Shown here in pieces: positions 1 to 64,000 of a DNA stretch of 64,000 nucleotides (position 1 is its first letter; each line of letters starts with the position of its first letter). The notes below the pieces were generated by a model that worked only from the letters and a program-made list of their open reading frames with translations, was not told the origin of the DNA and did no database searches. Origin of the DNA: Anaerolineales bacterium (lineage in GTDB: Bacteria > Chloroflexota > Anaerolineae > Anaerolineales > Villigracilaceae). The stretch covers positions 1 to 64,000 of the forward strand of contig JADLBX010000008.1 in assembly GCA_020847435.1 (NCBI GenBank). The letters are read 5' to 3'. Position numbers and translations under genes: made by a program.

Positions 1-477
1 CCTTGCGGCTATTACGGCGACCCGCAAAAGCCCTGCACCTGCGCGCAAGGAGTTGTGACGAAATATCAGAAGCGGATTTCGGGTCCGATGCTTGACCGAA
101 TTGACATTCACATCGAAGTCCCGCGCGTGGATTATGAAAAATTGAGTGGAGACAGGCTGGGCGAGACGAGCGAAACGATTCGTAAACGTGTGCAAGCCGC
201 GCGGAATATTCAACAAAATCGTTTCTCAAACGGCAAGTCGGATATTATCTGCAACGCCGATATGCGAGTGGGTGAGATTCGGCAGCTCTGCAAATTGCAG
301 GATGAAGGTCAGAGCCTGATGCGCGCGGCGATGAGCCAGATGAATTTGTCAGCGCGGGCGTATCATCGCATCCTCAAACTGGCGCGCACGATTGCGGATT
401 TAGCGGGGAGCGAAGAGATTCAATCCGGGCATCTGGCGGAGGCACTGCAATATCGTCCGAAGTTGATGATGGGGTAA
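1..477 (+). CDS. comM: ComM/YifB-type Mg-chelatase-like AAA+ ATPase, C-terminal part
   Basis: The gene enters from the left edge; the frame is open from base 1, so the GTG at 55 is internal. The visible 158 residues hold the Cys-rich zinc-finger-like segment (PCGYYGDPQKPCTC), then KRISGPMLDRIDIHIEVPRV, which is typical of the ComM/YifB family, and the C-terminal helical domain ending in LQYRPKLMMG, a normal family C-terminus. Family members of about 500 residues are hexameric helicases that promote branch migration during natural transformation; the ATPase core lies outside the window. Nothing indicates truncation at the 3' end. Confidence 0.9.
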   Translation, partial: PCGYYGDPQKPCTCAQGVVTKYQKRISGPMLDRIDIHIEVPRVDYEKLSGDRLGETSETIRKRVQAARNIQQNRFSNGKSDIICNADMRVGEIRQLCKLQDEGQSLMRAAMSQMNLSARAYHRILKLARTIADLAGSEEIQSGHLAEALQYRPKLMMG

Positions 478-497
478 CTTCCAACGTTCGCTTGTAA

Positions 498-1472
498 AAC
501 CCTTCGGCAGGCTCAGGGCAAGCTGGATTACAATACCTGCTCACCGACCACCTCGGCTCGACGGTGGCAGTCACCAATGCAAGTGGAACTTTAACAAGCC
601 AGCAACGCTACCTGCCCTTCGGCGGAGTGAGGTCAATCCCCAAATCTCCAATTCTCGCTACCGATTTCGGGTACACCGGTCAACGTCTCCTCGATGCAGG
701 CATGGGCGGCATCATGGACTACAAGGCGCGCTTCTACTCACCCGCGCTGGGGAGGTTTGTTCAACCTGATTCCATTATCCCTGACCAGTCCAATCCGCAG
801 AGTTGGAATCGATTCTCATACGTTGGCAACAACCCAATTCGATTCAATGATCCCACAGGGCATGTACCGAATTCAGTTGGACCATCAGATGACTTGCCGT
901 TTTTTGGGTTCATTGTAGTAATCCTTGCCGTAGCTATAGTCGGCCAATATGATAGAAGTCGTAGGCATGGTTCGACCGAGGACACCGATTGTCTGGATAC
1001 ACTTGCTGATTGCTTTAAGCAGCGTGCGCTCGTAAACTTTGCTCCAAATCAAACAATTGACCAGCAAGAATTCCATGACATGTTAAACGAAATCAACGAC
1101 GATCTCCATAAAAAGTGGCGAACAAGTTATGATCCAGCACGAGCTGATTACGACACCCCGTTTTTTAATGGCGATGATGGGAGCGGCAACGTTGACGATG
1201 ATGTAGTTTGTATTAACGACAAATGCTCGCCCCAAAGTGCAGTCAATTATGCCGCTCAGGGCATGTATTCTGCTTACACTGGCCAATCTTTAGAAGACGC
1301 TGAGGGATTGGCGGACTCCTGGAATTTTTGGATGCACAGCGGCGGCGCGGCCACTGAAGACGAGTTATATTGGCTCAAATACGGTTACGATTATTACAAC
1401 TCGATAAATAGTGATACAAGAGTTAACGGGGCATCTAAAAAGCGTAATGGAAAGCTAATGGAAATAGAGTAA
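498..1472 (+). pseudogene. 5'-truncated RHS-repeat protein cassette with variable C-terminal domain
   Basis: The reading frame is open from about 498, and recognisable RHS sequence starts near 528 (LQYLLTDHLGSTVAVTN). It runs through the RHS core end, GRFVQPDSIIPDQ and DPTGH, after which a non-conserved C-terminal domain of about 200 residues begins, with a hydrophobic stretch followed by acidic, Cys-containing sequence. Bases 526-864 are nearly the same as 2716-3054, so this is a displaced RHS C-terminal cassette. No signal peptide or N-terminal barrel is present. A GTG at 564 could start translation, but without the RHS shell it is unlikely to be delivered. I do not recognise the C-terminal domain; by position it is a toxin candidate. 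Confidence 0.7.
526..864 (+). repeat. RHS core repeat, copy A
   Basis: A 339-bp segment nearly identical in DNA to 2716-3054, covering the end of the RHS core up to the DPTGH boundary. Sequence diverges completely just past this point, as in RHS/polymorphic toxin loci where new C-terminal tips recombine behind a constant core. Confidence 0.85.
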
Positions 1473-1480
1473 ATATTAAT

Positions 1481-1975
1481 ATGAAGCTAAAAATAAAACG
1501 ATTGCAAATACAGAGTATAAGGTTTGGAGTTCTAAGTGCAGGAATTGGCTGCGCGGCGTTTGTTTTAGTGGAGCAGCTAAGATTGATAGTTAGTTTTGGA
1601 AAAAGAAGTTTCGACAGTCTTGTCGATATAGAAGTTGCAGTTTTAATTTTTATATTTGGAACCGTACTGTCTTTCTTGCCGACAATATTAAGTAGTAGCG
1701 TTTTAGCCATAATACTGTACCGCGAAACACTAAAAGGCGACCTTTCGATTCCAAAAGCTCTTGGGTGGGGAGCATTGGCAGGTATAGTTTCCGGGATCGC
1801 TGTTTCTATCGCTGGATTTGTTTTGACATTAGGGAAAGGTAGTGATGCTGTCTATTTATTACATGCGGTTGAAGTTATTGGTATCGCATCTGCAAGTGGG
1901 GGATGGACAGGATGTCGTTTAGCAAGGTATATATCCAAGGAGCGCGAGGATTTAAATCCGAAGCCAGTATTTTGA
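1481..1975 (+). CDS. Small integral membrane protein, candidate immunity partner
   Basis: A 164-residue protein starting 8 bases after the RHS cassette stop. It has about four hydrophobic segments (roughly residues 15-35, 48-78, 90-118 and 125-145), with a basic N-terminus (MKLKIKRLQ) and a charged C-terminal tail. I do not recognise the family. Position directly behind an RHS C-terminal tip, with AT-rich base use unlike the GC-rich flanks, suggests an immunity protein acquired with the tip. This is inference from position alone; an unrelated membrane protein is equally possible. Confidence 0.5.
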   Translation: MKLKIKRLQIQSIRFGVLSAGIGCAAFVLVEQLRLIVSFGKRSFDSLVDIEVAVLIFIFGTVLSFLPTILSSSVLAIILYRETLKGDLSIPKALGWGALAGIVSGIAVSIAGFVLTLGKGSDAVYLLHAVEVIGIASASGGWTGCRLARYISKEREDLNPKPVF

Positions 1976-2001
1976 CATCAAAATAAGCGATTGGCACGTG
2001 A

Positions 2002-3711
2002 ACCGATACCAGCTGGTACGACGCTTCGTCAGGCTCAGCGCCCAACAACTGGACAGCCATCGAAATCCACTATCAAGCCTTTGCCAACAGCGGATCGTTA
2101 ACCCTCTGGCTCGATGATGTACAGAAGCAAAGTCTCACCTTCATTGACAACGACACGCGCACGTTGACCGACGTCCGCCTCGGCGCGCAGGGAGTCGAAA
2201 CAGGCACGCGCGGCGCTCTCTACTTCGACGATTTCGAATCACGAAGGTTCTCGTATATCGGAACGTTACCCGATCCCGGAGTCAATGACCCGACCGCCAC
2301 CAATCAAGCCGGCTGGTTCACGCGGACGTACGCCTACAGCGCGAGCATTCCGCACGCGGTCGTATCAGTGACCAGCGAACAGTCAGCGGTGGACAGTTAC
2401 GAATACGACGCCAACGGCAATATGACCTGCCGCATCGAAAATGGAGTCGTCTACACTCACGCCTACAACGCCGAGAACCGCGCCTCCTCCATCGCCAAAC
2501 GCAACACGGACTGCACCGGCACGATCATCGAATCGTGGTCGTTCGCCTACGACGGCGACGGCACGCGTGTGCTGACCGCCCACTTCACAGGGACGAGCGG
2601 GACTCCCGACTCGGTCACCTCCTACTTCATGGGTGGACAGTTCGAAGTGAAGGACGGCGCAACCAAGAAATACTACTCCATCGCAGGCATGACCGTTGCC
2701 ACGCAAGACGCATCGGGATTACAATACCTGCTCACGGACCACCTCGGCTCGACGGTCGCAGTCACCAATGCAAGTGGAACTTTAACAAGTCAATCGCGCT
2801 ACCTGCCCTTCGGCGGAGTGAGGTCAATCCCCAATTCTCCAATTCTCTCTACCGATTTCGGCTACACAGGCCAACGTCTCCTCGATGCAGGCATGGGTGG
2901 CATCATGGACTACAAGGCGCGCTTTTATTCGGTCGCGTTGGGGAGGTTCATTCAACCCGATTCGATAATTCCTGACCAGTCCAATCCGCAGAGTTGGAAT
3001 AGGCTGAGTTATGTCCGCAATAGCCCGATTCGATACTCTGATCCGACAGGGCATATGGAATATGAGGACCCGTACGAAAGCTCTACGCCCATTCCGCCTC
3101 CTGTCGATGATGATGAGATTCTCTCCGAACCTGATGATGAAAGCGATAGTTGCACTTCATTTTCTACTTGCATTCCAGATTGCAGTGATGGCAGATGGGA
3201 ATGTGCTACAGATGTTAGTTGGACTCTCGAAGATTGGCACACCTATGCCTTTGTAGGTGTCGTGGCGTGCTTAGGTACAGGTGTATGTGAAGCTATTGGT
3301 GCGGCAGCGTTATCTGGATTAGAGAACATAGGCTGGCAAGCGCTACGTGCATGTGCTTCTGTTCTAGTTTGCTTGGAACTTGCTAAACAATTCGGAATTT
3401 ACTTCCCTACTAATGATGGTTTTGCTGGTAATACAACATATACCACCCTAAGATCAGGTCAAATCATTACGAGGTATGGCGATGCGTCAGGTGCTTATGC
3501 GTCCCCAATTGGAACGCCTTTCACCCAAAGAGCCATTCCGTTTCATCAATGGAACAATCCGTTGACCGGCTACCAAGTAATCAGACCCTTTGGAGTTACG
3601 ACCGGTGTTACTCAACCATTTTATGGTTTGCAAGGAGGCGGTATTCAATACTGGTTCAGACAGCCAATACAATATTATATTGACAATGGTTTTCTTGAGG
3701 TTTTTCCGTAG
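2002..3711 (+). CDS. RHS-repeat protein with C-terminal TNT (NAD glycohydrolase) toxin domain, 5'-truncated
   Basis: The frame is open from 2002, with no convincing start (TTG at 2164 is the first usable one). The order is: a concanavalin/LamG-like end (WTAIEIHYQAFA...GALYFDDFE), RHS repeats (YEYDANGNMTCRIENGVVYT), the RHS core end (GRFIQPDSIIPDQ, DPTGH), a linker of about 170 residues, then a TNT domain over the last 85 residues. TNT hallmarks are the YG..SGAYASPIGTPFTQRAIP block, the central Y.VIRPFGV, the GLQGGGIQYWF block and the terminal NGFLEVF. In characterised TNT toxins this domain cleaves NAD. The N-terminal shell is missing, so secretion is doubtful; it may serve as a silent cassette donor. 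Confidence 0.75.
   Translation, partial: TDTSWYDASSGSAPNNWTAIEIHYQAFANSGSLTLWLDDVQKQSLTFIDNDTRTLTDVRLGAQGVETGTRGALYFDDFESRRFSYIGTLPDPGVNDPTATNQAGWFTRTYAYSASIPHAVVSVTSEQSAVDSYEYDANGNMTCRIENGVVYTHAYNAENRASSIAKRNTDCTGTIIESWSFAYDGDGTRVLTAHFTGTSGTPDSVTSYFMGGQFEVKDGATKKYYSIAGMTVATQDASGLQYLLTDHLGSTVAVTNASGTLTSQSRYLPFGGVRSIPNSPILSTDFGYTGQRLLDAGMGGIMDYKARFYSVALGRFIQPDSIIPDQSNPQSWNRLSYVRNSPIRYSDPTGHMEYEDPYESSTPIPPPVDDDEILSEPDDESDSCTSFSTCIPDCSDGRWECATDVSWTLEDWHTYAFVGVVACLGTGVCEAIGAAALSGLENIGWQALRACASVLVCLELAKQFGIYFPTNDGFAGNTTYTTLRSGQIITRYGDASGAYASPIGTPFTQRAIPFHQWNNPLTGYQVIRPFGVTTGVTQPFYGLQGGGIQYWFRQPIQYYIDNGFLEVFP
2716..3054 (+). repeat. RHS core repeat, copy B
   Basis: The counterpart of 526-864, with the same length and only scattered substitutions. 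It lies inside the TNT-tipped cassette and gives the recombination boundary between constant core and variable tip. Confidence 0.85.
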
Positions 3712-3739
3712 ATTGGCGTATGCAAGAAGTGAGTGATTT

Positions 3740-4039
3740 ATGAAATCTAAATATGAAATGATAATTGATGGATTAAGAGGAATTCCGATTACAGGCTTGG
3801 TAGAAGATTGGGAATTCACAATTGAGGAGATTGCACCGTATATATTTCGATCTCACGGAAGAGGACCGCACTCACAAGAGATATATAGTTATGCAGGTCG
3901 TACTGCTGAAGACGCTCTTGATAACTGTGTGAAAAAAGCTCATAAAATTGTATTACGAGAGAAAAGGCAATTGGCGTTACAAAACAGATTATTGAGCATT
4001 AGAGAAAAATTGGAAAGCTTATTTAAGAAAAAGATATGA
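3740..4039 (+). CDS. Candidate immunity protein for the TNT toxin
   Basis: A 99-residue soluble protein beginning 28 bases after the TNT cassette stop. It has an N-terminal mixed alpha/beta stretch with several acidic residues (DWEFTIEEIAPYIF) and a long basic, probably helical C-terminus from about residue 60. I do not recognise the family. The AT-rich composition matches the toxin tip before it, and the small size and position are those of immunity genes in polymorphic toxin loci. No other evidence for function is visible. Confidence 0.5.
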   Translation: MKSKYEMIIDGLRGIPITGLVEDWEFTIEEIAPYIFRSHGRGPHSQEIYSYAGRTAEDALDNCVKKAHKIVLREKRQLALQNRLLSIREKLESLFKKKI

Positions 4040-4145
4040 CATTTGGGCGGAATGATCATTCGACATGGGTCTCTTCTATCCCGCAGAAATTTGACCGAGG
4101 GTCTCTAACGGATTTATCGCTCGAAGAAAACGAACGGCAATTTTT

Positions 4146-4550
4146 CTACCCCTGCGAAAGTTTCGCCTCGATGGTTTGAACAAACCGCTCCGCCAAATTG
4201 ATCACCTCGCCCGCTTGCTCCTCAGTGATAACCCTCGATTTTTGATAATCCCCCGCCTGCCGCATATCGAAGGCGTGATGCAGGATGCGGCTCATCTCTT
4301 TCGAAACGACTCCCTGCCTGACGAACAATTCATCGAATTTCGACAATGCTCCTGTATGCTTTGTCGGCTCGACGCCCTCTGTCACCAGCAAAGCCAGCGC
4401 TGCGTAAAAGACCGAATAATAAGCGCGGTTCACCATGCTGATCGGACTGCCCCCGCTCTCTTGCAACAAGCGGGCATCTTTCAACATCTCGCGCGCCGTC
4501 GCAAGGCGATATTGGATTAAATCCTTTTGATACCGTTTACCCCGCGTCAC
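4146..4550 (-). CDS. HEPN-domain protein
   Basis: I place the start at GTG 4550, overlapping the stop of the nucleotidyltransferase gene by 4 bases (GTGA), which gives 134 residues; the longer frame reads through the partner gene. The helical protein carries the HEPN features of the PF05168 type: SMVNRAYYSVFYAALALL near residue 35 and R..GDY near residue 95. It pairs with the MNT gene upstream. HEPN/MNT pairs act as toxin-antitoxin modules in several studied cases, with MNT AMPylating the HEPN RNase. The RX4-6H RNase motif is not obvious here, so toxicity is uncertain. Confidence 0.8.
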   Translation of the reverse strand: MTRGKRYQKDLIQYRLATAREMLKDARLLQESGGSPISMVNRAYYSVFYAALALLVTEGVEPTKHTGALSKFDELFVRQGVVSKEMSRILHHAFDMRQAGDYQKSRVITEEQAGEVINLAERFVQTIEAKLSQG

Positions 4551-4876
4551 GCGACGACCCCCTCCTCGCGGATGTTTCGATAGAACGGCAGGAAACCGAA
4601 TCGCTTCATCTGTTCCTTCGTATCGGGGATGACTGAAATGATCCTGCCCGCCTCGTAACCCACCTCCCATGCAACGTCGGAGGCGAGTCTTGTAGTTTCC
4701 GTGTTGATGGAGGGCAAGATGACCAGCAGGTCAATATCCGACTCACGCTTCGCGTCGCCTCGCGCCTGTGACCCGAACATGATCACCCGAACGGGCTGAC
4801 CCAACTCCCTCGTCAACCGCTTGCGGACTTCCTTCGCCAGCGCCAACGCGCGCACCCTCGGACGTAACTTTGCCAT
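4547..4876 (-). CDS. MNT-type minimal nucleotidyltransferase
   Basis: The start is ATG 4876 (MAKLRPRV), giving 109 residues; upstream in-frame extensions are not conserved-looking. The nucleotidyltransferase signature GSQARGDAKRESDIDLLVIL is clear, with the G-S-x10-D-x-D metal-binding pattern. It is translationally coupled to the HEPN gene. A TATAAT hexamer lies only 6 bases before the start codon, so the transcript is probably leaderless. Probable antitoxin or modifier of the HEPN partner. Confidence 0.85.
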   Translation of the reverse strand: MAKLRPRVRALALAKEVRKRLTRELGQPVRVIMFGSQARGDAKRESDIDLLVILPSINTETTRLASDVAWEVGYEAGRIISVIPDTKEQMKRFGFLPFYRNIREEGVVA

Positions 4877-4882
4877 GCCCCG

Positions 4883-4888
4883 ATTATA
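4883..4888 (-). promoter_or_regulatory. -10 element of the MNT/HEPN pair, probably leaderless
   Basis: TATAAT on the minus strand ends 6 bases before the ATG at 4876, which places +1 on or next to the start codon. No good -35 hexamer is visible. Confidence 0.45.
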
Positions 4889-5092
4889 ACCTCTCTGTTT
4901 GACGCGTCTCCCCGCTCGCCGATTCTTGACCGCCCGAAGAAAACCAACCCACCTGCACGTCTGTGTAAGGCGGAGATGATTACCCCTCTGTCCTTTGGAC
5001 ATCATCCCCAAATCCGATCGAGGTTCGTTGGATTTGGGGGAGAACCTATCGTAAGTCTTTTTGGAGAGTCGTCAGAGGGGGGGCTTTAATCC

Positions 5093-5231
5093 ACCGCCCA
5101 CTTCACAGGGACAAGCGGGACTCCCGACTCGGTCACCTCCTATTTCACTTCGACAGGCTCAGTGCAAGCATGGGCGGACAGTACGAACTCAAAGACGGCG
5201 CAACGAAGAAATATTACAGAATCGCAGATTT
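5093..5231 (+). pseudogene. RHS core relic interrupted by a short repeat
   Basis: The sequence parallels 2576-2686 of the TNT cassette (HFTGTSGTPDSVTSYF, then GGQYELKDGATKKYY). Between the two halves sits an extra piece, CTTCGACAGGCTCAGTGCAA, related to short repeats seen near 503 and 2025. The surrounding stretch 4877-5393 otherwise holds only this relic, a terminator and the promoter area of the DeoR gene. Confidence 0.75.
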
Positions 5232-5298
5232 GGCATCGGCGTTGTGCGTTTCGCAGTCGCAAGTTGATGATCTAATCCGATCAAGCCATCCCATTGAC

Positions 5299-5322
5299 AA
5301 GACGCCGCGCGGCGTCTTTTTG
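5299..5322 (+). terminator. Intrinsic terminator
   Basis: A perfect 8-bp stem AAGACGCC/GGCGTCTT with a GCGC loop followed by a T run. It closes the RHS relic region before the sugar island. Confidence 0.8.
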
Positions 5323-5393
5323 ATTCCCAAAACTGCCCCTTGAAAAATTTCGGAATCCTGCTATGATTGTTTATGATTGATTTTTGAGCGATT

Positions 5394-6167
5394 ATGAGCG
5401 AATTTACTCCAACGCCCGAACGACAAAAACAGATCCTTTCCCTGCTTTCCAAACAGGGACGGCTGAGCGTTTCGGAGATCGTGGGACAGTTCTCGATCAG
5501 CGAAGCGACCGCGCGGCGCGATCTTGAATCGCTGGCGTCGCAGGGAAAAGCCCAGCGGGTGCATGGCGGCGTGATCGTCGTCGAACAGGCGCCGCCTGAA
5601 TTGCCCATCCTTCAACGCGAAAGTGAACAGACGGGGGAGAAATCCAGCATTGGGCGCGCTGCCGCTGAACTCATTGCGGATGGCGAGACGGTCTTCCTCG
5701 GCTCGGGGACGACCGTGTTGGAGACAGCCAAATATCTGCGTGAACGGAAAAATCTCACGGTTGTCACCAACTCCCTGCCTGTGTTGAACGCACTGGCAGG
5801 CATCAAGGACATTACGGTCATCTCGCTGGGCGGACAATTACGCGAGAGCGAACTTTCCTTCATCGGTCACATCACCGAGCAAGCCTTGGCAGAACTCCGC
5901 GTGGATAAGGTCGTCATGGGCACGCGCGGCATCAGCCTCGAACATGGCTTGACCCACGATTACCTGCCTGAAACCCTCACCGACCGCGCCATTTTGAAGA
6001 TCGGGCGGACGGTCATCATCGCGGCGGACCATACGAAAATACATCGCGTCGCGACTGCCCTGCTCACGCCGTTGAAATCCATTCAAGTCTTTGTCACAGA
6101 CGGCAAGGCTGAGAAGAAATTCCTGCAGGCGTTGAAGAAGCAGGGTATCAATGTAATTGTCGCATAA
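5394..6167 (+). CDS. DeoR/GlpR-family transcriptional regulator
   Basis: A 257-residue protein of normal family length. The N-terminal DeoR winged helix-turn-helix is at residues 6-60 (RQKQILSLLSKQG, ATARRDLESL, VHGG). The C-terminal sugar-phosphate sensor domain carries GSGTTVLE near residue 104, VVTNSLPV, GG..R and the IIAADHTK block near residue 213. These proteins usually repress sugar operons and are released by a phosphorylated sugar. It is first in a same-strand run of sugar genes, so it probably controls that island; the ligand is likely a ketohexose phosphate. Two TATGAT-like hexamers at about 5361-5378 may be its promoter. Confidence 0.92.
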   Translation: MSEFTPTPERQKQILSLLSKQGRLSVSEIVGQFSISEATARRDLESLASQGKAQRVHGGVIVVEQAPPELPILQRESEQTGEKSSIGRAAAELIADGETVFLGSGTTVLETAKYLRERKNLTVVTNSLPVLNALAGIKDITVISLGGQLRESELSFIGHITEQALAELRVDKVVMGTRGISLEHGLTHDYLPETLTDRAILKIGRTVIIAADHTKIHRVATALLTPLKSIQVFVTDGKAEKKFLQALKKQGINVIVA

Positions 6168-6178
6168 ACGTCAAGCGT

Positions 6179-6222
6179 CGAAGGTCAAAGGTCGGACTTG
6201 TGACTTTTGACCTTCGACATTC
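6179..6222. repeat. Hairpin between DeoR and amidohydrolase genes
   Basis: An inverted repeat with 16-base arms and one mismatch (left arm TCGAAGGTCAAAGGTC) around a short loop. There is no T run, so it looks like a dispersed palindrome rather than a terminator. Confidence 0.6.
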
Positions 6223-6238
6223 AACCAAAAGACAATCT

Positions 6239-7270
6239 ATGAATCTGAAAGACTTTAAACCAAAATCACAGCTCGTCACAAAAACCACGCTGGTTGACAG
6301 ACCAAAATTCCCCGTTATTGACGCGCATGATCATCTCGGCGAACCGTTCGGCGGCGGTTGGGACAAAAGGCCGTTGAGCGAATTGCTCGACCTGCTCGAT
6401 GATGCAGGCGTGACTCATTACGTTGACCTCGACGGCGGCTGGGGCGAGGACATTCTCGATTCGCATCTCAAACATTTCAAGGAAGGCGCGCCTGAGCGCT
6501 TTCAGATCTTCGGCGGCGTGGACTGGGGCAAGTGGCAGGAGTTGGGGGATCAATTCCCAGAGTGGGCGGCGAAGCGGTTGGTCGCGCAAAAGGAACGCGG
6601 CGCGCAGGGACTCAAAATCTGGAAGCCGTTCGGCTTGCACGTAAAAGATCACGATGGCAAGTTGGCGGATGTGGACGATGCGCGTCTCGCTCCGATCTGG
6701 GAGACGGCTGGCGAATTGGGCTTGCCCGTGTTGATTCACGTCGCCGACCCTGTTGCATTCTTCGATCCGATTGACGAGACCAACGAACGTTGGGAAGAAC
6801 TGGGCGGGCATCCCGATTGGGCGTTCACCAGCCCGCCTTTCCCGTCGTTCATGCATATCATGAATGGTTTCAAGAATCTTGTTGCCCGACATTCGTCCAC
6901 AACATTTATCGGCGCGCACGTGGGATGTTATGCCGAGAATCTTGGCTGGGTCGGTCAAATGCTGGATGACTGCCCAAACTATTACATTGACATCTCCGCC
7001 CGCTTCGGAGAGATCGGACGTCAGCCTTACACTGCGCGCAAATTCTTCATCCAATATCAAGACCGCATCTTGTACGGCTCGGACATGAGCCCCGACCTCG
7101 ACGCCTATCGTTTGAGTTATCGCCTGCTCGAAACTGACGATGAATATTTCAACTACAACACCAGCGAAGTCCCCGCGCAAGGACGCTTCTATGCCTACGG
7201 TTTATATCTGCCCGATGATGTGTTGCGGAAGGTCTATCGCGAGAATGCAATGAAGGTTTTGAAGATCTGA
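6239..7270 (+). CDS. Amidohydrolase-family (PF04909-type) metal-dependent hydrolase
   Basis: The start is ATG 6239 (MNLKDFKPK) rather than the upstream TTG, giving 343 residues. The N-terminal metal motif VIDAHDHLGE at residues 27-36, a His in LPVLIHVADP near residue 166, FIGAHVG near residue 225 and the C-terminal RILYGSDMSPD give the TIM-barrel amidohydrolase-2 pattern. Family members hydrolyse lactones or decarboxylate or dehydrate small carboxylic compounds. Between the DeoR regulator and a sugar isomerase it may act on a sugar lactone or a deacylation product; the substrate cannot be read from sequence. Confidence 0.8.
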   Translation: MNLKDFKPKSQLVTKTTLVDRPKFPVIDAHDHLGEPFGGGWDKRPLSELLDLLDDAGVTHYVDLDGGWGEDILDSHLKHFKEGAPERFQIFGGVDWGKWQELGDQFPEWAAKRLVAQKERGAQGLKIWKPFGLHVKDHDGKLADVDDARLAPIWETAGELGLPVLIHVADPVAFFDPIDETNERWEELGGHPDWAFTSPPFPSFMHIMNGFKNLVARHSSTTFIGAHVGCYAENLGWVGQMLDDCPNYYIDISARFGEIGRQPYTARKFFIQYQDRILYGSDMSPDLDAYRLSYRLLETDDEYFNYNTSEVPAQGRFYAYGLYLPDDVLRKVYRENAMKVLKI

Positions 7271-7276
7271 TACTCG

Positions 7277-7323
7277 GTGGTCGAGTAGTCCCGCATGATC
7301 GTCGCGGGACGTATCGAGACCAC
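7277..7323. repeat. GGTCGAGTAG-type palindrome
   Basis: A 47-bp inverted repeat beginning GTGGTCGAGTAG and ending CGTATCGAGACCAC. A related, shorter form follows at about 7357-7385. Same family as 9796-9845, 9873-9915 and 50486-50560. Confidence 0.75.
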
Positions 7324-7412
7324 TGGCAATTTGAAAACACAAAATTTGAATCGACTGTTGGTTTCGATACCTTCGTACTCAACCAACTGAGCAATTATCA
7401 AACTACGCAACT

Positions 7413-8441
7413 ATGCAACTAACCAACTACCACACCTACACCGAGATCAAGACTCAAACCGAAGCGTGGCGTCAGGCTTTGGATGTGACAAACGCTTCTT
7501 CCCTCCCGAAAGCGGACGACTACGACCTGGTCCTTTTCACTGGCTGCGGCTCGACCTACTACCTTTCACAAGCGGCGGCGGCATTGTACGTCGAATTGAC
7601 GGGACGTCCTGCGCAAGCCGTTTCTGGCGGGGAGTTGTTGTTGAATCCGCAAACGGTTGTACCGCAAACTTCCAGTTTGCGGCGGTACTTGCTGGTCGCC
7701 ATCAGCCGCTCTGGCACAACGACCGAGACGATCAAAGCGGTTGAAAAATTCAAAAACGGAAAACACGGCGACGTGGTTGTTATCAGCAATTACGATGAAG
7801 CGCTTTCCAGGCTTGCCGACATAAATGTCGTCGTACCAAAGGGGCAGGAAGAATCGGTCGCGCAGACGCGTTCTTTCGCTTCGATGTACGTCGCGGCGAC
7901 TGCGTTGTGCGCCAAAATGGCGGGGCGGGTGGATTTGGTTGAGGCGATGAATAAATTGCCAGAGATTGGAGATTGGTTGATTGGTAATTACGAATCGTAC
8001 GCAAAATCGATTGGCGAAAATTTGACTTGCGACCGTTTCTATTTTCTCGGCTCTGGCATCCGCTATGGACTCGCTTGCGAGGTGAATCTCAAAATGAAGG
8101 AGATGACCCTCACCCACAGCGAACCGTTCCACTTTTTGGAGTTCCGCCATGGACCGATGAGCATGGTGAATCAAAATGCCGTCGTGGTGGGGCTGTTGTC
8201 GGAGGCGAACCGCGTCCACGAGGCGAAGACGCTCGAAGAGATGAAAAGGCTTGGGGGAACTGTGGCAAGCGTCGGTGAGAAAGAAGCGGATGTGTGTTTC
8301 GAGTCCAAGATCCCAGAGGAGGTGCGCGGCGTCCTGTATCTTCCCGTTTTGCAATTGATGTCGTTCCATCGTTCGTTGGCAAAAGGTTTGAATCCCGACC
8401 GACCGAATAATTTGACGGCGGTCGTGAAATTAGATCTGTAG
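7413..8441 (+). CDS. SIS-domain sugar isomerase/deaminase, AgaS-like
   Basis: 342 residues with two SIS domains. The first holds FTGCGSTYYLSQAAA near residue 43 and AISRSGTTTETI near residue 95; the second holds FLGSGIRYGLACEVNLKMKE near residue 211 and SEPFHFLEFRHGPMS. This arrangement is that of AgaS and related aldose-ketose isomerases acting on (amino)sugar 6-phosphates. With the PfkB kinase and GatZ/KbaZ subunit of the same island it fits a tagatose-6-phosphate type route for galactose or galactosamine. GlmS-like glutamine amidotransferase sequence is absent, so it does not make glucosamine-6-phosphate from glutamine. Confidence 0.85.
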   Translation: MQLTNYHTYTEIKTQTEAWRQALDVTNASSLPKADDYDLVLFTGCGSTYYLSQAAAALYVELTGRPAQAVSGGELLLNPQTVVPQTSSLRRYLLVAISRSGTTTETIKAVEKFKNGKHGDVVVISNYDEALSRLADINVVVPKGQEESVAQTRSFASMYVAATALCAKMAGRVDLVEAMNKLPEIGDWLIGNYESYAKSIGENLTCDRFYFLGSGIRYGLACEVNLKMKEMTLTHSEPFHFLEFRHGPMSMVNQNAVVVGLLSEANRVHEAKTLEEMKRLGGTVASVGEKEADVCFESKIPEEVRGVLYLPVLQLMSFHRSLAKGLNPDRPNNLTAVVKLDL

Positions 8442-8483
8442 GGCGATTCGCCAAATCGCCTTACGCAAAAAAGGAGAAGAAGA

Positions 8484-9788
8484 ATGAAAAAGTTACTGTT
8501 TGTTTTTGTATTGGCAAGCCTGTTGCTTGCCGCGTGCGGAGGCGGCGCGGCGACCGAAGCGCCCGCGTCGAACGAGCCTGTCGAGATCCGCGTGTGGGGA
8601 CATCAGGCGCCCGCGTTCAATGAAGCCAACCAGAAGATGTTCAATGACTTCATGGCGGCGAACCCGAATGTGACCATCAAGTACGAAACCTTCCCGTGGG
8701 ATGTGTTCATTCAGACGATTCAGACCTCTCTGCCTGCGGGCAACACTGCGGATGTGATTCTCGTCCCCGGCGGTTACACCTGCCGCTACGCTTCTGGCGG
8801 ACAGTTGCTTGAAGTCCCCGCCGATGTGATGACCCTCGACGCCGCGAAGGGAATCTTCTTTGACGCGCCGCTCGGCGGTCAGACCTGTGATGGCAAGTTG
8901 TATGGCTTCCCTGCGGAATACAATCTCGAATACGGCGGCGCGTACGTGAACCCCGCGTTGTTCGAAGCGGCTGGCGTTGCGTATCCGCCCGCGTGGGCAA
9001 ACTGGGACGCGGTTGTTGAGGACGCGAAGAAGATGACCACAATCGGCTCGGACGGCGTGATGACCGTCGCGGGGATGCACTACACCAACAGCGATCAACT
9101 CTTCACATACTTCCTCGCTGGCATTTTGGAGCAGGGCGGGAATTACTTTGCCGAAGACGGCAGACACTTCAACTTCAATTCGCCCGAAGCCGTTGCGACC
9201 ATCCAGAAATTGATGGACATGGCTCAGAAGGATCACATTGTTGACCCGATCATCTTCAACGCGGATAGCGAGTGGGTCGGCGATTCGTTCGCGCAGGGAC
9301 ACAACGCCATCGGCGTGTTGGGCTCATGGTACGCGGGCGACGCGAAGATCGGTTATCCCGACCTTGTGTTCGATTATGTGGCTCTGCCTCCGATGATGGG
9401 ATCGGAACACAAATTCGTCTCCGTCGGTGGATGGGGTTATGTGGTCGGCAAAAGCGCCAAACATGCCGACATCGCCTGGAAACTCGCCGCCTTCCTCGGC
9501 GCGGACGAAGCGAACGTGTTGTATTTCAACTCCACGTCCGCGACCATCCCTGCGATGAAGTCCGTCGCCGCCGACGCCAAGTATGTGGAAGCAGTCCCAT
9601 TTGCCAGCGCGGTCCTGCCCATTTTGGACAAGGGCGCGTATCAGGGCGACCTGACCGACCCCGACCAACTGGCGTACGAGATCATCTATCCGACCATCCT
9701 CGACGCCATTCAAGGCAACATTACCGCCGAGGAAGCCGCAAACAGTATTAATGAAGCGGCGAACGCAATGGTGGATGCGGCGCAGTAG
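8484..9788 (+). CDS. ABC sugar transporter, solute-binding lipoprotein
   Basis: 434 residues. A lipoprotein signal peptide ends at the lipobox LLAAC (Cys18), followed by an Ala/Glu-rich linker. The mature protein is a cluster-1 sugar-binding fold: IRVWGHQAP, NPNVTIKYETFPWD, the LYGFPAEYN segment and FAQGHNAIGVLGSW. A good ribosome-binding site (AAGGAGAAG) lies before the ATG. The two permease genes follow; no ATPase is encoded here, so a shared MsmX/MalK-type ATPase elsewhere is expected. The neighbouring GH4 alpha-galactosidase suggests an alpha-galactoside as cargo. Confidence 0.92.
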   Translation: MKKLLFVFVLASLLLAACGGGAATEAPASNEPVEIRVWGHQAPAFNEANQKMFNDFMAANPNVTIKYETFPWDVFIQTIQTSLPAGNTADVILVPGGYTCRYASGGQLLEVPADVMTLDAAKGIFFDAPLGGQTCDGKLYGFPAEYNLEYGGAYVNPALFEAAGVAYPPAWANWDAVVEDAKKMTTIGSDGVMTVAGMHYTNSDQLFTYFLAGILEQGGNYFAEDGRHFNFNSPEAVATIQKLMDMAQKDHIVDPIIFNADSEWVGDSFAQGHNAIGVLGSWYAGDAKIGYPDLVFDYVALPPMMGSEHKFVSVGGWGYVVGKSAKHADIAWKLAAFLGADEANVLYFNSTSATIPAMKSVAADAKYVEAVPFASAVLPILDKGAYQGDLTDPDQLAYEIIYPTILDAIQGNITAEEAANSINEAANAMVDAAQ

Positions 9789-9795
9789 GTAATCC

Positions 9796-9845
9796 GTTGG
9801 TCGAGTAGGCGACGGTGTTCGTTCCGTCGCCGTATCGAGACCAAC
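9796..9845. repeat. GGTCGAGTAG-type palindrome
   Basis: An inverted repeat with GTTGGTCGAGTAGGCGACGG on the left and the matching CCGTCGCCGTATCGAGACCAAC-type arm on the right. It sits in the spacer between binding protein and permease genes. Confidence 0.75.
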
Positions 9846-9872
9846 AGGAAACAAGGTCTCTCTTGTTACCCT

Positions 9873-9915
9873 GTGGTCTCGATACGCCCCGACAGGCACG
9901 GGGCTACTCGACCAC
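9873..9915. repeat. GGTCGAGTAG-type palindrome, opposite orientation
   Basis: GTGGTCTCGATACGCCCCG on the left and CGGGGCTACTCGACCAC on the right. It is the second copy in the same spacer, inverted relative to the first. Confidence 0.75.
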
Positions 9916-9937
9916 CAAAATTTTTCTGGAGAACCTC

Positions 9938-10930
9938 ATGGCATTCAACACTCTTTTCAAAAAAGATCTTGTCACCGAAACTGGCAAGTTGACTGCAAAA
10001 CAACGCCGTTTTGCCTACGCCAGCCTGACGCCCATTCTGCTCTACATGGGAGTGTTCACGCTGTTCCCCATCCTCTGGGCGGTTGTCATGAGCTTCTTTA
10101 GTTATTCTCCCATCCGCGAAGGGAGCGGCTTCCTCGGCTTGGGCGGAGCGAATCCGTTCATTGACATTGACAATTACATCGAGTTGTTCACGGGCACGAG
10201 CAAGCCTGCCGAAGTTTTCCGACTCGCGTTGAAGAACACTTTCATCTTCACCGCCCTCGTCCTGCCGCTTAACCTGCTCGTCACGCTTCCGCTTGCTGTG
10301 ATCCTCGAATCCATCGGCGAGCGTTTCAAGACCTTATTCCGCGCCATTTATTTTCTCCCCACCATTTCATCGTCTGTCGCGCTCGTCATCATCTGGTCGT
10401 ACGTGTACGCGCCAGGCTGGGGTTTGCTCAGCCTGATGTTCAAAGCCATCGGACTCGTCCCGCCGAAATCGTGGTTGCAAGATCCAAGCCTCGTGTACTT
10501 CGGCGTTCCGCTGGCGATGATCTGCGTGGTCATCGCGCACGTCTGGCAGGATTTCGGCTACAACCTCGTCATCTTCGTCGCCGCTTTGCAATCCATCCCG
10601 AAGACGTTGCGGGAAGCCGCCCGCGTGGACGGCGCCAACGCCTGGCAGGAATTCTGGCTCGTGGTCGTCCCGCTTCTTCGTCGGACCGTGTTGCTGACCA
10701 GCGTGCTGACGGTTATCTCCTCCCTTCAAGTTTTCGTCATCTTCCAGCTCCTCACGCGCGGCGGACCCAAAAACCAGACGCAGACATTGTTATTGAGCAT
10801 CTACGAAAACGCCTTCAAATTCGCCAACAATCTCGGTCTATCCGCCGCCATGTCCATGGTCTTATTCATCATCATCCTGACGTTGACCATTATCCAATTC
10901 CGCCTCCTGCGAACAGAGTGGGAGTATTGA
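9938..10930 (+). CDS. ABC sugar transporter permease, MalF/UgpA type
   Basis: The start is ATG 9938 (MAFNTLFKK), preceded by CTGGAGAA; the longer frame translates the repeats and is rejected. 330 residues with six predicted membrane spans, the first at about residues 34-58. The EAA loop, contact site for the ATPase, is near residues 221-240 (LREAARVDGANAWQEFWLVV). It forms a heterodimer with the next permease. Confidence 0.92.
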   Translation: MAFNTLFKKDLVTETGKLTAKQRRFAYASLTPILLYMGVFTLFPILWAVVMSFFSYSPIREGSGFLGLGGANPFIDIDNYIELFTGTSKPAEVFRLALKNTFIFTALVLPLNLLVTLPLAVILESIGERFKTLFRAIYFLPTISSSVALVIIWSYVYAPGWGLLSLMFKAIGLVPPKSWLQDPSLVYFGVPLAMICVVIAHVWQDFGYNLVIFVAALQSIPKTLREAARVDGANAWQEFWLVVVPLLRRTVLLTSVLTVISSLQVFVIFQLLTRGGPKNQTQTLLLSIYENAFKFANNLGLSAAMSMVLFIIILTLTIIQFRLLRTEWEY

Positions 10931-10936
10931 AAAGGC

Positions 10937-10999
10937 AACCTGTAACCTGCAACCTGTAACCTGCAACCTGTAACCTGTAACCTGTAACCTGTAACCTGC
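10937..10999. repeat. Tandem 7-bp repeat, nine units
   Basis: Nine consecutive units of AACCTGT or AACCTGC fill most of the spacer between the two permease genes, ending about 20 bases before the next start codon. Copy number could vary by slippage and change spacer length. Confidence 0.9.
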
Positions 11000-11017
11000 A
11001 TCATCCCAGGAGACTCT

Positions 11018-11872
11018 ATGATAAATCCTCCGCCCAAACGCCCCTCCTTCGCTTTCGTCCTCGGTAAATCAGGCGCGTACGCCGTCCTCATCGTCGGGTT
11101 GATCGGCACTCTCCTGCCGTTTTTCTACATCATCGTCTCATCGCTCAAAACCACCGCCGAACTGCGCCAGACCCCGCCAGACTTTTTCCCCAAGCAACCG
11201 ACCTTCGAACATTACACAACCATCCTTCAAGATAAAGACATTCCCATCGCGCAAAATTTGGCGAACAGTGTCTTCGTCTCGGTCATGCGCGTTGTCATCA
11301 CACTGTTCACCAGTTCCTACGCGGGCTACATTTTCGCCAAGTATCACTTCAAAGGCAAAAACCTCGCCTTCGGCATCATCCTCATCCAGATCATGATTCC
11401 CTTTCAAGTGGTCATGATTCCCAATTATTTGCTGACCGTTAAACTCGGTCTCATCGACTCGTTGTGGGCGCTCATCGTCCCCGCTTTCATCGACGCGTAC
11501 GGCATCTTCATGATGAAACAATTCATCGAAGCCCTGCCCGCCGAACTCATGGACGCCGCCCGCATAGACGGCGCCTCCGAATTCGGCATCTACAGCCGCA
11601 TCGTCCTCCCGCAAATGGGACCGCCGCTCGCCTCGCTCGGCATCTTCACTTTCATGGCAACCTGGAACGATTATCTCTGGCCCCTCATCGTCCTCACTTC
11701 GCCAGAAAAACGCACCATTCCATTATTGGTCGTCTGGTTCCAAACCGCGCACGTCTCGAATCAAGGACTCGTCCTCGCCGCCTCGATCCTCACCCTCCTG
11801 CCCATCTTCGTCGTCTATATCTTCCTCCAACGCTGGATCGTGGATCAAGCCACCTCCTCCGCCTTCAAATAA
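11018..11872 (+). CDS. ABC sugar transporter permease, MalG/UgpE type
   Basis: 284 residues with about six membrane spans. The first span is at residues 20-42, a periplasmic segment with TPPDFFPKQPTFEHY follows, and the EAA loop is near residues 176-195 (LMDAARIDGASEFGIYSRIV). A ribosome-binding site AGGAGA lies before the ATG. Partner of the permease upstream. Confidence 0.92.
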   Translation: MINPPPKRPSFAFVLGKSGAYAVLIVGLIGTLLPFFYIIVSSLKTTAELRQTPPDFFPKQPTFEHYTTILQDKDIPIAQNLANSVFVSVMRVVITLFTSSYAGYIFAKYHFKGKNLAFGIILIQIMIPFQVVMIPNYLLTVKLGLIDSLWALIVPAFIDAYGIFMMKQFIEALPAELMDAARIDGASEFGIYSRIVLPQMGPPLASLGIFTFMATWNDYLWPLIVLTSPEKRTIPLLVVWFQTAHVSNQGLVLAASILTLLPIFVVYIFLQRWIVDQATSSAFK

Positions 11873-11873
11873 C

Positions 11874-13712
11874 ATGCGACATACCACTTTCCACTTTCTG
11901 CTCACTTTCATATTTTCCTTTTCCCTCCTTGGATGCAGCCCCGCTTCTTCCTCAAGTGAACCTGATTCAGTTTCCCACACCTTTGTCTACACGGACGCGT
12001 CGCTCCTCAACCCCGAGCGTGGATTCTTCACACCTTACGAATTGCCCAGCCTCGCGGGATTCAGTTCCGTGCGGATCACAGGCAACACGCTGGTGCATCT
12101 CAACATCCGATTGGATGACTACCGAGAATCAGACCTCCCTGAGAGTCTGCTGAATGGACTGCAGACCAACTTCAACGATATAAGAGAAGCGGGCGTCAAA
12201 GCCATCGTCCGCGTCGCCTACAATGCGGGACCGTATCCCGACTCCGAACCCGACGCGTCCAAATCCCAAATCCTCAAACACATCGAGCAGTTGACGCCGC
12301 TCCTGCAAAAGAATTCCGACGTCATCGCCTGGCTTGAAGCGGGATTCATCGGCGCGTGGGGCGAGTGGCACACCTCCACAAACGGCTTGGACAATATTCA
12401 AGACAAACAGGAAATTCTCAACGCAATTCTCAAAGCGATTCCGAATCGTTTTGTGCAGGTGCGTTATCCCGCCAACATCATCGAGATGTATCCCAATCCC
12501 GAAGACGCAGTGACCGCGCACGTGGCGCATCACAACGATTGCTTCCTGTCGAGCGAAACGGACGTCGGCACCTACGAACGCGACGGCGTCAACACCATCG
12601 AACGCGACCAGGCTTACCTCGCCGAGTTGACTCGCTTCACGCCGATGAGCGGCGAAACCTGCGCGCCCTTTCCGCCGCGCTCGGAATGTACGAACTCCGT
12701 TCAAGAAATGGAATTGCTTCACTTCTCCGCCATCAACGAGGCGTATCACAAAGGCATCATCCGCTCGTGGGAGGAGGGCGGCTGTTTGCAGGAAATTACC
12801 GACCGCCTGGGCTATCGCCTCTCGCTGACCTCCGCCGATTTCAACGAACAAGTTCGACCAGGCGGTCTGCTCAATTTGACCGTGAATATCACGAACAACG
12901 GCTTTGCCTCACTGATGAACCCGCGTCCGCTGTTTGTTGTGTTGTCCCCCTCTCCCGATGGGAGAGGGGATAGGGGTGAGGGCGAAATCGCTGTCAAACT
13001 CGACCTCGACCCGCGCACATGGCAGCCTGGCAATTCATCGTTCACCGCATCCATCCGCCTGCCATCCAAAATGGAAGAAGGCGAATATCGCCTCGCCCTC
13101 TGGCTTCCCGATGAAGCCGAAACCTTGCAAGCGAATCCGTTGTATGCGGTTCAATTTGCGAATGAAAACGTGTGGGACGAATCCGCTGGCTATAACATTC
13201 TCGGTCAAGTTCTTGTCGATTCGTCTGTGACGGGCAGTTACGAGCGCGGCAATTCCATGAAAGTGGAATCATTGTCGAGCGGAGCGACCTCTCCAGCCGC
13301 GACATCCACGCCTGCTCCTGCCGCCTCAGGCGACATAATTTCCAACCTCGAAGTTTCCAACGACGCCGACACGGTTCGGCTTTCATTCGATTACGTCAGC
13401 GGAGAATACAACGCCTTCCAACTTTTCGTTGACACCGACCAAGACCCGAACACGGGATTTTCCATCAACGGGATCGGCGCCGATTCCCTTTTTGAAAACC
13501 AGACCTGGAACATCTACAACGGCTCAGGCTCAGACTGGAGTTGGGAGCCGACAGAACTTCTGATTCAATTTGAAGATACAGGCAGTCGCGTGAGTTGGAG
13601 CATCTCGCGTGAACTATTCAAAACCTCCCAATTCGATTTCGTCATCCAGATCGTGGACACAAACTGGGACACGGTCGCCGTCACGCAGAAAGATACATAC
13701 GTTATCAAATAA
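11874..13712 (+). CDS. DUF4874/DUF4832-type lipoprotein, glycoside hydrolase-like
   Basis: 612 residues, starting 1 base after the permease stop. The signal peptide ends in the lipobox LLGC near residue 20, so the protein is an outer-facing lipoprotein. The N-terminal half resembles DUF4874 (NPERGFFTP, ...[34 protein letters not shown]), a TIM-barrel-like fold; the middle holds DUF4832 features ([17 protein letters not shown]) and a beta-sandwich; the C-terminus from about residue 480 is another beta domain. A G/C-rich palindrome is inserted in frame at about 12944-12984. In this island it may bind or cut the imported glycan; no catalytic pair is proven. Confidence 0.75.
12944..12984. repeat. 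In-frame palindromic insert in the DUF4832 gene
   Basis: CCCCCTCTCCCGATGGGAGA followed by a GGGGATAGGGGTGAGGG tail, encoding [14 protein letters not shown]. Nearly the same DNA, in the same frame, occurs in the GatZ-like gene at 17227-17268. Confidence 0.8.
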
Positions 13713-13740
13713 CCCCAATCTTTATTACAGGGAGAACACC

Positions 13741-15072
13741 ATGACCAAGATCACATTCATCGGCGCGGGCAGTTTGGGCTTTACTCACGAATTGGTGCGC
13801 GATATCCTCACCTTTCCGCTGTTGCAGGATGCGACCATTTCATTGATGGACATTCACGAGGGGAGGCTTGAGTGGGCGAAAAGGGGAGTGGAAAAGCTCA
13901 TCGAAGCGAATCAATCTCCAGCGAAGGTTGAAGCGACGCTCGATCGGGCGGAAGCGCTCAAAGGCGCGGACGTCGTCCTGACCACGATTCTCGCTGGCTC
14001 CACCGAAGTCTGGCGGCACGATATTGAGATCCCCAAAAAATACGGCGTGGATATCAACGTCGGCGACACGCGCGGACCCAGCGGCATCTTCCGCTTTTTG
14101 CGGACGATCAACCCGATGCTGGACATTGTGCGAGACATGGAGAAGTATTGCCCGAACGCTTTGCTGTTGAATTACACCAACCCGATGGCGATGTTGTGCG
14201 CTTCATTACAACGGCAAACGTTCATCCCTGTTACGGGACTTTGCCACTCGGTACAAGGCACAGCCATGATGCTCGCCGAATGGATCGGCGCGCCGTTCAA
14301 CGAGATTGATTACGTCTGCGCGGGCATCAATCATCAGGCGTGGTATCTCGAATACAAATGGAAAGGCGTGGACGCTTACCCGTTGATTCATAAAGCCGTC
14401 ACCGAGCGACCCGAAATTTACAACGCCGAGCAGGTCCGCAATGAGATGTATCTCGCCATTGGCAAATACGTGACCGAATCAAGCGGACACAACTCCGAAT
14501 ACAACCCGTGGTTCCGCAAACGCCCCGACCTCATCGAAAAATATTGCACGCACGGCACGAACTGGAATCCTGGCGAGTACGCATACATTCTCAAAGAGTA
14601 TCAACATAACGAAGCGACATGGCAGGATCAGGTCAAGGAACGGCTTGATCAGCCACTGACAGCCGAAGACCTCGAACGCGGGCATGAATATGCGGCGTAC
14701 ATCATCAACGCGCTCAAAGGCGGCGAGATGTTCAAGTTCAACGGCAACGTGCGCAACACAAATCTCATCACCAACCTGCCGCAGGGCGCATGTGTCGAAG
14801 TCCCCGTCGTTGTGGATAAGGCTGGCATTCATCCGATTCACGTCGGCGCGCTTCCGCCTGAGTGTGCCCTGCTCACGCAACTTTCCAGCGGCATTGAAGA
14901 ACTCGCCATCGAAGGCTCCATCGCGGGCGACCCCGTTGCCATCTATCGCGCCATCGCGCACGATCCGCTTACCTCGGCAGTTTTGTCGCTCGCCGAGATC
15001 CGCCAGATGACCAATGAACTCTTCGCCCAACACAAGGATTATCTGCCGCAATTTAAACATCACAAAGTCTAA
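13741..15072 (+). CDS. GH4 alpha-galactosidase, MelA-like
   Basis: The start is ATG 13741 ([14 protein letters not shown]) with AGGGAGAA upstream; 443 residues. GH4 enzymes use NAD and a divalent metal. The NAD-binding GAGSLGF at residues 8-14, GDTRGPSG near residue 106, TNPMA near residue 145, GLCHSVQGT near residue 162 and [11 protein letters not shown] near residue 196 are the alpha-galactosidase (MelA) variants of GH4 motifs, with metal-ligand Cys and His present. The protein is cytoplasmic, so it should cleave an imported alpha-galactoside or galactosiduronate. Confidence 0.9.
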
Positions 15073-15189
15073 CGTGAAAAAAATTATCTTTAACCGTTCG
15101 ACTACTTGACTATCCGACCAAGCGACTATCCGACCATGAAACCATTCACTCTATTGGCTGCTGATGAACGTACCCCCAAAAGGAGTTTC

Positions 15190-15552
15190 CTAGCCCCGCA
15201 TCTTTCTGACGACAAACTTCAAAAATTCGCGAAAGCCTTCCGTTACATCGGTCGGAAAAGGCGCGGCTTCCACTGCATTCTGTGAGCCGTTGTGAAAATG
15301 GCGCGGAAATGTTTCTGCAAATTTCCATGCGGTATCGGGAAAGTTGTCGTAACGATAAAAGGTTCCATCCAGATGGCGTCTCTCCCAGTGAAAGCCAAAA
15401 CGGTCCTCGAATGTACGTGAGAGCCAAACGTCAACCAGGCTGGTGTCGGTGAGGAACAGGCGTAACTTTTCCCCCATCATGGCGCTATCCACGTCGATTT
15501 CCGAGAATTCGATTTCCGCAATTCTCGCCAGCGCTTCAAAAGAAGGCTTCAT
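15190..15552 (-). CDS. TumE-like toxin (DUF6516 type)
   Basis: 120 residues with the small-protein pattern of the TumE/DUF6516 group: an N-terminal helix, EKLRLFLTDTSLVDVWLS near residue 28, FGFHWERRHLDGTFYRYDN near residue 53 and HFHNGS near residue 85. It overlaps the antitoxin-like gene by 4 bases (ATGA), so the two are translationally coupled. It is inserted against the strand of the sugar island between the GH4 and PfkB genes. Confidence 0.7.
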   Translation of the reverse strand: MKPSFEALARIAEIEFSEIDVDSAMMGEKLRLFLTDTSLVDVWLSRTFEDRFGFHWERRHLDGTFYRYDNFPDTAWKFAETFPRHFHNGSQNAVEAAPFPTDVTEGFREFLKFVVRKMRG

Positions 15553-15830
15553 AACGCGGCAAGAATTTCAAGGCGCTTGCGGCGTTCGCTTTCCAGGTAA
15601 TCGAAACGGAAAAAATCATCGAACGCTTCCTCTTCGTGGAACGCGCCCTGCTGGATTTTTTCGTCCAATTCCGTCACGCTTTGAACGCCATACCGCTGCG
15701 CCAGGCTGAATAATTCGCTTTCGATCAGGCGCAGGCTTTTCTGCACATAAACCTTCAGGCTCTCGCGCTCCAGCGTTTCTGGCACAAGGTTCAATTGTTC
15801 GGCGATCTGTTCGACTAGCATGTCAGCCAT
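15549..15830 (-). CDS. TumA-like antitoxin partner
   Basis: 93 residues, almost all helical and acidic (LVPETLERESLKVYVQKSLRLIE, then an acidic FHEEEAFDDFF). It lacks an obvious helix-turn-helix. Recognition rests mainly on its coupling to the TumE-like gene and on size. The start region converges on the divergent PfkB gene, leaving a 26-bp shared promoter space. Confidence 0.6.
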   Translation of the reverse strand: MADMLVEQIAEQLNLVPETLERESLKVYVQKSLRLIESELFSLAQRYGVQSVTELDEKIQQGAFHEEEAFDDFFRFDYLESERRKRLEILAAL

Positions 15831-15856
15831 CCTTTACTCGAGAGTGATTATAACTC

Positions 15857-16777
15857 ATGCAACCCTTTGATATCCTCGTCGCTGGCGAGATTAACCCCGA
15901 TCTAATTCTTTCGGGCAACGTTATTCCAGAATTTGGGCAGGTTGAAAAACTTGTCAACGATGCAAGTCTGACCATCGGCTCATCGTCTGCGATTTTTGCG
16001 TGCGGCGCGGCGCGGCTGGGGTTGAAGGTCGCGTTCATCGGCGTGTGCGGCGGCGATGTCTTCGGTCGCTTCATGCTGGATGAAATGCAAAAACGCGGCG
16101 TGGATGTCGGCAACGTGATCGTTCATCCGAACGGGCAAACTGGACTCAGCGTCATCCTCAACAACGGCGTTGACCGAGCGATTCTGACCCATTTGGGCTT
16201 GATCGCCGAACTACGAGCCTCTGCCATCACTGACGCCTTGTTGATGCAAGCGCGTCACTTGCACGTGGCGAGTTACTTCCTGCAAACGAAACTTCAACCC
16301 GACCTGCCTGCGTTATTCAAACGCGCGCAGTCGTTGGGATTAACCACTTCTCTTGATACGAATTACGATCCCTCCGAAAAGTGGATCGGTTTCGATGAAT
16401 TGCTCGCGGTCACAAATGTATTCCTGCCGAACGAAGCGGAGGCGAAGTCGCTGGCGGGCGCGGAAAATGTCCACGAGGCGGCGGACAGGCTGAACGTCAG
16501 GGTTGAAGCGTTGGCGATTAAGTTGGGAAAAGATGGGGCGTTGGGAATGTCGAAAGGGGAAAGAATCCGAATGAAAAGTATTCCAGTAAATGTTGTGGAT
16601 ACCGTCGGCGCGGGCGACTCGTTCGACGCGGGATTCATCTACGGATATTTGAATGATTGGAGTTTGGAAAAGTCTTTGCGGCTGGCATGCGTGTGCGGCG
16701 CGTTATCCACTCAGCGCGCAGGCGGCACGGACGGACAGCCGACGCTGGAGGAGGCGCTGAAATATGTTTCTGGATGA
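15857..16777 (+). CDS. PfkB-family carbohydrate kinase
   Basis: 306 residues with the PfkB fold. The N-terminal glycine motif is near residues 36-58 (SSSAIFACGAARLGLKVAFIG...GGD), and the C-terminal signature VNVVDTVGAGDSFDAGFIYGYL near residues 236-257 holds the anion hole and catalytic Asp. In this island the likely reaction is phosphorylation of tagatose-6-phosphate or a related keto sugar phosphate. It overlaps the next gene by 14 bases. Confidence 0.9.
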   Translation: MQPFDILVAGEINPDLILSGNVIPEFGQVEKLVNDASLTIGSSSAIFACGAARLGLKVAFIGVCGGDVFGRFMLDEMQKRGVDVGNVIVHPNGQTGLSVILNNGVDRAILTHLGLIAELRASAITDALLMQARHLHVASYFLQTKLQPDLPALFKRAQSLGLTTSLDTNYDPSEKWIGFDELLAVTNVFLPNEAEAKSLAGAENVHEAADRLNVRVEALAIKLGKDGALGMSKGERIRMKSIPVNVVDTVGAGDSFDAGFIYGYLNDWSLEKSLRLACVCGALSTQRAGGTDGQPTLEEALKYVSG

Positions 16778-18008
16778 AATTGTCGCGGCGCAAAAACGAG
16801 GCGAGGCGCGAGGCATCACGTCCGTTTGTTCGGCGCATCCGTTTGTTTTGAAAACTGCCATGCAGATTTCGGAAGCCTTGCTCGTTGAGGCGACGTGTAA
16901 TCAGGTCAATCAATTCGGCGGCTATACGGGCATGAAGCCCGCTGACTTTGTCGCTTTCGTGAGGGGGATTGCTGAGGAAGTTAATTTTCCTTTTGAGAAA
17001 ATTATTTTGGGCGGCGATCATTTGGGTCCGAATGTCTGGCAGAACGAGCCCGCCGATTCTGCCATGCAAAAATCGGAGGCGATGATTCGTCAATACGTGG
17101 AGGCTGGTTTTACGAAGATCCATTTGGATTGCAGTATGAAATTGGCGGATGATCCCGCTGGCGCATTGGATGTGGAAGTGATCGCAGAGCGCGCCGCGCG
17201 ATTGGCGAAGGCGGCGGAGGACTCACTCCCCTCTCCCACTGGGAGAGGGGCTGGGGGTGAGGGCGGATTGCGCTACATCATCGGCACGGAAGTCCCCGTC
17301 CCTGGCGGCGCGACGGAGCACGAGGAAGGCGTCAGCGTGACGAAAGTTGAAGATGTGCGGCAGACCATCGAGGTCACGCGTGAAGCGTTCTTGAAGGCGG
17401 GACTCGAATCGGCGTGGGAGCGAGTCGTGGGGGTGGTCGTCCAGCCAGGCGTGGAATTCGGCGATGATTTTGTCCTGCCGTATCAGCCTGAGGCGGCGAG
17501 GGAGTTGTCGAAGTTCATCGAGTCACAGCCGATGATTTACGAAGCGCATTCGACAGACTATCAGACGCAGGACGCGCTGGCAAACCTTGTGCGCGATCAT
17601 TTTGCGATCCTCAAAGTGGGTCCCGCGTTGACGTTCGCCTTCCGCGAAGCGGTCTTTGCGCTGGCGCTGATCGAGAATGAATGGTTTGCAAAGGATGAAC
17701 GCTCGAACATGATCCAAACGCTGGACGATGTGATGCTGAAGCATCCCGAACATTGGAAGAAATATTATCGCGGCAACGAAATGGAGCAGGAGTTCAAGCG
17801 CAAATATAGTTTGAGCGACCGCATCCGTTATTATTGGACGTACGCGGAAGCGCAATCTGCATTTGAACGGCTGATGAAAAATCTGGGCGAGGCGGTGTTG
17901 CCGTATTCGCTATCCAGCCAGTTCCTTGGCGCGCATGGGTTGACGGCGATGCAGGCGATTGAAGCGAGGGTCGGCGCGGTGTTGGAGGTTTACGCGGAGG
18001 CGTGTTGA
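16764..18008 (+). CDS. D-tagatose-1,6-bisphosphate aldolase subunit, GatZ/KbaZ-like
   Basis: 414 residues matching the GatZ/KbaZ family: GITSVCSAHPFVLKTAM at residues 15-32, TCNQVNQFGGYTGM near residue 49, ILGGDHLGPN near residue 86, HLDCSM, GTEVPVPGGATE and the C-terminal RIRYYW. In enterobacteria this subunit supports the catalytic GatY/KbaY; no GatY/KbaY is visible here. A palindrome is inserted in frame at 17227-17268 between KAAEDS and LRYIIGTE, in a surface-loop position. Confidence 0.88.
   Translation: MFLDEIVAAQKRGEARGITSVCSAHPFVLKTAMQISEALLVEATCNQVNQFGGYTGMKPADFVAFVRGIAEEVNFPFEKIILGGDHLGPNVWQNEPADSAMQKSEAMIRQYVEAGFTKIHLDCSMKLADDPAGALDVEVIAERAARLAKAAEDSLPSPTGRGAGGEGGLRYIIGTEVPVPGGATEHEEGVSVTKVEDVRQTIEVTREAFLKAGLESAWERVVGVVVQPGVEFGDDFVLPYQPEAARELSKFIESQPMIYEAHSTDYQTQDALANLVRDHFAILKVGPALTFAFREAVFALALIENEWFAKDERSNMIQTLDDVMLKHPEHWKKYYRGNEMEQEFKRKYSLSDRIRYYWTYAEAQSAFERLMKNLGEAVLPYSLSSQFLGAHGLTAMQAIEARVGAVLEVYAEAC
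17227..17268. repeat. In-frame palindromic insert in the GatZ-like gene
   Basis: CTCCCCTCTCCCACTGGGAG followed by AGGGGCTGGGGGTGAGGGCG, encoding LPSPTGRGAGGEGG. It is the same element and frame as 12944-12984. Confidence 0.8.
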
Positions 18009-18032
18009 GTTGAAGCCATGCGCTTTTGATGA

Positions 18033-18890
18033 TCACAGCGCTTTGTATCCATCAGCGCTCTGCGATAATCCCATAACAAGCAGGGCGACGCCCCAACTGA
18101 GCGCTGCGGACATCCAGGGATACAATTCGACTGAGGCGAGGAAGAGTCCAGTGACGCCAATGGAGGCGTGGAACAGGAGGGCAAGAAGTAAACTCCCCTG
18201 GGTGTTTTTGTACACCCATTCAAACAGAACCGAAGTGGCGACCAGCTCAAGATAATGCCAGACAACGAAAGCTTCCTGGGCGGCGTTGCCCTTGGTTAGC
18301 CAAAGCGGCAGATGCCATAAGCCCCACAACAATCCCAGCAGGATACCAGCCCGCCAACTGCCGCGATGAAAGCGCATGCGCGGTAGAGCGTACCCACGCC
18401 AGCCGGGTTCTTCTCCCATTGAACTGCCAAAAAGCAATTGTTGGAAAAAGAAAAAGGGTAAAAAGATAAACGGACTGAGGTTGGCGAGCGCAGGCGGAAG
18501 ATTTGCAAAGACGTCTACAAATGGCGGCTGTGCAAAATCGGGCGCGGGATCGCCAAGCAGGATCGAGACGACGGTCACAGCCAGAGAAAGACTCGAAGTC
18601 CATAGCAACGCGAACAGATACCAGCGGAGTCCGACCCGCCACGTCAACAGGCGCTTGAGCAAGTCGCGGAACCCTATTTTGCCATCATAGATCGCAATTG
18701 TGATCAACGTCGCCAATGACGGACCAATCGCCCCCAGTGACCCGCTCAACGTTGGTCCAATCTTGAATGCGATGAGATCGTGCGAAGCCAGTAAGGCGGG
18801 CATCCACACCGCCCAGGAGATCACAAAAGACAGTGTAAAAAACACGATCAGCGAGCGAGGTTTGGGTGATATTGAAGTCAGGGAGTTCAT
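18033..18890 (-). CDS. CPBP-family intramembrane metalloprotease
   Basis: The start is ATG 18890 (MNSLTSISPK) with AGGA upstream. About eight membrane spans. The three CPBP motifs are present: EEPGWRGYALP near residue 160 (glutamate pair and Arg), WGLWHLPLW near residue 195 (His) and LLFHASIG near residue 241 (His). These enzymes are related to Rce1 and to bacteriocin-immunity Abi proteins. It sits next to another small membrane protein gene on the same strand and close to a two-component operon; the substrate is unknown. Confidence 0.88.
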   Translation of the reverse strand: MNSLTSISPKPRSLIVFFTLSFVISWAVWMPALLASHDLIAFKIGPTLSGSLGAIGPSLATLITIAIYDGKIGFRDLLKRLLTWRVGLRWYLFALLWTSSLSLAVTVVSILLGDPAPDFAQPPFVDVFANLPPALANLSPFIFLPFFFFQQLLFGSSMGEEPGWRGYALPRMRFHRGSWRAGILLGLLWGLWHLPLWLTKGNAAQEAFVVWHYLELVATSVLFEWVYKNTQGSLLLALLFHASIGVTGLFLASVELYPWMSAALSWGVALLVMGLSQSADGYKAL

Positions 18891-18942
18891 TGATTCATTC
18901 CTAATAGTCTGAACATCAAGCATGGCGCGACTCATCGTTTCG

Positions 18943-19623
18943 CTATGCCATTTCCTTGTTCAACAGCGCTCTGCCCAATCCAAATGACCAAGGGATGCCA
19001 AGAACCAAAACAAAGATTCCGAGCGGGGGCAGGAGGCTTAGACCGCCCATTGTCAATCCAAGATAGTTAATCCATCGTGGCAGGCGGTTCGTTTTCAAGG
19101 ATGCCCAACTGACCAGCAAATACCATAAACCGTTGACGAGGATCACAGCCATTCCCAACAGGTTGATTAATCCGTTCAATGACCCTTGCGCAGCTAAGTC
19201 TGCTGTTCCTCGGCGGTCGAGCAACATAGATAGCGGGGAATTCAGCCCGGTTTGCTCCTGAGGAACGTTTACGGCTTGTGTCACGAGAGCCAGACTCAAT
19301 CCGGCGTTGACCAGCAGGCACATTACAGAAAGGAATCCAAAACAAGTTGCGGCTCGCACCAACCGTGGAAAATCGTTTTGCAAACGACTGTGGAAAACTA
19401 AAATTAAGACGACGGCAATCCCAGCGGAGACAACCTTCAACGCATCTTGAACGATTAATGGAGTTGGATTACGGACGGCAAGTTCCATCAGTTTGTTCGG
19501 GTCGGCAAGCGCGGCTGCGCCAATAAACCCGAGCGCAACAATGAGAGTTACTACCGTGACTGCCACATTAATCAATGCGGCTGTTCCGCCAATTTGTTGA
19601 AGGTTAATCTGATGTCTTTGCAT
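18943..19623 (-). CDS. DUF4386-like membrane protein
   Basis: 226 residues with about six membrane spans, a conserved-looking N-terminus (QIGGTAALINVAVTVV), a middle LLVNAGLSLALV and a C-terminal WINYLGLTMGGLSLLPPLG, as seen in DUF4386 proteins. Function is unknown. It lies 52 bases upstream of the CPBP gene and is probably co-transcribed. Confidence 0.7.
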   Translation of the reverse strand: MQRHQINLQQIGGTAALINVAVTVVTLIVALGFIGAAALADPNKLMELAVRNPTPLIVQDALKVVSAGIAVVLILVFHSRLQNDFPRLVRAATCFGFLSVMCLLVNAGLSLALVTQAVNVPQEQTGLNSPLSMLLDRRGTADLAAQGSLNGLINLLGMAVILVNGLWYLLVSWASLKTNRLPRWINYLGLTMGGLSLLPPLGIFVLVLGIPWSFGLGRALLNKEMA

Positions 19624-19865
19624 AGCTAGTTCCTGTTCTTTGACTTACGGTCATGCTCGTTGCTAAAAAGCGTTTGCGCCGAGTTTTCCGACGACTTGTC
19701 TTGAATAAGGAAAAGGCGCCTAGGAAATTCCTGTTTCAATCAAGCGCCGCCATTATCACGTTCTTCTCACGAATACGCATTGGACTAAAAGATTATTTCG
19801 CTTCCTTCTGGATCTGTATTTATCTTCTACATCTTGAGGTGTATTTCCGCCCGTTCGCTTCCGCA

Positions 19866-19898
19866 AATAAAAAACCCTGAACATCGAGAAGTCCAGGG
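19866..19898 (-). terminator. Intrinsic terminator of the two-component operon
   Basis: On the minus strand, CCCTGGAC pairs with GTTCAGGG around a short loop and is followed by TTTTTTATTT. The rest of 19624-19918 shows no gene. Confidence 0.75.
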
Positions 19899-19918
19899 CA
19901 GTGTAATTCGCAGGCGCG

Positions 19919-20719
19919 TCAATCGCCTTTTAAGCGCAATTGAGTTATTTGACCGCGCATCTCCGCCAGTGCAACCTGCGTCAAACGCTGGAGCTCTTCC
20001 AATTGGCGCCGCGCTTGCGAGGGCTTGCGCTCCAACAGGATTCGAGCCGACCGCGCGTTGAGGGCTATGCTGAACAAGACCTGCGAAACTGAGTCGTGTA
20101 GATCGCGAGCGATTCGATTGCGTTCGTTCATAATCGCCAAATCCTCCGCTTCGGCGGCATATTTGTGCAGTTGCTCGTGCAGGGATTCGAGGTCGTTTAG
20201 TATCGCCTGGCTTTCATTGCGGGCAGACTCGGTCTCGCGATTAATGACGATATACGCCGCAACGACGAAACTGCCCGCGATGGGCATCAACGCGCGAGCC
20301 AGTCCTTCCAACGCCCCAAAATGAAAGATGAGCGGTCCAGCCAGTGAGACGGCAAAAAGTCCCGTCCATGCCCAGAGGCTATTGCCAGTAAAGGTCAATG
20401 CCGACTGAAAGGCAAGCAGAACAAAAAGCGCAGTCGCGGCGCCCAGTTCAGGGTCAAGCCAAAGCGCTAGCGCGGCAATCGCCGACTGAACCGCAAAGTA
20501 TGAATGTAAAAGCCCAAAACGGGGAGATCGTAACCGCATCATAACGGTAAATAGAATCAGATAGGCGACTCTCAACCCCAAAGCCCAGAGACGATGCTCA
20601 GGTTGGATTGGAGAAAACAAGGCTTGTGAAAACTCCGCGACAATAACCAGATAAGCGGCTATGACGGATATTCCCCCAAAACGAAAAGGCGCAACGGACC
20701 GAGATGAGCGTGAGGTCAT
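19919..20719 (-). CDS. Truncated NarX-type sensor kinase lacking the ATPase domain
   Basis: 266 residues: about six membrane spans up to residue 160, a coiled-coil linker, then a HisKA_3 dimerisation domain with the phospho-acceptor box NRIARDLHDSVSQVLFSI near residue 200. The protein stops after LRLKGD where the HATPase domain should begin, and no ATPase sequence follows in any frame before the terminator. It overlaps the response regulator gene by 4 bases. It may form mixed dimers with the full kinase encoded upstream, or act as a phosphate acceptor or inhibitor. Confidence 0.85.
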   Translation of the reverse strand: MTSRSSRSVAPFRFGGISVIAAYLVIVAEFSQALFSPIQPEHRLWALGLRVAYLILFTVMMRLRSPRFGLLHSYFAVQSAIAALALWLDPELGAATALFVLLAFQSALTFTGNSLWAWTGLFAVSLAGPLIFHFGALEGLARALMPIAGSFVVAAYIVINRETESARNESQAILNDLESLHEQLHKYAAEAEDLAIMNERNRIARDLHDSVSQVLFSIALNARSARILLERKPSQARRQLEELQRLTQVALAEMRGQITQLRLKGD

Positions 20720-21378
20720 GCCAGTTTGTTTTTTATTGCGTAAATCGCCAACTGTGTGCGGTCGGTTAAATTTAGCTTACGCAGAATATTGCTCACATGC
20801 GTTTTAACCGTCTTGTCGCTGATAAACAACGCTCGCGCGATCGCTTGGTTGCTTTGTCCCTGTCCGATCAGGCGCGCCACATCCCGCTCACGTTCTGTGA
20901 GATCCGCCATCGGGTTGGGCGCTCCGCCAGCGGAATCAGGTTGACGAATAATCTGCCCGATTAATTTCCCGGTGATCTCCTGATTCAAACGGACCTCGCC
21001 GCGCTGCACTGCCCGGATGACCTCGACGAGATCCTCGGGCGTCACGTCTTTCAATAGATAACTGGATGCGCCAGCCTGAATAGCGGGCAGAATTTTGTCC
21101 TCTTCGGTGAAACTGGTTAATGCAATCACTTTGACGTCTGCATTCGCCGTTTTGACCTGGCGAATGGTTTCGATGCCATCCATGAGCGGCATGACCAAAT
21201 CGATCAGCATCACATTTGGCTTCCGCCGACGACACAGTTCCACGGCGGTTATGCCATCGCCCGCCTCGCCAACCACCGTCAGATCATCGTGCAATTCCAG
21301 GAAAGTTCTCAATCCCTGCCGAACCATTTGGTGGTCGTCTACGATGAGCACTTTTATTTTTTCTGCCTGTGATTTCAT
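20716..21378 (-). CDS. NarL/LuxR-family response regulator
   Basis: 220 residues. The receiver domain spans residues 8-125, with phospho-acceptor Asp in LIDLVMPLMDG and the switch Lys in YLLKDVTPEDL. The C-terminal LuxR helix-turn-helix is at residues 150-215 (LTERERDVARLIGQGQSNQAIA, KTHVSNILRKL). It lies between two sensor kinase genes and is coupled to the truncated one. Confidence 0.95.
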   Translation of the reverse strand: MKSQAEKIKVLIVDDHQMVRQGLRTFLELHDDLTVVGEAGDGITAVELCRRRKPNVMLIDLVMPLMDGIETIRQVKTANADVKVIALTSFTEEDKILPAIQAGASSYLLKDVTPEDLVEVIRAVQRGEVRLNQEITGKLIGQIIRQPDSAGGAPNPMADLTERERDVARLIGQGQSNQAIARALFISDKTVKTHVSNILRKLNLTDRTQLAIYAIKNKLA

Positions 21379-21391
21379 AGCGAAGCGCCTC

Positions 21392-22555
21392 TCACTCTTT
21401 TTCGATATGAATTTTGACGCCGGACCCGGGCAAGGCTGTGATTCGCAAATTCCATCCGATTTCAGCCGCGCGTTCTCTCATGCCGGTCAGTCCAACGCCG
21501 TTCCCATTTGCAATGCGCCCCCAATCAAAACCTTGCCCCTGATCTGAGATTTCGACCCACAGAGGCTCAGTCAAGTGCAGGTGAATCGCCGCCTGAGTCG
21601 AACCGGAATGTTTAATTACATTATTCAGGGCTTCTTGAACGATGCGAAAAAGCGCGCGCGCTTCCAGAGGAGTCAGCGGCGCATTGCCTTCTATGTCCAA
21701 TGCAATGGATAAGTCTCCAAGCCGGTGGAGATTGTCAACGTGCTGACGGATGGCTGCCGCCAATCCATTTGAGGTAGGGTGATTCGGGTTTAGTTCATAG
21801 ATCAAAGCCTGCATCTCGGCAATCGAACTCTGCGCCAGTTGATTCAAGCGCTCCAACTGTTCCCGCACGCGCTTAATATCAATGTCGAGGAGCATGAGCG
21901 CCGATTGTGTAGTGAGGGTCATGGTAAAAATCGTCTGTGTGACCGAATCGTGCAACTCCAACGCCAGATGGCGACGTTCGCGCGCCGCCGCCAGTTGTTG
22001 AATCTGGTATGAATATTCCTGCAATTGTCTGTTGGCGTCCTGACGCCGATCCATCAGAGATTGGTTGTACTCATAAGCCTCGCGCGCGCGCCGCATCGCC
22101 AGCGCATACGAAGCCAGCAGGACGCTCCCAAAGATATAGATGAACGCAAAAGCAATCCCGTCTAAAAAACCATAGGCATATACCAATGGGAAAATCATCA
22201 GGACGGCAAATAAGCCGCTCCACGCCGCAGCCGCCTTTGGGTTAATCCATTGCATGATCTGCATACTGAGAATGCCGAAGAGGGCGGCAAAATAATCTTC
22301 ACCTTTTGCCAGATATAACAACGCCATAATCAGTATGGATTGAAAAATTAAATATACAGGTAAATACCAACGACGCCTGGGAATGATTGTCGCCGTTACG
22401 CTAGTCAACAACCAGCATCCCAATAACCCCAGCAGTGAATGGAAGCGCGGATCATCCCGATAGGTGACCAACATGCGCAACGCAATCGCCCCAAACAGAG
22501 AAGCGGCGGTCAGATAAAAAACCCAAATATGCGCCCAACCGGAAAAGCGCTTCAT
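21392..22555 (-). CDS. NarX-type sensor histidine kinase, full length
   Basis: The start is ATG 22555 (MKRFSGWAHIW), 387 residues. It has six or so membrane spans to about residue 155, then a linker, HisKA_3 (LALELHDSVTQTIF) and HATPase_c (RIVQEALNNVIKHS, DQGQGFD, GVGLTGMRERA). TATAAT ends 6 bases before the ATG on the minus strand, so this operon too may start with a leaderless message. It presumably phosphorylates the regulator encoded 13 bases downstream. Confidence 0.92.
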   Translation of the reverse strand: MKRFSGWAHIWVFYLTAASLFGAIALRMLVTYRDDPRFHSLLGLLGCWLLTSVTATIIPRRRWYLPVYLIFQSILIMALLYLAKGEDYFAALFGILSMQIMQWINPKAAAAWSGLFAVLMIFPLVYAYGFLDGIAFAFIYIFGSVLLASYALAMRRAREAYEYNQSLMDRRQDANRQLQEYSYQIQQLAAARERRHLALELHDSVTQTIFTMTLTTQSALMLLDIDIKRVREQLERLNQLAQSSIAEMQALIYELNPNHPTSNGLAAAIRQHVDNLHRLGDLSIALDIEGNAPLTPLEARALFRIVQEALNNVIKHSGSTQAAIHLHLTEPLWVEISDQGQGFDWGRIANGNGVGLTGMRERAAEIGWNLRITALPGSGVKIHIEKE

Positions 22556-22668
22556 ACCGATATTATATGACACAGTAAGGTGTAGGCGGGATATAAATGA
22601 CCATGCCATTCAACGGCTTCGCATCCACACACGCCATATCCGCCAAGCGATGGTTGCCGCCAAGATGG

Positions 22669-22703
22669 ATATTAATTATTTTTATTATAAAAATAATTAA
22701 TAT
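22669..22703. promoter_or_regulatory. AT-rich perfect palindrome, candidate operator
   Basis: Two perfect 15-base arms (ATATTAATTATTTTT and its complement) separated by ATTAT. TATAAT at 22709-22714 lies just downstream, so the palindrome covers the -35 area of the oxidoreductase promoter. It is a likely binding site for a dimeric regulator that I cannot name. Confidence 0.65.
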
Positions 22704-22770
22704 TGTGATATAATTCCCCTATCATCTCAAAAAATCGAAATTGGCAGAACGAAGGGTGAAAGGATTCAAC

Positions 22771-23955
22771 ATGAAAACCTACAAATACCTGATCATCGGC
22801 AGCGGCATGACCGCCGACGCGGCGGTGCGCGGCATCCGCGAAGTGGACACGGACGGTTCGATCGGCATGATCGGCGAGGAAGCCGACCTGCCCTACAGCC
22901 GCCCGCCACTCTCCAAGGGGATGTGGAAGGGACGCCCGCTGGAAAAGATCTGGCGCGGCACCGATAAATTCAATAACGTCGAAATTATCGCGGGGCGCAA
23001 GGCGGTGACGCTCGACACCGCGCAGAAAAAAGTGAGCGACGATCACGACGAGGAATACGCCTACGAAAAACTTTTGCTTGCCACAGGCGGCGCGCCCATC
23101 CGTCTGCCGTTCGGCGACGAGCATGTGATCTACTTCCGCACGCTGAAGGATTATCAACGCCTGCGCGCGCTCACCGAACAGGGACAACGCTTCCTCGTCA
23201 TCGGCGCGGGGTTCATCGGGTCGGAGATCGCGGCGGCGTTGAACATGCAGGGCAAACAAGTGACGATGCTCTTTTTGGAGAACTCGATCGGCGAACGCAT
23301 ATATCCGCCCGAACTCGCGCAATTCCTGAGCGACGCCTACCGCAAAAAGGGCGTGGAACTTGCGCCCGCCGAGGGGGTCGCGAATATCGAAAAAACGGGA
23401 GACAGCCTCAAGGTCCAGACGCGAAGCGGACGCGTATTCGAAGTGGACGGCGTGATCGCGGGGCTGGGCATCCGCCCGAACGTCGAGTTGGCGAAATCCG
23501 CAAGCTTGCAAGTGGAGAACGGCATCGTGGTGGACGATCATCTGCGCGCTTCCGCACCCGATGTGTACGCGGCGGGCGACGTGGCGGCTTTTCCGCACGC
23601 GACGCTCGGCAAGACCATGCGCCTTGAACACGAAGATAACGCCCTGCAAATGGGCAAACAGGCGGGACGCAACATGGCGGGCGCGAACGAAACATACGGG
23701 CATACGCCGATCTTTTATTCCGACCTGTTCGAGTTCGGGTATGAGGCGGTTGGGGAGTTGAACAGCAAGATGGAAACCGTTGCCGATTGGCAGGAGCCTT
23801 TCCAAAAAGGCACGATCTATTATCTGGATGGCGGACGCGTGCGCGGCGTGCTGTTGTGGAACATCTGGAAAAAGGTGAAGGACGCGACGGCTTTGATCGC
23901 GGAGGCGGGTCCGTTTAAGGCGGACGATTTGATCGGCAGGATTCGGGCGGAGTAG
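22771..23955 (+). CDS. FAD/NAD(P)-dependent oxidoreductase, ferredoxin-reductase type
   Basis: The start is ATG 22771 (MKTYKYLIIGSG) after AAAGGA; 394 residues. The FAD-binding GSGMTADAAV is near residue 10, RPPLSKGMW near residue 46, the NAD-binding GAGFIGSEIAAAL near residue 150, the second FAD motif DVYAAGDVAAFP near residue 265 and a C-terminal reductase domain. Family members pass electrons from NAD(P)H to ferredoxins or small redox proteins. It precedes the candidate seleno-DsbA gene by 34 bases, so the two may share a message and a thiol or redox role. Confidence 0.88.
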   Translation: MKTYKYLIIGSGMTADAAVRGIREVDTDGSIGMIGEEADLPYSRPPLSKGMWKGRPLEKIWRGTDKFNNVEIIAGRKAVTLDTAQKKVSDDHDEEYAYEKLLLATGGAPIRLPFGDEHVIYFRTLKDYQRLRALTEQGQRFLVIGAGFIGSEIAAALNMQGKQVTMLFLENSIGERIYPPELAQFLSDAYRKKGVELAPAEGVANIEKTGDSLKVQTRSGRVFEVDGVIAGLGIRPNVELAKSASLQVENGIVVDDHLRASAPDVYAAGDVAAFPHATLGKTMRLEHEDNALQMGKQAGRNMAGANETYGHTPIFYSDLFEFGYEAVGELNSKMETVADWQEPFQKGTIYYLDGGRVRGVLLWNIWKKVKDATALIAEAGPFKADDLIGRIRAE

Positions 23956-23989
23956 TTTTCCGCGCCGACGATTGGATGGAGGCAACGCA

Positions 23990-24667
23990 ATGACGGAAAA
24001 TCAAATTCCCGAAATTTGGGAGTGGGCTGAATATTATTGACCCTGGTGTTATGTTGCGGCCGTGCGCCTGCAAAAAATTGCGCCAGAATATGAAGGACGC
24101 GTCCGTTTGGTGGAGCGGGCTTTTCCGCTGGAAGTGTACGGCGGCGGTCCGCCCGACCGCGCGGAACTCGAATTGGAAATCTGGCTCGCCGCTTTACAGG
24201 AGCCCGAAGCGCGCTTCAAACCCTTTGGCGACGACTGGCCCACAACAACCCTGCCCGCGTTCGAGGCGGCTTGGTGCGCCTTCCAACAGGGCGAAGCGAT
24301 CGGGCGCGACTTTGATCTGCGCATCCGCAAGGCGTTCTTTGCCGAGAGCCGCAACATCGGAAAAAGAGAAGTGATGCTGGAGATCGCCCAGGAAGCGGGT
24401 CTGGATCTGGAACGCTTCACCCGTCAATTCAACAGCGACGAACCCCGCGCTGCCGTACTGGAGGAGGGTCGTATCGGCAAGGAAGTCTATGGCGTGCGCG
24501 GCACACCGACCATCATGCTGAACGACGGCACGAAACTCCGCCACCTTATGGCGTATCCGAAGATCGAGAATGGAAAGATTCTATCCGTCGGAAGACTGCC
24601 GTGTTGCGGCGAAGGTTGTTATCAAGCCACGCGCGATCTGTTCGAGAAGGCGTTGAAACAAACGTAA
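23990..24667 (+). CDS. DsbA/FrnE-family thiol oxidoreductase, candidate selenoprotein (UGA at catalytic Cys)
   Basis: Reading from ATG 23990, which has GGAGG 8 bases upstream, the frame runs MTENQIPEIWEWAEYY, then TGA at 24038-24040, then PWCYVAAVRLQKI and on to a stop at 24667: 225 residues if TGA is decoded. The family active site is CPWC, so the TGA stands exactly where the first catalytic Cys belongs (UPWC). Family features continue after it: the substrate-binding helical insert, the VRGTPTIMLNDG cis-Pro loop near residue 168, and a Cys-rich C-terminus (LPCCGEGC). A hairpin follows the TGA. Alternatives are a nonsense mutation, or translation from GTG 24062, which would drop the active site. 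Confidence 0.75.
24041..24073 (+). promoter_or_regulatory. Candidate bacterial SECIS hairpin after the in-frame TGA
   Basis: TTGCGG (24054-24059) can pair with CCTGCAA (24068-24073, one G-U), leaving an 8-base loop with a GU step. The stem begins 13 bases after the TGA, within the range expected for bacterial SelB-binding hairpins. An outer CTGGTG/CGCCAG pairing is also possible. Confidence 0.5.
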
Positions 24668-24819
24668 CGCAAAGTGAACTTTGCGGAGACAGGACAAAGT
24701 GAACTTTGTCGTACTGCAAAGTTTACTTTGCGAAAAAAAAATGGCAAGATAAATCTTGCCGTATCGAATACGCCGCACTGCAAATTCATTTTGCATAATT
24801 GGACAAGGTAAACCTTGTC
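24668..24819. repeat. Cluster of six short covarying palindromes
   Basis: Six 15-18 bp palindromes in 150 bp, for example CGCAAAGTGAACTTTGCG, GACAAAGTGAACTTTGTC, GGCAAGATAAATCTTGCC and GACAAGGTAAACCTTGTC. The centre (TGAA, TTCA, TAAA or TTTA) is constant while both arms change together. This fills the spacer between the DsbA-like and AhpD-like genes. Confidence 0.85.
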
Positions 24820-24871
24820 GTACTACAATTCACTTCGCAAAAAAACATCTGAAAGGATAACGACGCAAAAA

Positions 24872-25357
24872 ATGCAAAAGCGCTTCAATTATTCCAAAGC
24901 CGCGCCTGAAGGCGTGGAAATCATCGGCAAACTCGAAGGCTATGTCAGAAACTCGGGGCTTGAACGCGACCTGATCGAACTCGTCAAACTGCGCGCTTCG
25001 CAGATCAACGGCTGCGCCTACTGCATAGACATGCACACCAAGGACGCGCGCACCAACGGCGAAAGCGAACAGCGCCTGTATAGCGTCAGCGCCTGGCGCG
25101 AAGCGCCCTTCTACAGCGAACGCGAACGCGCCGCCCTCGCCTGGACGGAAGCCGTTACCCTCATCAGCGCCAACCAGGTCCCCGACGAAATCTACGCCAC
25201 TGCCAGGGAACATTTTTCGGAAAAAGAACTGGTGGACCTGACTCTGGCGATCATCGCCATCAACTCCTGGAATCGGCTGGCGATCAGTTTCCATTCACTG
25301 GCGGGATCGTATCAACCCGACCATCCGAGCGTGAAGCGAGTCGCGCCTGACAAATAG
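24872..25357 (+). CDS. AhpD-like carboxymuconolactone decarboxylase-family protein
   Basis: The start is ATG 24872 (MQKRFNYSKAAPEG), 161 residues. The catalytic segment INGCAYCIDMHTKDAR near residue 46 holds the CxxC and following His typical of AhpD-type peroxidase proteins. The C-terminus carries the LTLAIIAINSWNRLAISF helix of the family. Probable role in peroxide or thiol redox defence next to the DsbA-like and reductase genes. Confidence 0.9.
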   Translation: MQKRFNYSKAAPEGVEIIGKLEGYVRNSGLERDLIELVKLRASQINGCAYCIDMHTKDARTNGESEQRLYSVSAWREAPFYSERERAALAWTEAVTLISANQVPDEIYATAREHFSEKELVDLTLAIIAINSWNRLAISFHSLAGSYQPDHPSVKRVAPDK

Positions 25358-25362
25358 CGAAC

Positions 25363-26292
25363 GTGAACCGCTTCTTTCTGGACCTTGAGCCTGCCCCGCC
25401 GTTTCGGCTTGATCTGACCGTTTGGGCTTTGCGCCGCCGTCCCGACAACCTCGTAGATCGTTGGGATGGAAAGACTCATCGGCGCGTACTCGTCTCTGAA
25501 AAAGGCGAACCGTTCGAAATGGCAGTGATGCAATCGGGCGCGCCCGAGTCGCCGCGTTTGCGGGTTGCGATTCAAAGCAAAAAGCCGACGGAAGAAATGA
25601 AACGGCAAGCCGCTTCGGCGTTGGAGCGGATGCTTGGTCTCAACGTGGAACTTGACGGTTTTTATCGCATGGCTGGGCGCGATAAAAAATTGGAACCCGT
25701 CGCCGAACGCTTTCGCGGATTCAAACCGCCGCGGCTCGAGTCGCTCTTCGAAACGTTGGTCAACGCGATCGCCTGTCAGCAGTTCACGCTGACGATGGGC
25801 ATCCGCCTGCTCAACAGTCTGGCGACGAAGTACGGGCTGGCATTCCAAAGTGACGACGGGATTCACCACGCCTTCCCGCGTCCGCAGGAATTGGCAAATG
25901 CGGACATCGAAGATCTGCGCCAGATGAAGTTCAGTTATCCGAAGGCGCGCTACATTACTGGGCTTGCCCAGTCCATTGTGCAGGGTGACGTGAACCTGGA
26001 TGAACTCGCCGCGCTGGACGATCAAAACGCCGTGAAGCGTTTATGCGACTTGAAAGGCATCGGGCGTTGGACGGCTGAATACCTGCTCCTGCGCGGGCTG
26101 GGACGCACTCGCATCTTCCCCGCAGACGACGTCGGCGCGCGCAATCATCTGCAACGCTGGCTGGAACTGCCAGAGAAACTGAACTATGAGACTGTCCATC
26201 AAGCATTACGTCCGTGGCAGGACTATGGCGGCCTGATCTACTTTCATCTGTTGCTGAAAAGTTTATCGGAAAAATCCATACTCGTCGTTTGA
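25363..26292 (+). CDS. DNA-3-methyladenine glycosylase II, AlkA-like
   Basis: 309 residues from a GTG start 5 bases after the AhpD-like stop. The N-terminal AlkA-type beta domain is at residues 1-110, followed by the HhH-GPD fold: LVNAIACQQFTLTMG near residue 134, the helix-hairpin-helix LKGIGRWTAEYLLLRGLG near residue 229 and the catalytic Asp in FPADDVGARN near residue 252. It removes alkylated bases. Confidence 0.9.
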   Translation: MNRFFLDLEPAPPFRLDLTVWALRRRPDNLVDRWDGKTHRRVLVSEKGEPFEMAVMQSGAPESPRLRVAIQSKKPTEEMKRQAASALERMLGLNVELDGFYRMAGRDKKLEPVAERFRGFKPPRLESLFETLVNAIACQQFTLTMGIRLLNSLATKYGLAFQSDDGIHHAFPRPQELANADIEDLRQMKFSYPKARYITGLAQSIVQGDVNLDELAALDDQNAVKRLCDLKGIGRWTAEYLLLRGLGRTRIFPADDVGARNHLQRWLELPEKLNYETVHQALRPWQDYGGLIYFHLLLKSLSEKSILVV

Positions 26293-26423
26293 AGAGAGTG
26301 GCTAATCTCGTGAGCGCAGCCACAGAGTTCACAGAGATTCTGAGAAAAAAAACTCTGTGCGCTCTGTGGCAAACAATGATTGAGCCTATCGTTCGAGCCG
26401 CTCTCTATTTGAAAGGAGACGCC

Positions 26424-26768
26424 ATGATCAAAACAAAACGCGTATACGAAAAAGCCGAAACCAGCGATGGGACGCGCTTTTTGGTCGAGCGGCTGTGGCC
26501 CCGCGGGATGAAGAAAGAAGCGGTGAAGATGAAAGCCTGGCTGAAGGAGGTCGCTCCCAGCGCCGATTTGCGGAACTGGTTCGCTCACGATCCGCTCAAG
26601 TGGCAGGAATTTGAGAAGCGTTACCGCGCCGAATTGAAAGCCAACCCCGATGCGTGGACGCCCATCCTGCAGGCGGCAAAGCGCGGCAACGTGACCCTGC
26701 TCTACAGCGCGCACGACACGGAACACAACAACGCCATCGCGCTTAAACGTTTCTTGGAAAAACAATGA
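26424..26768 (+). CDS. DUF488-family protein
   Basis: The start is ATG 26424 (MIKTKRVYEKAE) with GAAAGGAGA upstream; 114 residues. Family marks are FLVERLWPRGMKKE, WLKEVAPSADLRNWFAHDP, FEKRYRAEL and VTLLYSAHDTEHNNA. Function is unknown; it often lies near stress and redox genes, as here. Confidence 0.9.
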   Translation: MIKTKRVYEKAETSDGTRFLVERLWPRGMKKEAVKMKAWLKEVAPSADLRNWFAHDPLKWQEFEKRYRAELKANPDAWTPILQAAKRGNVTLLYSAHDTEHNNAIALKRFLEKQ

Positions 26769-26792
26769 GCGCTTTAAAAAATCAGACGCGTA

Positions 26793-26815
26793 AGAGACGT
26801 TCTCTAACGTCTCTG
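26793..26815. repeat. GTTCTCTAAC-core palindrome
   Basis: AGAGACGTTCTCTAACGTCT plus two bases, an inverted repeat around the core GTTCTCTAAC. Further copies with other arms are at about 31212-31252 and 52213-52262. The gap 26769-26959 holds nothing else I can support. Confidence 0.65.
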
Positions 26816-26959
26816 TCTGAAACAGGAAAGGAGGCGATGCCGACTCAACAATCAAAACGTCTGGCGGATTTCCGCGCTTCCGCAAAGACCAGCCCGAACG
26901 CTGAACCGTTCCCATAGCGCGCACAAAATTTACCAACTCAAATCAAAAGGAGATTTACC

Positions 26960-27202
26960 ATGAGCGACGAAGCAGTAACCACCCTCGATGTGCGGCCCAT
27001 CCCCCCGCCGCAGAAACACCCTACCATCTTTCAAACTTTTGGAAGCCTGCAGGCGGGGCAGCACTTCATTCTGGTCAACGACCACGACCCGAAGCCGCTT
27101 CATTATCAATTCATGCACGAGCATGAAGGACAATTCACCTGGGAATATCTGGAGCAGGGTCCCCAAGTCTGGCGAGTGAAGATCGGTCGCCCCGCCGCGT
27201 AA
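26960..27202 (+). CDS. DUF2249-family protein
   Basis: 80 residues, matching DUF2249: LDVRPIPPPQKHPTIFQTF, LVNDHDPKPLHYQF and a final WRVKIGR. Such small proteins are common in operons for anaerobic or nitric-oxide redox stress. Ribosome-binding site AAAGGAG lies before the ATG. Confidence 0.88.
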   Translation: MSDEAVTTLDVRPIPPPQKHPTIFQTFGSLQAGQHFILVNDHDPKPLHYQFMHEHEGQFTWEYLEQGPQVWRVKIGRPAA

Positions 27203-27250
27203 GCGGGAAGCGGCCACAGATTGGACGCGCACAGCGTCCGCCTGAAAATC

Positions 27251-27304
27251 AGGGAGGCGTTTTGAAAGTTGTCCGCACATGGGCGCCCCTCAAAACGCTT
27301 CCCT
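27251..27304. repeat. Hairpin between DUF2249 and cupin genes
   Basis: AGGGAGGCGTTTTGA pairs with TCAAAACGCTTCCCT (one G-U) around a 24-base loop. No T run follows, so it is a processing or stability hairpin rather than a terminator. Confidence 0.55.
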
Positions 27305-27337
27305 GGCTTATGCGCGCAACGATGAAAGGAATCGAAA

Positions 27338-27658
27338 ATGAAAGCGATAAACCTGTTGGATAATCTGACCTTTGGCGACAAAGACCCTCATGCCGAGCCG
27401 CTGCATGTGGACAGGCAGGGGCGGGCAATCCTTTTTACGCTCAAGCCGCAGCAATCCATCCGCGAGCATAACGCGCCCAGTTCGCCGTTCTTCGCGGTGG
27501 TCTTAAAAGGAACGGGCGTTTTCACAGGCGGGGACGGCGTTGAACACACCTGCGGACCGAATACGCTCATCATCTGTGACGCGGGCGAACAACACTCGAT
27601 CCGCGCCGTTGAAGAGTTGATCTTCGCCGGCTTTTTGCACGGCGTACCTGGACCATAA
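27338..27658 (+). CDS. Small cupin-domain protein
   Basis: 106 residues forming one cupin barrel: the SIREHNAPSSPFFAVVLKGTG motif near residue 44 and PNTLIICDAGEQHSIRA near residue 74. The first motif has one metal-ligand-like His and the second has another. A role as sensor or small-molecule binding protein is possible. Confidence 0.85.
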   Translation: MKAINLLDNLTFGDKDPHAEPLHVDRQGRAILFTLKPQQSIREHNAPSSPFFAVVLKGTGVFTGGDGVEHTCGPNTLIICDAGEQHSIRAVEELIFAGFLHGVPGP

Positions 27659-27781
27659 TGCCATTCCTGATGTGGCTTGACTCACCAAATTAGTCATTCC
27701 CGATAACCAAATAGGGGGACAAAACTTTTCCTACTTCCCAAATATTCGCTTTAAACCCACGCGGACTTCCTGTTTCAGAAT

Positions 27782-27817
27782 AATATTCATCCAAAGATGG
27801 TAATATGGATGAATATT
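27782..27817. promoter_or_regulatory. Candidate Lrp-type operator upstream of the lrp/lyase operon
   Basis: AATATTCATCCA and its exact complement TGGATGAATATT, separated by 12 bases; another GAATATTC follows at about 27840. It lies 50-85 bases before the regulator gene, suited to autoregulation and control of the lyase gene. Confidence 0.55.
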
Positions 27818-27866
27818 TTGACTTTTGTCAATAATGACGAATATTCCTTGAAATCGGAGGCGGTTT

Positions 27867-29784
<1,918 letters not shown>

Positions 29785-29844
29785 AGCAAAGTTCACTTTG
29801 ATATTGCCCACACTGCAAAGTTCACTTTGCGAACTTCACGCAAA

Positions 29845-29893
29845 ATGTATAAAACATCCCGAAGACATGAAGTCTTCGGGATGTTTTATACAT
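29845..29893. terminator. Perfect 22-bp inverted repeat, bidirectional terminator
   Basis: Arms of 22 bases (left arm begins ATGTATAAAACATCCCGAAG) around an ATGAA loop, placed between the convergent lyase and beta-helix genes. The AAAA and TTTT tracts at the stem feet suit termination in both directions. Confidence 0.8.
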
Positions 29894-29912
29894 GTCCAAG
29901 TGTAAAACAAAC

Positions 29913-31154
29913 TTACAACGCAATCCCCTGCTCCCCGCGCAGTGGATGCGGATACGGGTAAGGCTCGTAGCCCTCGGGTTTGACGCCGAAGAACCAATCG
30001 CGCCCTTCCACCAGATGATTTTCGCAGTCTGGCAAAATCCACACGGGTTTTTGATCGTAGTCTGGAAGCGGCATCCAGATGTTATCCCAGATGTAGGCGG
30101 AGCGAATCTGACCTTCGGCGGGATACGCGCTCGTGCAGTCATTCTCTTCTGAAAGATAAACCACATAAGGGATTAAGCCCAAGTCGTTGTTGAAGATCAC
30201 GCCATCGCCGCCGCGCGGGACGATGCCATCGGCGGTCATGCTGGCGGGATTGGTGCGCAAGGTGTTGTTGTAAATTTCCCAACTGCGCGAGCCGTCTCCG
30301 TAGATGGTTTTGCCGTGCGCGTCAATCATGCCAAAGTCGCGCGTGCGCTCGGTGGAGACGAAGGTGTTGTAGCGCGCAACGTAGCGCGAACCGTAGCCCG
30401 AAGCCACGCCATGACGGTTATCGAAAAAATAATTATCTTCGATGAAGACCGCGTTTTCAGAACCGAGTTCCAGCGCAGGCGAAGTTCCATCGCCCCCAAC
30501 GCTCACGCCATAACCGAGACAGCTCACTGGCTCTGGCTGGCATTTGTAATTGGAAAGGAATTGGTTGTTGTAAATCACGCCGCGTTGTTCGTGTCCTGAT
30601 AATAAAATCCCAGCCCATGAAAATTTCTCGAAGATCATGTCGTGGATGCGGAAGTCGCGGCAGGGACCCGTCAGCCCCAGCCCGCTGTCGTAGTCGTTGA
30701 GGCGCTCTTCTTCGGTTTGCAAATCGTCGTTGCCGATCAAAGTCATGTTGGAAATATCCAGCGCGCCGCCCAATTCACAATTGAACTCGATCAAGAAGTC
30801 GCCTGTGTTATTGTCGGCGATTGGGATGGTACGGCGGATGATGGTCAGGTCTGCGCCCGCGCCGCGCACGGTGATATTCGCATTGCGCGTCACATGCGCG
30901 TCTCCCCAATCGCAATCGCCCGCAGGGATTTCGACAAGCGAGCCGTCGGGCGCGATGTTAAATGCGGTTTGAACATCCTCAGCATGGCAACTCGCGGCGA
31001 CCGTCACCTGTTGCGGCGGCTCTGTCGGAGCGGGCGTTTGGCTGGCGGGAATCATCGTTGCAGGGATATCCGTAACAGGCGCGCTTGAGTTTCCACAGGC
31101 GGAGATTAACAGGCTTGCGATCCATACAACATAGAACGTTCGTATCTTTTTCAT
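29913..31154 (-). CDS. Right-handed beta-helix lipoprotein
   Basis: The start is ATG 31154 (MKKIRTFYVVW), 413 residues. A signal peptide ends in the lipobox LISAC near residue 20, followed by a Pro/Thr-rich linker. The rest has pectate-lyase-like beta-helix rungs (NITVRGAGADLTIIRR, DISNMTLIGND, GVIYNNQFLSN, FIEDNYFFDNR, YNNTLRTNPAS). No catalytic motif is evident; it may be a surface polysaccharide-binding or lyase protein. Confidence 0.75.
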   Translation of the reverse strand: MKKIRTFYVVWIASLLISACGNSSAPVTDIPATMIPASQTPAPTEPPQQVTVAASCHAEDVQTAFNIAPDGSLVEIPAGDCDWGDAHVTRNANITVRGAGADLTIIRRTIPIADNNTGDFLIEFNCELGGALDISNMTLIGNDDLQTEEERLNDYDSGLGLTGPCRDFRIHDMIFEKFSWAGILLSGHEQRGVIYNNQFLSNYKCQPEPVSCLGYGVSVGGDGTSPALELGSENAVFIEDNYFFDNRHGVASGYGSRYVARYNTFVSTERTRDFGMIDAHGKTIYGDGSRSWEIYNNTLRTNPASMTADGIVPRGGDGVIFNNDLGLIPYVVYLSEENDCTSAYPAEGQIRSAYIWDNIWMPLPDYDQKPVWILPDCENHLVEGRDWFFGVKPEGYEPYPYPHPLRGEQGIAL

Positions 31155-31211
31155 TTTTTCGATTCGACTCCATGAGCGATTGAAATGTGCCGTAAAATTC
31201 ACTTTGCGAAG

Positions 31212-31252
31212 GCGCGTTCTCTTACGCGCCCGTTGGCGTTAGAGAACGCCAA
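31212..31252. repeat. Two GTTCTCTWAC-core palindromes
   Basis: GCGCGTTCTCTTACGCGC and TGGCGTTAGAGAACGCCA lie side by side in the spacer between the beta-helix gene and sucB. Both keep the core while their arms differ. Confidence 0.7.
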
Positions 31253-31325
31253 CTACGCGGTTACGGTATTTAATTTTTAACCTTCATAACTTTGCGAAGC
31301 AAGGACAAGATAAATCTTGTCCTAC

Positions 31326-31358
31326 AAAAAAGGCGCTGAGTTTCCTCAACGCCTTTTT
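31326..31358 (-). terminator. Intrinsic terminator of sucAB
   Basis: On the minus strand a stem of AAAGGCG, TGAG and their complements with a 4-base loop is followed by six T residues, directly after the sucB stop. Confidence 0.85.
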
Positions 31359-31362
31359 GATT

Positions 31363-32598
31363 CTACCCTTCCACCAGCATCCAGGCGGGGTCTTCCAGCA
31401 ATTGCTTGATATGCACCAGGAACTGCACCGCCTCGCGTCCGTCCACAATGCGATGATCGTAACTCAACGCCACATACATCATCGGACGAATCACAACCTG
31501 CCCGTTCACCGCCATCGGACGCTCCTCGATTTTATGCAAACCGAGAATCCCAACCTGCGGCGGATTCAGGATCGGCGTGCTCAACAGCGAACCAAACACG
31601 CCGCCGTTCGTGATCGTAAACGTCCCGCCGCGCAAATCCTCCACCGATAATTTTCCTTGTTGTGTCTTCTCTGAAAAAGCTTTGATACTTTTTTCGATCT
31701 CAGCAAATGACAGCTTATCCGCATCACGAATCACTGGCACGACCAAACCTTCTTCCGAACCGATCGCCATGCCGATGTCATAATAATTTTTGTACACGAT
31801 CTCATCGCCGTCAATTTCAGCGTTGATCGCAGGGTACGCCTTCAACGCGCTGATCGCCGCCTTCGTAAACAAAGACATGAACCCCAACTTGATTCCATGC
31901 CGTTTTTGAAAATCGTCGTTGCGGCGTTTTCGCAGATCCATCGTCGCGCTCATGTCAATCTCGTTGAACGTCGTCAGCATGGCGGTGTTTTGTTTTGCTT
32001 CCAACAAACGTTTGGCGATGGTCTGCCGCCTGCGCGACATCCTGACGCGCTCTTCACTTCTCGCGGATGACGAAACTGCGGACGCTTGCGCTTCAAACCT
32101 GACTTCGGGCTGACTCGCCGCTTCCGCCTTCGCCGCCCCTTGAAGATACGACTCGACATCCGCCTTGGTGATGCGTCCATCGTTCCCCGAGCCAGAGACC
32201 TTGCTGAGGTCCACGTTCTTTTCCGACGCCAGCCGCGAAGCCACAGGTGAGATTTGCCGCGCCGAAAGTTTTTCGCTTGCGCGCACATTTTCCGCGGCGG
32301 GTTCCTGCTTCGGTTCAACAGGCGCGCTCGTCACAGGCGCGGACTCCTTCGGCTGTCCCTCTTTTTCTTCGATCATGCCCAGCACATCGCCGACCTTCAC
32401 ATCGCTTCCGTTCGGCGCCTGGATTTTTTGCAGAACGCCCGCGCTCTTCGCGCCGACTTCAAGGTTCACCTTGTCGGTCTCCAACTCCACCAGCACGTCG
32501 CCGACGTTGACGTAATCGCCCTCTTTTTTCAGCCAATTGGAGACGGTCGCCTCCAACACGGATTCGCCCAGTTCGGGAACGATAATTTTCACGGTCAT
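31363..32598 (-). CDS. sucB: Dihydrolipoyl succinyltransferase (E2 of 2-oxoglutarate dehydrogenase)
   Basis: 411 residues. The N-terminal lipoyl domain has the lipoylated Lys in [11 protein letters not shown] near residue 43; the peripheral E1/E3-binding domain is at about residues 115-155 ([25 protein letters not shown]); the catalytic acyltransferase domain ends with [15 protein letters not shown], holding the active-site His and Asp. It follows sucA with 1 base between. The E3 subunit is not in the window. Confidence 0.95.
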
Positions 32599-32599
32599 C

Positions 32600-35398
32600 T
32601 TAACCTCTCGTTTTCACCACGCTCGAAGTGTGGGGTTGTTTTTCGAACGCAAACGCCTGCTCGATCAACGATTGCTGATTGATGCGGTACAACGTGGAAG
32701 AGCCTTCCGACGGGCTGGAACTTTCGGGTCTGCCGACGTAATGCAGGGGCAGGCGGTCTCCCGTGAGTTCGCGCAGTAACGGACGCAGGTAATTCCACGC
32801 GCCCATGTTGAACGGTTCCTCCTGCACCCAGATGATCCGTTCCACGTTCGGGTATTCGCCGAGCAATTCCTTTAATTGTTTTTCAGGGAAGGGATACAAC
32901 TGCTCCACGCGCACCAGCGCGTCATCCTTGTTGTCTCTTCGCAGAGGGCTGGTCGCCAAGTCCACATAAATGCGACCACTGCATAAAATGATATTCCTGA
33001 CGTCGGATTTTTCCCCAGGCAGGTCTGGGTCGTCCAACACGCGGCTCCATTTGCCCGACGTCAATTCCTCCAGCGGAGAAGCGCTCAACGGATGACGCAG
33101 TAACCCCTTCGGCGTGAAGACGATCAACGGCAGGGGATCGGTTTCCAGAATCAGCGCCTGACGGCGTAACAGGTGAAAGTATTGCGCCGCCGTGGACGGG
33201 TACGCGATGCGCACGTTGGTCTCCGCCGCCAGCCCGAGGAAGCGTTCGATCCGCGCGCTGGAGTGATCGGGTCCCTGACCTTCGTTGCCGTGCGGCAATA
33301 ACAAAACCAATGAGGGAGTTAATCCCCATTTGGCGCGCGCCGAGAGCAGGAATTCATCCAATACGCCTTGCGCGTTGTTGACGAAGTCGCCGTATTGCGC
33401 TTCCCAGATCACCAGCCGTTGCGGCGCGGCAAGGCTGTAGCCGATCTCAAAGCCGATCGCGCCCGCTTCGCTCAACGGGCTGTTCAACACTTCAAAGGAG
33501 GCTTTGGCTTGCGGGAAGGTTTGCAACGGCGTGTGCGGCGCGCCGTTCTCCACGTCGTAAAAGGCGGCGTGACGCTGGCTGAAGGTGCCGCGGATGCTGT
33601 CCTGTCCCGTTAACCGAATCGCAATTCCATCTTCAAGGATGGAAGCGAACGCCAGTTCCTCCGCCGCCGCCCAATCTATTTTCGATTGCGCCGAGTCGAA
33701 CAGGGTCTTGCGTTTTTCGATGGACTTCACCAATTTTGGGTTGAGGTGAAAGCCGTCAGGAAACTGAAGCAGGGATCGGTTGAGGTCCTTGAGGCGTGCG
33801 TGCGGGATGGCAGTCTGCGCTTGTTGCGCGGCTCCCTTGGGCGGCGGCTGCGGGAGCGGCTCGACCAGTTCCTTTTCCGCATCCAGTTGGGCGTTGGCTT
33901 GCTGCAAAACGTTGAGGTAACTTTGCAGAATCTCCTCCGCTTCGCCCGCTTGGATCAAACCTTCCTTTTCGCATTGGTCAGCCCACAACTGCCGCACGGT
34001 CGGATGCGCGTCGATCTTTTTATACATCACGGGTTGCGTAAAGCGCGGTTCGTCGCCTTCGTTGTGTCCGTAGCGGCGATACCCGATCAGGTTGATGACA
34101 AAATCCTTTTGGAATTTTTGGCGATAGGCGAACGCCGTCCGCGCCGCTTCGAGACAGGCAGACGGGTCGTCGGCGTTGACGTGGATCACGGGGATCTCGA
34201 ACCCTTCAGCCAGGTCGCTGGCGTGAAGGCTGCTGCGCGATTCGCCTTCTTTTGCCGTAAAACCCAATTGGTTGTTGGCAATGATGTGGATCGTGCCGCT
34301 GACGGCATAGCCCGGCACGCGCGAAAAGTTCAAGGTCTCTGCCACGATTCCCTGCCCCGTGAAGGATGCGTCGCCGTGAATCAACACCGGCAGGGACGTA
34401 TTTTCGTAGAGCGGCTCGCCGCGTTGACCTACGCGCGTGTTCGCTGCGCGCGCCATGCCGACGAGAATCGGGTCTATCTGCTCGAGGTGGCTCGGGTTGG
34501 CGGGCATGTAAATGGTGGTGTTCGCGTTCTTTTCCGCGTTGAGCGACTTGGACGCGCCCATGTGATATTTGACGTCGCCCGTCCAGCCGAGTTCGTTCCA
34601 GGTGTGAGCGCGTCCTTTGGGGTCGGCAAACTCCGCCAGGATCTGGCTGTAGGGTATTTGCAAAATGTGGGCGAGCACGTTCAACCGTCCGCGATGCGCC
34701 ATGCCGATGATGGCGGAGGAGATATTTGCCTGCGCGGTCGCGTTCACAAGTTCATCGAGCATGGGGAGGAGCAGATCCAAGCCCTCGATGGAAAAACGGG
34801 TCTTGCCCGGATAGACGCGATGCAGGAAGAGTTCAAACGCCTCCACCTGGCTTAATCGTTCCAGCAATTTTTTTCTGTCGAATGTTTGGCGCGGCGGGCG
34901 GTAGGTTCCGCTTTCGGCGGCTTGGTATAACCACGAGCGTTCTTCGGGGATGCGGATGTATCCGTAATCGTAACCGATCGTCCCCGAGTAAATCGCGCGC
35001 AGTAATTCGATCGCCTCCAGCGCGTTGCTGAGACTGGGCGCGCCGGAGATGGTCAGGATGTTGGCGGGCAGGTTGGCGACATCCTGCGAGCTGAGGTTGT
35101 GCGACTCAAGGCTGACGAGCGGATTCTCGTTTGGCTCAGCCTCCAGCGGATTCAATTGGGCGGAGAGGTAGCCGTAGGAGCGAATCGAGCGGGCGAGGCG
35201 CGCGGTCTTCGCCACGGCGAGCAGGTCGAAGTCGGAGGCAGGAGGCGCGGGCTGTGCGTCGGCTGGCGGCGCCCACTGTTGAAAAAGTCTGCGGCTGGCG
35301 TCGTCTACAAGATTGGGATCCGCCAGATATTTTTGGTACAACTCCAAAATATAGGCGTAATTGGGACCATTAAATTCTTTATCGTGATTCATATCCAT
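32600..35398 (-). CDS. sucA: 2-oxoglutarate dehydrogenase E1 component
   Basis: 932 residues. The N-terminal [17 protein letters not shown] matches the SucA N-terminus; TPP domain marks include [15 protein letters not shown] near residue 241, [18 protein letters not shown] near residue 336, [16 protein letters not shown] near residue 438, and the C-terminal [19 protein letters not shown] and [16 protein letters not shown]. It converts 2-oxoglutarate to succinyl-CoA with SucB. ATG at 35392 (two codons in) is an equal start option. Confidence 0.95.
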
Positions 35399-35600
35399 TC
35401 TTCTGTTTTTGTATTCACTGGCTCTTCGCAGGGTTGGGCGTCATCGAGAGTTCTGCCAGTGCAATAGGTTATTATATCGTGCCTCTGTCGCGCCGATGAT
35501 CGGAATTCACGAGAACAATGAAAGTGCAGTGTTGCATCTTACTCTTTTAGGTAAAATTCAAGAGACCGTTTCCAAATCGGTTCAGGTCTTTCAAAAGCAA

Positions 35601-37400
35601 ATGTCGCAGATCGCTTTAACCTTGATCTTTCTCGCCATCGCCGCCATCCTCCTGCTGGGGAACATCTTGCGGGCAGATATTGTGGCGTTGATGCTCATGC
35701 TGGCGCTGGGCTTGAGCGGCATCCTCACGCCGCCGGAGGCGTTCTCCGGCTTTAGCCGTTCGGCGGTCATCATTATGATGTCGGCTTTTGTGCTGGCGGA
35801 GGGCTTGCGGCGCTCAGGCATGACGGAGCGCATGGGCTTGTTCATCATCAAGTTGTTCGGCGCGGGCGAACGCAGGTTGATCCTGGGCGTGATGACCGCG
35901 TCTGCCGCGCTTTCGCTATTCATGAACAACATTGCCGCTGCGTCGTTGTTGTTCCCGGCGTTATCTGGCGTGGCGCGGCGGATGAAAATCTCGCCGTCGA
36001 AGTTGCTCATGCCGTTGGCGTTCGGTTCGATCCTCGGCGGCATGGCGACCTTGCTCACCACCACGAACATTATCGTCAGTGGATTGCTGCGCGACGCGAA
36101 TTTGAACGGCTTTACGCTGACCGACTTTGCGCCGGTCGGTCTCCCGCTGACCGTGACGGGGATTCTCTTCATGGTTTTATGGGGACGCAAGTTGCTACCT
36201 GCCCAATCGCCCGCCCAGCGCCATGAACAAAGCGGCGAGACGGACGATCTGCTGAAGACCTATCAAATTTCTGAACGCCTGGTGCGTGCGGAAGTTTGCA
36301 AAGGCGGAAGTTTGGATGGCGCAACTTTGGAGACGAGCGGCTTGCGCGAAACGCATCATTTGAACGTGATCGCCGTCCAACGCGGCAAAGCCACCCTGCC
36401 CATCGAAGCCAAAACCGTCCTGCGCGGCGAGGATATCCTGTTGATCATGGCGCGTCCCGAAGACAGCCTGCCTGCCTCGGTGGCGGAAATGCTGGCGGTG
36501 TTGCCTTCAGGCGCGTGGGAGCAAGACTATCTCGCGACGCCCGATATGAAATTGATCGAAGCCGCCATCGCGCCGCGCTCGCATTTGGCGTCGCAAACGT
36601 TATCTGAAATCCGTTTCGAGCAAAAGTTCAACGCCATGGTCCTCGCGGTTTGGCGGCGCGGGCGTCCCATCCGCACCCGCCTCGCGAACCTGCCCCTCGA
36701 ATTCGGCGACGGCTTGTTGCTTCAAGGCGGCGAAAAAAGTTTGAGCCTGTTGCAAACGGAGCCTGGGCTGATCCTGCTCGCCGAGTCTGCGCCATCCACG
36801 CGCATGACCCTGCGCGGCTGGCTGACCGTCCTGATCATGGCTGCGACGCTGGCGCTGGCGGTTGCCTTCTCGGATCGAATCGCGGAGATCATGCTCAGCG
36901 GCGCGCTCGCCATGGTGTTGATCGGCGCGATGAGCATGGATCAGGCGTATCGCGCCATGGACTGGCGCAGTCTCTTCCTTGTGGCGGGGATGCTGCCGCT
37001 GGGCGTCGCACTCAACAAAACGGGAGCGTCTGCCATGATTGCCGACGCGATCGTCGCCTCGCTCGATTCGTCGGGACGCCTGATTCTGCTGGCGGGATTC
37101 GTCCTGCTCACGGTCGCGCTGACGCAGATCGTCAACGGCGCGGCGGCTGTCACGGTGATCGCGCCCATCGCCATTGCGACCAGTCAAAAGGTCGGGATGG
37201 AACCGAGAAGCGTCGCCATGGCGGTGGCGGTGGCGTCCTCGATGGCGTTTATGTCGCCGCTCGGGCACGCGGTTAACGTGATGGTCATGGGCGCGGGCGG
37301 GTACACATTCAAAGATTACGCCAAAGTTGGGATTCCTCTCACGGTCTTGTTGGTGATCATTCTTTTGCTGGTTCTGCCGATCCTCATGCCGATAGGATAA
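35601..37400 (+). CDS. SLC13/DASS-type transporter with two RCK_C domains
   Basis: The start is ATG 35601 (MSQIALTLIF), where the first membrane span begins; 599 residues. Two transmembrane halves (about residues 1-190 and 400-598) carry the paired SLC13 motifs SLFMNNIAAASLL and TQIVNGAAAVTVIAPIAIA, the N-T/N-A sodium and substrate signatures. Between them lie two RCK_C-like (TrkA-C) domains at about 215-390. Substrate could be a dicarboxylate or sulfate. It is divergent from sucA. Confidence 0.82.
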   Translation: MSQIALTLIFLAIAAILLLGNILRADIVALMLMLALGLSGILTPPEAFSGFSRSAVIIMMSAFVLAEGLRRSGMTERMGLFIIKLFGAGERRLILGVMTASAALSLFMNNIAAASLLFPALSGVARRMKISPSKLLMPLAFGSILGGMATLLTTTNIIVSGLLRDANLNGFTLTDFAPVGLPLTVTGILFMVLWGRKLLPAQSPAQRHEQSGETDDLLKTYQISERLVRAEVCKGGSLDGATLETSGLRETHHLNVIAVQRGKATLPIEAKTVLRGEDILLIMARPEDSLPASVAEMLAVLPSGAWEQDYLATPDMKLIEAAIAPRSHLASQTLSEIRFEQKFNAMVLAVWRRGRPIRTRLANLPLEFGDGLLLQGGEKSLSLLQTEPGLILLAESAPSTRMTLRGWLTVLIMAATLALAVAFSDRIAEIMLSGALAMVLIGAMSMDQAYRAMDWRSLFLVAGMLPLGVALNKTGASAMIADAIVASLDSSGRLILLAGFVLLTVALTQIVNGAAAVTVIAPIAIATSQKVGMEPRSVAMAVAVASSMAFMSPLGHAVNVMVMGAGGYTFKDYAKVGIPLTVLLVIILLLVLPILMPIG

Positions 37401-37405
37401 CTGCC

Positions 37406-38461
37406 ATGCCGCGAAAAAAATCTCCCCCGCCAGCCGATACCCCGCCAGAAGAAACTGTTTGGACGTATCGCGGGTATCACCTGAAGACCAGTGAGTTTGT
37501 CACCGCGATGGTGCATCTCTTCCGCGCCGAGATTCAGCGCGCCAACGTTTGGCGGCAACGGCTCGATACGACGACCAATTGGGCGGTCGTCGCGACCGGC
37601 GCGACGTTGTCCATTTCGTTCAGCCAGCCCAATGTGCATCACGGCGTGATCATCCTCAATACGCTCCTGGTGACGTGGTTCCTTTTTATGGAGGCGCGTC
37701 GTTATCGGTATTATGAATTATGGAGTTACCGCGTCCGTTTGATGGAAACCGATTTCTATGCGGCGATGCTGGTGCCGCCGTTTCAGCCTTCGCCCGAATG
37801 GGCGGAAAGCCTCGCCGAGAATTTGCTCGCGCCGAGTTTCCCCATTTCGATGTGGGAGGCGTTTGGTCGGCGTTTACGGCGCAATTACCTTTGGATCTAT
37901 CTGATCCTCTTCGCTTCCTGGATGGGCAAGGGTTATCTTTTTCCGCAACCGGCGGTGGGTTTGCAGGAATTCATTGCCAGAGGCGCAGTTGGTCCGATCC
38001 CTGGCCCCATCATCCTCTCGATCGGCATCGGCTTCCATCTCTTTCTGTTGCTGGTTGCGATCGCCACCGTCACCATGACGCGCGCGACCGGCGAAATCCT
38101 CCCGCGTTTCGGCATGGAGAACGAACGCGAACGCCCACCGGATTCGGAAAAGTTGCGGGGGCTTCGAGGCTGGCTTTATCCTCGTCACCGACGCCGCCAG
38201 GTGATGGCTTTGATCGTCACAGACAAGACCGAGGCGGTCTCACGGCGTATCCTGGCTGAGCTCAAACGCGGCGTGACCGCCATGCAGGGCAAAGGCATGT
38301 ATACCGGCAAGGACCGTTCCATTTTGCTGTGCGCGTTGACCGTCACCGAAATCCATAACTTGAAAGCCGCTGTGGCGAAGGAAGACAAGCAGGCTTTTGT
38401 CATCGTGTCGCCCGCGCAGGAGGTGCTGGGCCGCGGCTTTAATCCGCTTGAGGATCAATAA
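37406..38461 (+). CDS. DUF2270-family membrane protein
   Basis: 351 residues. The DUF2270 block spans residues 30-200: VTAMVHLFRAEIQRANVWRQRL, TTNWAVVATGATLSIS, FMEARRYRYYELW.YRVRLME. About four membrane spans are present. The C-terminal 90 residues form a soluble YitT-C/DUF2179-like ligand domain (MALIVTDKTEAVSRRILAELKRGVTAM, GKDRSILLCALTVTEI). It starts 5 bases after the transporter stop and probably shares its message. Confidence 0.85.
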   Translation: MPRKKSPPPADTPPEETVWTYRGYHLKTSEFVTAMVHLFRAEIQRANVWRQRLDTTTNWAVVATGATLSISFSQPNVHHGVIILNTLLVTWFLFMEARRYRYYELWSYRVRLMETDFYAAMLVPPFQPSPEWAESLAENLLAPSFPISMWEAFGRRLRRNYLWIYLILFASWMGKGYLFPQPAVGLQEFIARGAVGPIPGPIILSIGIGFHLFLLLVAIATVTMTRATGEILPRFGMENERERPPDSEKLRGLRGWLYPRHRRRQVMALIVTDKTEAVSRRILAELKRGVTAMQGKGMYTGKDRSILLCALTVTEIHNLKAAVAKEDKQAFVIVSPAQEVLGRGFNPLEDQ

Positions 38462-38549
38462 GGCGCGTGGGGGCAGGAGTTTATCGTTTCAACAGATTGA
38501 TTCAACCTGTTGTTTTCTTTCGATTTCAGCGCGCCAGCCGAATTTTAAG

Positions 38550-38577
38550 TTGACAAATCTCAAAAACAACTTATACT
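38550..38577 (+). promoter_or_regulatory. Promoter of the trpB2 operon
   Basis: TTGACA at 38550-38555, 16-base spacer, TATACT at 38572-38577. The same hexamers and spacing precede the bzdN-like gene at 57848-57875. Confidence 0.8.
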
Positions 38578-38580
38578 AAT

Positions 38581-38623
38581 CATATCTCACTTTTTTTACG
38601 ATGTGATTAAATAGTGAGATATG
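38581..38623. promoter_or_regulatory. Shared operator, copy 1
   Basis: Perfect 10-base arms CATATCTCAC and GTGAGATATG, 23 bases apart, with ACGATGTG in the middle. The 38-bp segment from TCTCAC to GATAT matches the site at 57883-57920 at 34 of 38 positions. It starts just after the -10 box, so a bound regulator would block transcription. The PaaX-family protein encoded in operon 2 is the obvious candidate binder. Confidence 0.75.
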
Positions 38624-38658
38624 TTTTCAGGCGGTTTTTCCGAGGCTGGAGGTTCTGC

Positions 38659-38871
38659 ATGGCTTTATGGCGCTTCGATCGGCGGCGGGATCAATCGGTG
38701 GAAGGTCTCAACGCGGGACGGCGGAACATGGCGGAAACTGCCGGCTTCCCATGCTTGAAGCGTTGGCGCAAAACGGGGCGAAAAGAGTTCGGTTATTTTC
38801 AATTTATTTTTCAGAAGATATCGCAACATGGCGTTGCGCAAATACACGATCAACCTTGCCGGAGCGGGTAA
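38659..38871 (+). pseudogene. Decayed N-terminal copy of the bzdN-like reductase gene
   Basis: An ATG at 38659 with GGCTGGAGG upstream opens a 70-codon frame. Its protein aligns with the start of the bzdN-like product: DQSVEGLN/NQSLEGIF, MAETAGFPCLKRWR/LAENADFPTVKRWR and FGYFQFIFQ/LGHFQVYFP. Similarity fades by about 38845. The promoter, operator and leader before it match those of the real bzdN. It is therefore a relic of a promoter-plus-5'-gene duplication; it could still be translated as a leader peptide. The rest of 38462-39087 shows no gene. Confidence 0.75.
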
Positions 38872-39087
38872 GGCGGGCTGATCGTTTCGCTCACTGGCGG
38901 AACGGTTTTGCCCGTCTGTTGTAAAGCGGAAAGCATGAGATCCGCTCGCATGATTGACTTGAACGCTCCATCGTTTGGAAAGTCGAAATAGCGTTTTGAA
39001 AACGGATAGGAGAAGCGTTATGGATGATAAATAAACCGAGAAAAAATCACTTCGTATCATTCAAATTCAACCCAGTGAGGAGCAACC

Positions 39088-40470
39088 ATGAGCGATCAGT
39101 ATAAGTACGTACTCACCGAAGACGAACTGCCGAAAGCTTGGTACAACATCAACCCGGATATGCCGGTGAACCCGGCGGAAACGGCGTGGAACGCGGTGTT
39201 GCATCCGGGCACCAAGGAGCCGGTGACGCCCGATTTCCTATCAGTCTTGTTTCCGATGAGATTTATCGGCGAAGCGGTCAGCATGGACCGCTGGATCGAG
39301 ATTCCCGAACCCGTCCGCGACATTTACAAACTGTGGCGGCCGTCGCCCCTGTACCGCGCCAGGCGCTTGGAGAAGGCGCTCGACACGCCCGCCCACATCT
39401 ACTATAAATATGAAGGCGTTTCGCCCGTCGGTTCGCACAAGCCCAACACCGCCATTGCCCAGGCGTTTTACGCGAAGGAAGAAGGCGTTACCGGTTTCAC
39501 CACCGAGACCGGAGCAGGGCAGTGGGGCTCGGCGATGTCCATGGCTTGTAATTTCTTCGGCTTGGAATGTCACGTGTATATGGTGAAGGTTTCCTACAAC
39601 CAGAAGCCGTACCGCCGCATCATCATGGAAACCTTCGGCGCGACCGTCACTCCCAGCCCCTCGAACAAAACCCAATACGGGCAGAAAGTGCTGGCGGACG
39701 ATCCCGAGAATCTTGGTTCGCTGGGGATCGCCATTTCGGAGGCGGTGGAGGCGGCGGCGACCTCCAATGGGAAATACAAGTACTCCCTCGGCTCCGTGCT
39801 TGGACCGGTGCTTATGCACCAAACGGTGATCGGCTTGGAATCTATCAAGCAGTTCGACATGGCGGGCGAATACCCGGACGTGGTCATCGGTTGCGTCGGC
39901 GGCGGGAGCAACTTCGCCGGGTTTGCCTTCCCCTTCATCCACAAGAACTTGACGGAGGGACAGAAGACCAAAGTCGTTGCCGTCGAGCCGACCGCCTGCC
40001 CGACGCTCACCAAGGGGAAATACACCTTCGACTACGGCGACACCGCGCAGATGGCGCCCATCGTCAAGATGCACACCCTGGGTCACAATTTCGTGCCGGC
40101 AGGGATTCACGCCGGCGGTTTGCGCTATCATGGGATGGCGCCTCACGTTTCCGCGCTGGTGGACAGCGGACACATCCAGGCGATCGCACTTGACCAGTTG
40201 GACACGTTTGAAGGCGCGGCGATTTTTGCCAAGGCAGAGGGCATCGTCCCGGCGCCTGAATCGTCGCACGCCATCCGCGCCGCCATCAACGAGGCGGTCA
40301 AATGCCGCGAGGAGGGCGTCAAGAAAGTGATCGCCTTCAATCTTTCCGGTCACGGGCTCTTCGACCTGGGATCGTACGACGAGTACTTGAAAGGCAATCT
40401 CCAACGCTTCGAGTACCCCGCCGAAAAGATCGCCGAATCCATGAAGGAGTTACCGCAAGTGGCTCTGTAA
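39088..40470 (+). CDS. trpB2: Tryptophan synthase beta chain, TrpB2 type
   Basis: 460 residues, longer than TrpB1 (about 400), with the extended N-terminus of TrpB2. [15 protein letters not shown] near residue 84, [18 protein letters not shown] with PLP Lys118, [13 protein letters not shown] near residue 134 and [11 protein letters not shown] near residue 270 fit the family. TrpB2 enzymes do not need TrpA and condense indole with serine or, for the archaeal enzyme tested, O-phosphoserine. No trpA or other trp biosynthesis gene is present. It is first in a 15-gene operon for aromatic breakdown and next to a serine kinase-like gene, so assimilation of free indole into tryptophan is the likely job. 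Ribosome-binding site GAGGAG lies before the ATG. Confidence 0.9.
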
Positions 40471-40485
40471 CAGAGGCTAGCCCTT

Positions 40486-40521
40486 GTTCATTCCTCCAGC
40501 CCTCACGCTGGAGGAATGAAC
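40486..40521 (+). promoter_or_regulatory. Strong intercistronic hairpin after trpB2
   Basis: A perfect 15-bp stem (GTTCATTCCTCCAGC and its complement) with a CCTCAC loop, in the 85-base spacer before the kinase gene. No T run follows, so it more likely stabilises the trpB2 message or marks a processing site than terminates. Confidence 0.7.
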
Positions 40522-40555
40522 ATTCAGGAATCAAAGTAATGAGGATTGGCGTTCC

Positions 40556-41389
40556 ATGCGTACCCTCGAACCGTCTGAAATCCGCCTGCGTTTTGTGCCG
40601 CTCGAGAAATTGTTATTACACGAGGAAGACGACCCCAACCGCGTGAAGCGGATCGAGATTTCGCTCACGCGCGACGGGTTCCTGCGTAACCCCCCGATCG
40701 TGACGGAGTTCCGCTCCAAATACATCGTGCTGGACGGGGCGACGCGCGTGTCTGCGTTCCAGTCCATGGGCTTGCGCGACATCCTCGTCCAGATCGTGGA
40801 GTACGACCGGGAGACGGTGGACCTCAGCGTTTGGAACCACGTGATCGTTGGTCTGCCGCCCGATAAATTATTGGCGGATATTGCGGACATCGAAGAGTTC
40901 ACCCTGCAACGGATGGACGACACAACCGCCCTCCAGCGCTTGAACGACCGCGACATCGAGGCTTGCATCATCATGCGCAACGGCTCGCAGTTCGCAGTCT
41001 TGTGCGAAGGCGATATTTGCAACAAAGCGGATTTGCTTTGCCAGTTGGTTTCTGTCTATCGGGGGAAAGCGGAGGTCCACCGCACGGCGAGCGTCAACAT
41101 CCCCCCGCTGCTCAAAGAATATCCCGGCTTCTCGGCGGTCATCGCCTTTCCCGTGTACACACCGACGGATGTGGTCGAGATCGCCCTCAACGGGAGCAAA
41201 ATTCCGATGGGGGTGACCCGGCATCTCATCCCCGGGCGCGCGTTGGGGGTCAACGTTCCGTTGGAAAAATTCAAAGATTCTGCGCCGCTGGAGGAAAAGA
41301 ACGCGTGGTTGGATGAAAACGTCCGCCAGCGGCTGAAAGCGAACAAGATCCGGTTATATCAGGAACCGGTCTTTGTCTTCGACGAGTGA
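40556..41389 (+). CDS. ParB/Srx-fold serine kinase-like protein (SbnI/SerK type)
   Basis: 277 residues. The N-terminal ParB-like domain carries the features of the free-serine kinases SbnI and SerK rather than DNA-binding ParB: LLLHEEDDP with Glu23, matching the catalytic Glu after LH in SbnI; FLRNPPIV near residue 42; and LDGATRVSAFQSMG with Asp60, Gly61 and Arg64, matching the DGxHR motif. These enzymes make O-phospho-L-serine from serine and ATP or ADP. No helix-turn-helix or partner ParA is present. Its place between trpB2 and iorA suggests it feeds phosphoserine to TrpB2. Confidence 0.75.
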   Translation: MRTLEPSEIRLRFVPLEKLLLHEEDDPNRVKRIEISLTRDGFLRNPPIVTEFRSKYIVLDGATRVSAFQSMGLRDILVQIVEYDRETVDLSVWNHVIVGLPPDKLLADIADIEEFTLQRMDDTTALQRLNDRDIEACIIMRNGSQFAVLCEGDICNKADLLCQLVSVYRGKAEVHRTASVNIPPLLKEYPGFSAVIAFPVYTPTDVVEIALNGSKIPMGVTRHLIPGRALGVNVPLEKFKDSAPLEEKNAWLDENVRQRLKANKIRLYQEPVFVFDE

Positions 41390-41396
41390 AACGCCC

Positions 41397-43277
41397 ATGA
41401 GCACTCAACTCTTAACCGGTAACGACGCCATCGCATTGGGGCTTGTGGAACAGGGTTGCCGCGTAGCGACCGCCTACCCCGGCACGCCGAGCTCTGAAAT
41501 TCTGGCGGGGATCATCAAATATAAAAAAGCGCTCGACAAAGACCTCTACGCCGAATGGTCGGTCAATGAAAAGGTGGCGTTCGAGGTCGCGCTCGCCGCC
41601 GCGTGGACCGGACTGCGCGCCGCTGTGGCGATGAAACAAGTGGGCTTGAACGTCGCTTCCGACCCTCTTTTTAGCGCCGCGTATACCGGCGTCAAAGGCG
41701 GGTTTATCGTCATCCCCGCCGACGACCCGGGGCCGCACTCCTCCCAAACCGAACAGGATTCGCGCCTGCTGGCTCTCACCGCCAAAGTCCCCGTGTTCGA
41801 TCCCTCCACGCCAGCCGAAGCGCGGGAGATGATCGGCGACGCGTTCGTCCTTTCGGAACGGTTCAAGATTCCCGTCATCCTGCGTCCCACGACGCGCCTC
41901 TGTCACGCCGTCAGCCCCAGCGCCGACGCTCCCGCTTCTTCTTCCGACGGGAAGCCTGTTTCGCCAAAATTCCAAAAGGACCCAGCCCACTGGACCGCCA
42001 CACCAAAACTGCGCTACAAACTCCATACGGAACTCAATCAAAAATTGATCGAGATTGCCGCCGAGTTTGCCAATTCGAAATACAACTACATCGTGAACGA
42101 AGATCACGGCGGCGAGGTAGGCATCATCGCCTCCGGCGTCGCGTTCCACACGGCGCGGCAAGCCCTGCTCGAACTGGGCGTCCGCGTCCCGATGTTGAAG
42201 ATCGGCACGCCCTACCCTCTGCCCGTAAATTTGATCGAAGCCTTCTCCGCCCGCTTCGCGACCGTGATCGTCCTCGAAGAGCCGGACGCGTGCATCGAAC
42301 TCCAGATCCCGAATCGACAACGCGTCCGCGGACGACTCGACGGCAGTGTGCCCAACTCCGGCGAATTGACCCCGGAAGTGATGTTCTCCGTCTTGAGCAA
42401 ATCGTTATCGGGGGTGGGGATGCAAGTGAACCCCTCGCCCGAAGATGCGGACTTGAGCGCGGCGATCAAAAAACTGTCCCTGCCGGCGCGGCGACCGCGC
42501 CTGTGCCCGGGCTGTTCGCATCGTTCCGCGTTCTACGCCATGAAACAGAATTTCGGTCCGCGCGCCATCTACCCCGGCGACATCGGCTGTTACACGCTGG
42601 GGACGAACCTGCGCGCCGTGGATACGTTTGTGGACATGGGCGCTTCGATCACCATGGCGAACGGATTCTTCCAAGCCAACCGGCTCGTCGGCGACGACCG
42701 CGCCGTCATCGCGACCATTGGCGATTCGACCTTCCTGCATTCGGGCATTCCGCCGTTGATCAACGCCGTCCACACCGGCGCGCGCTTTGTCTTGTTGATC
42801 CTCGACAACCACACCACCGCGATGACCGGCTTTCAGCCGACGCCCGCCAACGATTATCTGGCAGACGGTTCGGAAGCGCCGCGCAAAGTTTCCATCCCCG
42901 ATCTCGTCCGCGCTTGCGGAGTCGAATACGTCAAAGTGACCGATCCGTACGAGCAGGAGGATTTCACTGCGATCCTGAACGAAGCGCAGGCTCACACGCA
43001 AGCCGCGGACGGCGGCGTGGCGGTCATCATCGCCGACCGACCGTGCGTTTTGTACGATAACGATCCCATCCTTGAACATCCGCTTCCCGTCGTCGTCACG
43101 GACGAATGCGACGGTTGCCGCTTCTGCACCGAAGCCTTCGAATGTCCCGCGCTCGTCCTGCGCGCCGACGGCAGCCGCGTGGACATTGACTACAAACTTT
43201 GCATAGACTGCGGTCAGTGCATTGACGCCTGCTACAAAGGCTTCATCGTGCCCAAACTGGCGGAGATGGTTGGATGA
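41397..43277 (+). CDS. iorA: Indolepyruvate:ferredoxin oxidoreductase, alpha subunit
   Basis: The start is ATG 41397, 7 bases after the kinase stop; 626 residues. The N-terminal pyrimidine-binding domain (LLTGNDAIALGLVEQGCRVATAYPGTPSSE), TPP-binding domain (PGDIGCYTLG, IGDSTFLHSGIPPL, LDNHTTAMTG) and a C-terminal ferredoxin domain with two 4Fe-4S motifs (CDGCRFCTEAFECP and CIDCGQCIDACYKG). With IorB it converts arylpyruvates plus CoA to aryl-acetyl-CoA, CO2 and reduced ferredoxin. Here it would turn indolepyruvate to indoleacetyl-CoA, and the reduced ferredoxin could serve the benzoyl-CoA reductase of operon 2. Confidence 0.93.
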   Translation: MSTQLLTGNDAIALGLVEQGCRVATAYPGTPSSEILAGIIKYKKALDKDLYAEWSVNEKVAFEVALAAAWTGLRAAVAMKQVGLNVASDPLFSAAYTGVKGGFIVIPADDPGPHSSQTEQDSRLLALTAKVPVFDPSTPAEAREMIGDAFVLSERFKIPVILRPTTRLCHAVSPSADAPASSSDGKPVSPKFQKDPAHWTATPKLRYKLHTELNQKLIEIAAEFANSKYNYIVNEDHGGEVGIIASGVAFHTARQALLELGVRVPMLKIGTPYPLPVNLIEAFSARFATVIVLEEPDACIELQIPNRQRVRGRLDGSVPNSGELTPEVMFSVLSKSLSGVGMQVNPSPEDADLSAAIKKLSLPARRPRLCPGCSHRSAFYAMKQNFGPRAIYPGDIGCYTLGTNLRAVDTFVDMGASITMANGFFQANRLVGDDRAVIATIGDSTFLHSGIPPLINAVHTGARFVLLILDNHTTAMTGFQPTPANDYLADGSEAPRKVSIPDLVRACGVEYVKVTDPYEQEDFTAILNEAQAHTQAADGGVAVIIADRPCVLYDNDPILEHPLPVVVTDECDGCRFCTEAFECPALVLRADGSRVDIDYKLCIDCGQCIDACYKGFIVPKLAEMVG

Positions 43278-43283
43278 CGCTTG

Positions 43284-43336
43284 TACCGCAAAATTTATTT
43301 TGCGACGCCCGAAACGCAAGATAAATCTTGCGCTAC
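43284..43336. repeat. Paired covarying palindromes before iorB
   Basis: CCGCAAAATTTATTTTGCG and ACGCAAGATAAATCTTGCG in the 71-base spacer, flanked by GTAC and CTAC ends that can also pair. Same family as 24668-24819. Confidence 0.8.
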
Positions 43337-43348
43337 TGTGAAAAAACA

Positions 43349-43951
43349 ATGAACTCACTCACTGCGCACGAACTCAAGATCGTCATCGCCGGCATCGGCG
43401 GACAGGGCATCGTCTTCCTCACGCGGCTGTTATCGCAGACCGCCGTCAACCTCGGCTACCCCGTCGTCGTATCCGAAACGCACGGAATGAGTCAGCGCGG
43501 CGGATCGGTCATCTCGCACCTCAAGATCGGCGGCAGTGAAGCGCCGCTCATCCAGCGCGGCTCAGCAGATGTGTTGATCGCCCTCGACGCCAACGAAGCC
43601 ATGCAAAATTTGGACTTCGTGCGGCGCGGCGGCACGGTCTTCGTCAGTTCCAATGCAGAGTTGCATCCCGATCTGCTCCCGCATCTCGAACGGCTGAACA
43701 TCCGCACGTTGCATTTCCCAGCCAGCGCCATCGCCGTCGAATTGGGTTCGCCCGAAACCGCGAACATCGTCATGGCTGGGTTCGTCTGCGCGTACGACGG
43801 ATTGAACCTCCCGCTCGAAGACCTGCAAGCGACCATCAAACAGATCGCTGGTCAAAGGGCGGAAGGGAATCTCAAAGCGTTGGCGGCGGGCTTTCAGGCG
43901 GGGAAGAAAAAGATCGAAGACGCCCAACCCCTCCCGGAAAATCTCCGGTAA
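43349..43951 (+). CDS. iorB: Indolepyruvate:ferredoxin oxidoreductase, beta subunit
   Basis: The start is ATG 43349 (MNSLTAHELKIVIAG), 200 residues. The gamma-type oxidoreductase domain begins at IVIAGIGGQGIVFLTRLLSQ and carries VSETHGMSQRGGSVISHLKIG near residue 44. It assembles with IorA. The next gene starts 6 bases after its stop. Confidence 0.93.
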   Translation: MNSLTAHELKIVIAGIGGQGIVFLTRLLSQTAVNLGYPVVVSETHGMSQRGGSVISHLKIGGSEAPLIQRGSADVLIALDANEAMQNLDFVRRGGTVFVSSNAELHPDLLPHLERLNIRTLHFPASAIAVELGSPETANIVMAGFVCAYDGLNLPLEDLQATIKQIAGQRAEGNLKALAAGFQAGKKKIEDAQPLPENLR

Positions 43952-43957
43952 CCGTTC

Positions 43958-44803
43958 ATGAATCCATTCGAGCATTTCACCCCTTCGAGTTTACCCGAGG
44001 CTCTATCCTTATTGGCTGAGCGCAACGGCAGCGCGGCGGTCATCGCGGGCGGCACCGACCTCTTACTGCGGATGAAGAGCGGGTTCGCCAAACCGCGCGC
44101 CGTCGTCAACCTCAAACGCATCCCCGACCTGCGCGGGATTTCATGCGACTCAAATTCAGGATTACGACTCGGCGCGTTGACCACCCTGCGAGATTTAACC
44201 CGCACGCCTCAAATCCGGGACCTTTACCCGGCGCTCGCCCTCACGGCTGGAGTCATGGCTTCGGAACAGATTCGCAATCTCGCCACGCTGGGAGGGAATC
44301 TCTGCAACGCCGCGCCTTCGGCAGACCTCGCCCCGCCTCTCATCGCCCTGGACGCGGAAGTCGCCATCGTCAGCCTCTCCGGCGAGCGACGCCTGCCCCT
44401 CGCCGATTTTTTCACGGGTCCCGGCAAGACCGTCCTACAGCGCGGCGAATTACTCAAAGAGATCGTCGTTCCTCCGCCGCTGGGCAAAACGGTTTACCTC
44501 AAACATTCGCCGCGCGCCTTCATGGACATTGCCATCGTCGGCGCGGCGGTGCGGATTCACAAACAGGGGAGCCAGTGCCGGCAGGCGCGCATCGTGCTGG
44601 GGGCGGTCGCGCCAACTCCACTTCGGGTAAGAAGCGGCGAAGAAATTTTGGAGGGACAAACCCTCAGCGTGGAGCGAATCCAAAAAGCCGCGCAGGCTTC
44701 CGCCGCATCCTGTTCGCCCATCAGCGACGTGCGCGGCGCGGCGTGGTATCGCAAACGCATGGTCGAAGTTCTGGTACGCAGAGGCATCGAAGCGACGCTA
44801 TGA
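43958..44803 (+). CDS. Molybdenum hydroxylase, FAD-binding subunit
   Basis: 281 residues of the CoxM/xanthine dehydrogenase medium-subunit type. AAVIAGGTDLLLRMKSG near residue 24 binds FAD, and IRNLATLGGNLCNAAPSADLAPPL near residue 106 is the second FAD motif. Part of a three-subunit enzyme with the next two genes, whose overlaps imply equal production. In this operon it would help hydroxylate the indole ring at C2. Confidence 0.92.
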   Translation: MNPFEHFTPSSLPEALSLLAERNGSAAVIAGGTDLLLRMKSGFAKPRAVVNLKRIPDLRGISCDSNSGLRLGALTTLRDLTRTPQIRDLYPALALTAGVMASEQIRNLATLGGNLCNAAPSADLAPPLIALDAEVAIVSLSGERRLPLADFFTGPGKTVLQRGELLKEIVVPPPLGKTVYLKHSPRAFMDIAIVGAAVRIHKQGSQCRQARIVLGAVAPTPLRVRSGEEILEGQTLSVERIQKAAQASAASCSPISDVRGAAWYRKRMVEVLVRRGIEATL

Positions 44804-45312
44804 AAACGCTCATCACACTCACGGTCAATGGCGACGCGCACGAACTTTACATTGACGCGCGGCGTACGCTGTTGGACGTACTGCGAAACGAACTCGGACT
44901 CATGGGCGCGCATCGCGGTTGCGACTCGGGCGACTGCGGCGCTTGCACCGTCATCGTGGACGGTCAACCGATGACTGCGTGCATGATGCTGGCGGCGGAT
45001 TGGAACGGCGCGGAGATTTTGACGGTTGAGGGTTTGACCCCCACCCAACCCTCCCCCATTTTCGAAGAAAATGGGGGAGGGCAAGGGAGGGGGTTGCACC
45101 CGATTCAAAAAGCGTTGGTCGAGAAGGGCGGCATCCAATGCGGATTTTGCACGCCGGGCTTTGTGATGAATATCAAAGCGTTGCTGGATGAAAACCCCAA
45201 TCCGACGGAAGACGAAGCGCGCGCGTGGCTGGCGGGAAATCTCTGCCGTTGTACGGGCTACGCAAAGATCATCGAGGCGGCGCTGAGCGCGGCGGGAGAG
45301 GCGCATGAATAA
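44800..45312 (+). CDS. Molybdenum hydroxylase, 2Fe-2S subunit
   Basis: The start is ATG 44800, overlapping the FAD-subunit stop (ATGA); 170 residues. The plant-type cluster uses Cys41, Cys46, Cys49 and Cys61; the second cluster uses Cys114, Cys117, Cys149 and Cys151 (CGFCTPG, CRCTGY). A palindromic insert at residues about 80-98 lies in the linker between the two domains and leaves all eight cluster Cys intact. Confidence 0.93.
   Translation: MKTLITLTVNGDAHELYIDARRTLLDVLRNELGLMGAHRGCDSGDCGACTVIVDGQPMTACMMLAADWNGAEILTVEGLTPTQPSPIFEENGGGQGRGLHPIQKALVEKGGIQCGFCTPGFVMNIKALLDENPNPTEDEARAWLAGNLCRCTGYAKIIEAALSAAGEAHE
45048..45095. repeat. In-frame palindromic insert in the 2Fe-2S subunit gene
   Basis: CCCTCCCCCATTTTC and GAAAATGGGGGAGGG around a GAA loop, with further G-rich sequence, encoding TQPSPIFEENGGGQGRG between the two iron-sulfur domains. 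Confidence 0.8.
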
Positions 45313-47668
45313 CACGCTCATCGGTCAACGCGTGCCGAAACTCGACGCGCCCAGCAAGGCGGCGGGCAAAACAACCTACGGGCATGATGTCCGTTTGCCG
45401 GGGATGTTGCACGGGCGCATTTTGTACTCGCGCTATCCGCACGCAAGGATCATACGGCTGGATACCTCCCGCGCCGAAAAACTGCGCGGCGTCAAATGCG
45501 TGCTGACGCCCAAAGACAACCCATCGCATCAATTCGGCTACGGCAAAGACAACCGCCCGTTCAAGGAAATTGCGCGCAGTCTGCGCGATGAAATTGCGGG
45601 CGTGGTGGCGACCGATCCCGACATCGCCGAGGAGGCGTTGGCGCTCATCGAAGTGGATTACGGACTCCTGCCGAATGTGTTCTCGCCGCGTGAAGCGTTG
45701 TTGGAAGGCGCGCCGTTGATCCATCCCGAACGCGGCTCGAACTTGTTCCAGCGTTACAACTATTCGCACGGCGACCTGTCGCAGGGCGAGCGCGAGTCGG
45801 ATGTGGTGGTCGAGGCGAAGTATTTGCTCCCGTACGTGTCGCACGTCTGCATGGAGACCAGCGTCGTCGTCGCGCAGTTCGATCACCGCGACCGTCTCAC
45901 GTTGTGGAGCACGACGCAGATCCCATTCCTGTTACAACGCGACCTCTCGGAGGCGTTGGGGATTCCGGGGAGCAACGTCCGCATCATTCAGACGGCGGTG
46001 GGCGGCGCGTTCGGGCGCGGACTGGATATTTATCCGTACGAACCGATCGCGGCGTTGATGTCGCGCAAAACGGGACAGCCTGTGCGCCTGGCATTTTCGC
46101 GCGAGGAGGAATTTTTCGCAGGTCCCGCGCGCCAACCCGCAGAGGTGACCGTGCGCGCGGGAGCAAAGTCGGATGGGACGCTGACGTTCAGGGATGTTTC
46201 GTGCATGTTGGATGTGGGCGCGTACATCTCGTGGGGCACGGTCACGCCGCTGGTGATGATGGAAACCACCGCGTCGTTATATCAAGTCCCGCACGCGCGC
46301 TTCGTCGCGGATTGCGTTTACACCAACAATTTGATCACGGGCGCGATGCGCGGCTACGGTAATCCACAGTCCACATTTTTCATCGAGACGATGATGGATC
46401 GTCTCGCCGAAGAATTGAAGATGGACCCGGTTGACTTCCGCATCCTCAACGCGAACCTCCCCAACACGGAAACGCCGCAGGGACTGATCATCACTTCGTG
46501 CGGGTTGAAGGAATGTTTGGAGGCGGTCGCGGCAAGCGCGGACAGTGCGAAGGGGAACACTACAAGGATGAAGGATGAAAGTGGAATGATGAATGTAAGC
46601 GACAGCCTTCATCCCTTCGACTTCGCTCAGGACAAGCCTTCGTCCTTCATCCATCATCCTTCTAAAAAGCGCGGCATCGGGTTTGCGTCCACGCTGAACG
46701 TGGGCGGCGGGGCGCGCATTTATCGTAGTGACGGTTGCGGCGCGACGGTCAAAGTGGACGACTTTGGGCATGTCACGTTGATCACTGGCTCGACGGAGAT
46801 CGGTCAAGGTTCGGAGACGGTTCTGGCGCAGATCGTCGCGCAGGCGCTGGGCGTAAAAATAGAGGATGTGACCGTGTTGAACAGCGACACGGACATCAAA
46901 CCCTGGGATGTGGGAGTCCATGCCAGCCGGACGACGTTCATCGCAGGCAATGCCGCGCATCTTGCGGCTCTCGACGCGCGCAACCAAATCCTCGAGACGG
47001 CGGCGGAGGCGCTCAAGGTCGAGGCGGCGAGTCTGCTGACGAGGGAGGGGCAGGTGTACGTCCGGGATGAACCGGGGAAGTCCATCCCAATTGAACAGGT
47101 CGCGCGGCGGCGTCATTTTCGAGAGGGCGGAAAAGTCATCCTCGGCGAAGGCTGGTACGACCCGCCGACAAAACTTGTGGACAAGGATACGTACAAAGGA
47201 AATATCTCGGCGGCGTACGGCTTCGGCGCGCAAATGGCTGAAGTGGAAGTGGACACCGAAACGGGCAAGGTGCGCGTGTTGCGGCTGGCGTGCGCGAACG
47301 ATGTGGGGCACGCGATCAACCCGATGGCGGTGGAGGGGCAGATCGAAGGCGGCGCGCAGATGGGGCTGGGATACGCGCTGACGGAGGAGTTGATCGTGAA
47401 GGACGGCAAAGTGTTGAATCCCGACCTGCTCGACTATCGCTTGTTCACGGCGGCGGATATGCCTGCCATCGAAACGTTCATCATCGAAACCGATGACCCC
47501 GGTGGACCGTTCGGCGCGAAGGGAGTCGGCGAGATGGGCGGCACGCCCACTGCCGCCGCGATCGCCAACGCGATCTATGATGCAGTGGGAATACGAATGA
47601 CTCAAGTTCCGATGACGCCCGAGCGCGTGCTGGCGGCGCTGGATGAAAAGGCGAAGGAGACTTTGTAA
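45305..47668 (+). CDS. Molybdenum hydroxylase, molybdopterin-binding subunit
   Basis: 787 residues of the xanthine dehydrogenase/aldehyde oxidase large-subunit type. KTTYGHDVRLPGMLHGRILYS near residue 22, TAVGGAFGRGLDIYPYE near residue 232, AMRGYGNPQSTF near residue 344, GSTEIGQGSETVLAQI near residue 496 and the C-terminal GVGEMGG near residue 740, whose Glu is the expected catalytic base. An in-frame repeat is inserted at about residues 416-455. Context favours hydroxylation of indoleacetyl-CoA (or indoleacetate) to the 2-oxo form with water as oxygen source. Confidence 0.92.
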   Translation: MNNTLIGQRVPKLDAPSKAAGKTTYGHDVRLPGMLHGRILYSRYPHARIIRLDTSRAEKLRGVKCVLTPKDNPSHQFGYGKDNRPFKEIARSLRDEIAGVVATDPDIAEEALALIEVDYGLLPNVFSPREALLEGAPLIHPERGSNLFQRYNYSHGDLSQGERESDVVVEAKYLLPYVSHVCMETSVVVAQFDHRDRLTLWSTTQIPFLLQRDLSEALGIPGSNVRIIQTAVGGAFGRGLDIYPYEPIAALMSRKTGQPVRLAFSREEEFFAGPARQPAEVTVRAGAKSDGTLTFRDVSCMLDVGAYISWGTVTPLVMMETTASLYQVPHARFVADCVYTNNLITGAMRGYGNPQSTFFIETMMDRLAEELKMDPVDFRILNANLPNTETPQGLIITSCGLKECLEAVAASADSAKGNTTRMKDESGMMNVSDSLHPFDFAQDKPSSFIHHPSKKRGIGFASTLNVGGGARIYRSDGCGATVKVDDFGHVTLITGSTEIGQGSETVLAQIVAQALGVKIEDVTVLNSDTDIKPWDVGVHASRTTFIAGNAAHLAALDARNQILETAAEALKVEAASLLTREGQVYVRDEPGKSIPIEQVARRRHFREGGKVILGEGWYDPPTKLVDKDTYKGNISAAYGFGAQMAEVEVDTETGKVRVLRLACANDVGHAINPMAVEGQIEGGAQMGLGYALTEELIVKDGKVLNPDLLDYRLFTAADMPAIETFIIETDDPGGPFGAKGVGEMGGTPTAAAIANAIYDAVGIRMTQVPMTPERVLAALDEKAKETL
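46552..46671. repeat. In-frame repeat insert in the molybdopterin subunit gene
   Basis: About 120 bp starting near AAGGATGAAGGATGAA and ending TTCATCCATCATCCTT, an imperfect inverted repeat with the internal TTCGACTTCGCTCAGGACAA piece. It encodes a low-complexity segment including HPFDFAQDKPSS between two conserved blocks, with no frame change. Confidence 0.8.
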
Positions 47669-48790
47669 ATGAAGCGACCTCGATTCAATCCCAACCTGCA
47701 AAATACCCCGGTCTATGTGGCGGGCAGAGCCATTGAAGAGATTCAGGAAAAATACGGGCTGGAGCGGGTCGTCAAACTGGCGTCGAACGAAAGCCCGATC
47801 GGACCGTCGCCGCTGGCGGTGCAAGCCGCGTTGGAAGCGCTGGGGCAGGCGCATCGTTATCCCGGCGTGGCGGATGCAAACCTGCGCCGCAAACTGGCGG
47901 AGCGTCTTGCGCCCGATCTCAGCGAGGAAAATTTTGTCGTCGGCAACGGCGCCACGGATGTGATCCGCATGGTGACGCAGGCGTTCACCTTCGACGGCGG
48001 TAACAATGTGATGGCGACGGCGACCTTCCCGATGTATCACATCCTGACCGCCGCGTACGGCGGTTCATGCCGGACCGTCAGCCTGACTCCAACCTTCGAC
48101 TTTGATCTCGCCGGAATCTTAAACCAGATTGACGACGACACCCGCATTGTTTTTCTGTGTTCGCCGAACAACCCCACCGGCAAGATCATCGCACACAACG
48201 ATCTGGCGCGTTTCATGCGCGAGGTCCCCGAGCATGTGGTCGTGTTATTGGATGAATCGTATTACGACTACGTCGCCGACGCGCATTATCCCGACAGCCT
48301 GAGTTACGTCCGCGAGGGTCGCAACGTGATCGTCTTGCGTAGTTTTTCAAAAGCCTCGGGGCTGGCGAACCTGCGCGTGGGCTACATGATCGCGCCCGCC
48401 GAGATCGCCGGATACGTGCGTCACGCGCTGTTGCCGTTCAACACCAGCGACATCGCCCTCGCCGCCGCGTCTGCCAGCATGGACGACGACGAGTTCAACC
48501 AAAACCAGCGCCAGACGGTTTTGGCAGGGCGCGCGTACTTTGAATCCGCTTTCGACGAGTTGGACCTGTTCGCCATTCACAGCCAGGCGAACTTTGTGAC
48601 GATCGTGGAACCGCCCCTCGGCGCGGCGCGGCTGACGGAACTTTTACTGCAACGCGGGTTCATCGTCCGCGAGTTGACCACGTTCGGGATGAAGAACGCC
48701 CTGCGCGTGAGCGTCGGCGCGCCCGATGAAAACGAAGCGTTCGTGCGCGCGCTCAAAACCATTTTGGAAACGGAAGGAGTGACCGCGTGA
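47669..48790 (+). CDS. HisC-type aminotransferase, candidate tryptophan aminotransferase
   Basis: 373 residues, starting right after the Mo-subunit stop. Class I/II fold with VKLASNESPIGPSPLAV near residue 35, GNGATDVIRM near residue 92, CSPNNPTGKI near residue 168, LDESYYDYV near residue 194 and the PLP Lys in RSFSKASGLANLRVGY near residue 225. HisC-like enzymes include aromatic aminotransferases. No histidine genes are nearby; next to IorAB and TrpB2 the likely substrate is tryptophan, giving indolepyruvate. Confidence 0.88.
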   Translation: MKRPRFNPNLQNTPVYVAGRAIEEIQEKYGLERVVKLASNESPIGPSPLAVQAALEALGQAHRYPGVADANLRRKLAERLAPDLSEENFVVGNGATDVIRMVTQAFTFDGGNNVMATATFPMYHILTAAYGGSCRTVSLTPTFDFDLAGILNQIDDDTRIVFLCSPNNPTGKIIAHNDLARFMREVPEHVVVLLDESYYDYVADAHYPDSLSYVREGRNVIVLRSFSKASGLANLRVGYMIAPAEIAGYVRHALLPFNTSDIALAAASASMDDDEFNQNQRQTVLAGRAYFESAFDELDLFAIHSQANFVTIVEPPLGAARLTELLLQRGFIVRELTTFGMKNALRVSVGAPDENEAFVRALKTILETEGVTA

Positions 48791-49224
48791 CGTATATCAA
48801 ACGCATCGAGCGGGTCGCGCTGGCGGTGCCGGACTTGGAAGCCGCGCGGAAATTTTTCGAGGAGTGGTTCGGCGCGAAGTTCCACGATGAGGAGAACATC
48901 GAAGACATGGGCATCCGCTACCGTCCCTTCGAGGTCGGCGAGAGCCTAATGGAACTACTCGAACCCACGCGCGACGACAGCCCGGTAGCGAAATTCATCA
49001 AACGCAACGGCGGACCGGGCGTGCATCACATCACCTACGAAGTGGACGACCTCGACGCAGCCATCGCGGAATTGGAACGGCGCGGCGGACGCATCGCCTA
49101 CCGTCACACCTACGCGCCCGGCGTCACATTCGAAGGCAAGGTCTGGCGCGAGGCGTTCGTGCATCCGAAAGATTCGTTCGGCGTCCTAATCCATCTTGCG
49201 GAGAAAAAGCCGGTGGCGGGCTAG
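48787..49224 (+). CDS. VOC-fold protein, methylmalonyl-CoA epimerase-like
   Basis: 145 residues from GTG 48787, overlapping the aminotransferase stop. It follows the epimerase pattern (VALAVPDLEAARKFFEEWFG, GPGVHHITYEVDD, FVHPKDSFGVLI). Two metal ligands of known methylmalonyl-CoA epimerases look changed: the first His is Arg9 (IERVAL for IDHIGI) and the last Glu is His136 (LIHLAE for LIELVE). It may epimerise an arylsuccinyl- or benzylmalonyl-CoA stereocentre next to the mutase encoded downstream, or have another role. Confidence 0.8.
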   Translation: MTYIKRIERVALAVPDLEAARKFFEEWFGAKFHDEENIEDMGIRYRPFEVGESLMELLEPTRDDSPVAKFIKRNGGPGVHHITYEVDDLDAAIAELERRGGRIAYRHTYAPGVTFEGKVWREAFVHPKDSFGVLIHLAEKKPVAG

Positions 49225-49278
49225 TACCGCAAGATTTATCTTGCGTGTGATTGCCGCAACATGAATGTTGCGCTACTG
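49224..49278. repeat. Paired covarying palindromes before the CoA-transferase gene
   Basis: CCGCAAGATTTATCTTGCG and CCGCAACATGAATGTTGCG, bracketed by AGTA and TACT. The spacer otherwise holds only the ribosome-binding region. Confidence 0.8.
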
Positions 49279-49283
49279 ATTTC

Positions 49284-50477
49284 ATGAACCACTTCCGCTC
49301 CCTCACCGTCCTCTCGCTCGAACAGGCGACGACGCTTCCATTCATGACCTTGAAACTGGCGATGGATGGGATGCGCGTCATCCGCCTCGAGGCGCCTCCG
49401 CGCGGCGACCCGAACCGCTGGGTCGGTCCGCAAGTCTTGCCCGATGCGGGCGGCTTCGAATCCGGGATGAACGCGTATTTCCTTCCCAATAATTTGGGGA
49501 AGGAATCCATCACGTTGAATCTTTTGGATCAAGAAGGACAGGCGTTACTGCATCGTTTGATCCGCGAAACGCCGGTGGACATCTTCGCCACGAATCAACG
49601 CCCCGATTCGTATCGGAAGTTGGGGATTGACTACCAAACTTTGAGCGCTCTCAAGCCTGATCTGATCTGGGTCGGCATCACCGGCTTCGGACCGTCAAGC
49701 AACGAAGCGGCGTACGATCCCATCCTGCAAGCGCGCGCCGGTTTCATGGAACTGACCGGCGAACCCGACGGCGACCCGATGGTCTTCGGCTTGCCCATGG
49801 TGGATTTGGGCGCCGGCGAACACGCGTATGGTCTGGTGATGAAGGCGCTGTATCACCGCGCGGTCACCGGCGAAGGCGCGCGGCTCGAGATTTCGATGTT
49901 CCAATCCGCCGTCTCGTGGATGGTTTCGCCGGTCATGCTGGCGCGCAGTTTCGACGTGAAGACGACGCGCCACGGGAACACACATCAATTCTTCGCGCCG
50001 GTGTCGGTCTATGCCACAGCGGATGGGTTCGTCTATCTGGCGGTGGGCAACGACCGTCAGTGGGAGGCGTTGACTCAACAAGCGGGATTCGAATCGCTCG
50101 CCGATGAAAAATACAAACACAACGCCGGGCGCATCGCGGACGCGCAGGAACTGAATCGGCGGTTGAACGTGGTCATGAAAAATTTCTCCACGCTGGAGAT
50201 TACGTCCATGTGCAAAGCGATCGGCGTGCCCGTTTCCAGCGTCAACCGCGTCGCGGAGGTCTGCGCCGACCCGTTGATCGCGGATTCACTGGTCAAGGCG
50301 CGCGACCCGCGTTCGGGAATCGAGATCGTCATTTCTCCCCCGGCGGTCATCCCCGCGCATCTGCAAGAAAAAAAGTTGACGATGGGTTTCCCTCCGCGTT
50401 TGGGCGAACATAACGCAAGTGTGTTCGGCGCGTTGGGTTGTGATGCGAGCGAGTTGCAAGCGAGAGGCATTGTTTGA
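49284..50477 (+). CDS. Class III (CaiB/BaiF) CoA-transferase
   Basis: The start is ATG 49284 (MNHFRSLTVLSLEQA), 397 residues. Family marks: DGMRVIRLEAPPRGDP near residue 28, NLGKESITLNL near residue 70, YDPILQARAGFMELTGEPDGDP near residue 144 and the catalytic Asp174 in PMVDLGAGEHA. In the known anaerobic indoleacetate route a class III transferase moves CoA between carboxylates of an arylsuccinate before the mutase step, and this gene is placed for the same role. Confidence 0.9.
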   Translation: MNHFRSLTVLSLEQATTLPFMTLKLAMDGMRVIRLEAPPRGDPNRWVGPQVLPDAGGFESGMNAYFLPNNLGKESITLNLLDQEGQALLHRLIRETPVDIFATNQRPDSYRKLGIDYQTLSALKPDLIWVGITGFGPSSNEAAYDPILQARAGFMELTGEPDGDPMVFGLPMVDLGAGEHAYGLVMKALYHRAVTGEGARLEISMFQSAVSWMVSPVMLARSFDVKTTRHGNTHQFFAPVSVYATADGFVYLAVGNDRQWEALTQQAGFESLADEKYKHNAGRIADAQELNRRLNVVMKNFSTLEITSMCKAIGVPVSSVNRVAEVCADPLIADSLVKARDPRSGIEIVISPPAVIPAHLQEKKLTMGFPPRLGEHNASVFGALGCDASELQARGIV

Positions 50478-50485
50478 AAACATCG

Positions 50486-50560
50486 TTGGTCTCGATACGG
50501 CGACGGAAGCCGAGTCAGGTTGCAAAGACTCATTGACCGCCGTCGCCTACTCGACCAACG
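50486..50560. repeat. GGTCGAGTAG-type palindrome
   Basis: GTTGGTCTCGATACGGCGAC on the left and the matching GTCGCCTACTCGACCAAC on the right, in the spacer between CoA-transferase and dehydrogenase genes. Confidence 0.75.
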
Positions 50561-50587
50561 CATAACTTTCTAGTGAACTGAAAAATC

Positions 50588-51742
50588 ATGGACATGATCC
50601 TGACCGAAGAACAAAAACTATTCCGCGACTCCGTCCGCAGTTTTGTGGATAAGGAAGTCGTCCCTGCCGCGCAGGAGATGGACGAAAAAGGCGAGTTTCC
50701 GCGCGCGCTGTTCCAACGCTGCGGCGCGAACGGTTATTTTGCATTGCGTTATCCCGAGTCGGTCGGCGGCATGGACGCAGACTTCCTCACCTATTGCCTG
50801 ATGATGGAAGAGATCGCGCGCGGTTCGCTGTCGCTGGGGGCGGCGGTCGCCATGCAAACGCTGATGGGTACCGACCTCATCTTCCGCTTCGGCACAGACG
50901 ATCACCGTCAACGCCTGCTGATTCCCGCGTTGAAAGGCGAGAAGATCGGGACGATCGCGATGACCGAACCGGACTTCGGCTCCGACCTCGGCGGCATCAC
51001 GACGCGCGCGGTCAAAACGAATGACGGCTGGGAGATCACGGGACGCAAGATGTGGATCACCTCCGCCACTGTGGCAGACTTCTTCACCGTCGCCGCAAAA
51101 ACGGACCCCGAGGCTGGCTTCAAAGGCATTGACTTTTTCCTCGTCGAGAAGGAACGAGCGGGAGTCCGCGTGGGGCGCAAGATCGAAAAGATGGGCGTGC
51201 GCGCGTCGGAAACCTCCGAGTTGATTCTGGAGCGTGCGCAGATCCCCGCCGAGAACATGCTCGGCAAACAAGGCTCTGGCTTCAAGAATCTGGGCGACAT
51301 CCTATGTCAGATCCGCGTGATGACCGGCGCGCTGGCGTTGGGTCTGGGCGAGGCGGCGTTGAAGTCCTCCATCAAATATGCCAACGAACGGGTTCAATCC
51401 GGGCAGACGATTGCGAATTATCAAGCCGTTTCGCACAAGATCGCGGAGATGGGCACGCGGCTCGAGGCGGCGCGCGCGCTGGTCTATCAAGCCGCGCGGG
51501 ATATCGACGCGGGGCGCAAGGACGTCAAACTCGCGGCGATGGCAAAACTTTTTTCCACTGAAGTTGCGAATTTCATTGCGGATGAATGTACGCGCATCCA
51601 CGGTAGTTATGGCTTCGCAATGGAATACGACGCCCAGCGCTACTATCGCGACGCTCGCTTCCTTTTATACGGCGGCGGCACCTCGGAGGTGTTGCGCAAC
51701 GTCATCTCGAAGGCGATGGGCGCGCCTGAATCGCGAAGATAG
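50588..51742 (+). CDS. Acyl-CoA dehydrogenase, candidate oxidative-decarboxylating type
   Basis: 384 residues. Normal FAD-binding marks: AMTEPDFGSDLGGI near residue 120, WITSATVADFF near residue 155, and the C-terminal ECTRIHGSYGFAMEYDAQRYYRDAR. The position of the usual catalytic Glu (YEGTSEI in short-chain enzymes) reads YGGGTSEV, so that Glu is Gly362. The base may sit elsewhere, as in isovaleryl-CoA dehydrogenase. With the mutase next door the expected substrate is an arylmethylmalonyl-CoA, oxidised and decarboxylated to an aminocinnamoyl-CoA. Confidence 0.9.
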   Translation: MDMILTEEQKLFRDSVRSFVDKEVVPAAQEMDEKGEFPRALFQRCGANGYFALRYPESVGGMDADFLTYCLMMEEIARGSLSLGAAVAMQTLMGTDLIFRFGTDDHRQRLLIPALKGEKIGTIAMTEPDFGSDLGGITTRAVKTNDGWEITGRKMWITSATVADFFTVAAKTDPEAGFKGIDFFLVEKERAGVRVGRKIEKMGVRASETSELILERAQIPAENMLGKQGSGFKNLGDILCQIRVMTGALALGLGEAALKSSIKYANERVQSGQTIANYQAVSHKIAEMGTRLEAARALVYQAARDIDAGRKDVKLAAMAKLFSTEVANFIADECTRIHGSYGFAMEYDAQRYYRDARFLLYGGGTSEVLRNVISKAMGAPESRR

Positions 51743-51748
51743 CGTAGC

Positions 51749-51804
51749 CCGTACCGCAAAATTTATTTTGCGTTTGCACAGGCAAGATAAATCTTGCCGT
51801 ACGA
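51749..51804. repeat. Paired covarying palindromes before the mutase small-subunit gene
   Basis: CCGCAAAATTTATTTTGCG and GGCAAGATAAATCTTGCC bracketed by GTAC and GTAC ends. Confidence 0.8.
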
Positions 51805-51817
51805 TGAGGAATAAACA

Positions 51818-52222
51818 ATGCCAAACAAACCCATCCGAGTTCTCATTGCCAAACCTGGGCTGGACGGTCACGACCGCGGCGCGCGGCTGGTGACGCTTGC
51901 CTTGCGCGACGCGGGCTTCGAGGTCATCTATCCCGGCTTGCACCAAACCGTCGAAAAAATCGTCGAGACCGCGCTGCAGGAGGATGTGAACGTCATCGGC
52001 TTGTCCATCCTTTCCGGCGCGCATTTGCCGATTGCGGAAAAGCTGATGAACCAACTCCGCGAGGCTGGCATGGACGACAAACTCGTCGTCGTCGGCGGCA
52101 ACATCCCCGCGCAGGATATTCCCGCGTTGAAGTCTCTCGGCGTGGCGGGCGTGTTTCCCAGCAGCAGCCGGTTCGAGGAGATCGTCGCGTTTATTCAATC
52201 CCGCGTAGTCGGCGTTCTCTAA
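51818..52222 (+). CDS. B12-binding small subunit of an acyl-CoA mutase
   Basis: 134 residues. The cobalamin motif DGHDRGARLVTLALRDAGFEVIYPG is at residues 16-40 with the axial His, followed by GLSILSGAH and VVVGGNIPAQD, the normal Rossmann-type B12 domain. It is a stand-alone subunit as in archaeal methylmalonyl-CoA mutases and pairs with the large subunit 68 bases downstream. Confidence 0.93.
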   Translation: MPNKPIRVLIAKPGLDGHDRGARLVTLALRDAGFEVIYPGLHQTVEKIVETALQEDVNVIGLSILSGAHLPIAEKLMNQLREAGMDDKLVVVGGNIPAQDIPALKSLGVAGVFPSSSRFEEIVAFIQSRVVGVL

Positions 52223-52262
52223 CGCCGACGCAACGTCAATTGGCGCGTTAGAGAACGCGCCC
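52213..52262. repeat. Two GTTCTCTAAC-core palindromes
   Basis: CGGCGTTCTCTAACGCCG and GGCGCGTTAGAGAACGCGCC in tandem, the first overlapping the small-subunit stop. Cores are the same, arms differ. Confidence 0.75.
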
Positions 52263-52290
52263 TACGCGAACGCGAGCAACAGGAGTTTCA

Positions 52291-53892
52291 ATGGCAGACA
52301 AAATTCGAGAAGTAATTTTGGAATCCGGCATCCCGGTCAAACCCGTGTACGGACCGGAAGATTTGGGCGCTATTGACCCCGCCCGCGACATCGGCAAGCC
52401 GGGCGAATTTCCGTTCACGCGCGGCATCCATCCGTTCATGTATCGCCAGCGACCGTTCACCATGCGTCAATACGCCGGGTTTGGAATGCCGCATGAAACC
52501 AATCAGCGCTTCAAATTCCTGATCGAAAACGGACAGAACGCCCTCAACGTCGCGTTCGATCTTCCGACTCAAATGGGACTGGACTCCGGCGATCCGCTGG
52601 CGGAAGGGGAGGTGGGACGCGTGGGCATGGCGGTGGACACGCTGGCAGACATGGAAGTCGCCTTCGCGGGCATTCCCCTCGACCAGATCAGCGTTTCGCT
52701 CACCATCAACGCGGTCGCGGCGCCGATCATGGCGATGTATTTCGTTGTCGCCGAAAAGCAGGGCGTCCCGTTGAATCAAGTGCGCGGCACCGCGCAGAAC
52801 GATATTCTCAAAGAATACATCGGGCGCGGCGCGTGGATTTTTCCCGTCGAGCCAGCCGTCCGCTTGATCGGCGACACGATCGAATTTTGCGCGCGTCATG
52901 CGCCGAAGTATTATCCCGTTTCGGTGTGCGGCTATCACATCCGCGAATCGGGCGCGCATCCCGTGCAGGAGATCGCCTACGCCTATGCCATCGCCAAGGA
53001 ATATATCAAGCGCGGATTGGAGCGCGGTCTGGGCATAGACGATTTTGCGGGACAGATCTCGTTCAACCTCGATATTTACGGCAACTTCTTCGAGCAGATC
53101 GCCAAGTTCCGCGCGGCGCGGCGGTTGTGGGCGCGGATCATGAAAGACGAGTTCGGCGCGCAAAGTCCCAGCACGATGATGATGAAGATGATCGCGGGCG
53201 GAGGCGGAGGCGGCTTGACCATTGAACAGCCCGAAAACAATATCGTGCGCGGCGCGTACTACGCGCTGATCTCCGCACTCTCTGGCACGCAGACGATGGC
53301 ATTGTGCAGTTACGATGAGGCATACACCATCCCCACCGAAAAAGCCGCGTTGATCTCGCTCCGCACGATGCAGATATTAATAGAAGAGATGGGCATCGGC
53401 GACACGGTGGATCCGCTCGGCGGTTCGTACTACGTCGAAAGCCTGACCAGTGAATTCGAAAAGCGCATCGCCGCCGAAATCAAACGCGTGGACGAAGAAT
53501 GGGGCGGAATCGTGGAAGCCGTCAGCGCGGGAATCGTCCAAGGCGAGGTGGCGCGGCAGGCGTATCGGTTTGAAAGAGGCGTCCAGGACGGGTCCATCCC
53601 AAAGGTCGGGGTGAACCGTTTTCGGATGGAGGAGGAAAGCCGCGACGTGGCGCTGCATCCCTACGACCCGAAACAGGCGGAAGAGTCGATTCGTCGCACA
53701 GCGGAAGTGATTGCGGCTCGCGACGCAGGGACGGTTGATTCTGCGCTGCAAAAAGTGCGCGACGCCGCGAGTAACGGTCAAAACACGATGCCCGCTTTGA
53801 TCGAAGCCGTGCGCGCGTATGCCACGATCGGCGAGATCACCAAAACGCTGAAAGAAGTCTTCGGCGAGTATGCGGAGCAGGTAAAGTTGTAA
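52291..53892 (+). CDS. Methylmalonyl-CoA mutase-type large subunit, candidate arylsuccinyl-CoA mutase
   Basis: 533 residues, the length of stand-alone mutase catalytic subunits. RPFTMRQYAGFG has Tyr61, and TAQNDILKEYIGRGAWIFP has Arg179; these match Tyr89 and Arg207 of methylmalonyl-CoA mutase, which hold the free carboxylate. So a dicarboxyl-CoA substrate is expected, not isobutyryl-CoA. The segment after the Arg (GAW for NTY) differs from ordinary enzymes, as it could for a larger aryl substrate. No MeaB-type chaperone gene is nearby. The best guess is (2-aminophenyl)succinyl-CoA to (2-aminobenzyl)malonyl-CoA; ordinary methylmalonyl-CoA mutase is the alternative. Confidence 0.88.
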   Translation: MADKIREVILESGIPVKPVYGPEDLGAIDPARDIGKPGEFPFTRGIHPFMYRQRPFTMRQYAGFGMPHETNQRFKFLIENGQNALNVAFDLPTQMGLDSGDPLAEGEVGRVGMAVDTLADMEVAFAGIPLDQISVSLTINAVAAPIMAMYFVVAEKQGVPLNQVRGTAQNDILKEYIGRGAWIFPVEPAVRLIGDTIEFCARHAPKYYPVSVCGYHIRESGAHPVQEIAYAYAIAKEYIKRGLERGLGIDDFAGQISFNLDIYGNFFEQIAKFRAARRLWARIMKDEFGAQSPSTMMMKMIAGGGGGGLTIEQPENNIVRGAYYALISALSGTQTMALCSYDEAYTIPTEKAALISLRTMQILIEEMGIGDTVDPLGGSYYVESLTSEFEKRIAAEIKRVDEEWGGIVEAVSAGIVQGEVARQAYRFERGVQDGSIPKVGVNRFRMEEESRDVALHPYDPKQAEESIRRTAEVIAARDAGTVDSALQKVRDAASNGQNTMPALIEAVRAYATIGEITKTLKEVFGEYAEQVKL

Positions 53893-54006
53893 TGACCTGC
53901 AAAATGATTCAAACACAAAAGACACAAAGATCACGAAGGAAATTCTTTTAAAACCTTTGTGCACTTCGTGTCCTTCGTGTTTAGTTTTTTGGAATTAGGA
54001 GAATGT

Positions 54007-56085
54007 ATGCGGCTTGGTTGCGACATCGGCGGGACCTTCACCGACTTTGTACTGCTCGACGATGAAACGGGCGGGATCGAAGTGTATAAATGCCTGACTA
54101 CTCCTGGCGATCCGTCCGACGCGGTGGAGGAGGGCGTGCAGGCATTAGCCAAGCGCGTGCCCGAGTTGGCGCAAAAAATGAAAGAGGTGATTCACGGCAC
54201 GACGCTGGTGATCAACGCCATCATCGAACGCAAAGGCGCGCGGATGGGCTTGATCACCACAGACGGATTCCGCGACGTGTTGGAACTTGGGCGCGAGACG
54301 CGCTATGCCCCGTACGATGTCTTCGCCGAATTCCCAAAGCCGCTTGTGCCGCGTCCCTTGCGGATGGAAGTCAGCGAACGGATGCGCGCCGACGGCAGCG
54401 TGTTGAAACCGTTGGATGTGAATCAAGCGACAGAAACCGTTCACGCCTTGAAAAAGGAAGGCGTCAAATCCATTGCCGTCTGTTTGCTCAACTCGTTTGA
54501 AAATCCCGCGCATGAGTTGGCAGTCAAGCAAATCATCGCCAAAGAATTCCCCGAAGTTTCCATCTCCACATCGTATGAAGTCCTGCCGCAGATCCGTGAA
54601 TACGAACGCGCCAGCACGACCGTCGCCAACGCCTACGTCAAACCGCTGACGGAAAGTTATCTGCGAAAACTTTCGAAACGCTTGAGTTCGCTCGGCTTCG
54701 GCGGACAATTGTTCATCATGCTGTCGAGCGGCGGAGTCACCTCCGTTGAAACGGCGGCGGAATTTCCTGTGCGCATCATCGAGTCGGGTCCGACGGCGGC
54801 GGTGATCGCGGGCGAATATTTCAGCCGCCTGTTCGATCTGCCCGAAATGTTCTGCTTCGACATGGGCGGCACGACGGCGAAGTCCTGCTTGATTCAAGGC
54901 GGTGTCGCGGGAGTCGTCCCCACTTTTGAAGTCAGCAGAGTCCAACGGTTCATGAAGGGCAGTGGGCTGACGATTCAAGTCCCGGTCGTGGATCTGATGG
55001 AGATCGGCGCGGGCGGCGGGAGCATTGCCCACGTCAGTCGGCTTGGCACACTGCAAGTCGGTCCCGAAAGCGCCGGGGCGCAGCCTGGTCCGATCTGCTA
55101 TGGGCGCGGCGGAAAGCAACCCACCGTCACCGATGCGGACCTGCTGTTGGGCTATCTCGACGCCAAATATTTTTTAGGCGGCGAAATGAAACTGAATCTC
55201 GATGCGGCGCGGCGCGGCGTGGAGGAACAGATTGCCCAGCCGCTGGGCGTGTCGTACATTCAGGCGCTTTGGGGCATCCACGACTTGATCAATGAAACAA
55301 TGGCGGCGGCGGCGAAGACGCACATCGCGGAACGCGGCGGCAATCCCAAAGTGACAACGATCGCCGCGTTCGGCGGAGCGGGACCCGTCCACGCGTACGG
55401 CTTGACTCGCAAACTCGGCGCGCCGCGGGTGATCGTGCCTCCCAACGCCGGGGTCGGTTCGGCGATGGGATTTTTCACCGCCCCCCGCGCCTTCGATCTG
55501 GTCCGCAGTCACAAAGCGCCGTTGTTGGGCGCGGATTTCGACGAGATCGAATCCATCTTTCGTTCGATGGAAGCGGAAGGCGAACGCACGTTACGGACGG
55601 CTGGCGCGACGGATGAGATTTCCTTCGCCCGTTCGGTGGATGCGCGCTTCACCGGTCAAGGCTCGGAAACGAACCTGCTTTTGCCCAATGAGCCTTTCCC
55701 TTCGCTGAATCCTTCCGATCTGCGCCGTCAATTCGACCAGAATTACGAGCGGCTCTACGGACGGACGTATCCTGAAATCCCGGTTGAGTTCGTCAACTTC
55801 CGAGTCCGCGCCAGCCTGCCCGCGCATCCGTTGAAATTGCAAAAACTGAAAGCGCGCACAGGAAACATCATGCAAGCCGTCAAAGGCGAGCGGTTGGCAT
55901 TCTCCGGCATCGCAAGGGATTTCATCCCGTTCACCGTGTATGACCGCTACAAGCTATATCCCGGCGCGGCATTCCCCGGTCCCGCCATCATCGAAGAACG
56001 CGAATCAACCATCATCGTCGGCGAAGGCGCGACGGTCTCGGTTGACCAGTACGGATTTTTATGGATGGAAATGCCAACGGAGTAA
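54007..56085 (+). CDS. hyuA: Hydantoinase/oxoprolinase alpha subunit (HyuA-like)
   Basis: The start is ATG 54007 (MRLGCDIGGTFTDF) after TTAGGAGAA; 692 residues. The ATP-binding CDIGGTFTDFVLLDD near residue 5, HGTTLVINAIIERKGARMGLITT near residue 63, DMGGTTAKSCLI near residue 286 and GGAGPVHAYGL near residue 458 mark the HyuA family. With HyuB these enzymes hydrolyse cyclic amides using ATP. Here the lactam would be 2-oxoindole-3-acetyl-CoA, opened to a (2-aminophenyl)succinyl compound. Confidence 0.9.
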   Translation: MRLGCDIGGTFTDFVLLDDETGGIEVYKCLTTPGDPSDAVEEGVQALAKRVPELAQKMKEVIHGTTLVINAIIERKGARMGLITTDGFRDVLELGRETRYAPYDVFAEFPKPLVPRPLRMEVSERMRADGSVLKPLDVNQATETVHALKKEGVKSIAVCLLNSFENPAHELAVKQIIAKEFPEVSISTSYEVLPQIREYERASTTVANAYVKPLTESYLRKLSKRLSSLGFGGQLFIMLSSGGVTSVETAAEFPVRIIESGPTAAVIAGEYFSRLFDLPEMFCFDMGGTTAKSCLIQGGVAGVVPTFEVSRVQRFMKGSGLTIQVPVVDLMEIGAGGGSIAHVSRLGTLQVGPESAGAQPGPICYGRGGKQPTVTDADLLLGYLDAKYFLGGEMKLNLDAARRGVEEQIAQPLGVSYIQALWGIHDLINETMAAAAKTHIAERGGNPKVTTIAAFGGAGPVHAYGLTRKLGAPRVIVPPNAGVGSAMGFFTAPRAFDLVRSHKAPLLGADFDEIESIFRSMEAEGERTLRTAGATDEISFARSVDARFTGQGSETNLLLPNEPFPSLNPSDLRRQFDQNYERLYGRTYPEIPVEFVNFRVRASLPAHPLKLQKLKARTGNIMQAVKGERLAFSGIARDFIPFTVYDRYKLYPGAAFPGPAIIEERESTIIVGEGATVSVDQYGFLWMEMPTE

Positions 56086-56089
56086 TTTT

Positions 56090-56141
56090 CAGTACCGCAA
56101 AGTTTACTTTGCGGTTCACGCAACATGAATGTTGCGGTACT
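56090..56141. repeat. Paired covarying palindromes before hyuB
   Basis: The clearest copy of the composite: AGTACCGC, hairpin GCAAAGTTTACTTTGC, hairpin GCAACATGAATGTTGC, then GCGGTACT. The outer ends are also complementary, so the whole can fold as two hairpins on one stem. Confidence 0.85.
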
Positions 56142-56155
56142 TCAAAGAATAACCC

Positions 56156-57814
56156 ATGACCCAAACCTTCGACCCCATCACACTCGAAATCCTCTGGCGG
56201 CGACTCATCTCCATCGTAGACGAAGCCGATGCCGCCGTAGCGCGCACCGCCTTCTCCAGCTTGCTGCGCGACGCGCACGATTACACCTGTATGTTCACCG
56301 ACCGTCACGGGCGCGAACTGGCGCAGGGGACTCTCGCCACGCCTGGTCAATCGGGCGCGATGGCGTTGGGCATTCAAAATCTGGTCAAAAAATTGCCAGC
56401 GGATCATTTCAAGCCAGGCGATGTCTTCATCACCAACGATCCGTGGGCGCTGGCGGGACACCTCAACGATATCTGCGTCTTCAGCCCGATCTTTCACAAA
56501 GACCAACTGGTGGCGTTTACCGCCTGCGTCCTGCATCACTCGGATATCGGCGGGCGCGTCGCGTCCGATAACCACGATGTCTTTGAAGAGGGACTGTTCA
56601 TTCCGCTGGTAAAACTCTACGCGGCGGGCGAACTCAACCAGGCGGTGATGGACATGATTCATTGGAACGTCCGCACGCCGGAGAATGTCATCGGCGATAT
56701 CCGCTCGCAGATCGCGGCGAACCACGTCTGCGCGGCGCAGGTTCAGCGCATGTTGACCGAATACCAACTCGACAATCTGGACGATCTCGCAAATGAAATC
56801 ATCTCGCGCAGTGAACAAAGTATGCGCTCCGCCATCGCTCAGGTTCCCGACGGCGTCTACCGCGCCGAGGGCGTCATCGAACAAGTGGAGGGGCAGAAGG
56901 ATATCGTCATCAAAGCGGCGGTCGAAATCAAAGACAGCGACATCTCTGTTGATCTCGCGGGTTCTTCGCCGCAGGTCAACTGGGGCGGCAATGTTGTTTT
57001 CAACTTCACTTTCGCCTACGTCCACATGGCGGTCAAAAGCATTTTCGATCCCGACCTTCCCAACAATCACGGGAGCGTCGCCGTCATCCGCCTCAACGCG
57101 CCCGAAGGCACGGTGGTCAATTGTCGTTTCCCAGCCGCGGTCGCGGCGCGGATGCAGATCGGTCATTTCATGACGGAGATCATCTATCGCGCCCTGGCTC
57201 AAGCCCTGCCGCATCGCGTCATCGCGGGGAGCGGCGGCACGCCCGCCACGATGAACGTCTTCTACGGGACGCGCAACGACGGTCGCCCCTGGCACGCGGT
57301 CGTCATTCGCGGCGGCGGCATGGGCGCGAGCGTTCGGCGCGACGGCGAAAACAGTTTCATCTTCCCCGCCAACGGAGCGAACACGCCCGCCGAGATTCTC
57401 GAAAGCGACACGCCGCTCATCGTCGAACGCCGCGAACTGCTGATGGATTCGGGCGGCGCGGGAAAATTTCGCGGGGGGCTGGGGACTCGCACCGTCATCC
57501 GTGTACCCGCTGGCGACCATGCGCCTCAGACTCCCGTCAGCCTGGGCATCCAGGCGGGACGCTTTCGCCTCCCCCCGGGCGGACTCGCTGGTGGGCAGGC
57601 GGGCGCGCGCGCAAAATTTCTCGTCAACGGCAAGGAGGGGAATCCCTACGGCTTGACCAAGCTCAACCCTGGCGATGTGGTTGTCATGGACGCGGCAGGC
57701 GGCGGCGGATACGGTCCTCCCTCCGAGCGTGACCGCGACGCGCTTGCCGAAGATGTCCGCGCGGGCAGGGTGTCGCAGAAAAAGGCGGAGGAGGATTACG
57801 GCGCCCAGGCGTAG
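56156..57814 (+). CDS. hyuB: Hydantoinase/oxoprolinase beta subunit (HyuB-like)
   Basis: 552 residues: FDPITLEILWRRLISIVDEADAAVARTAFS at the N-terminus, DVFITNDPWALAGHLNDI near residue 89, HHSDIGGRVASDN near residue 124 and MDSGGAGKFRGGLGT near residue 432, all typical of HyuB. It is the partner of HyuA and last gene of operon 1. The bzdN promoter lies in the 135 bases after its stop. Confidence 0.92.
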   Translation: MTQTFDPITLEILWRRLISIVDEADAAVARTAFSSLLRDAHDYTCMFTDRHGRELAQGTLATPGQSGAMALGIQNLVKKLPADHFKPGDVFITNDPWALAGHLNDICVFSPIFHKDQLVAFTACVLHHSDIGGRVASDNHDVFEEGLFIPLVKLYAAGELNQAVMDMIHWNVRTPENVIGDIRSQIAANHVCAAQVQRMLTEYQLDNLDDLANEIISRSEQSMRSAIAQVPDGVYRAEGVIEQVEGQKDIVIKAAVEIKDSDISVDLAGSSPQVNWGGNVVFNFTFAYVHMAVKSIFDPDLPNNHGSVAVIRLNAPEGTVVNCRFPAAVAARMQIGHFMTEIIYRALAQALPHRVIAGSGGTPATMNVFYGTRNDGRPWHAVVIRGGGMGASVRRDGENSFIFPANGANTPAEILESDTPLIVERRELLMDSGGAGKFRGGLGTRTVIRVPAGDHAPQTPVSLGIQAGRFRLPPGGLAGGQAGARAKFLVNGKEGNPYGLTKLNPGDVVVMDAAGGGGYGPPSERDRDALAEDVRAGRVSQKKAEEDYGAQA

Positions 57815-57847
57815 GAATCGCAAACCCTTAAATTTTCTCCTCCCGTG

Positions 57848-57875
57848 TTGACAATTCCTAAAAGAGGGGTATACT
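57848..57875 (+). promoter_or_regulatory. Promoter of the bzdNOPQ operon
   Basis: TTGACA at 57848-57853, 16-base spacer, TATACT at 57870-57875: the same boxes and spacing as the trpB2 promoter. Confidence 0.8.
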
Positions 57876-57877
57876 AA

Positions 57878-57922
57878 ATATATCTCACTTTTATTACGAT
57901 GTGTTGAAATAATGAGATATAT
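57878..57922. promoter_or_regulatory. Shared operator, copy 2
   Basis: Arms ATATATCTCA and TGAGATATAT, with TTACGATGTG between them. It matches the trpB2 site closely in sequence, length and distance to the -10 box. Confidence 0.75.
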
Positions 57923-57949
57923 TTTGACAGTCTCGGCTGGAGGTTTTGC

Positions 57950-59116
57950 ATGACCAACCATCTATTCGGAACATGGCAGAATCAGTCGTTGGAGGGGATC
58001 TTCGCAGAGTGCCGCGAACTGGCGGAGAATGCCGACTTCCCGACGGTGAAACGCTGGCGCGAGAACGGGGGCAAGGTGCTGGGACATTTCCAAGTCTATT
58101 TCCCCGAAGAGATCGCTCACGCGGCGGGGATGCTGCCGCTCAAGATGCGCGGCGCGCCCGTCGAGCCGACGCACTCCGACTCACGCTTCGGTTCCTATCT
58201 TTGCTCGATCCTCAAAACCTCGCTCGAACTCGTCCTCAGCAATCGCGTCGAATTGGACATGTTCGTCACCCATCCCATCTGCGACGCGGCGCGCAATTTG
58301 GCGGCGGTGTGGGGACGCAACTATTCGTATCCGTGCCAAATCTTGTATCTGCCGCAAAACGCGAACTCGAAAGCCTCGGCGGAATATCTGCGCGGTGAGT
58401 ACGAGCGCGTGAAGGGCGACGTCGAAGCGGTGACGGGGAGCAAGGTCACGGATGAGGCGTTGAGAAACTCCCTCATCGTGTACAACGAAAACCGACGCTT
58501 GTTGCGCCAGTTGTACGAGATCAAACGCAAACAGCCCTGGCTCGTCACAGGCTTTGAGGCGTATCTGTTGATGACCGTCGGCGGGATGATTCTGCGCGAG
58601 GAGCACAACGAACTGCTCAAAACGGCGATTCCGCTGATCGAAGCGCGGCCAGCCAAACGTCAGGATAAGATTCGGGTCGTCTTCGAGGGCGGATTCTGCG
58701 AACAGCCTCCGCTGGACCTGATCCGCGCGATCTCCCAATCTTGCTACATCGTGGACGACGATTTGTTGATCGGCTTGCGCTGGATTCTCGAAGACATTCC
58801 GCTGGAGGGCGATCTGTTGATGAACATGGCGGACGCGTATCTGGAAAAATCGAGTTACAGCCCCGTTCAGCACGACGCGCGCAAGCCGAAGGAGAAGATG
58901 CTGTTACAGCGTATCGCGGACTCGGGCGCGGAGGCGGCGATCATCACCGCCGCCAAGATGTGCGAGCCCGGACTCGAAGACCAGGTGACGTACACCAAGG
59001 CGCTCGATGAAAAGGGCATTCCGTATTTTGTGGGTGAGTTCGAAGAGAACATGACTTCCTTCGACAGTATGGAAATTCAGTTGGAAACTTTCACGGAGAA
59101 TTTGATCTTTAGTTGA
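57950..59116 (+). CDS. bzdN: ATP-dependent benzoyl-CoA reductase subunit, BzdN/BcrC-like
   Basis: 388 residues of the 2-hydroxyacyl-CoA dehydratase/benzoyl-CoA reductase D family. Candidate cluster Cys are in FGSYLCSILK near residue 84, THPICDAARN near residue 111 and AAKMCEPGLEDQ near residue 343, fitting BcrC/BzdN. The start has TGGAGG upstream. Its 5' end and promoter were duplicated in front of trpB2. Gene order and sizes with the next three genes match bzdNOPQ of Azoarcus. A dehydratase for another acyl-CoA is the alternative, made less likely by bamA downstream. Confidence 0.85.
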   Translation: MTNHLFGTWQNQSLEGIFAECRELAENADFPTVKRWRENGGKVLGHFQVYFPEEIAHAAGMLPLKMRGAPVEPTHSDSRFGSYLCSILKTSLELVLSNRVELDMFVTHPICDAARNLAAVWGRNYSYPCQILYLPQNANSKASAEYLRGEYERVKGDVEAVTGSKVTDEALRNSLIVYNENRRLLRQLYEIKRKQPWLVTGFEAYLLMTVGGMILREEHNELLKTAIPLIEARPAKRQDKIRVVFEGGFCEQPPLDLIRAISQSCYIVDDDLLIGLRWILEDIPLEGDLLMNMADAYLEKSSYSPVQHDARKPKEKMLLQRIADSGAEAAIITAAKMCEPGLEDQVTYTKALDEKGIPYFVGEFEENMTSFDSMEIQLETFTENLIFS

Positions 59117-59121
59117 TGAAT

Positions 59122-59203
59122 GTCATTGCGAGGGCGAAGCCCGAAGCACCCTCCCGGCGCTTGGAGATTGCTTCGTCGTCGCTCCGCTCCTCCTCGCAAT
59201 GAC
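59122..59203. repeat. GTCATTGCGAG-type palindromic element
   Basis: Begins GTCATTGCGAGGGCGAAGC and ends CTCCTCGCAATGAC, an imperfect palindrome of about 82 bp of a widespread interspersed type. It fills the spacer between bzdN and bzdO. A degraded relative is at about 60516-60593. Confidence 0.75.
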
Positions 59204-59217
59204 ATGAAAGGTGACCC

Positions 59218-60513
59218 ATGACCGAAACCATACAAGATGAACTCGTAGGACGCGGCAACAAGGAAGGGGCGGACCTGTTCCGTGAGTGGTTCGACGGTTT
59301 GGCGGAACACGCCAAACGCGGCGAAGGCGCGGCGTATGTCTTTGTGATGGGCAGTATGGCGGAACTGTTGCATGTGTTCGATTTTCCGCTGGTACTGCCG
59401 GAGATCACCTCGCTTCAAACTGCCGTGCGGCGCGTGGCGGATAAATATCTCGCCGAAGCCGAAGATTACGGCTATTCGCCCGATATCTGCGGCTACGTCA
59501 AAGCGGATATGGCTGTGCAATTGCGCGGCGGCGATCACCCGATGGGCAGGATTCCCAAGCCCGCGATCGCGGTGATGACCAACGCCTGCAACACCTACAT
59601 CAAATGGGCGGAGATCTGGGAGCGGATGTACGGCACGCCGCTGTTCGTCATTGACGTGCCAGCCACGCGGCAGGCTGGCGGACAGTTCCAGCCGGGCAGC
59701 GCCGATTTCGAGCGCGACCGCAAATACGTCGAGGCGCAAATCCGTGAGTTGATTCCGCTTTGCGAAGAGGTCTCTGGCAAAAAATTTGACATTGACCGCC
59801 TGCGCGAAACGCTGAAATACGCCAACGACATGAACACCGGCTGGAAGCGCGTGCTGGAGTTGAACAAGAGCAAGCCGTCTCTCTTCAACGCGGTGACGGA
59901 CGGCACGGTCTACCTCGGCGTCTCGAACAATTTGCGCGGCACCGAAAAGGGCAGTACGTTCTTCAAGAACCTTGTGGAGGAAATGGAATATAAATCCGCG
60001 CACGGCATCGGCACGCAGATCGTGGAGAAATACCGCCTCGGCTTCGTCGGCGTGCCGTGTTACCCGATCTTCCGCCGCTTCAGCGAGATGTTCACAGAGT
60101 GGGGCGGCAACTTCGTCCATTCCACTTACCTCAACTTCGCTTCCGGCGGCGGCAGTATGGGCTACGAATACGATGTGAACCGTCCCATCGAAAGTTTGGC
60201 GGAGGGATTCCTGATCAGCGTGCGCGAGGCGATGGACAACATGTTCCACCAGGATCGCGTGGTGATCAGTTGGGTGAAGGATTACGACCTGGACGGCGTG
60301 GTCTATCACCCGATCAAATCATGCCGCACGGTTTCGACCGGTCTTGCCGACGGGCGGCGGGCGATGATGGCGGCGACCGACGTGCCCAGCCTGTTCATCG
60401 AATCGGACATGATGGACAAGCGCGTCGTTTCCGAAGCGCAGATGAAGAACCGCGCCGACGCTTTCTTTGAAGGGCTGGCGTCGCGGCGCGAGATGGCAAA
60501 GATAAGTTCATAA
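59218..60513 (+). CDS. bzdO: ATP-dependent benzoyl-CoA reductase subunit, BzdO/BcrB-like
   Basis: 431 residues of the same superfamily as Bzd[21 protein letters not shown] near residue 43, [21 protein letters not shown] near residue 120 and [18 protein letters not shown] near residue 363 hold the Cys expected to bind the shared 4Fe-4S cluster and the substrate-side residues. It forms the catalytic heterodimer with BzdN. Confidence 0.85.
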
Positions 60514-60515
60514 TC

Positions 60516-60593
60516 AGGTCGCTGCGAGCGAAGCGAAGCAGTCTCCTCGTAACAAGTTGGAGAGCGCTGAATATCGTCTCGCAATGACAAACC
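60516..60593. repeat. Degraded GTCATTGCGAG-type element
   Basis: CAGGTCGCTGCGAGCGAAGC on the left and TCTCGCAATGAC on the right, between bzdO and bzdP. It is less symmetrical than the copy at 59122-59203. Confidence 0.5.
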
Positions 60594-60610
60594 GACAACT
60601 GGAGGCAGGT

Positions 60611-61426
60611 ATGGCATACGCGGCAGGCGTTGACGTAGGCTCGACGCAAACCAAAGCGGTCATCGTCAATGAAGCAAGGGAGATCGTCGGACGCGCGCTG
60701 ATCGACACCGGCGCGAACGTCGTCCTCGCGGCGGAGAACGCCTTCGCCGAAGCGCTCAAGACCAGCGGCATCCGCGAAGAGGAAGTCGAATATGTGATCG
60801 GCACCGGCTACGGGCGGTATCGCGTCACGTTCGGCAACACGCAGGTGACGGAGATCTCCTGTCACGCACGCGGCGCGGCGCACATGTTCCCCGGCACGAA
60901 GACCGTGCTGGACATGGGCGGGCAGGATACCAAAGCCATTCACGTCAGCCCCAAGGGCGAAGTGCTCGACTTCTGCATGAACGATAAATGCGCGGCGGGA
61001 ACCGGGCGTTTCCTCGGCGCGGCGGCCGCGGCGTTGGATATTCCGCTGGGCGACCTGGGCAACGTGGCGATGAAAGCCGAAAGACCGGTCAAGATCAGCA
61101 CCACCTGCACGGTCTTCGCCGAATCTGAAGTGCTTTCGTGGCTGGGCAAAGGCAAAAAGATCGAAGATATTTTGTGGGGCGTGCATCTCTCCATCGCTTC
61201 CCGTTCGACCGCCCTGCTCCGACGCGTGGGCATCGAAGATGAAGTCACCTTCACCGGCGGCGTCACGCGCAACGCGGGGATGATCAAAGCCCTCGAAGGC
61301 GCGTTGAAGACCAAATTGAACGTCAGCGAAGATTCGCATTATATGGGCGCGTTGGGCGCGGCGCTCTTCGCGCTCGATCACATCCTGGCGGGACGCGTCC
61401 CTGTCGAAGAAAAGGAGACCGCATGA
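60611..61426 (+). CDS. bzdP: Benzoyl-CoA reductase activating ATPase, BzdP-like
   Basis: The start is ATG 60611 ([14 protein letters not shown]) after GGAGGCAGG; 271 residues. ASKHA ATPase marks: [24 protein letters not shown] near residue 107, the cluster-binding [12 protein letters not shown] near residue 127 and [12 protein letters not shown] near residue 160, with one Cys in each of the last two to share a 4Fe-4S cluster between subunits. It passes electrons to the reductase with ATP hydrolysis. Confidence 0.87.
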
Positions 61427-62250
61427 GCGTTTACACCACCGGCATTGACGTCGGCTCCACCTATACCAAAGCGGTCATTTTAGGCGACGACAATGAGATC
61501 GTCGCGCGCGCCATGGTCAACACCGGCTTCCGTCTCGAAGAAGCCGCGCGCAAGGCGTACAACAACGCGCTCGAACTCGCGGGACTGAATGAAGCCGATT
61601 CATCCTACCTTGTCACCACCGGCTTCGGTCGTCATCTGGTCGGCTTCCGCGACGTGAACGTGACCGACATCAACGCCAGCGCGCGCGGCGCGGCGTTCCT
61701 CTTTCCCAAAACCCGCACCATCCTTGATGTCGGCGGGCAGACGATGAAAGCCATCCAACTTACAGAAGAAGGCAGGGTCAAATCCTTCCGCCTCAACGAC
61801 AAATGCGCGGCGGGCACCGGCGCCTTCCTCGAAAAGACTGCGCGTTACATGGGCTACAAGATCGAAGAGATCGGCGCGCTCGCGGCGGTTTCCAAAACGG
61901 CAGTCCCCATCTCCGGCGTCTGCGCGGTCTTCGCCGAATCGGAGGTCATCAACCACCTCTCGCAAGGCATGTCGCCGTCGGACATCATGTACGGTTCCAT
62001 CGTTTCGCTGGTGGCGCGCTCGGTGCAACTCCTCAAACGCGTCGGCATGAATCCCGAGTTTACGCTCATCGGCGGCATCCTGCGTTTTGAATCCATGAGC
62101 CATGTTGTGCGCGAACAGATCAAAACCGAAGTCAACGTGGCGGAGGGTGATCTGGTCCAATACGTTGCCGCCCTCGGCGCGGCGATCCTCGGACGGCGGC
62201 GTCTCGAAAAATTGCGAAAAGAAGGGCATGCTGAAATCGCAGGTCGTTGA
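61423..62250 (+). CDS. bzdQ: Benzoyl-CoA reductase activating ATPase, BzdQ-like
   Basis: 275 residues, overlapping the previous stop (ATGA). Same ATPase fold: [29 protein letters not shown] near residue 104, [21 protein letters not shown] near residue 125 and [16 protein letters not shown] near residue 164. Two short activator paralogues, as here, are the Azoarcus Bzd arrangement; in Thauera one is longer. The P/Q assignment rests on gene order. Confidence 0.87.
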
Positions 62251-62273
62251 GACCTGCGATATTTCTGATTTTT
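62238..62273 (+). terminator. Candidate terminator or attenuator between bzdQ and the PaaX gene
   Basis: CGCAGGTC pairs with GACCTGCG around GTTGA, followed by a T-rich stretch ending TTTTT. The stem overlaps the bzdQ stop codon, so translation could influence it. Confidence 0.5.
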
Positions 62274-62286
62274 CCCGTAGAATCAC

Positions 62287-63132
62287 ATGATGTCCCCACT
62301 GACGCCTTCGGTCCGCACCCAATTTTTGATCTTCACCCTCTTCGGCGAATTCATCCTCCCGCGCGGCGGTTCCATCTGGACGGGCAGTCTGCTTACCCTC
62401 CTCGACCATCTCGGCGTCGGCGAGCGCGCCGCGCGGCTGACGCTCTCGCGCATGTCGAAAAAGGGCTGGCTGGCGGCGCGCAAAGAAGGGCGGCGCAGTC
62501 AATATTCATTGACGCCGCGCGGCTGGTCGTTGCTGGTGCAGGGCGGCAAACGCATCTTCGAACCGCCGCTCGCCGCATGGGATGGGATGTGGCAGATCGT
62601 CGTCTTCTCTTTGCCAGAGAAGAAGCGCAGTTTACGTCACGCCTTCCGCACGCGCCTGCCGTGGTACGGCTTCGGTCAACTCGCGCCCAACATGTGGATC
62701 GCGCCTCACAACCGCAAGACCGAGATCCTCGCCCTGTGCAGTGAACTGGACATGCAGGATCACGTCGAGATATTTTCGGGCGTCCACGTCGGACCGTCTG
62801 AAGATCGGGAACTTGTCCGCCGCTGTTGGAACTTGTCGCGCCTGGCAGGTCAATACAAAAAATTCATCGCCAAATTCGAAAAAGAATATCTTGCCTGCCA
62901 GAACAACGGCAACCTGACAGAGAAAATGGACGATTGCTTCGTCCGCCGCTTCTGGCTGCTACAGCATTACCAGCAATTCCCGCGCATAGACCCCAACCTG
63001 CCCGCCGCCCTGCTCCCCGCCGACTGGATCGGCTTCCGCGCGCGGCAATTGTTCGAAGATTATCGCGGCGTCCTCGAAGCGCCCGCCAACCAATTCGTGG
63101 ACGATGTGATCGGCGCAGTCAACGGCGCATAA
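62287..63132 (+). CDS. PaaX-family repressor
   Basis: 281 residues. The N-terminal winged helix of PaaX is at about residues 8-75 (FLIFTLFGEFILPRGGSIWTGSLL, ARLTLSRMSKKGWLAARKEG), then the central domain (MWQIVVFSLPEKKRSLRHAFRTRL) and a C-terminal PaaX_C region (FLLQHYQQF-like). The known PaaX responds to phenylacetyl-CoA. This one lies between bzdQ and bamA and may respond to indoleacetyl-CoA or another aryl-CoA, acting on the two matching operators. Confidence 0.88.
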   Translation: MMSPLTPSVRTQFLIFTLFGEFILPRGGSIWTGSLLTLLDHLGVGERAARLTLSRMSKKGWLAARKEGRRSQYSLTPRGWSLLVQGGKRIFEPPLAAWDGMWQIVVFSLPEKKRSLRHAFRTRLPWYGFGQLAPNMWIAPHNRKTEILALCSELDMQDHVEIFSGVHVGPSEDRELVRRCWNLSRLAGQYKKFIAKFEKEYLACQNNGNLTEKMDDCFVRRFWLLQHYQQFPRIDPNLPAALLPADWIGFRARQLFEDYRGVLEAPANQFVDDVIGAVNGA

Positions 63133-63138
63133 AAAACG

Positions 63139-63160
63139 TACCGCAAAGTTCACTTTGCGT
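63139..63160. repeat. Single covarying palindrome before bamA
   Basis: ACCGCAAAGTTCACTTTGCG, one unit of the family seen at 24668-24819; the second hairpin of the pair is missing or degraded here. Confidence 0.7.
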
Positions 63161-63209
63161 TTTCACTGTGCGCTTTACATTCCCGCTCAGTTCAAAACTG
63201 GAGACCTCC

Positions 63210-64000
63210 ATGGACGTACTGAAAAACCAAAAAACCGACTTCAAAGAAATCCTCTACGAAAAAGGGAATTGGGTGGCGCGCATCACCATCAACCGCCCGC
63301 AGGTCTACAACTCCTACAGCACCAGCGCGCTCGAAGAGCTGGCGACCGCGTTTCGCCAAGCCGCGTTCGACGACGAAGTGGCGGTCATCGTCCTCACGGG
63401 CATGGGCGACAAAGCCTTCTGCACGGGCGGCGACGTGAAGGAATATCAGGAACGCTACACCCGCGCGCCGCACGACTATTGGAAGTACATGCGCCTCTTC
63501 GGCGCGTACATCGAGAGCATCGTCAACACGGGCAAACCCGTCGTCGCGCGCATCAACGGCATGGCGGTCGGCGGCGGCAACGAATCGAACCTCGCCTGCG
63601 ACCTCGCCGTCATCGCCGAACACGCCTGGGTCGGACAGGTCGGCACAGGAGTCGGGAGCGTCGCCGCGGGCGGCGCGACGCAATGGCTGCCGATCACGGT
63701 CGGGGATCGCCGCGCCCGCTACATGTTAATGACGAACCGCCGCGTCCCCGCCTATCAAGCCCTCGAGTGGGGACTCGTCAACGAGGTCGTGCCATCCGTC
63801 AAAAAAGACGGCGCGTTCATCGAGCGCGCCACGCCCGAGCAGATCGCCAAAGCCCAAAAAGGCGCGGACGGTTACAGCATCAGCCTCGAAAAACTCGACC
63901 AAGCCGTGGACGCGCTCGCGCAGGAGCTCGTGGATAAATTTGCCGAGTGCATCCGCTACACAAAAGAGAACGTCAACTTCTGGAAAAATTTCGGCTGGCA
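63210..64000 (+). CDS. bamA: 6-oxocyclohex-1-ene-1-carbonyl-CoA hydrolase (BamA/Oah), partial
   Basis: Starts at ATG 63210 and stays open to the window end, so the last third of a roughly 380-residue protein is missing. Crotonase-fold marks of this branch: AFCTGGDVKEY near residue 70, GKPVVARINGMAVGGGNESNLACDLAV near residue 110, the long QVGTGVGSVAAGGATQWLPITVGDRRAR near residue 143 and the family-specific WGLVNEVVP. BamA opens the ring after benzoyl-CoA reduction. Its presence supports aromatic ring degradation rather than amino acid fermentation by the dehydratase-like genes. Confidence 0.9.
   Translation, partial: MDVLKNQKTDFKEILYEKGNWVARITINRPQVYNSYSTSALEELATAFRQAAFDDEVAVIVLTGMGDKAFCTGGDVKEYQERYTRAPHDYWKYMRLFGAYIESIVNTGKPVVARINGMAVGGGNESNLACDLAVIAEHAWVGQVGTGVGSVAAGGATQWLPITVGDRRARYMLMTNRRVPAYQALEWGLVNEVVPSVKKDGAFIERATPEQIAKAQKGADGYSISLEKLDQAVDALAQELVDKFAECIRYTKENVNFWKNFGW

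Follow-up and report, generated by a model that had tools for sequence, protein, structure and literature searches.

A conserved gene unit of Chloroflexota and a possible route for anaerobic indole breakdown through phosphoserine-dependent tryptophan synthesis

Introduction

Bacterial use of tryptophan yields indole as a major product, and indole is also a signal and a pollutant. Its removal by strict anaerobes is, in the available part of one source, known mainly from intermediates, namely oxindole, isatin and anthranilate (PMC6221969). That route starts from indole without oxygen, as does the one proposed here, but it adds no side chain and its intermediates differ from those proposed below.

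TrpB2 is said to have been described by Busch in 2014 as an O-phosphoserine-dependent tryptophan synthase. The accessible portions of two sources describe it as an enzyme that scavenges indole or has a high affinity (PMC2700814, PMC11917138), and those of a 2007 gene-neighbourhood analysis report no conserved neighbourhood for trpB2 apart from trp operons (PMC1854888). Known TrpB2 is treated under tryptophan synthesis and indole salvage, whereas the trpB2 described here heads a catabolic run. SbnI, a relative of the kinase encoded beside it, pairs with SbnA. SerK is paired with CysK (PMC5120207). The kinase shares with SbnI and SerK the fold and the position of the catalytic Glu, and is likewise paired with a PLP beta-replacement enzyme, except that its partner is TrpB2.

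In the iaa operon of Aromatoleum aromaticum the Mo hydroxylase and HyuAB have the roles that we propose for them here. This operon also has in common with our unit a CoA-transferase, a B12 mutase pair and an acyl-CoA dehydrogenase with a GGG motif (PMC8360864), and a lactamase role in the indoleacetate route has been described (PMC5214803). The entries differ: uptake involving IaaM and the CoA ligase IaaB in Aromatoleum, and TrpB2, a serine kinase and IorAB in the unit, in which, moreover, an aminotransferase lies inside the run and reductase and ring-opening genes continue in it. With the class I benzoyl-CoA reductase pathway (Bcr/Dch/Had/Oah) the unit shares four reductase subunits and Oah-, Dch- and Had-like genes, all with matches below the curated cut-offs.

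Results and Discussion

The unit is a plus-strand run in the Anaerolineales bacterium contig JADLBX010000008.1 that begins at 39088 of the window, i.e. of the whole stretch of 64,000 nt analysed (Table 1). Neighbouring genes from 39088 to 63132 are separated by -17 to +135 bases. Profile and family searches located, in place and on the same strand, the enzyme families that an earlier note on this DNA had named.

Table 1. Features of the unit with the profile matches on which the names are based.
Feature	Position	Strand	Evidence
trpB2, TrpB2-type tryptophan synthase	39088..40470	+	NF009057 702.9 bits (cut-off 366), TIGR01415 632 (518.9)
serK-like, putative free L-serine kinase of the SbnI/SerK kind	40556..41389	+	SbnI model 79 bits, SerK 37.9
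iorA, indolepyruvate:ferredoxin oxidoreductase alpha	41373..43277	+	TIGR03336 641.9 bits (cut-off 650.9)
iorB, indolepyruvate:ferredoxin oxidoreductase beta	43328..43951	+	NF004916 134.7 bits (cut-off 227); Pfam POR
Mo hydroxylase, FAD subunit	43958..44803	+	XdhB model 230.8 bits (cut-off 310), Pfam FAD_binding_5
Mo hydroxylase, 2Fe-2S subunit	44803..45312 (start approximate, inside ORF 44143-45312)	+	XDH-type small-subunit models, about residues 221-384 of the ORF
Mo hydroxylase, molybdopterin subunit	45305..47668	+	4-hydroxybenzoyl-CoA reductase alpha 588.4 bits (cut-off 994.6), Pfam MoCoBD_1/2
HisC-type aminotransferase	47669..48790	+	TIGR01141 300.4 bits (cut-off 276.6)
Methylmalonyl-CoA-epimerase-like protein	48787..49224	+	TIGR03081 111.9 bits (cut-off 115)
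Family III CoA-transferase, IaaL-like role	49251..50477	+	Pfam CoA_transf_3 269.1 bits
Acyl-CoA dehydrogenase, IaaF-like (decarboxylating benzylmalonyl-CoA dehydrogenase)	50588..51742	+	GGG for YEG
B12-binding mutase small subunit, IaaGH-like role	51818..52222	+	TIGR00640 145.5 bits (cut-off 57.5)
Mutase large subunit, IaaGH-like role	52291..53892	+	TIGR00641 605.1 bits (cut-off 303.8)
HyuA-type ATP-dependent lactamase subunit	53959..56085	+	Pfam Hydantoinase_A 269.9 bits; caprolactamase alpha 528.5 (cut-off 1000)
HyuB-type lactamase subunit	56156..57814	+	Pfam Hydantoinase_B 509.3 bits
Aromatic-CoA reductase subunit, BcrC-like	57950..59116	+	TIGR02263 264.9 bits (cut-off 421.2)
Aromatic-CoA reductase subunit, BcrB-like	59218..60513	+	TIGR02260 211.5 bits (cut-off 486.6)
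Aromatic-CoA reductase ATPase/activator, BcrA/BzdQ-like	60557..61426	+	TIGR00241 262.8, TIGR02259 212.7, TIGR03192 199.3 bits
Aromatic-CoA reductase ATPase/activator, BcrD-like	61423..62250	+	TIGR00241 219.7, TIGR02261 146.9 bits
PaaX-type regulator	62287..63132 (L003:288-1133)	+	Pfam PaaX, PaaX_M, PaaX_C
BamA/Oah-like ring hydrolase	62826..64000, runs past window	+	TIGR03200 193.6 bits (in-window part); whole ORF 210.8 (cut-off 464.5)

We consider it likely that the unit encodes a pathway for the anaerobic breakdown of free indole via tryptophan, the reading of the earlier note, which our sequence comparisons support. In this pathway, the kinase would convert serine to O-phospho-L-serine and TrpB2 would condense this with indole to tryptophan, making indole capture irreversible because phosphate is released; serine would be sacrificed so that indole gains the side chain required by the route. 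The HisC-type aminotransferase would convert tryptophan to indolepyruvate, IorAB would generate indoleacetyl-CoA, CO2 and reduced ferredoxin, and from this point on the known route for indoleacetate would be followed, in which the Mo hydroxylase would act on C2 of indoleacetyl-CoA to give 2-oxoindoleacetyl-CoA, and HyuAB would open the oxindole ring by ATP-dependent lactam cleavage. The CoA-transferase would then shift CoA to the carboxyl group adjacent to the ring, the B12 mutase would form (2-aminobenzyl)malonyl-CoA, the GGG dehydrogenase would oxidize and decarboxylate this product, and a hydratase, an SDR and a thiolase would lead to 2-aminobenzoyl-CoA and acetyl-CoA. Finally, the Bcr-like reductase followed by the Dch-, Had- and Oah-like enzymes would dearomatize and open the ring. 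The substrate names are extrapolated because IorA, IorB, the reductase subunits, the SerA-like protein described below and the kinase score below their curated cut-offs, in the case of IorA by a small shortfall. What the sequences establish is which genes are present, their order and conservation, the homology and fold of the kinase, and the GGG motif; the reactions, their direction and the substrate are proposals.

The assignment of trpB2 to its subfamily passes the curated cut-off, and of the solved chains 6hul (449 bits) and 4qys (378 bits), both of which we take to be TrpB2-type, match best, the next group scoring at most 134 bits. The protein has the GLRYHG motif of known TrpB2 where TrpB1 of this genome reads GLDY; this motif is present in 36/36 near-full-length TrpB2 rows, 12 of them from units, a count that leaves out the trpB2 fragments of genomes G038, G039 and G054. 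The Arg found in the GLxY motif where TrpB1 has Asp would bind phosphate, and we propose indole and O-phosphoserine as the substrates from which the enzyme makes tryptophan. Counting against free indole as the substrate, the units' TrpB2s do not form one group in the TrpB2 tree, the resolution of which is poor.

The kinase scores below both equivalog cut-offs (SbnI 79 vs 350; SerK 37.9 vs 380) and is, judging from these matches (hmmsearch 2.5e-30 and 2.2e-10, respectively), a relative and not SbnI or archaeal SerK proper. These scores would also fit a regulatory or nucleotide-binding function of the SbnI-like protein in place of serine kinase activity, as would the report, in the accessible part of the source, that CTP and not ATP was bound by a SerK-like fusion protein from archaea (PMC12704722). 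We find this hardly conceivable: the AlphaFold model matches the SbnI and free serine kinase structures 5uje and 5x0k over the full-length fold (TM 0.71-0.82, with 17-22% identity in the fold alignment), whereas the match to ParB extends over about 80 columns only. Moreover, E23 aligns with the catalytic Glu E30 of SerK, and both this Glu and DGxxR are invariant in the 16/16 homologues aligned. E30 mutants are also mentioned in PDB titles.

We propose that the kinase supplies O-phosphoserine to TrpB2, and the partners of its relatives support this function: kinase relatives are also found beside other PLP beta-replacement enzymes, i.e. cystathionine/cysteine-synthase-type enzymes at two of the eight paralogue loci examined (L038 and L039), and beside TrpB2 in G020. 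A second pointer to phosphoserine supply comes from two operons (L053 and L054) in which a SerA-like (phosphoglycerate) dehydrogenase, lacking the C-terminal part and scoring below its curated cut-off, and a class V aminotransferase are inserted between trpB2 and the kinase gene.

TrpB2 and the kinase might instead carry out salvage synthesis of tryptophan for protein and adjoin a catabolic operon by happenstance, as the published descriptions of TrpB2 as a scavenging enzyme and the pair in G020, which has no catabolic gene adjoining, would allow. TrpA was detected in 7/10 genomes and not in G001, G038 and G052, in which TrpB2 could serve biosynthesis. However, this genome contains separate trpC, trpF, trpB1 and trpA, which we count in favor of a catabolic role of TrpB2, iorA is downstream of the pair in 15/15 genomes, with a kinase/iorA overlap of 17 bases here, and the unit kinases (n=15) group apart from their paralogues with a support of 99/96. 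Thus, salvage is quite improbable.

In anaerobes, tryptophan oxidation commonly starts with an aminotransferase and IorAB, and both are present in the unit. The chief rival to free indole as the main substrate is tryptophan: the unit would degrade imported tryptophan, with TrpB2 and the kinase doing no more than recovering indole that leaks out or is released by tryptophanase. A tryptophanase-family gene on C57 of this genome and a tyrosine phenol-lyase gene at 28372-29784 indicate that the organism handles aromatic amino acids, and the former could form a futile cycle with the unit. However, matches of 256-273 bits to the Beta_elim_lyase family are limited to five genomes of the same genus, the two in this genome being these two genes; G038, G039, G052 and G054 each have one match of 360-380 bits, perhaps a threonine aldolase, in addition to weak ones. 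Furthermore, trpB2 upstream of iorA in 16/16 genomes examined (kinase-less G059 included), together with the separate SerA-like enzyme and aminotransferase encoded in two operons, would be a heavy outlay for recapture. Family search (ORFs of more than about 100 aa) assigned no transporter among the 34 genes called in the stretch from trpB2 to a LeuB-like gene, which we count in favor of free indole, while a phenylacetate-CoA-ligase-type gene upstream at one locus (L049) could feed an acid instead and counts against it. On this evidence we regard tryptophan degradation as rather unlikely and infer that free indole is the main substrate.

The second half of the run resembles the iaa system. The dehydrogenase reads GGG in place of YEG (LLYGGGTSEV), the hallmark of IaaF, which acts as benzylmalonyl-CoA dehydrogenase when indoleacetate is degraded anaerobically (PMC8360864), as do 8/8 dehydrogenases read (this genome and seven relatives). 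The CoA-transferase, B12 mutase pair, Mo hydroxylase and HyuAB all lie in one cluster here, and this four-part set is also complete in G012, G014 and G039. Beta-oxidation genes lie within the operon in G039 and G052, and in G039 an ETF pair follows shortly past hyuAB, ETF having been reported in the iaa operons of strict anaerobes (PMC8360864). Family searches from 39088 to 62250 found neither IaaB (indoleacetate-CoA ligase) nor IaaM (binding protein); by sequence, the back half of the unit is iaa-like and its entry is not. Far downstream of the unit lies a CoA ligase fused to LeuD. Alternatively, the Mo hydroxylase could take indole directly to oxindole, which HyuAB would open, leaving TrpB2 accessory. 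The intermediates reported for anaerobic indole degradation agree with this scheme and count against a route via tryptophan, but opening of oxindole would leave the CoA-transferase, mutase and GGG dehydrogenase without a substrate, as these need a succinate skeleton, i.e. a ring carrying a side chain of two carbons (PMC8360864), and we regard direct oxidation as very improbable.

In the route via tryptophan, the reductase substrate is probably 2-aminobenzoyl-CoA. The earlier note had labelled the reductase BzdNOPQ, an identity that we rejected as the matches lie below the Bzd cut-offs and Bcr models score higher for the genes at 57950 (BcrC 264.9 vs BzdN 109.4 bits), 59218 (BcrB 211.5 vs BzdO 92.2), 60557 (BcrA 212.7 vs BzdQ 199.3) and 61423 (BcrD 146.9 vs BzdQ 138.4). 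Since the scores also lie below the curated BcrCBAD cut-offs (421, 487, 578 and 313, respectively), the reductase is not classed as BcrCBAD; it is nearer in sequence to BcrCBAD than to BzdNOPQ and may work like the former. The true start of the BamA/Oah-like gene is probably near 63228, and a match in G012 spans 72% of the ORF. For three of the steps that the earlier note had not seen, hydration, oxidation and thiolysis, the contig supplies candidates just past the window end, where crotonase, MaoC, SDR and thiolase genes lie at 64172-67576 (L003:2173-5577), while loss of the amino group is still without one. Dch- and Had-like genes are present as well, based on profile scores.

Conservation of the unit in relatives, as anticipated in the earlier note, was borne out: trpB2 and iorA flank the kinase gene in 15/15 genomes found with this kinase clade, trpB2 being a contig-edge fragment in three (G038, G039 and G054). 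Chance arrangement can be dismissed because genomes of other families show the same gene order. Co-occurrence was also found, with the kinase in nine of 61 genomes, the reductase subunit in nine and both in eight; of eight genomes with the IaaF-type dehydrogenase seven have the kinase. Two genomes count against free indole: G059 has paaX-trpB2-iorA with no kinase gene between, and G001, where trpB2-kinase-iorA lies close to a contig end, yielded neither an IaaF-type dehydrogenase nor a reductase subunit nor a Mo subunit of the unit type. In 11/15 kinase genomes no hyuA was seen in the sequence read, which consisted mostly of short or broken contigs.

On balance, we lean towards a more general scenario in which anaerobes activate an inert aromatic by condensation with a sacrificial amino acid, here indole with phosphoserine to give tryptophan, followed by indoleacetate, B12-mutase and benzoyl-CoA chemistry that mineralizes indole without oxindole or isatin, and in which the block spread between Chloroflexota families as one unit. 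If correct, some Chloroflexota would have a new oxygen-free route for indole breakdown, TrpB2 would have a catabolic role, and the consumption of one serine per indole would represent an unusual carbon flow. The defined gene set makes anaerobic indole removal a testable question. Titles and abstract openings on TrpB2 with phosphoserine, on anaerobic indole degradation and on tryptophan synthase with indolepyruvate oxidoreductase and serine kinase contained no description of such a pathway, which is weak evidence of absence as most subscription papers lay outside the search.

Two genes of the run are absent from the earlier note: the methylmalonyl-CoA-epimerase-like gene and the gene for the PaaX-type regulator, which lies between the reductase and BamA-like genes.

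Gene content, conservation and co-occurrence of the unit

The gene block starting at position 39088 on the plus strand is real and conserved. It encodes, in order, TrpB2, a SbnI/SerK-like kinase, IorA, IorB, three Mo hydroxylase subunits, a HisC-type aminotransferase, an epimerase-like protein, a family III CoA-transferase, an acyl-CoA dehydrogenase, the B12-binding and large mutase subunits and then, up to the window end, HyuA, HyuB, four aromatic-CoA reductase subunits, a PaaX regulator and a BamA-like protein, with intergenic gaps from trpB2 through paaX of -17 to +135 bases. The earlier note had named the reductase genes BzdNOPQ; we have replaced this label by Bcr-like. The contig extends 14.8 kb past the window end, where genes for a crotonase (Dch among the best models), MaoC, SDR, thiolase, thioesterase, Had-like dehydrogenase and amidohydrolase proteins are followed by a second IorAB and by LeuA-, LeuC-, LeuD- and LeuB-like genes; in the LeuD-like gene the LeuD domain is joined to a CoA ligase. 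G+C is 0.594 from trpB2 through the LeuB-like gene versus 0.533 in the first 32 kb of the window; the case for a sharply bounded island is nonetheless weak, as G+C is already raised from ~32 kb, ahead of the unit.

The genome set comprised the window's own genome and 60 relatives. A kinase homologue of any kind occurs in 40 of these 61, but only nine have one with at least 49% identity (294 bits or higher; next best 175). When these nine unit-type kinases were aligned and used to search genome_contigs, they gave 13 loci from Anaerolineales, Caldilineales, Ardenticatenaceae or Chloroflexi, 12 of which carry a unit-type kinase (44-83% identity); the other locus, L056, is placed among the paralogues in the kinase tree and was left out of the count. 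As six of the 12 are contigs of genomes already in the set (G001, G013, G014, G038, G052 and G054), 15 distinct genomes result, and their kinases group together with support 99/96 in a midpoint-rooted tree of 34 sequences. The earlier note had listed lack of conservation in relatives among the possible refutations of its proposal, and the unit is conserved: trpB2 and iorA flank the kinase gene in all 15 genomes, directly in 13 (trpB2 is truncated by the contig end in G038, G039 and G054). Later unit genes are seen in fewer genomes because contigs often stop shortly afterwards: in 16 genomes, including the kinase-less G059, iorB was found in 13, a Mo subunit in 10, the aminotransferase in 10, an IaaF-type dehydrogenase in eight, HyuA in four and the reductase beside the unit in three. 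The unit is also rare: a kinase search (E 1e-60) of a phylum sample of 301 genomes recovered no genome besides the window's.

Kinase, dehydrogenase and reductase also co-occur. Of the 61 genomes, nine have the unit-type kinase, nine the BcrC-like subunit (E 1e-100) and eight the IaaF-type dehydrogenase (E 1e-120), with kinase and reductase together in eight and kinase and dehydrogenase together in seven. Fisher's test, which ignores shared ancestry, gives 2.7e-8 and 6.4e-7 for the two pairs, respectively, and 4.1e-5 and 1.3e-3 in the 43 genomes outside the genus. Within the genus the unit is patchy (5/18 genomes), and this pattern together with the shared content suggests that it was transferred as a block. 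Some genomes depart from this pattern. In G059, separate contigs carry paaX-trpB2-iorA and genes for Mo subunits, the aminotransferase, the dehydrogenase and the reductase; a unit-type kinase was not found in it, which weakens the idea of the kinase as an obligatory component, and unit genes are absent around a possible kinase fragment on its contig C375 (L098). In G001, trpB2-kinase-iorA is present and a search for later unit genes found none; G038 gave no dehydrogenase match at E 1e-120.

A predicted indoleacetate route with a different entry

The Aromatoleum route, as described in PMC8360864, involves indoleacetyl-CoA, a CoA-transferase, a B12 mutase and the decarboxylating dehydrogenase IaaF, in whose subclass GGG replaces the YEG of most acyl-CoA dehydrogenases. 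The window dehydrogenase reads LLYGGGTSEV at this motif, and GGG is present in all eight IaaF-type dehydrogenases of the 61 genomes, the window's own included. Predicted 2-oxoindoleacetyl-CoA lactamases are reported to cluster inside the Hyd branch (PMC5214803), and several strict anaerobes to carry an ETF paralogue in their predicted iaa operons (PMC8360864); in G039 an ETF pair lies downstream of hyuAB with two other genes intervening, and MaoC, SDR and thiolase genes lie within the operon in G039 and G052. Judged by its gene content, the back half of the unit is predicted to be the indoleacetate route. The IaaF-like protein had zero matches in the plasmid collection at E 1e-80.

The novelty is the front half. 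In Aromatoleum, IaaM-dependent uptake and the CoA ligase IaaB form the entry, whereas the unit has neither between 39088 and 62250 and instead begins with trpB2, the kinase and iorAB, with the aminotransferase behind the Mo genes.

TrpB2, the kinase and the supply of phosphoserine

O-phosphoserine is given as a TrpB2 substrate (Busch 2014, as cited in PMC11917138). GLRYHG, of which we infer that the Arg binds phosphate, is found in 36/36 near-full-length TrpB2 rows (GLDY in TrpB1 of the window's genome); being shared by unit and non-unit rows, it marks TrpB2 generally and not the unit. A single clade of unit TrpB2s was not borne out by the tree. Because trpC, trpF, trpB1 and trpA lie on contig C48 of the window's genome, we reject a biosynthetic role for its TrpB2; with TrpA detected in 7/10 genomes with a whole or partial unit, TrpB2 is spare in most, and it may be biosynthetic in G001, G038 and G052.

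The kinase scores below the SbnI and SerK equivalog cut-offs, and a profile of 16 kinase homologues matches SbnI (2.5e-30) and SerK (2.2e-10). Its predicted structure (mean pLDDT 89.3) aligns with SbnI and a free serine kinase over 231-277 columns, against only ~80 for ParB, and the DGxxR motif and the Glu aligning with SerK E30 are invariant in the 16 sequences. SbnI serves SbnA, and certain members of the kinase family likewise lie beside PLP enzymes in whose reaction the serine side chain is replaced. A distant paralogue adjoins a cystathionine/cysteine-synthase-type enzyme in two (L038 and L039) of eight paralogue loci (L036-L042 and L056), which hints at phosphoserine-dependent cysteine synthesis in Chloroflexota. 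In G020, trpB2 overlaps a distant kinase paralogue as a stand-alone pair, other unit or catabolic genes being absent nearby.

SerA and a suitable aminotransferase yield O-phosphoserine. In two unit loci (L053 and L054), trpB2 and the kinase gene are separated by genes for a class V aminotransferase, for which class V enzymes other than SerC are the best models, and for a phosphoglycerate dehydrogenase; the dehydrogenase scores 428 bits with the SerA model (cut-off 454) over the first 302 of 525 positions, so its C-terminal part is absent. Makino et al. (PMC5120207) read a similar order in Desulfurococcales, with serK beside SerA-like and aminotransferase genes, as serine assimilation, and gene order alone therefore does not settle the direction.

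G039 has a second TrpB2, which groups with some unit TrpB2s in the tree; from their first residues, we take the following ORFs to resemble a TPP-enzyme fragment and two cyclase-family proteins.

Indole and alternative substrates

The CoA-transferase, mutase and GGG dehydrogenase would require a substrate whose ring bears a two-carbon side chain. Indole lacks one, and TrpB2, the aminotransferase and IorAB would supply exactly that chain. From the mutase chemistry, the acetyl-CoA released by thiolysis would then derive its methyl carbon from serine C3 and its carbonyl from indole C2, whereas the oxindole-isatin route would bring in no carbon of serine. Indole crosses membranes, and none of the unit's 34 called genes was assigned to a transporter by the family search, which fits a membrane-crossing substrate such as indole. 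The price per indole would be one serine and one phosphate bond, the benefit irreversible capture at low concentration; TrpB2s are described as having high affinity for indole (PMC11917138). Alternatively, tryptophan may be the main substrate, as a tryptophanase-family enzyme is encoded in the window's genome, as is a tyrosine phenol-lyase, whose gene lies ~9 kb ahead of the unit and is accompanied by one for an Lrp-type regulator. At L049, where a phenylacetate-CoA-ligase-type gene lies upstream, an acid is a possible substrate. Reported intermediates of anaerobic indole degradation in consortia and Desulfobacterium indolicum are oxindole, isatin and anthranilate (PMC6221969), whereas free oxindole and isatin would not be formed in the route from indole via tryptophan. 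We suggest, as a well-supported hypothesis, that the unit provides a new entry for indole into the known indoleacetate route.

An amidohydrolase-2 protein, a candidate for a hydrolytic or deaminating step, adjoins the unit in the window's genome, G012, G014 and L055. The second IorAB and the Leu-like genes, which look like a 2-oxoacid chain-elongation module, are whole in G012 and partial in G014 and L049.

Coordinates of features in the window's contig (C8) and in other loci
Feature	Location	Strand	Remark
Lrp-type regulator	27867-28349
Tyrosine phenol-lyase	28372-29784	+	TIGR02618, 760.7 bits (above 720.7 cut-off)
Unit run without IaaM and IaaB	39088-62250	+
Amidohydrolase-2 protein	L003:7093-8004		C8 past window end
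Amidohydrolase-2 protein	L055:6417-7259
Second IorAB and LeuA/C/D/B-like genes	L003:8169-16624		C8 past window end
Tryptophanase-family enzyme	L102:2078-3460		Window's genome (G000), C57; NF009709, 697 bits; below TnaA and tyrosine phenol-lyase equivalog cut-offs
TrpB2-kinase pair	L096:16476-18745		G020, C23
Second TrpB2 and following ORFs	L103:1-7554		G039, C44
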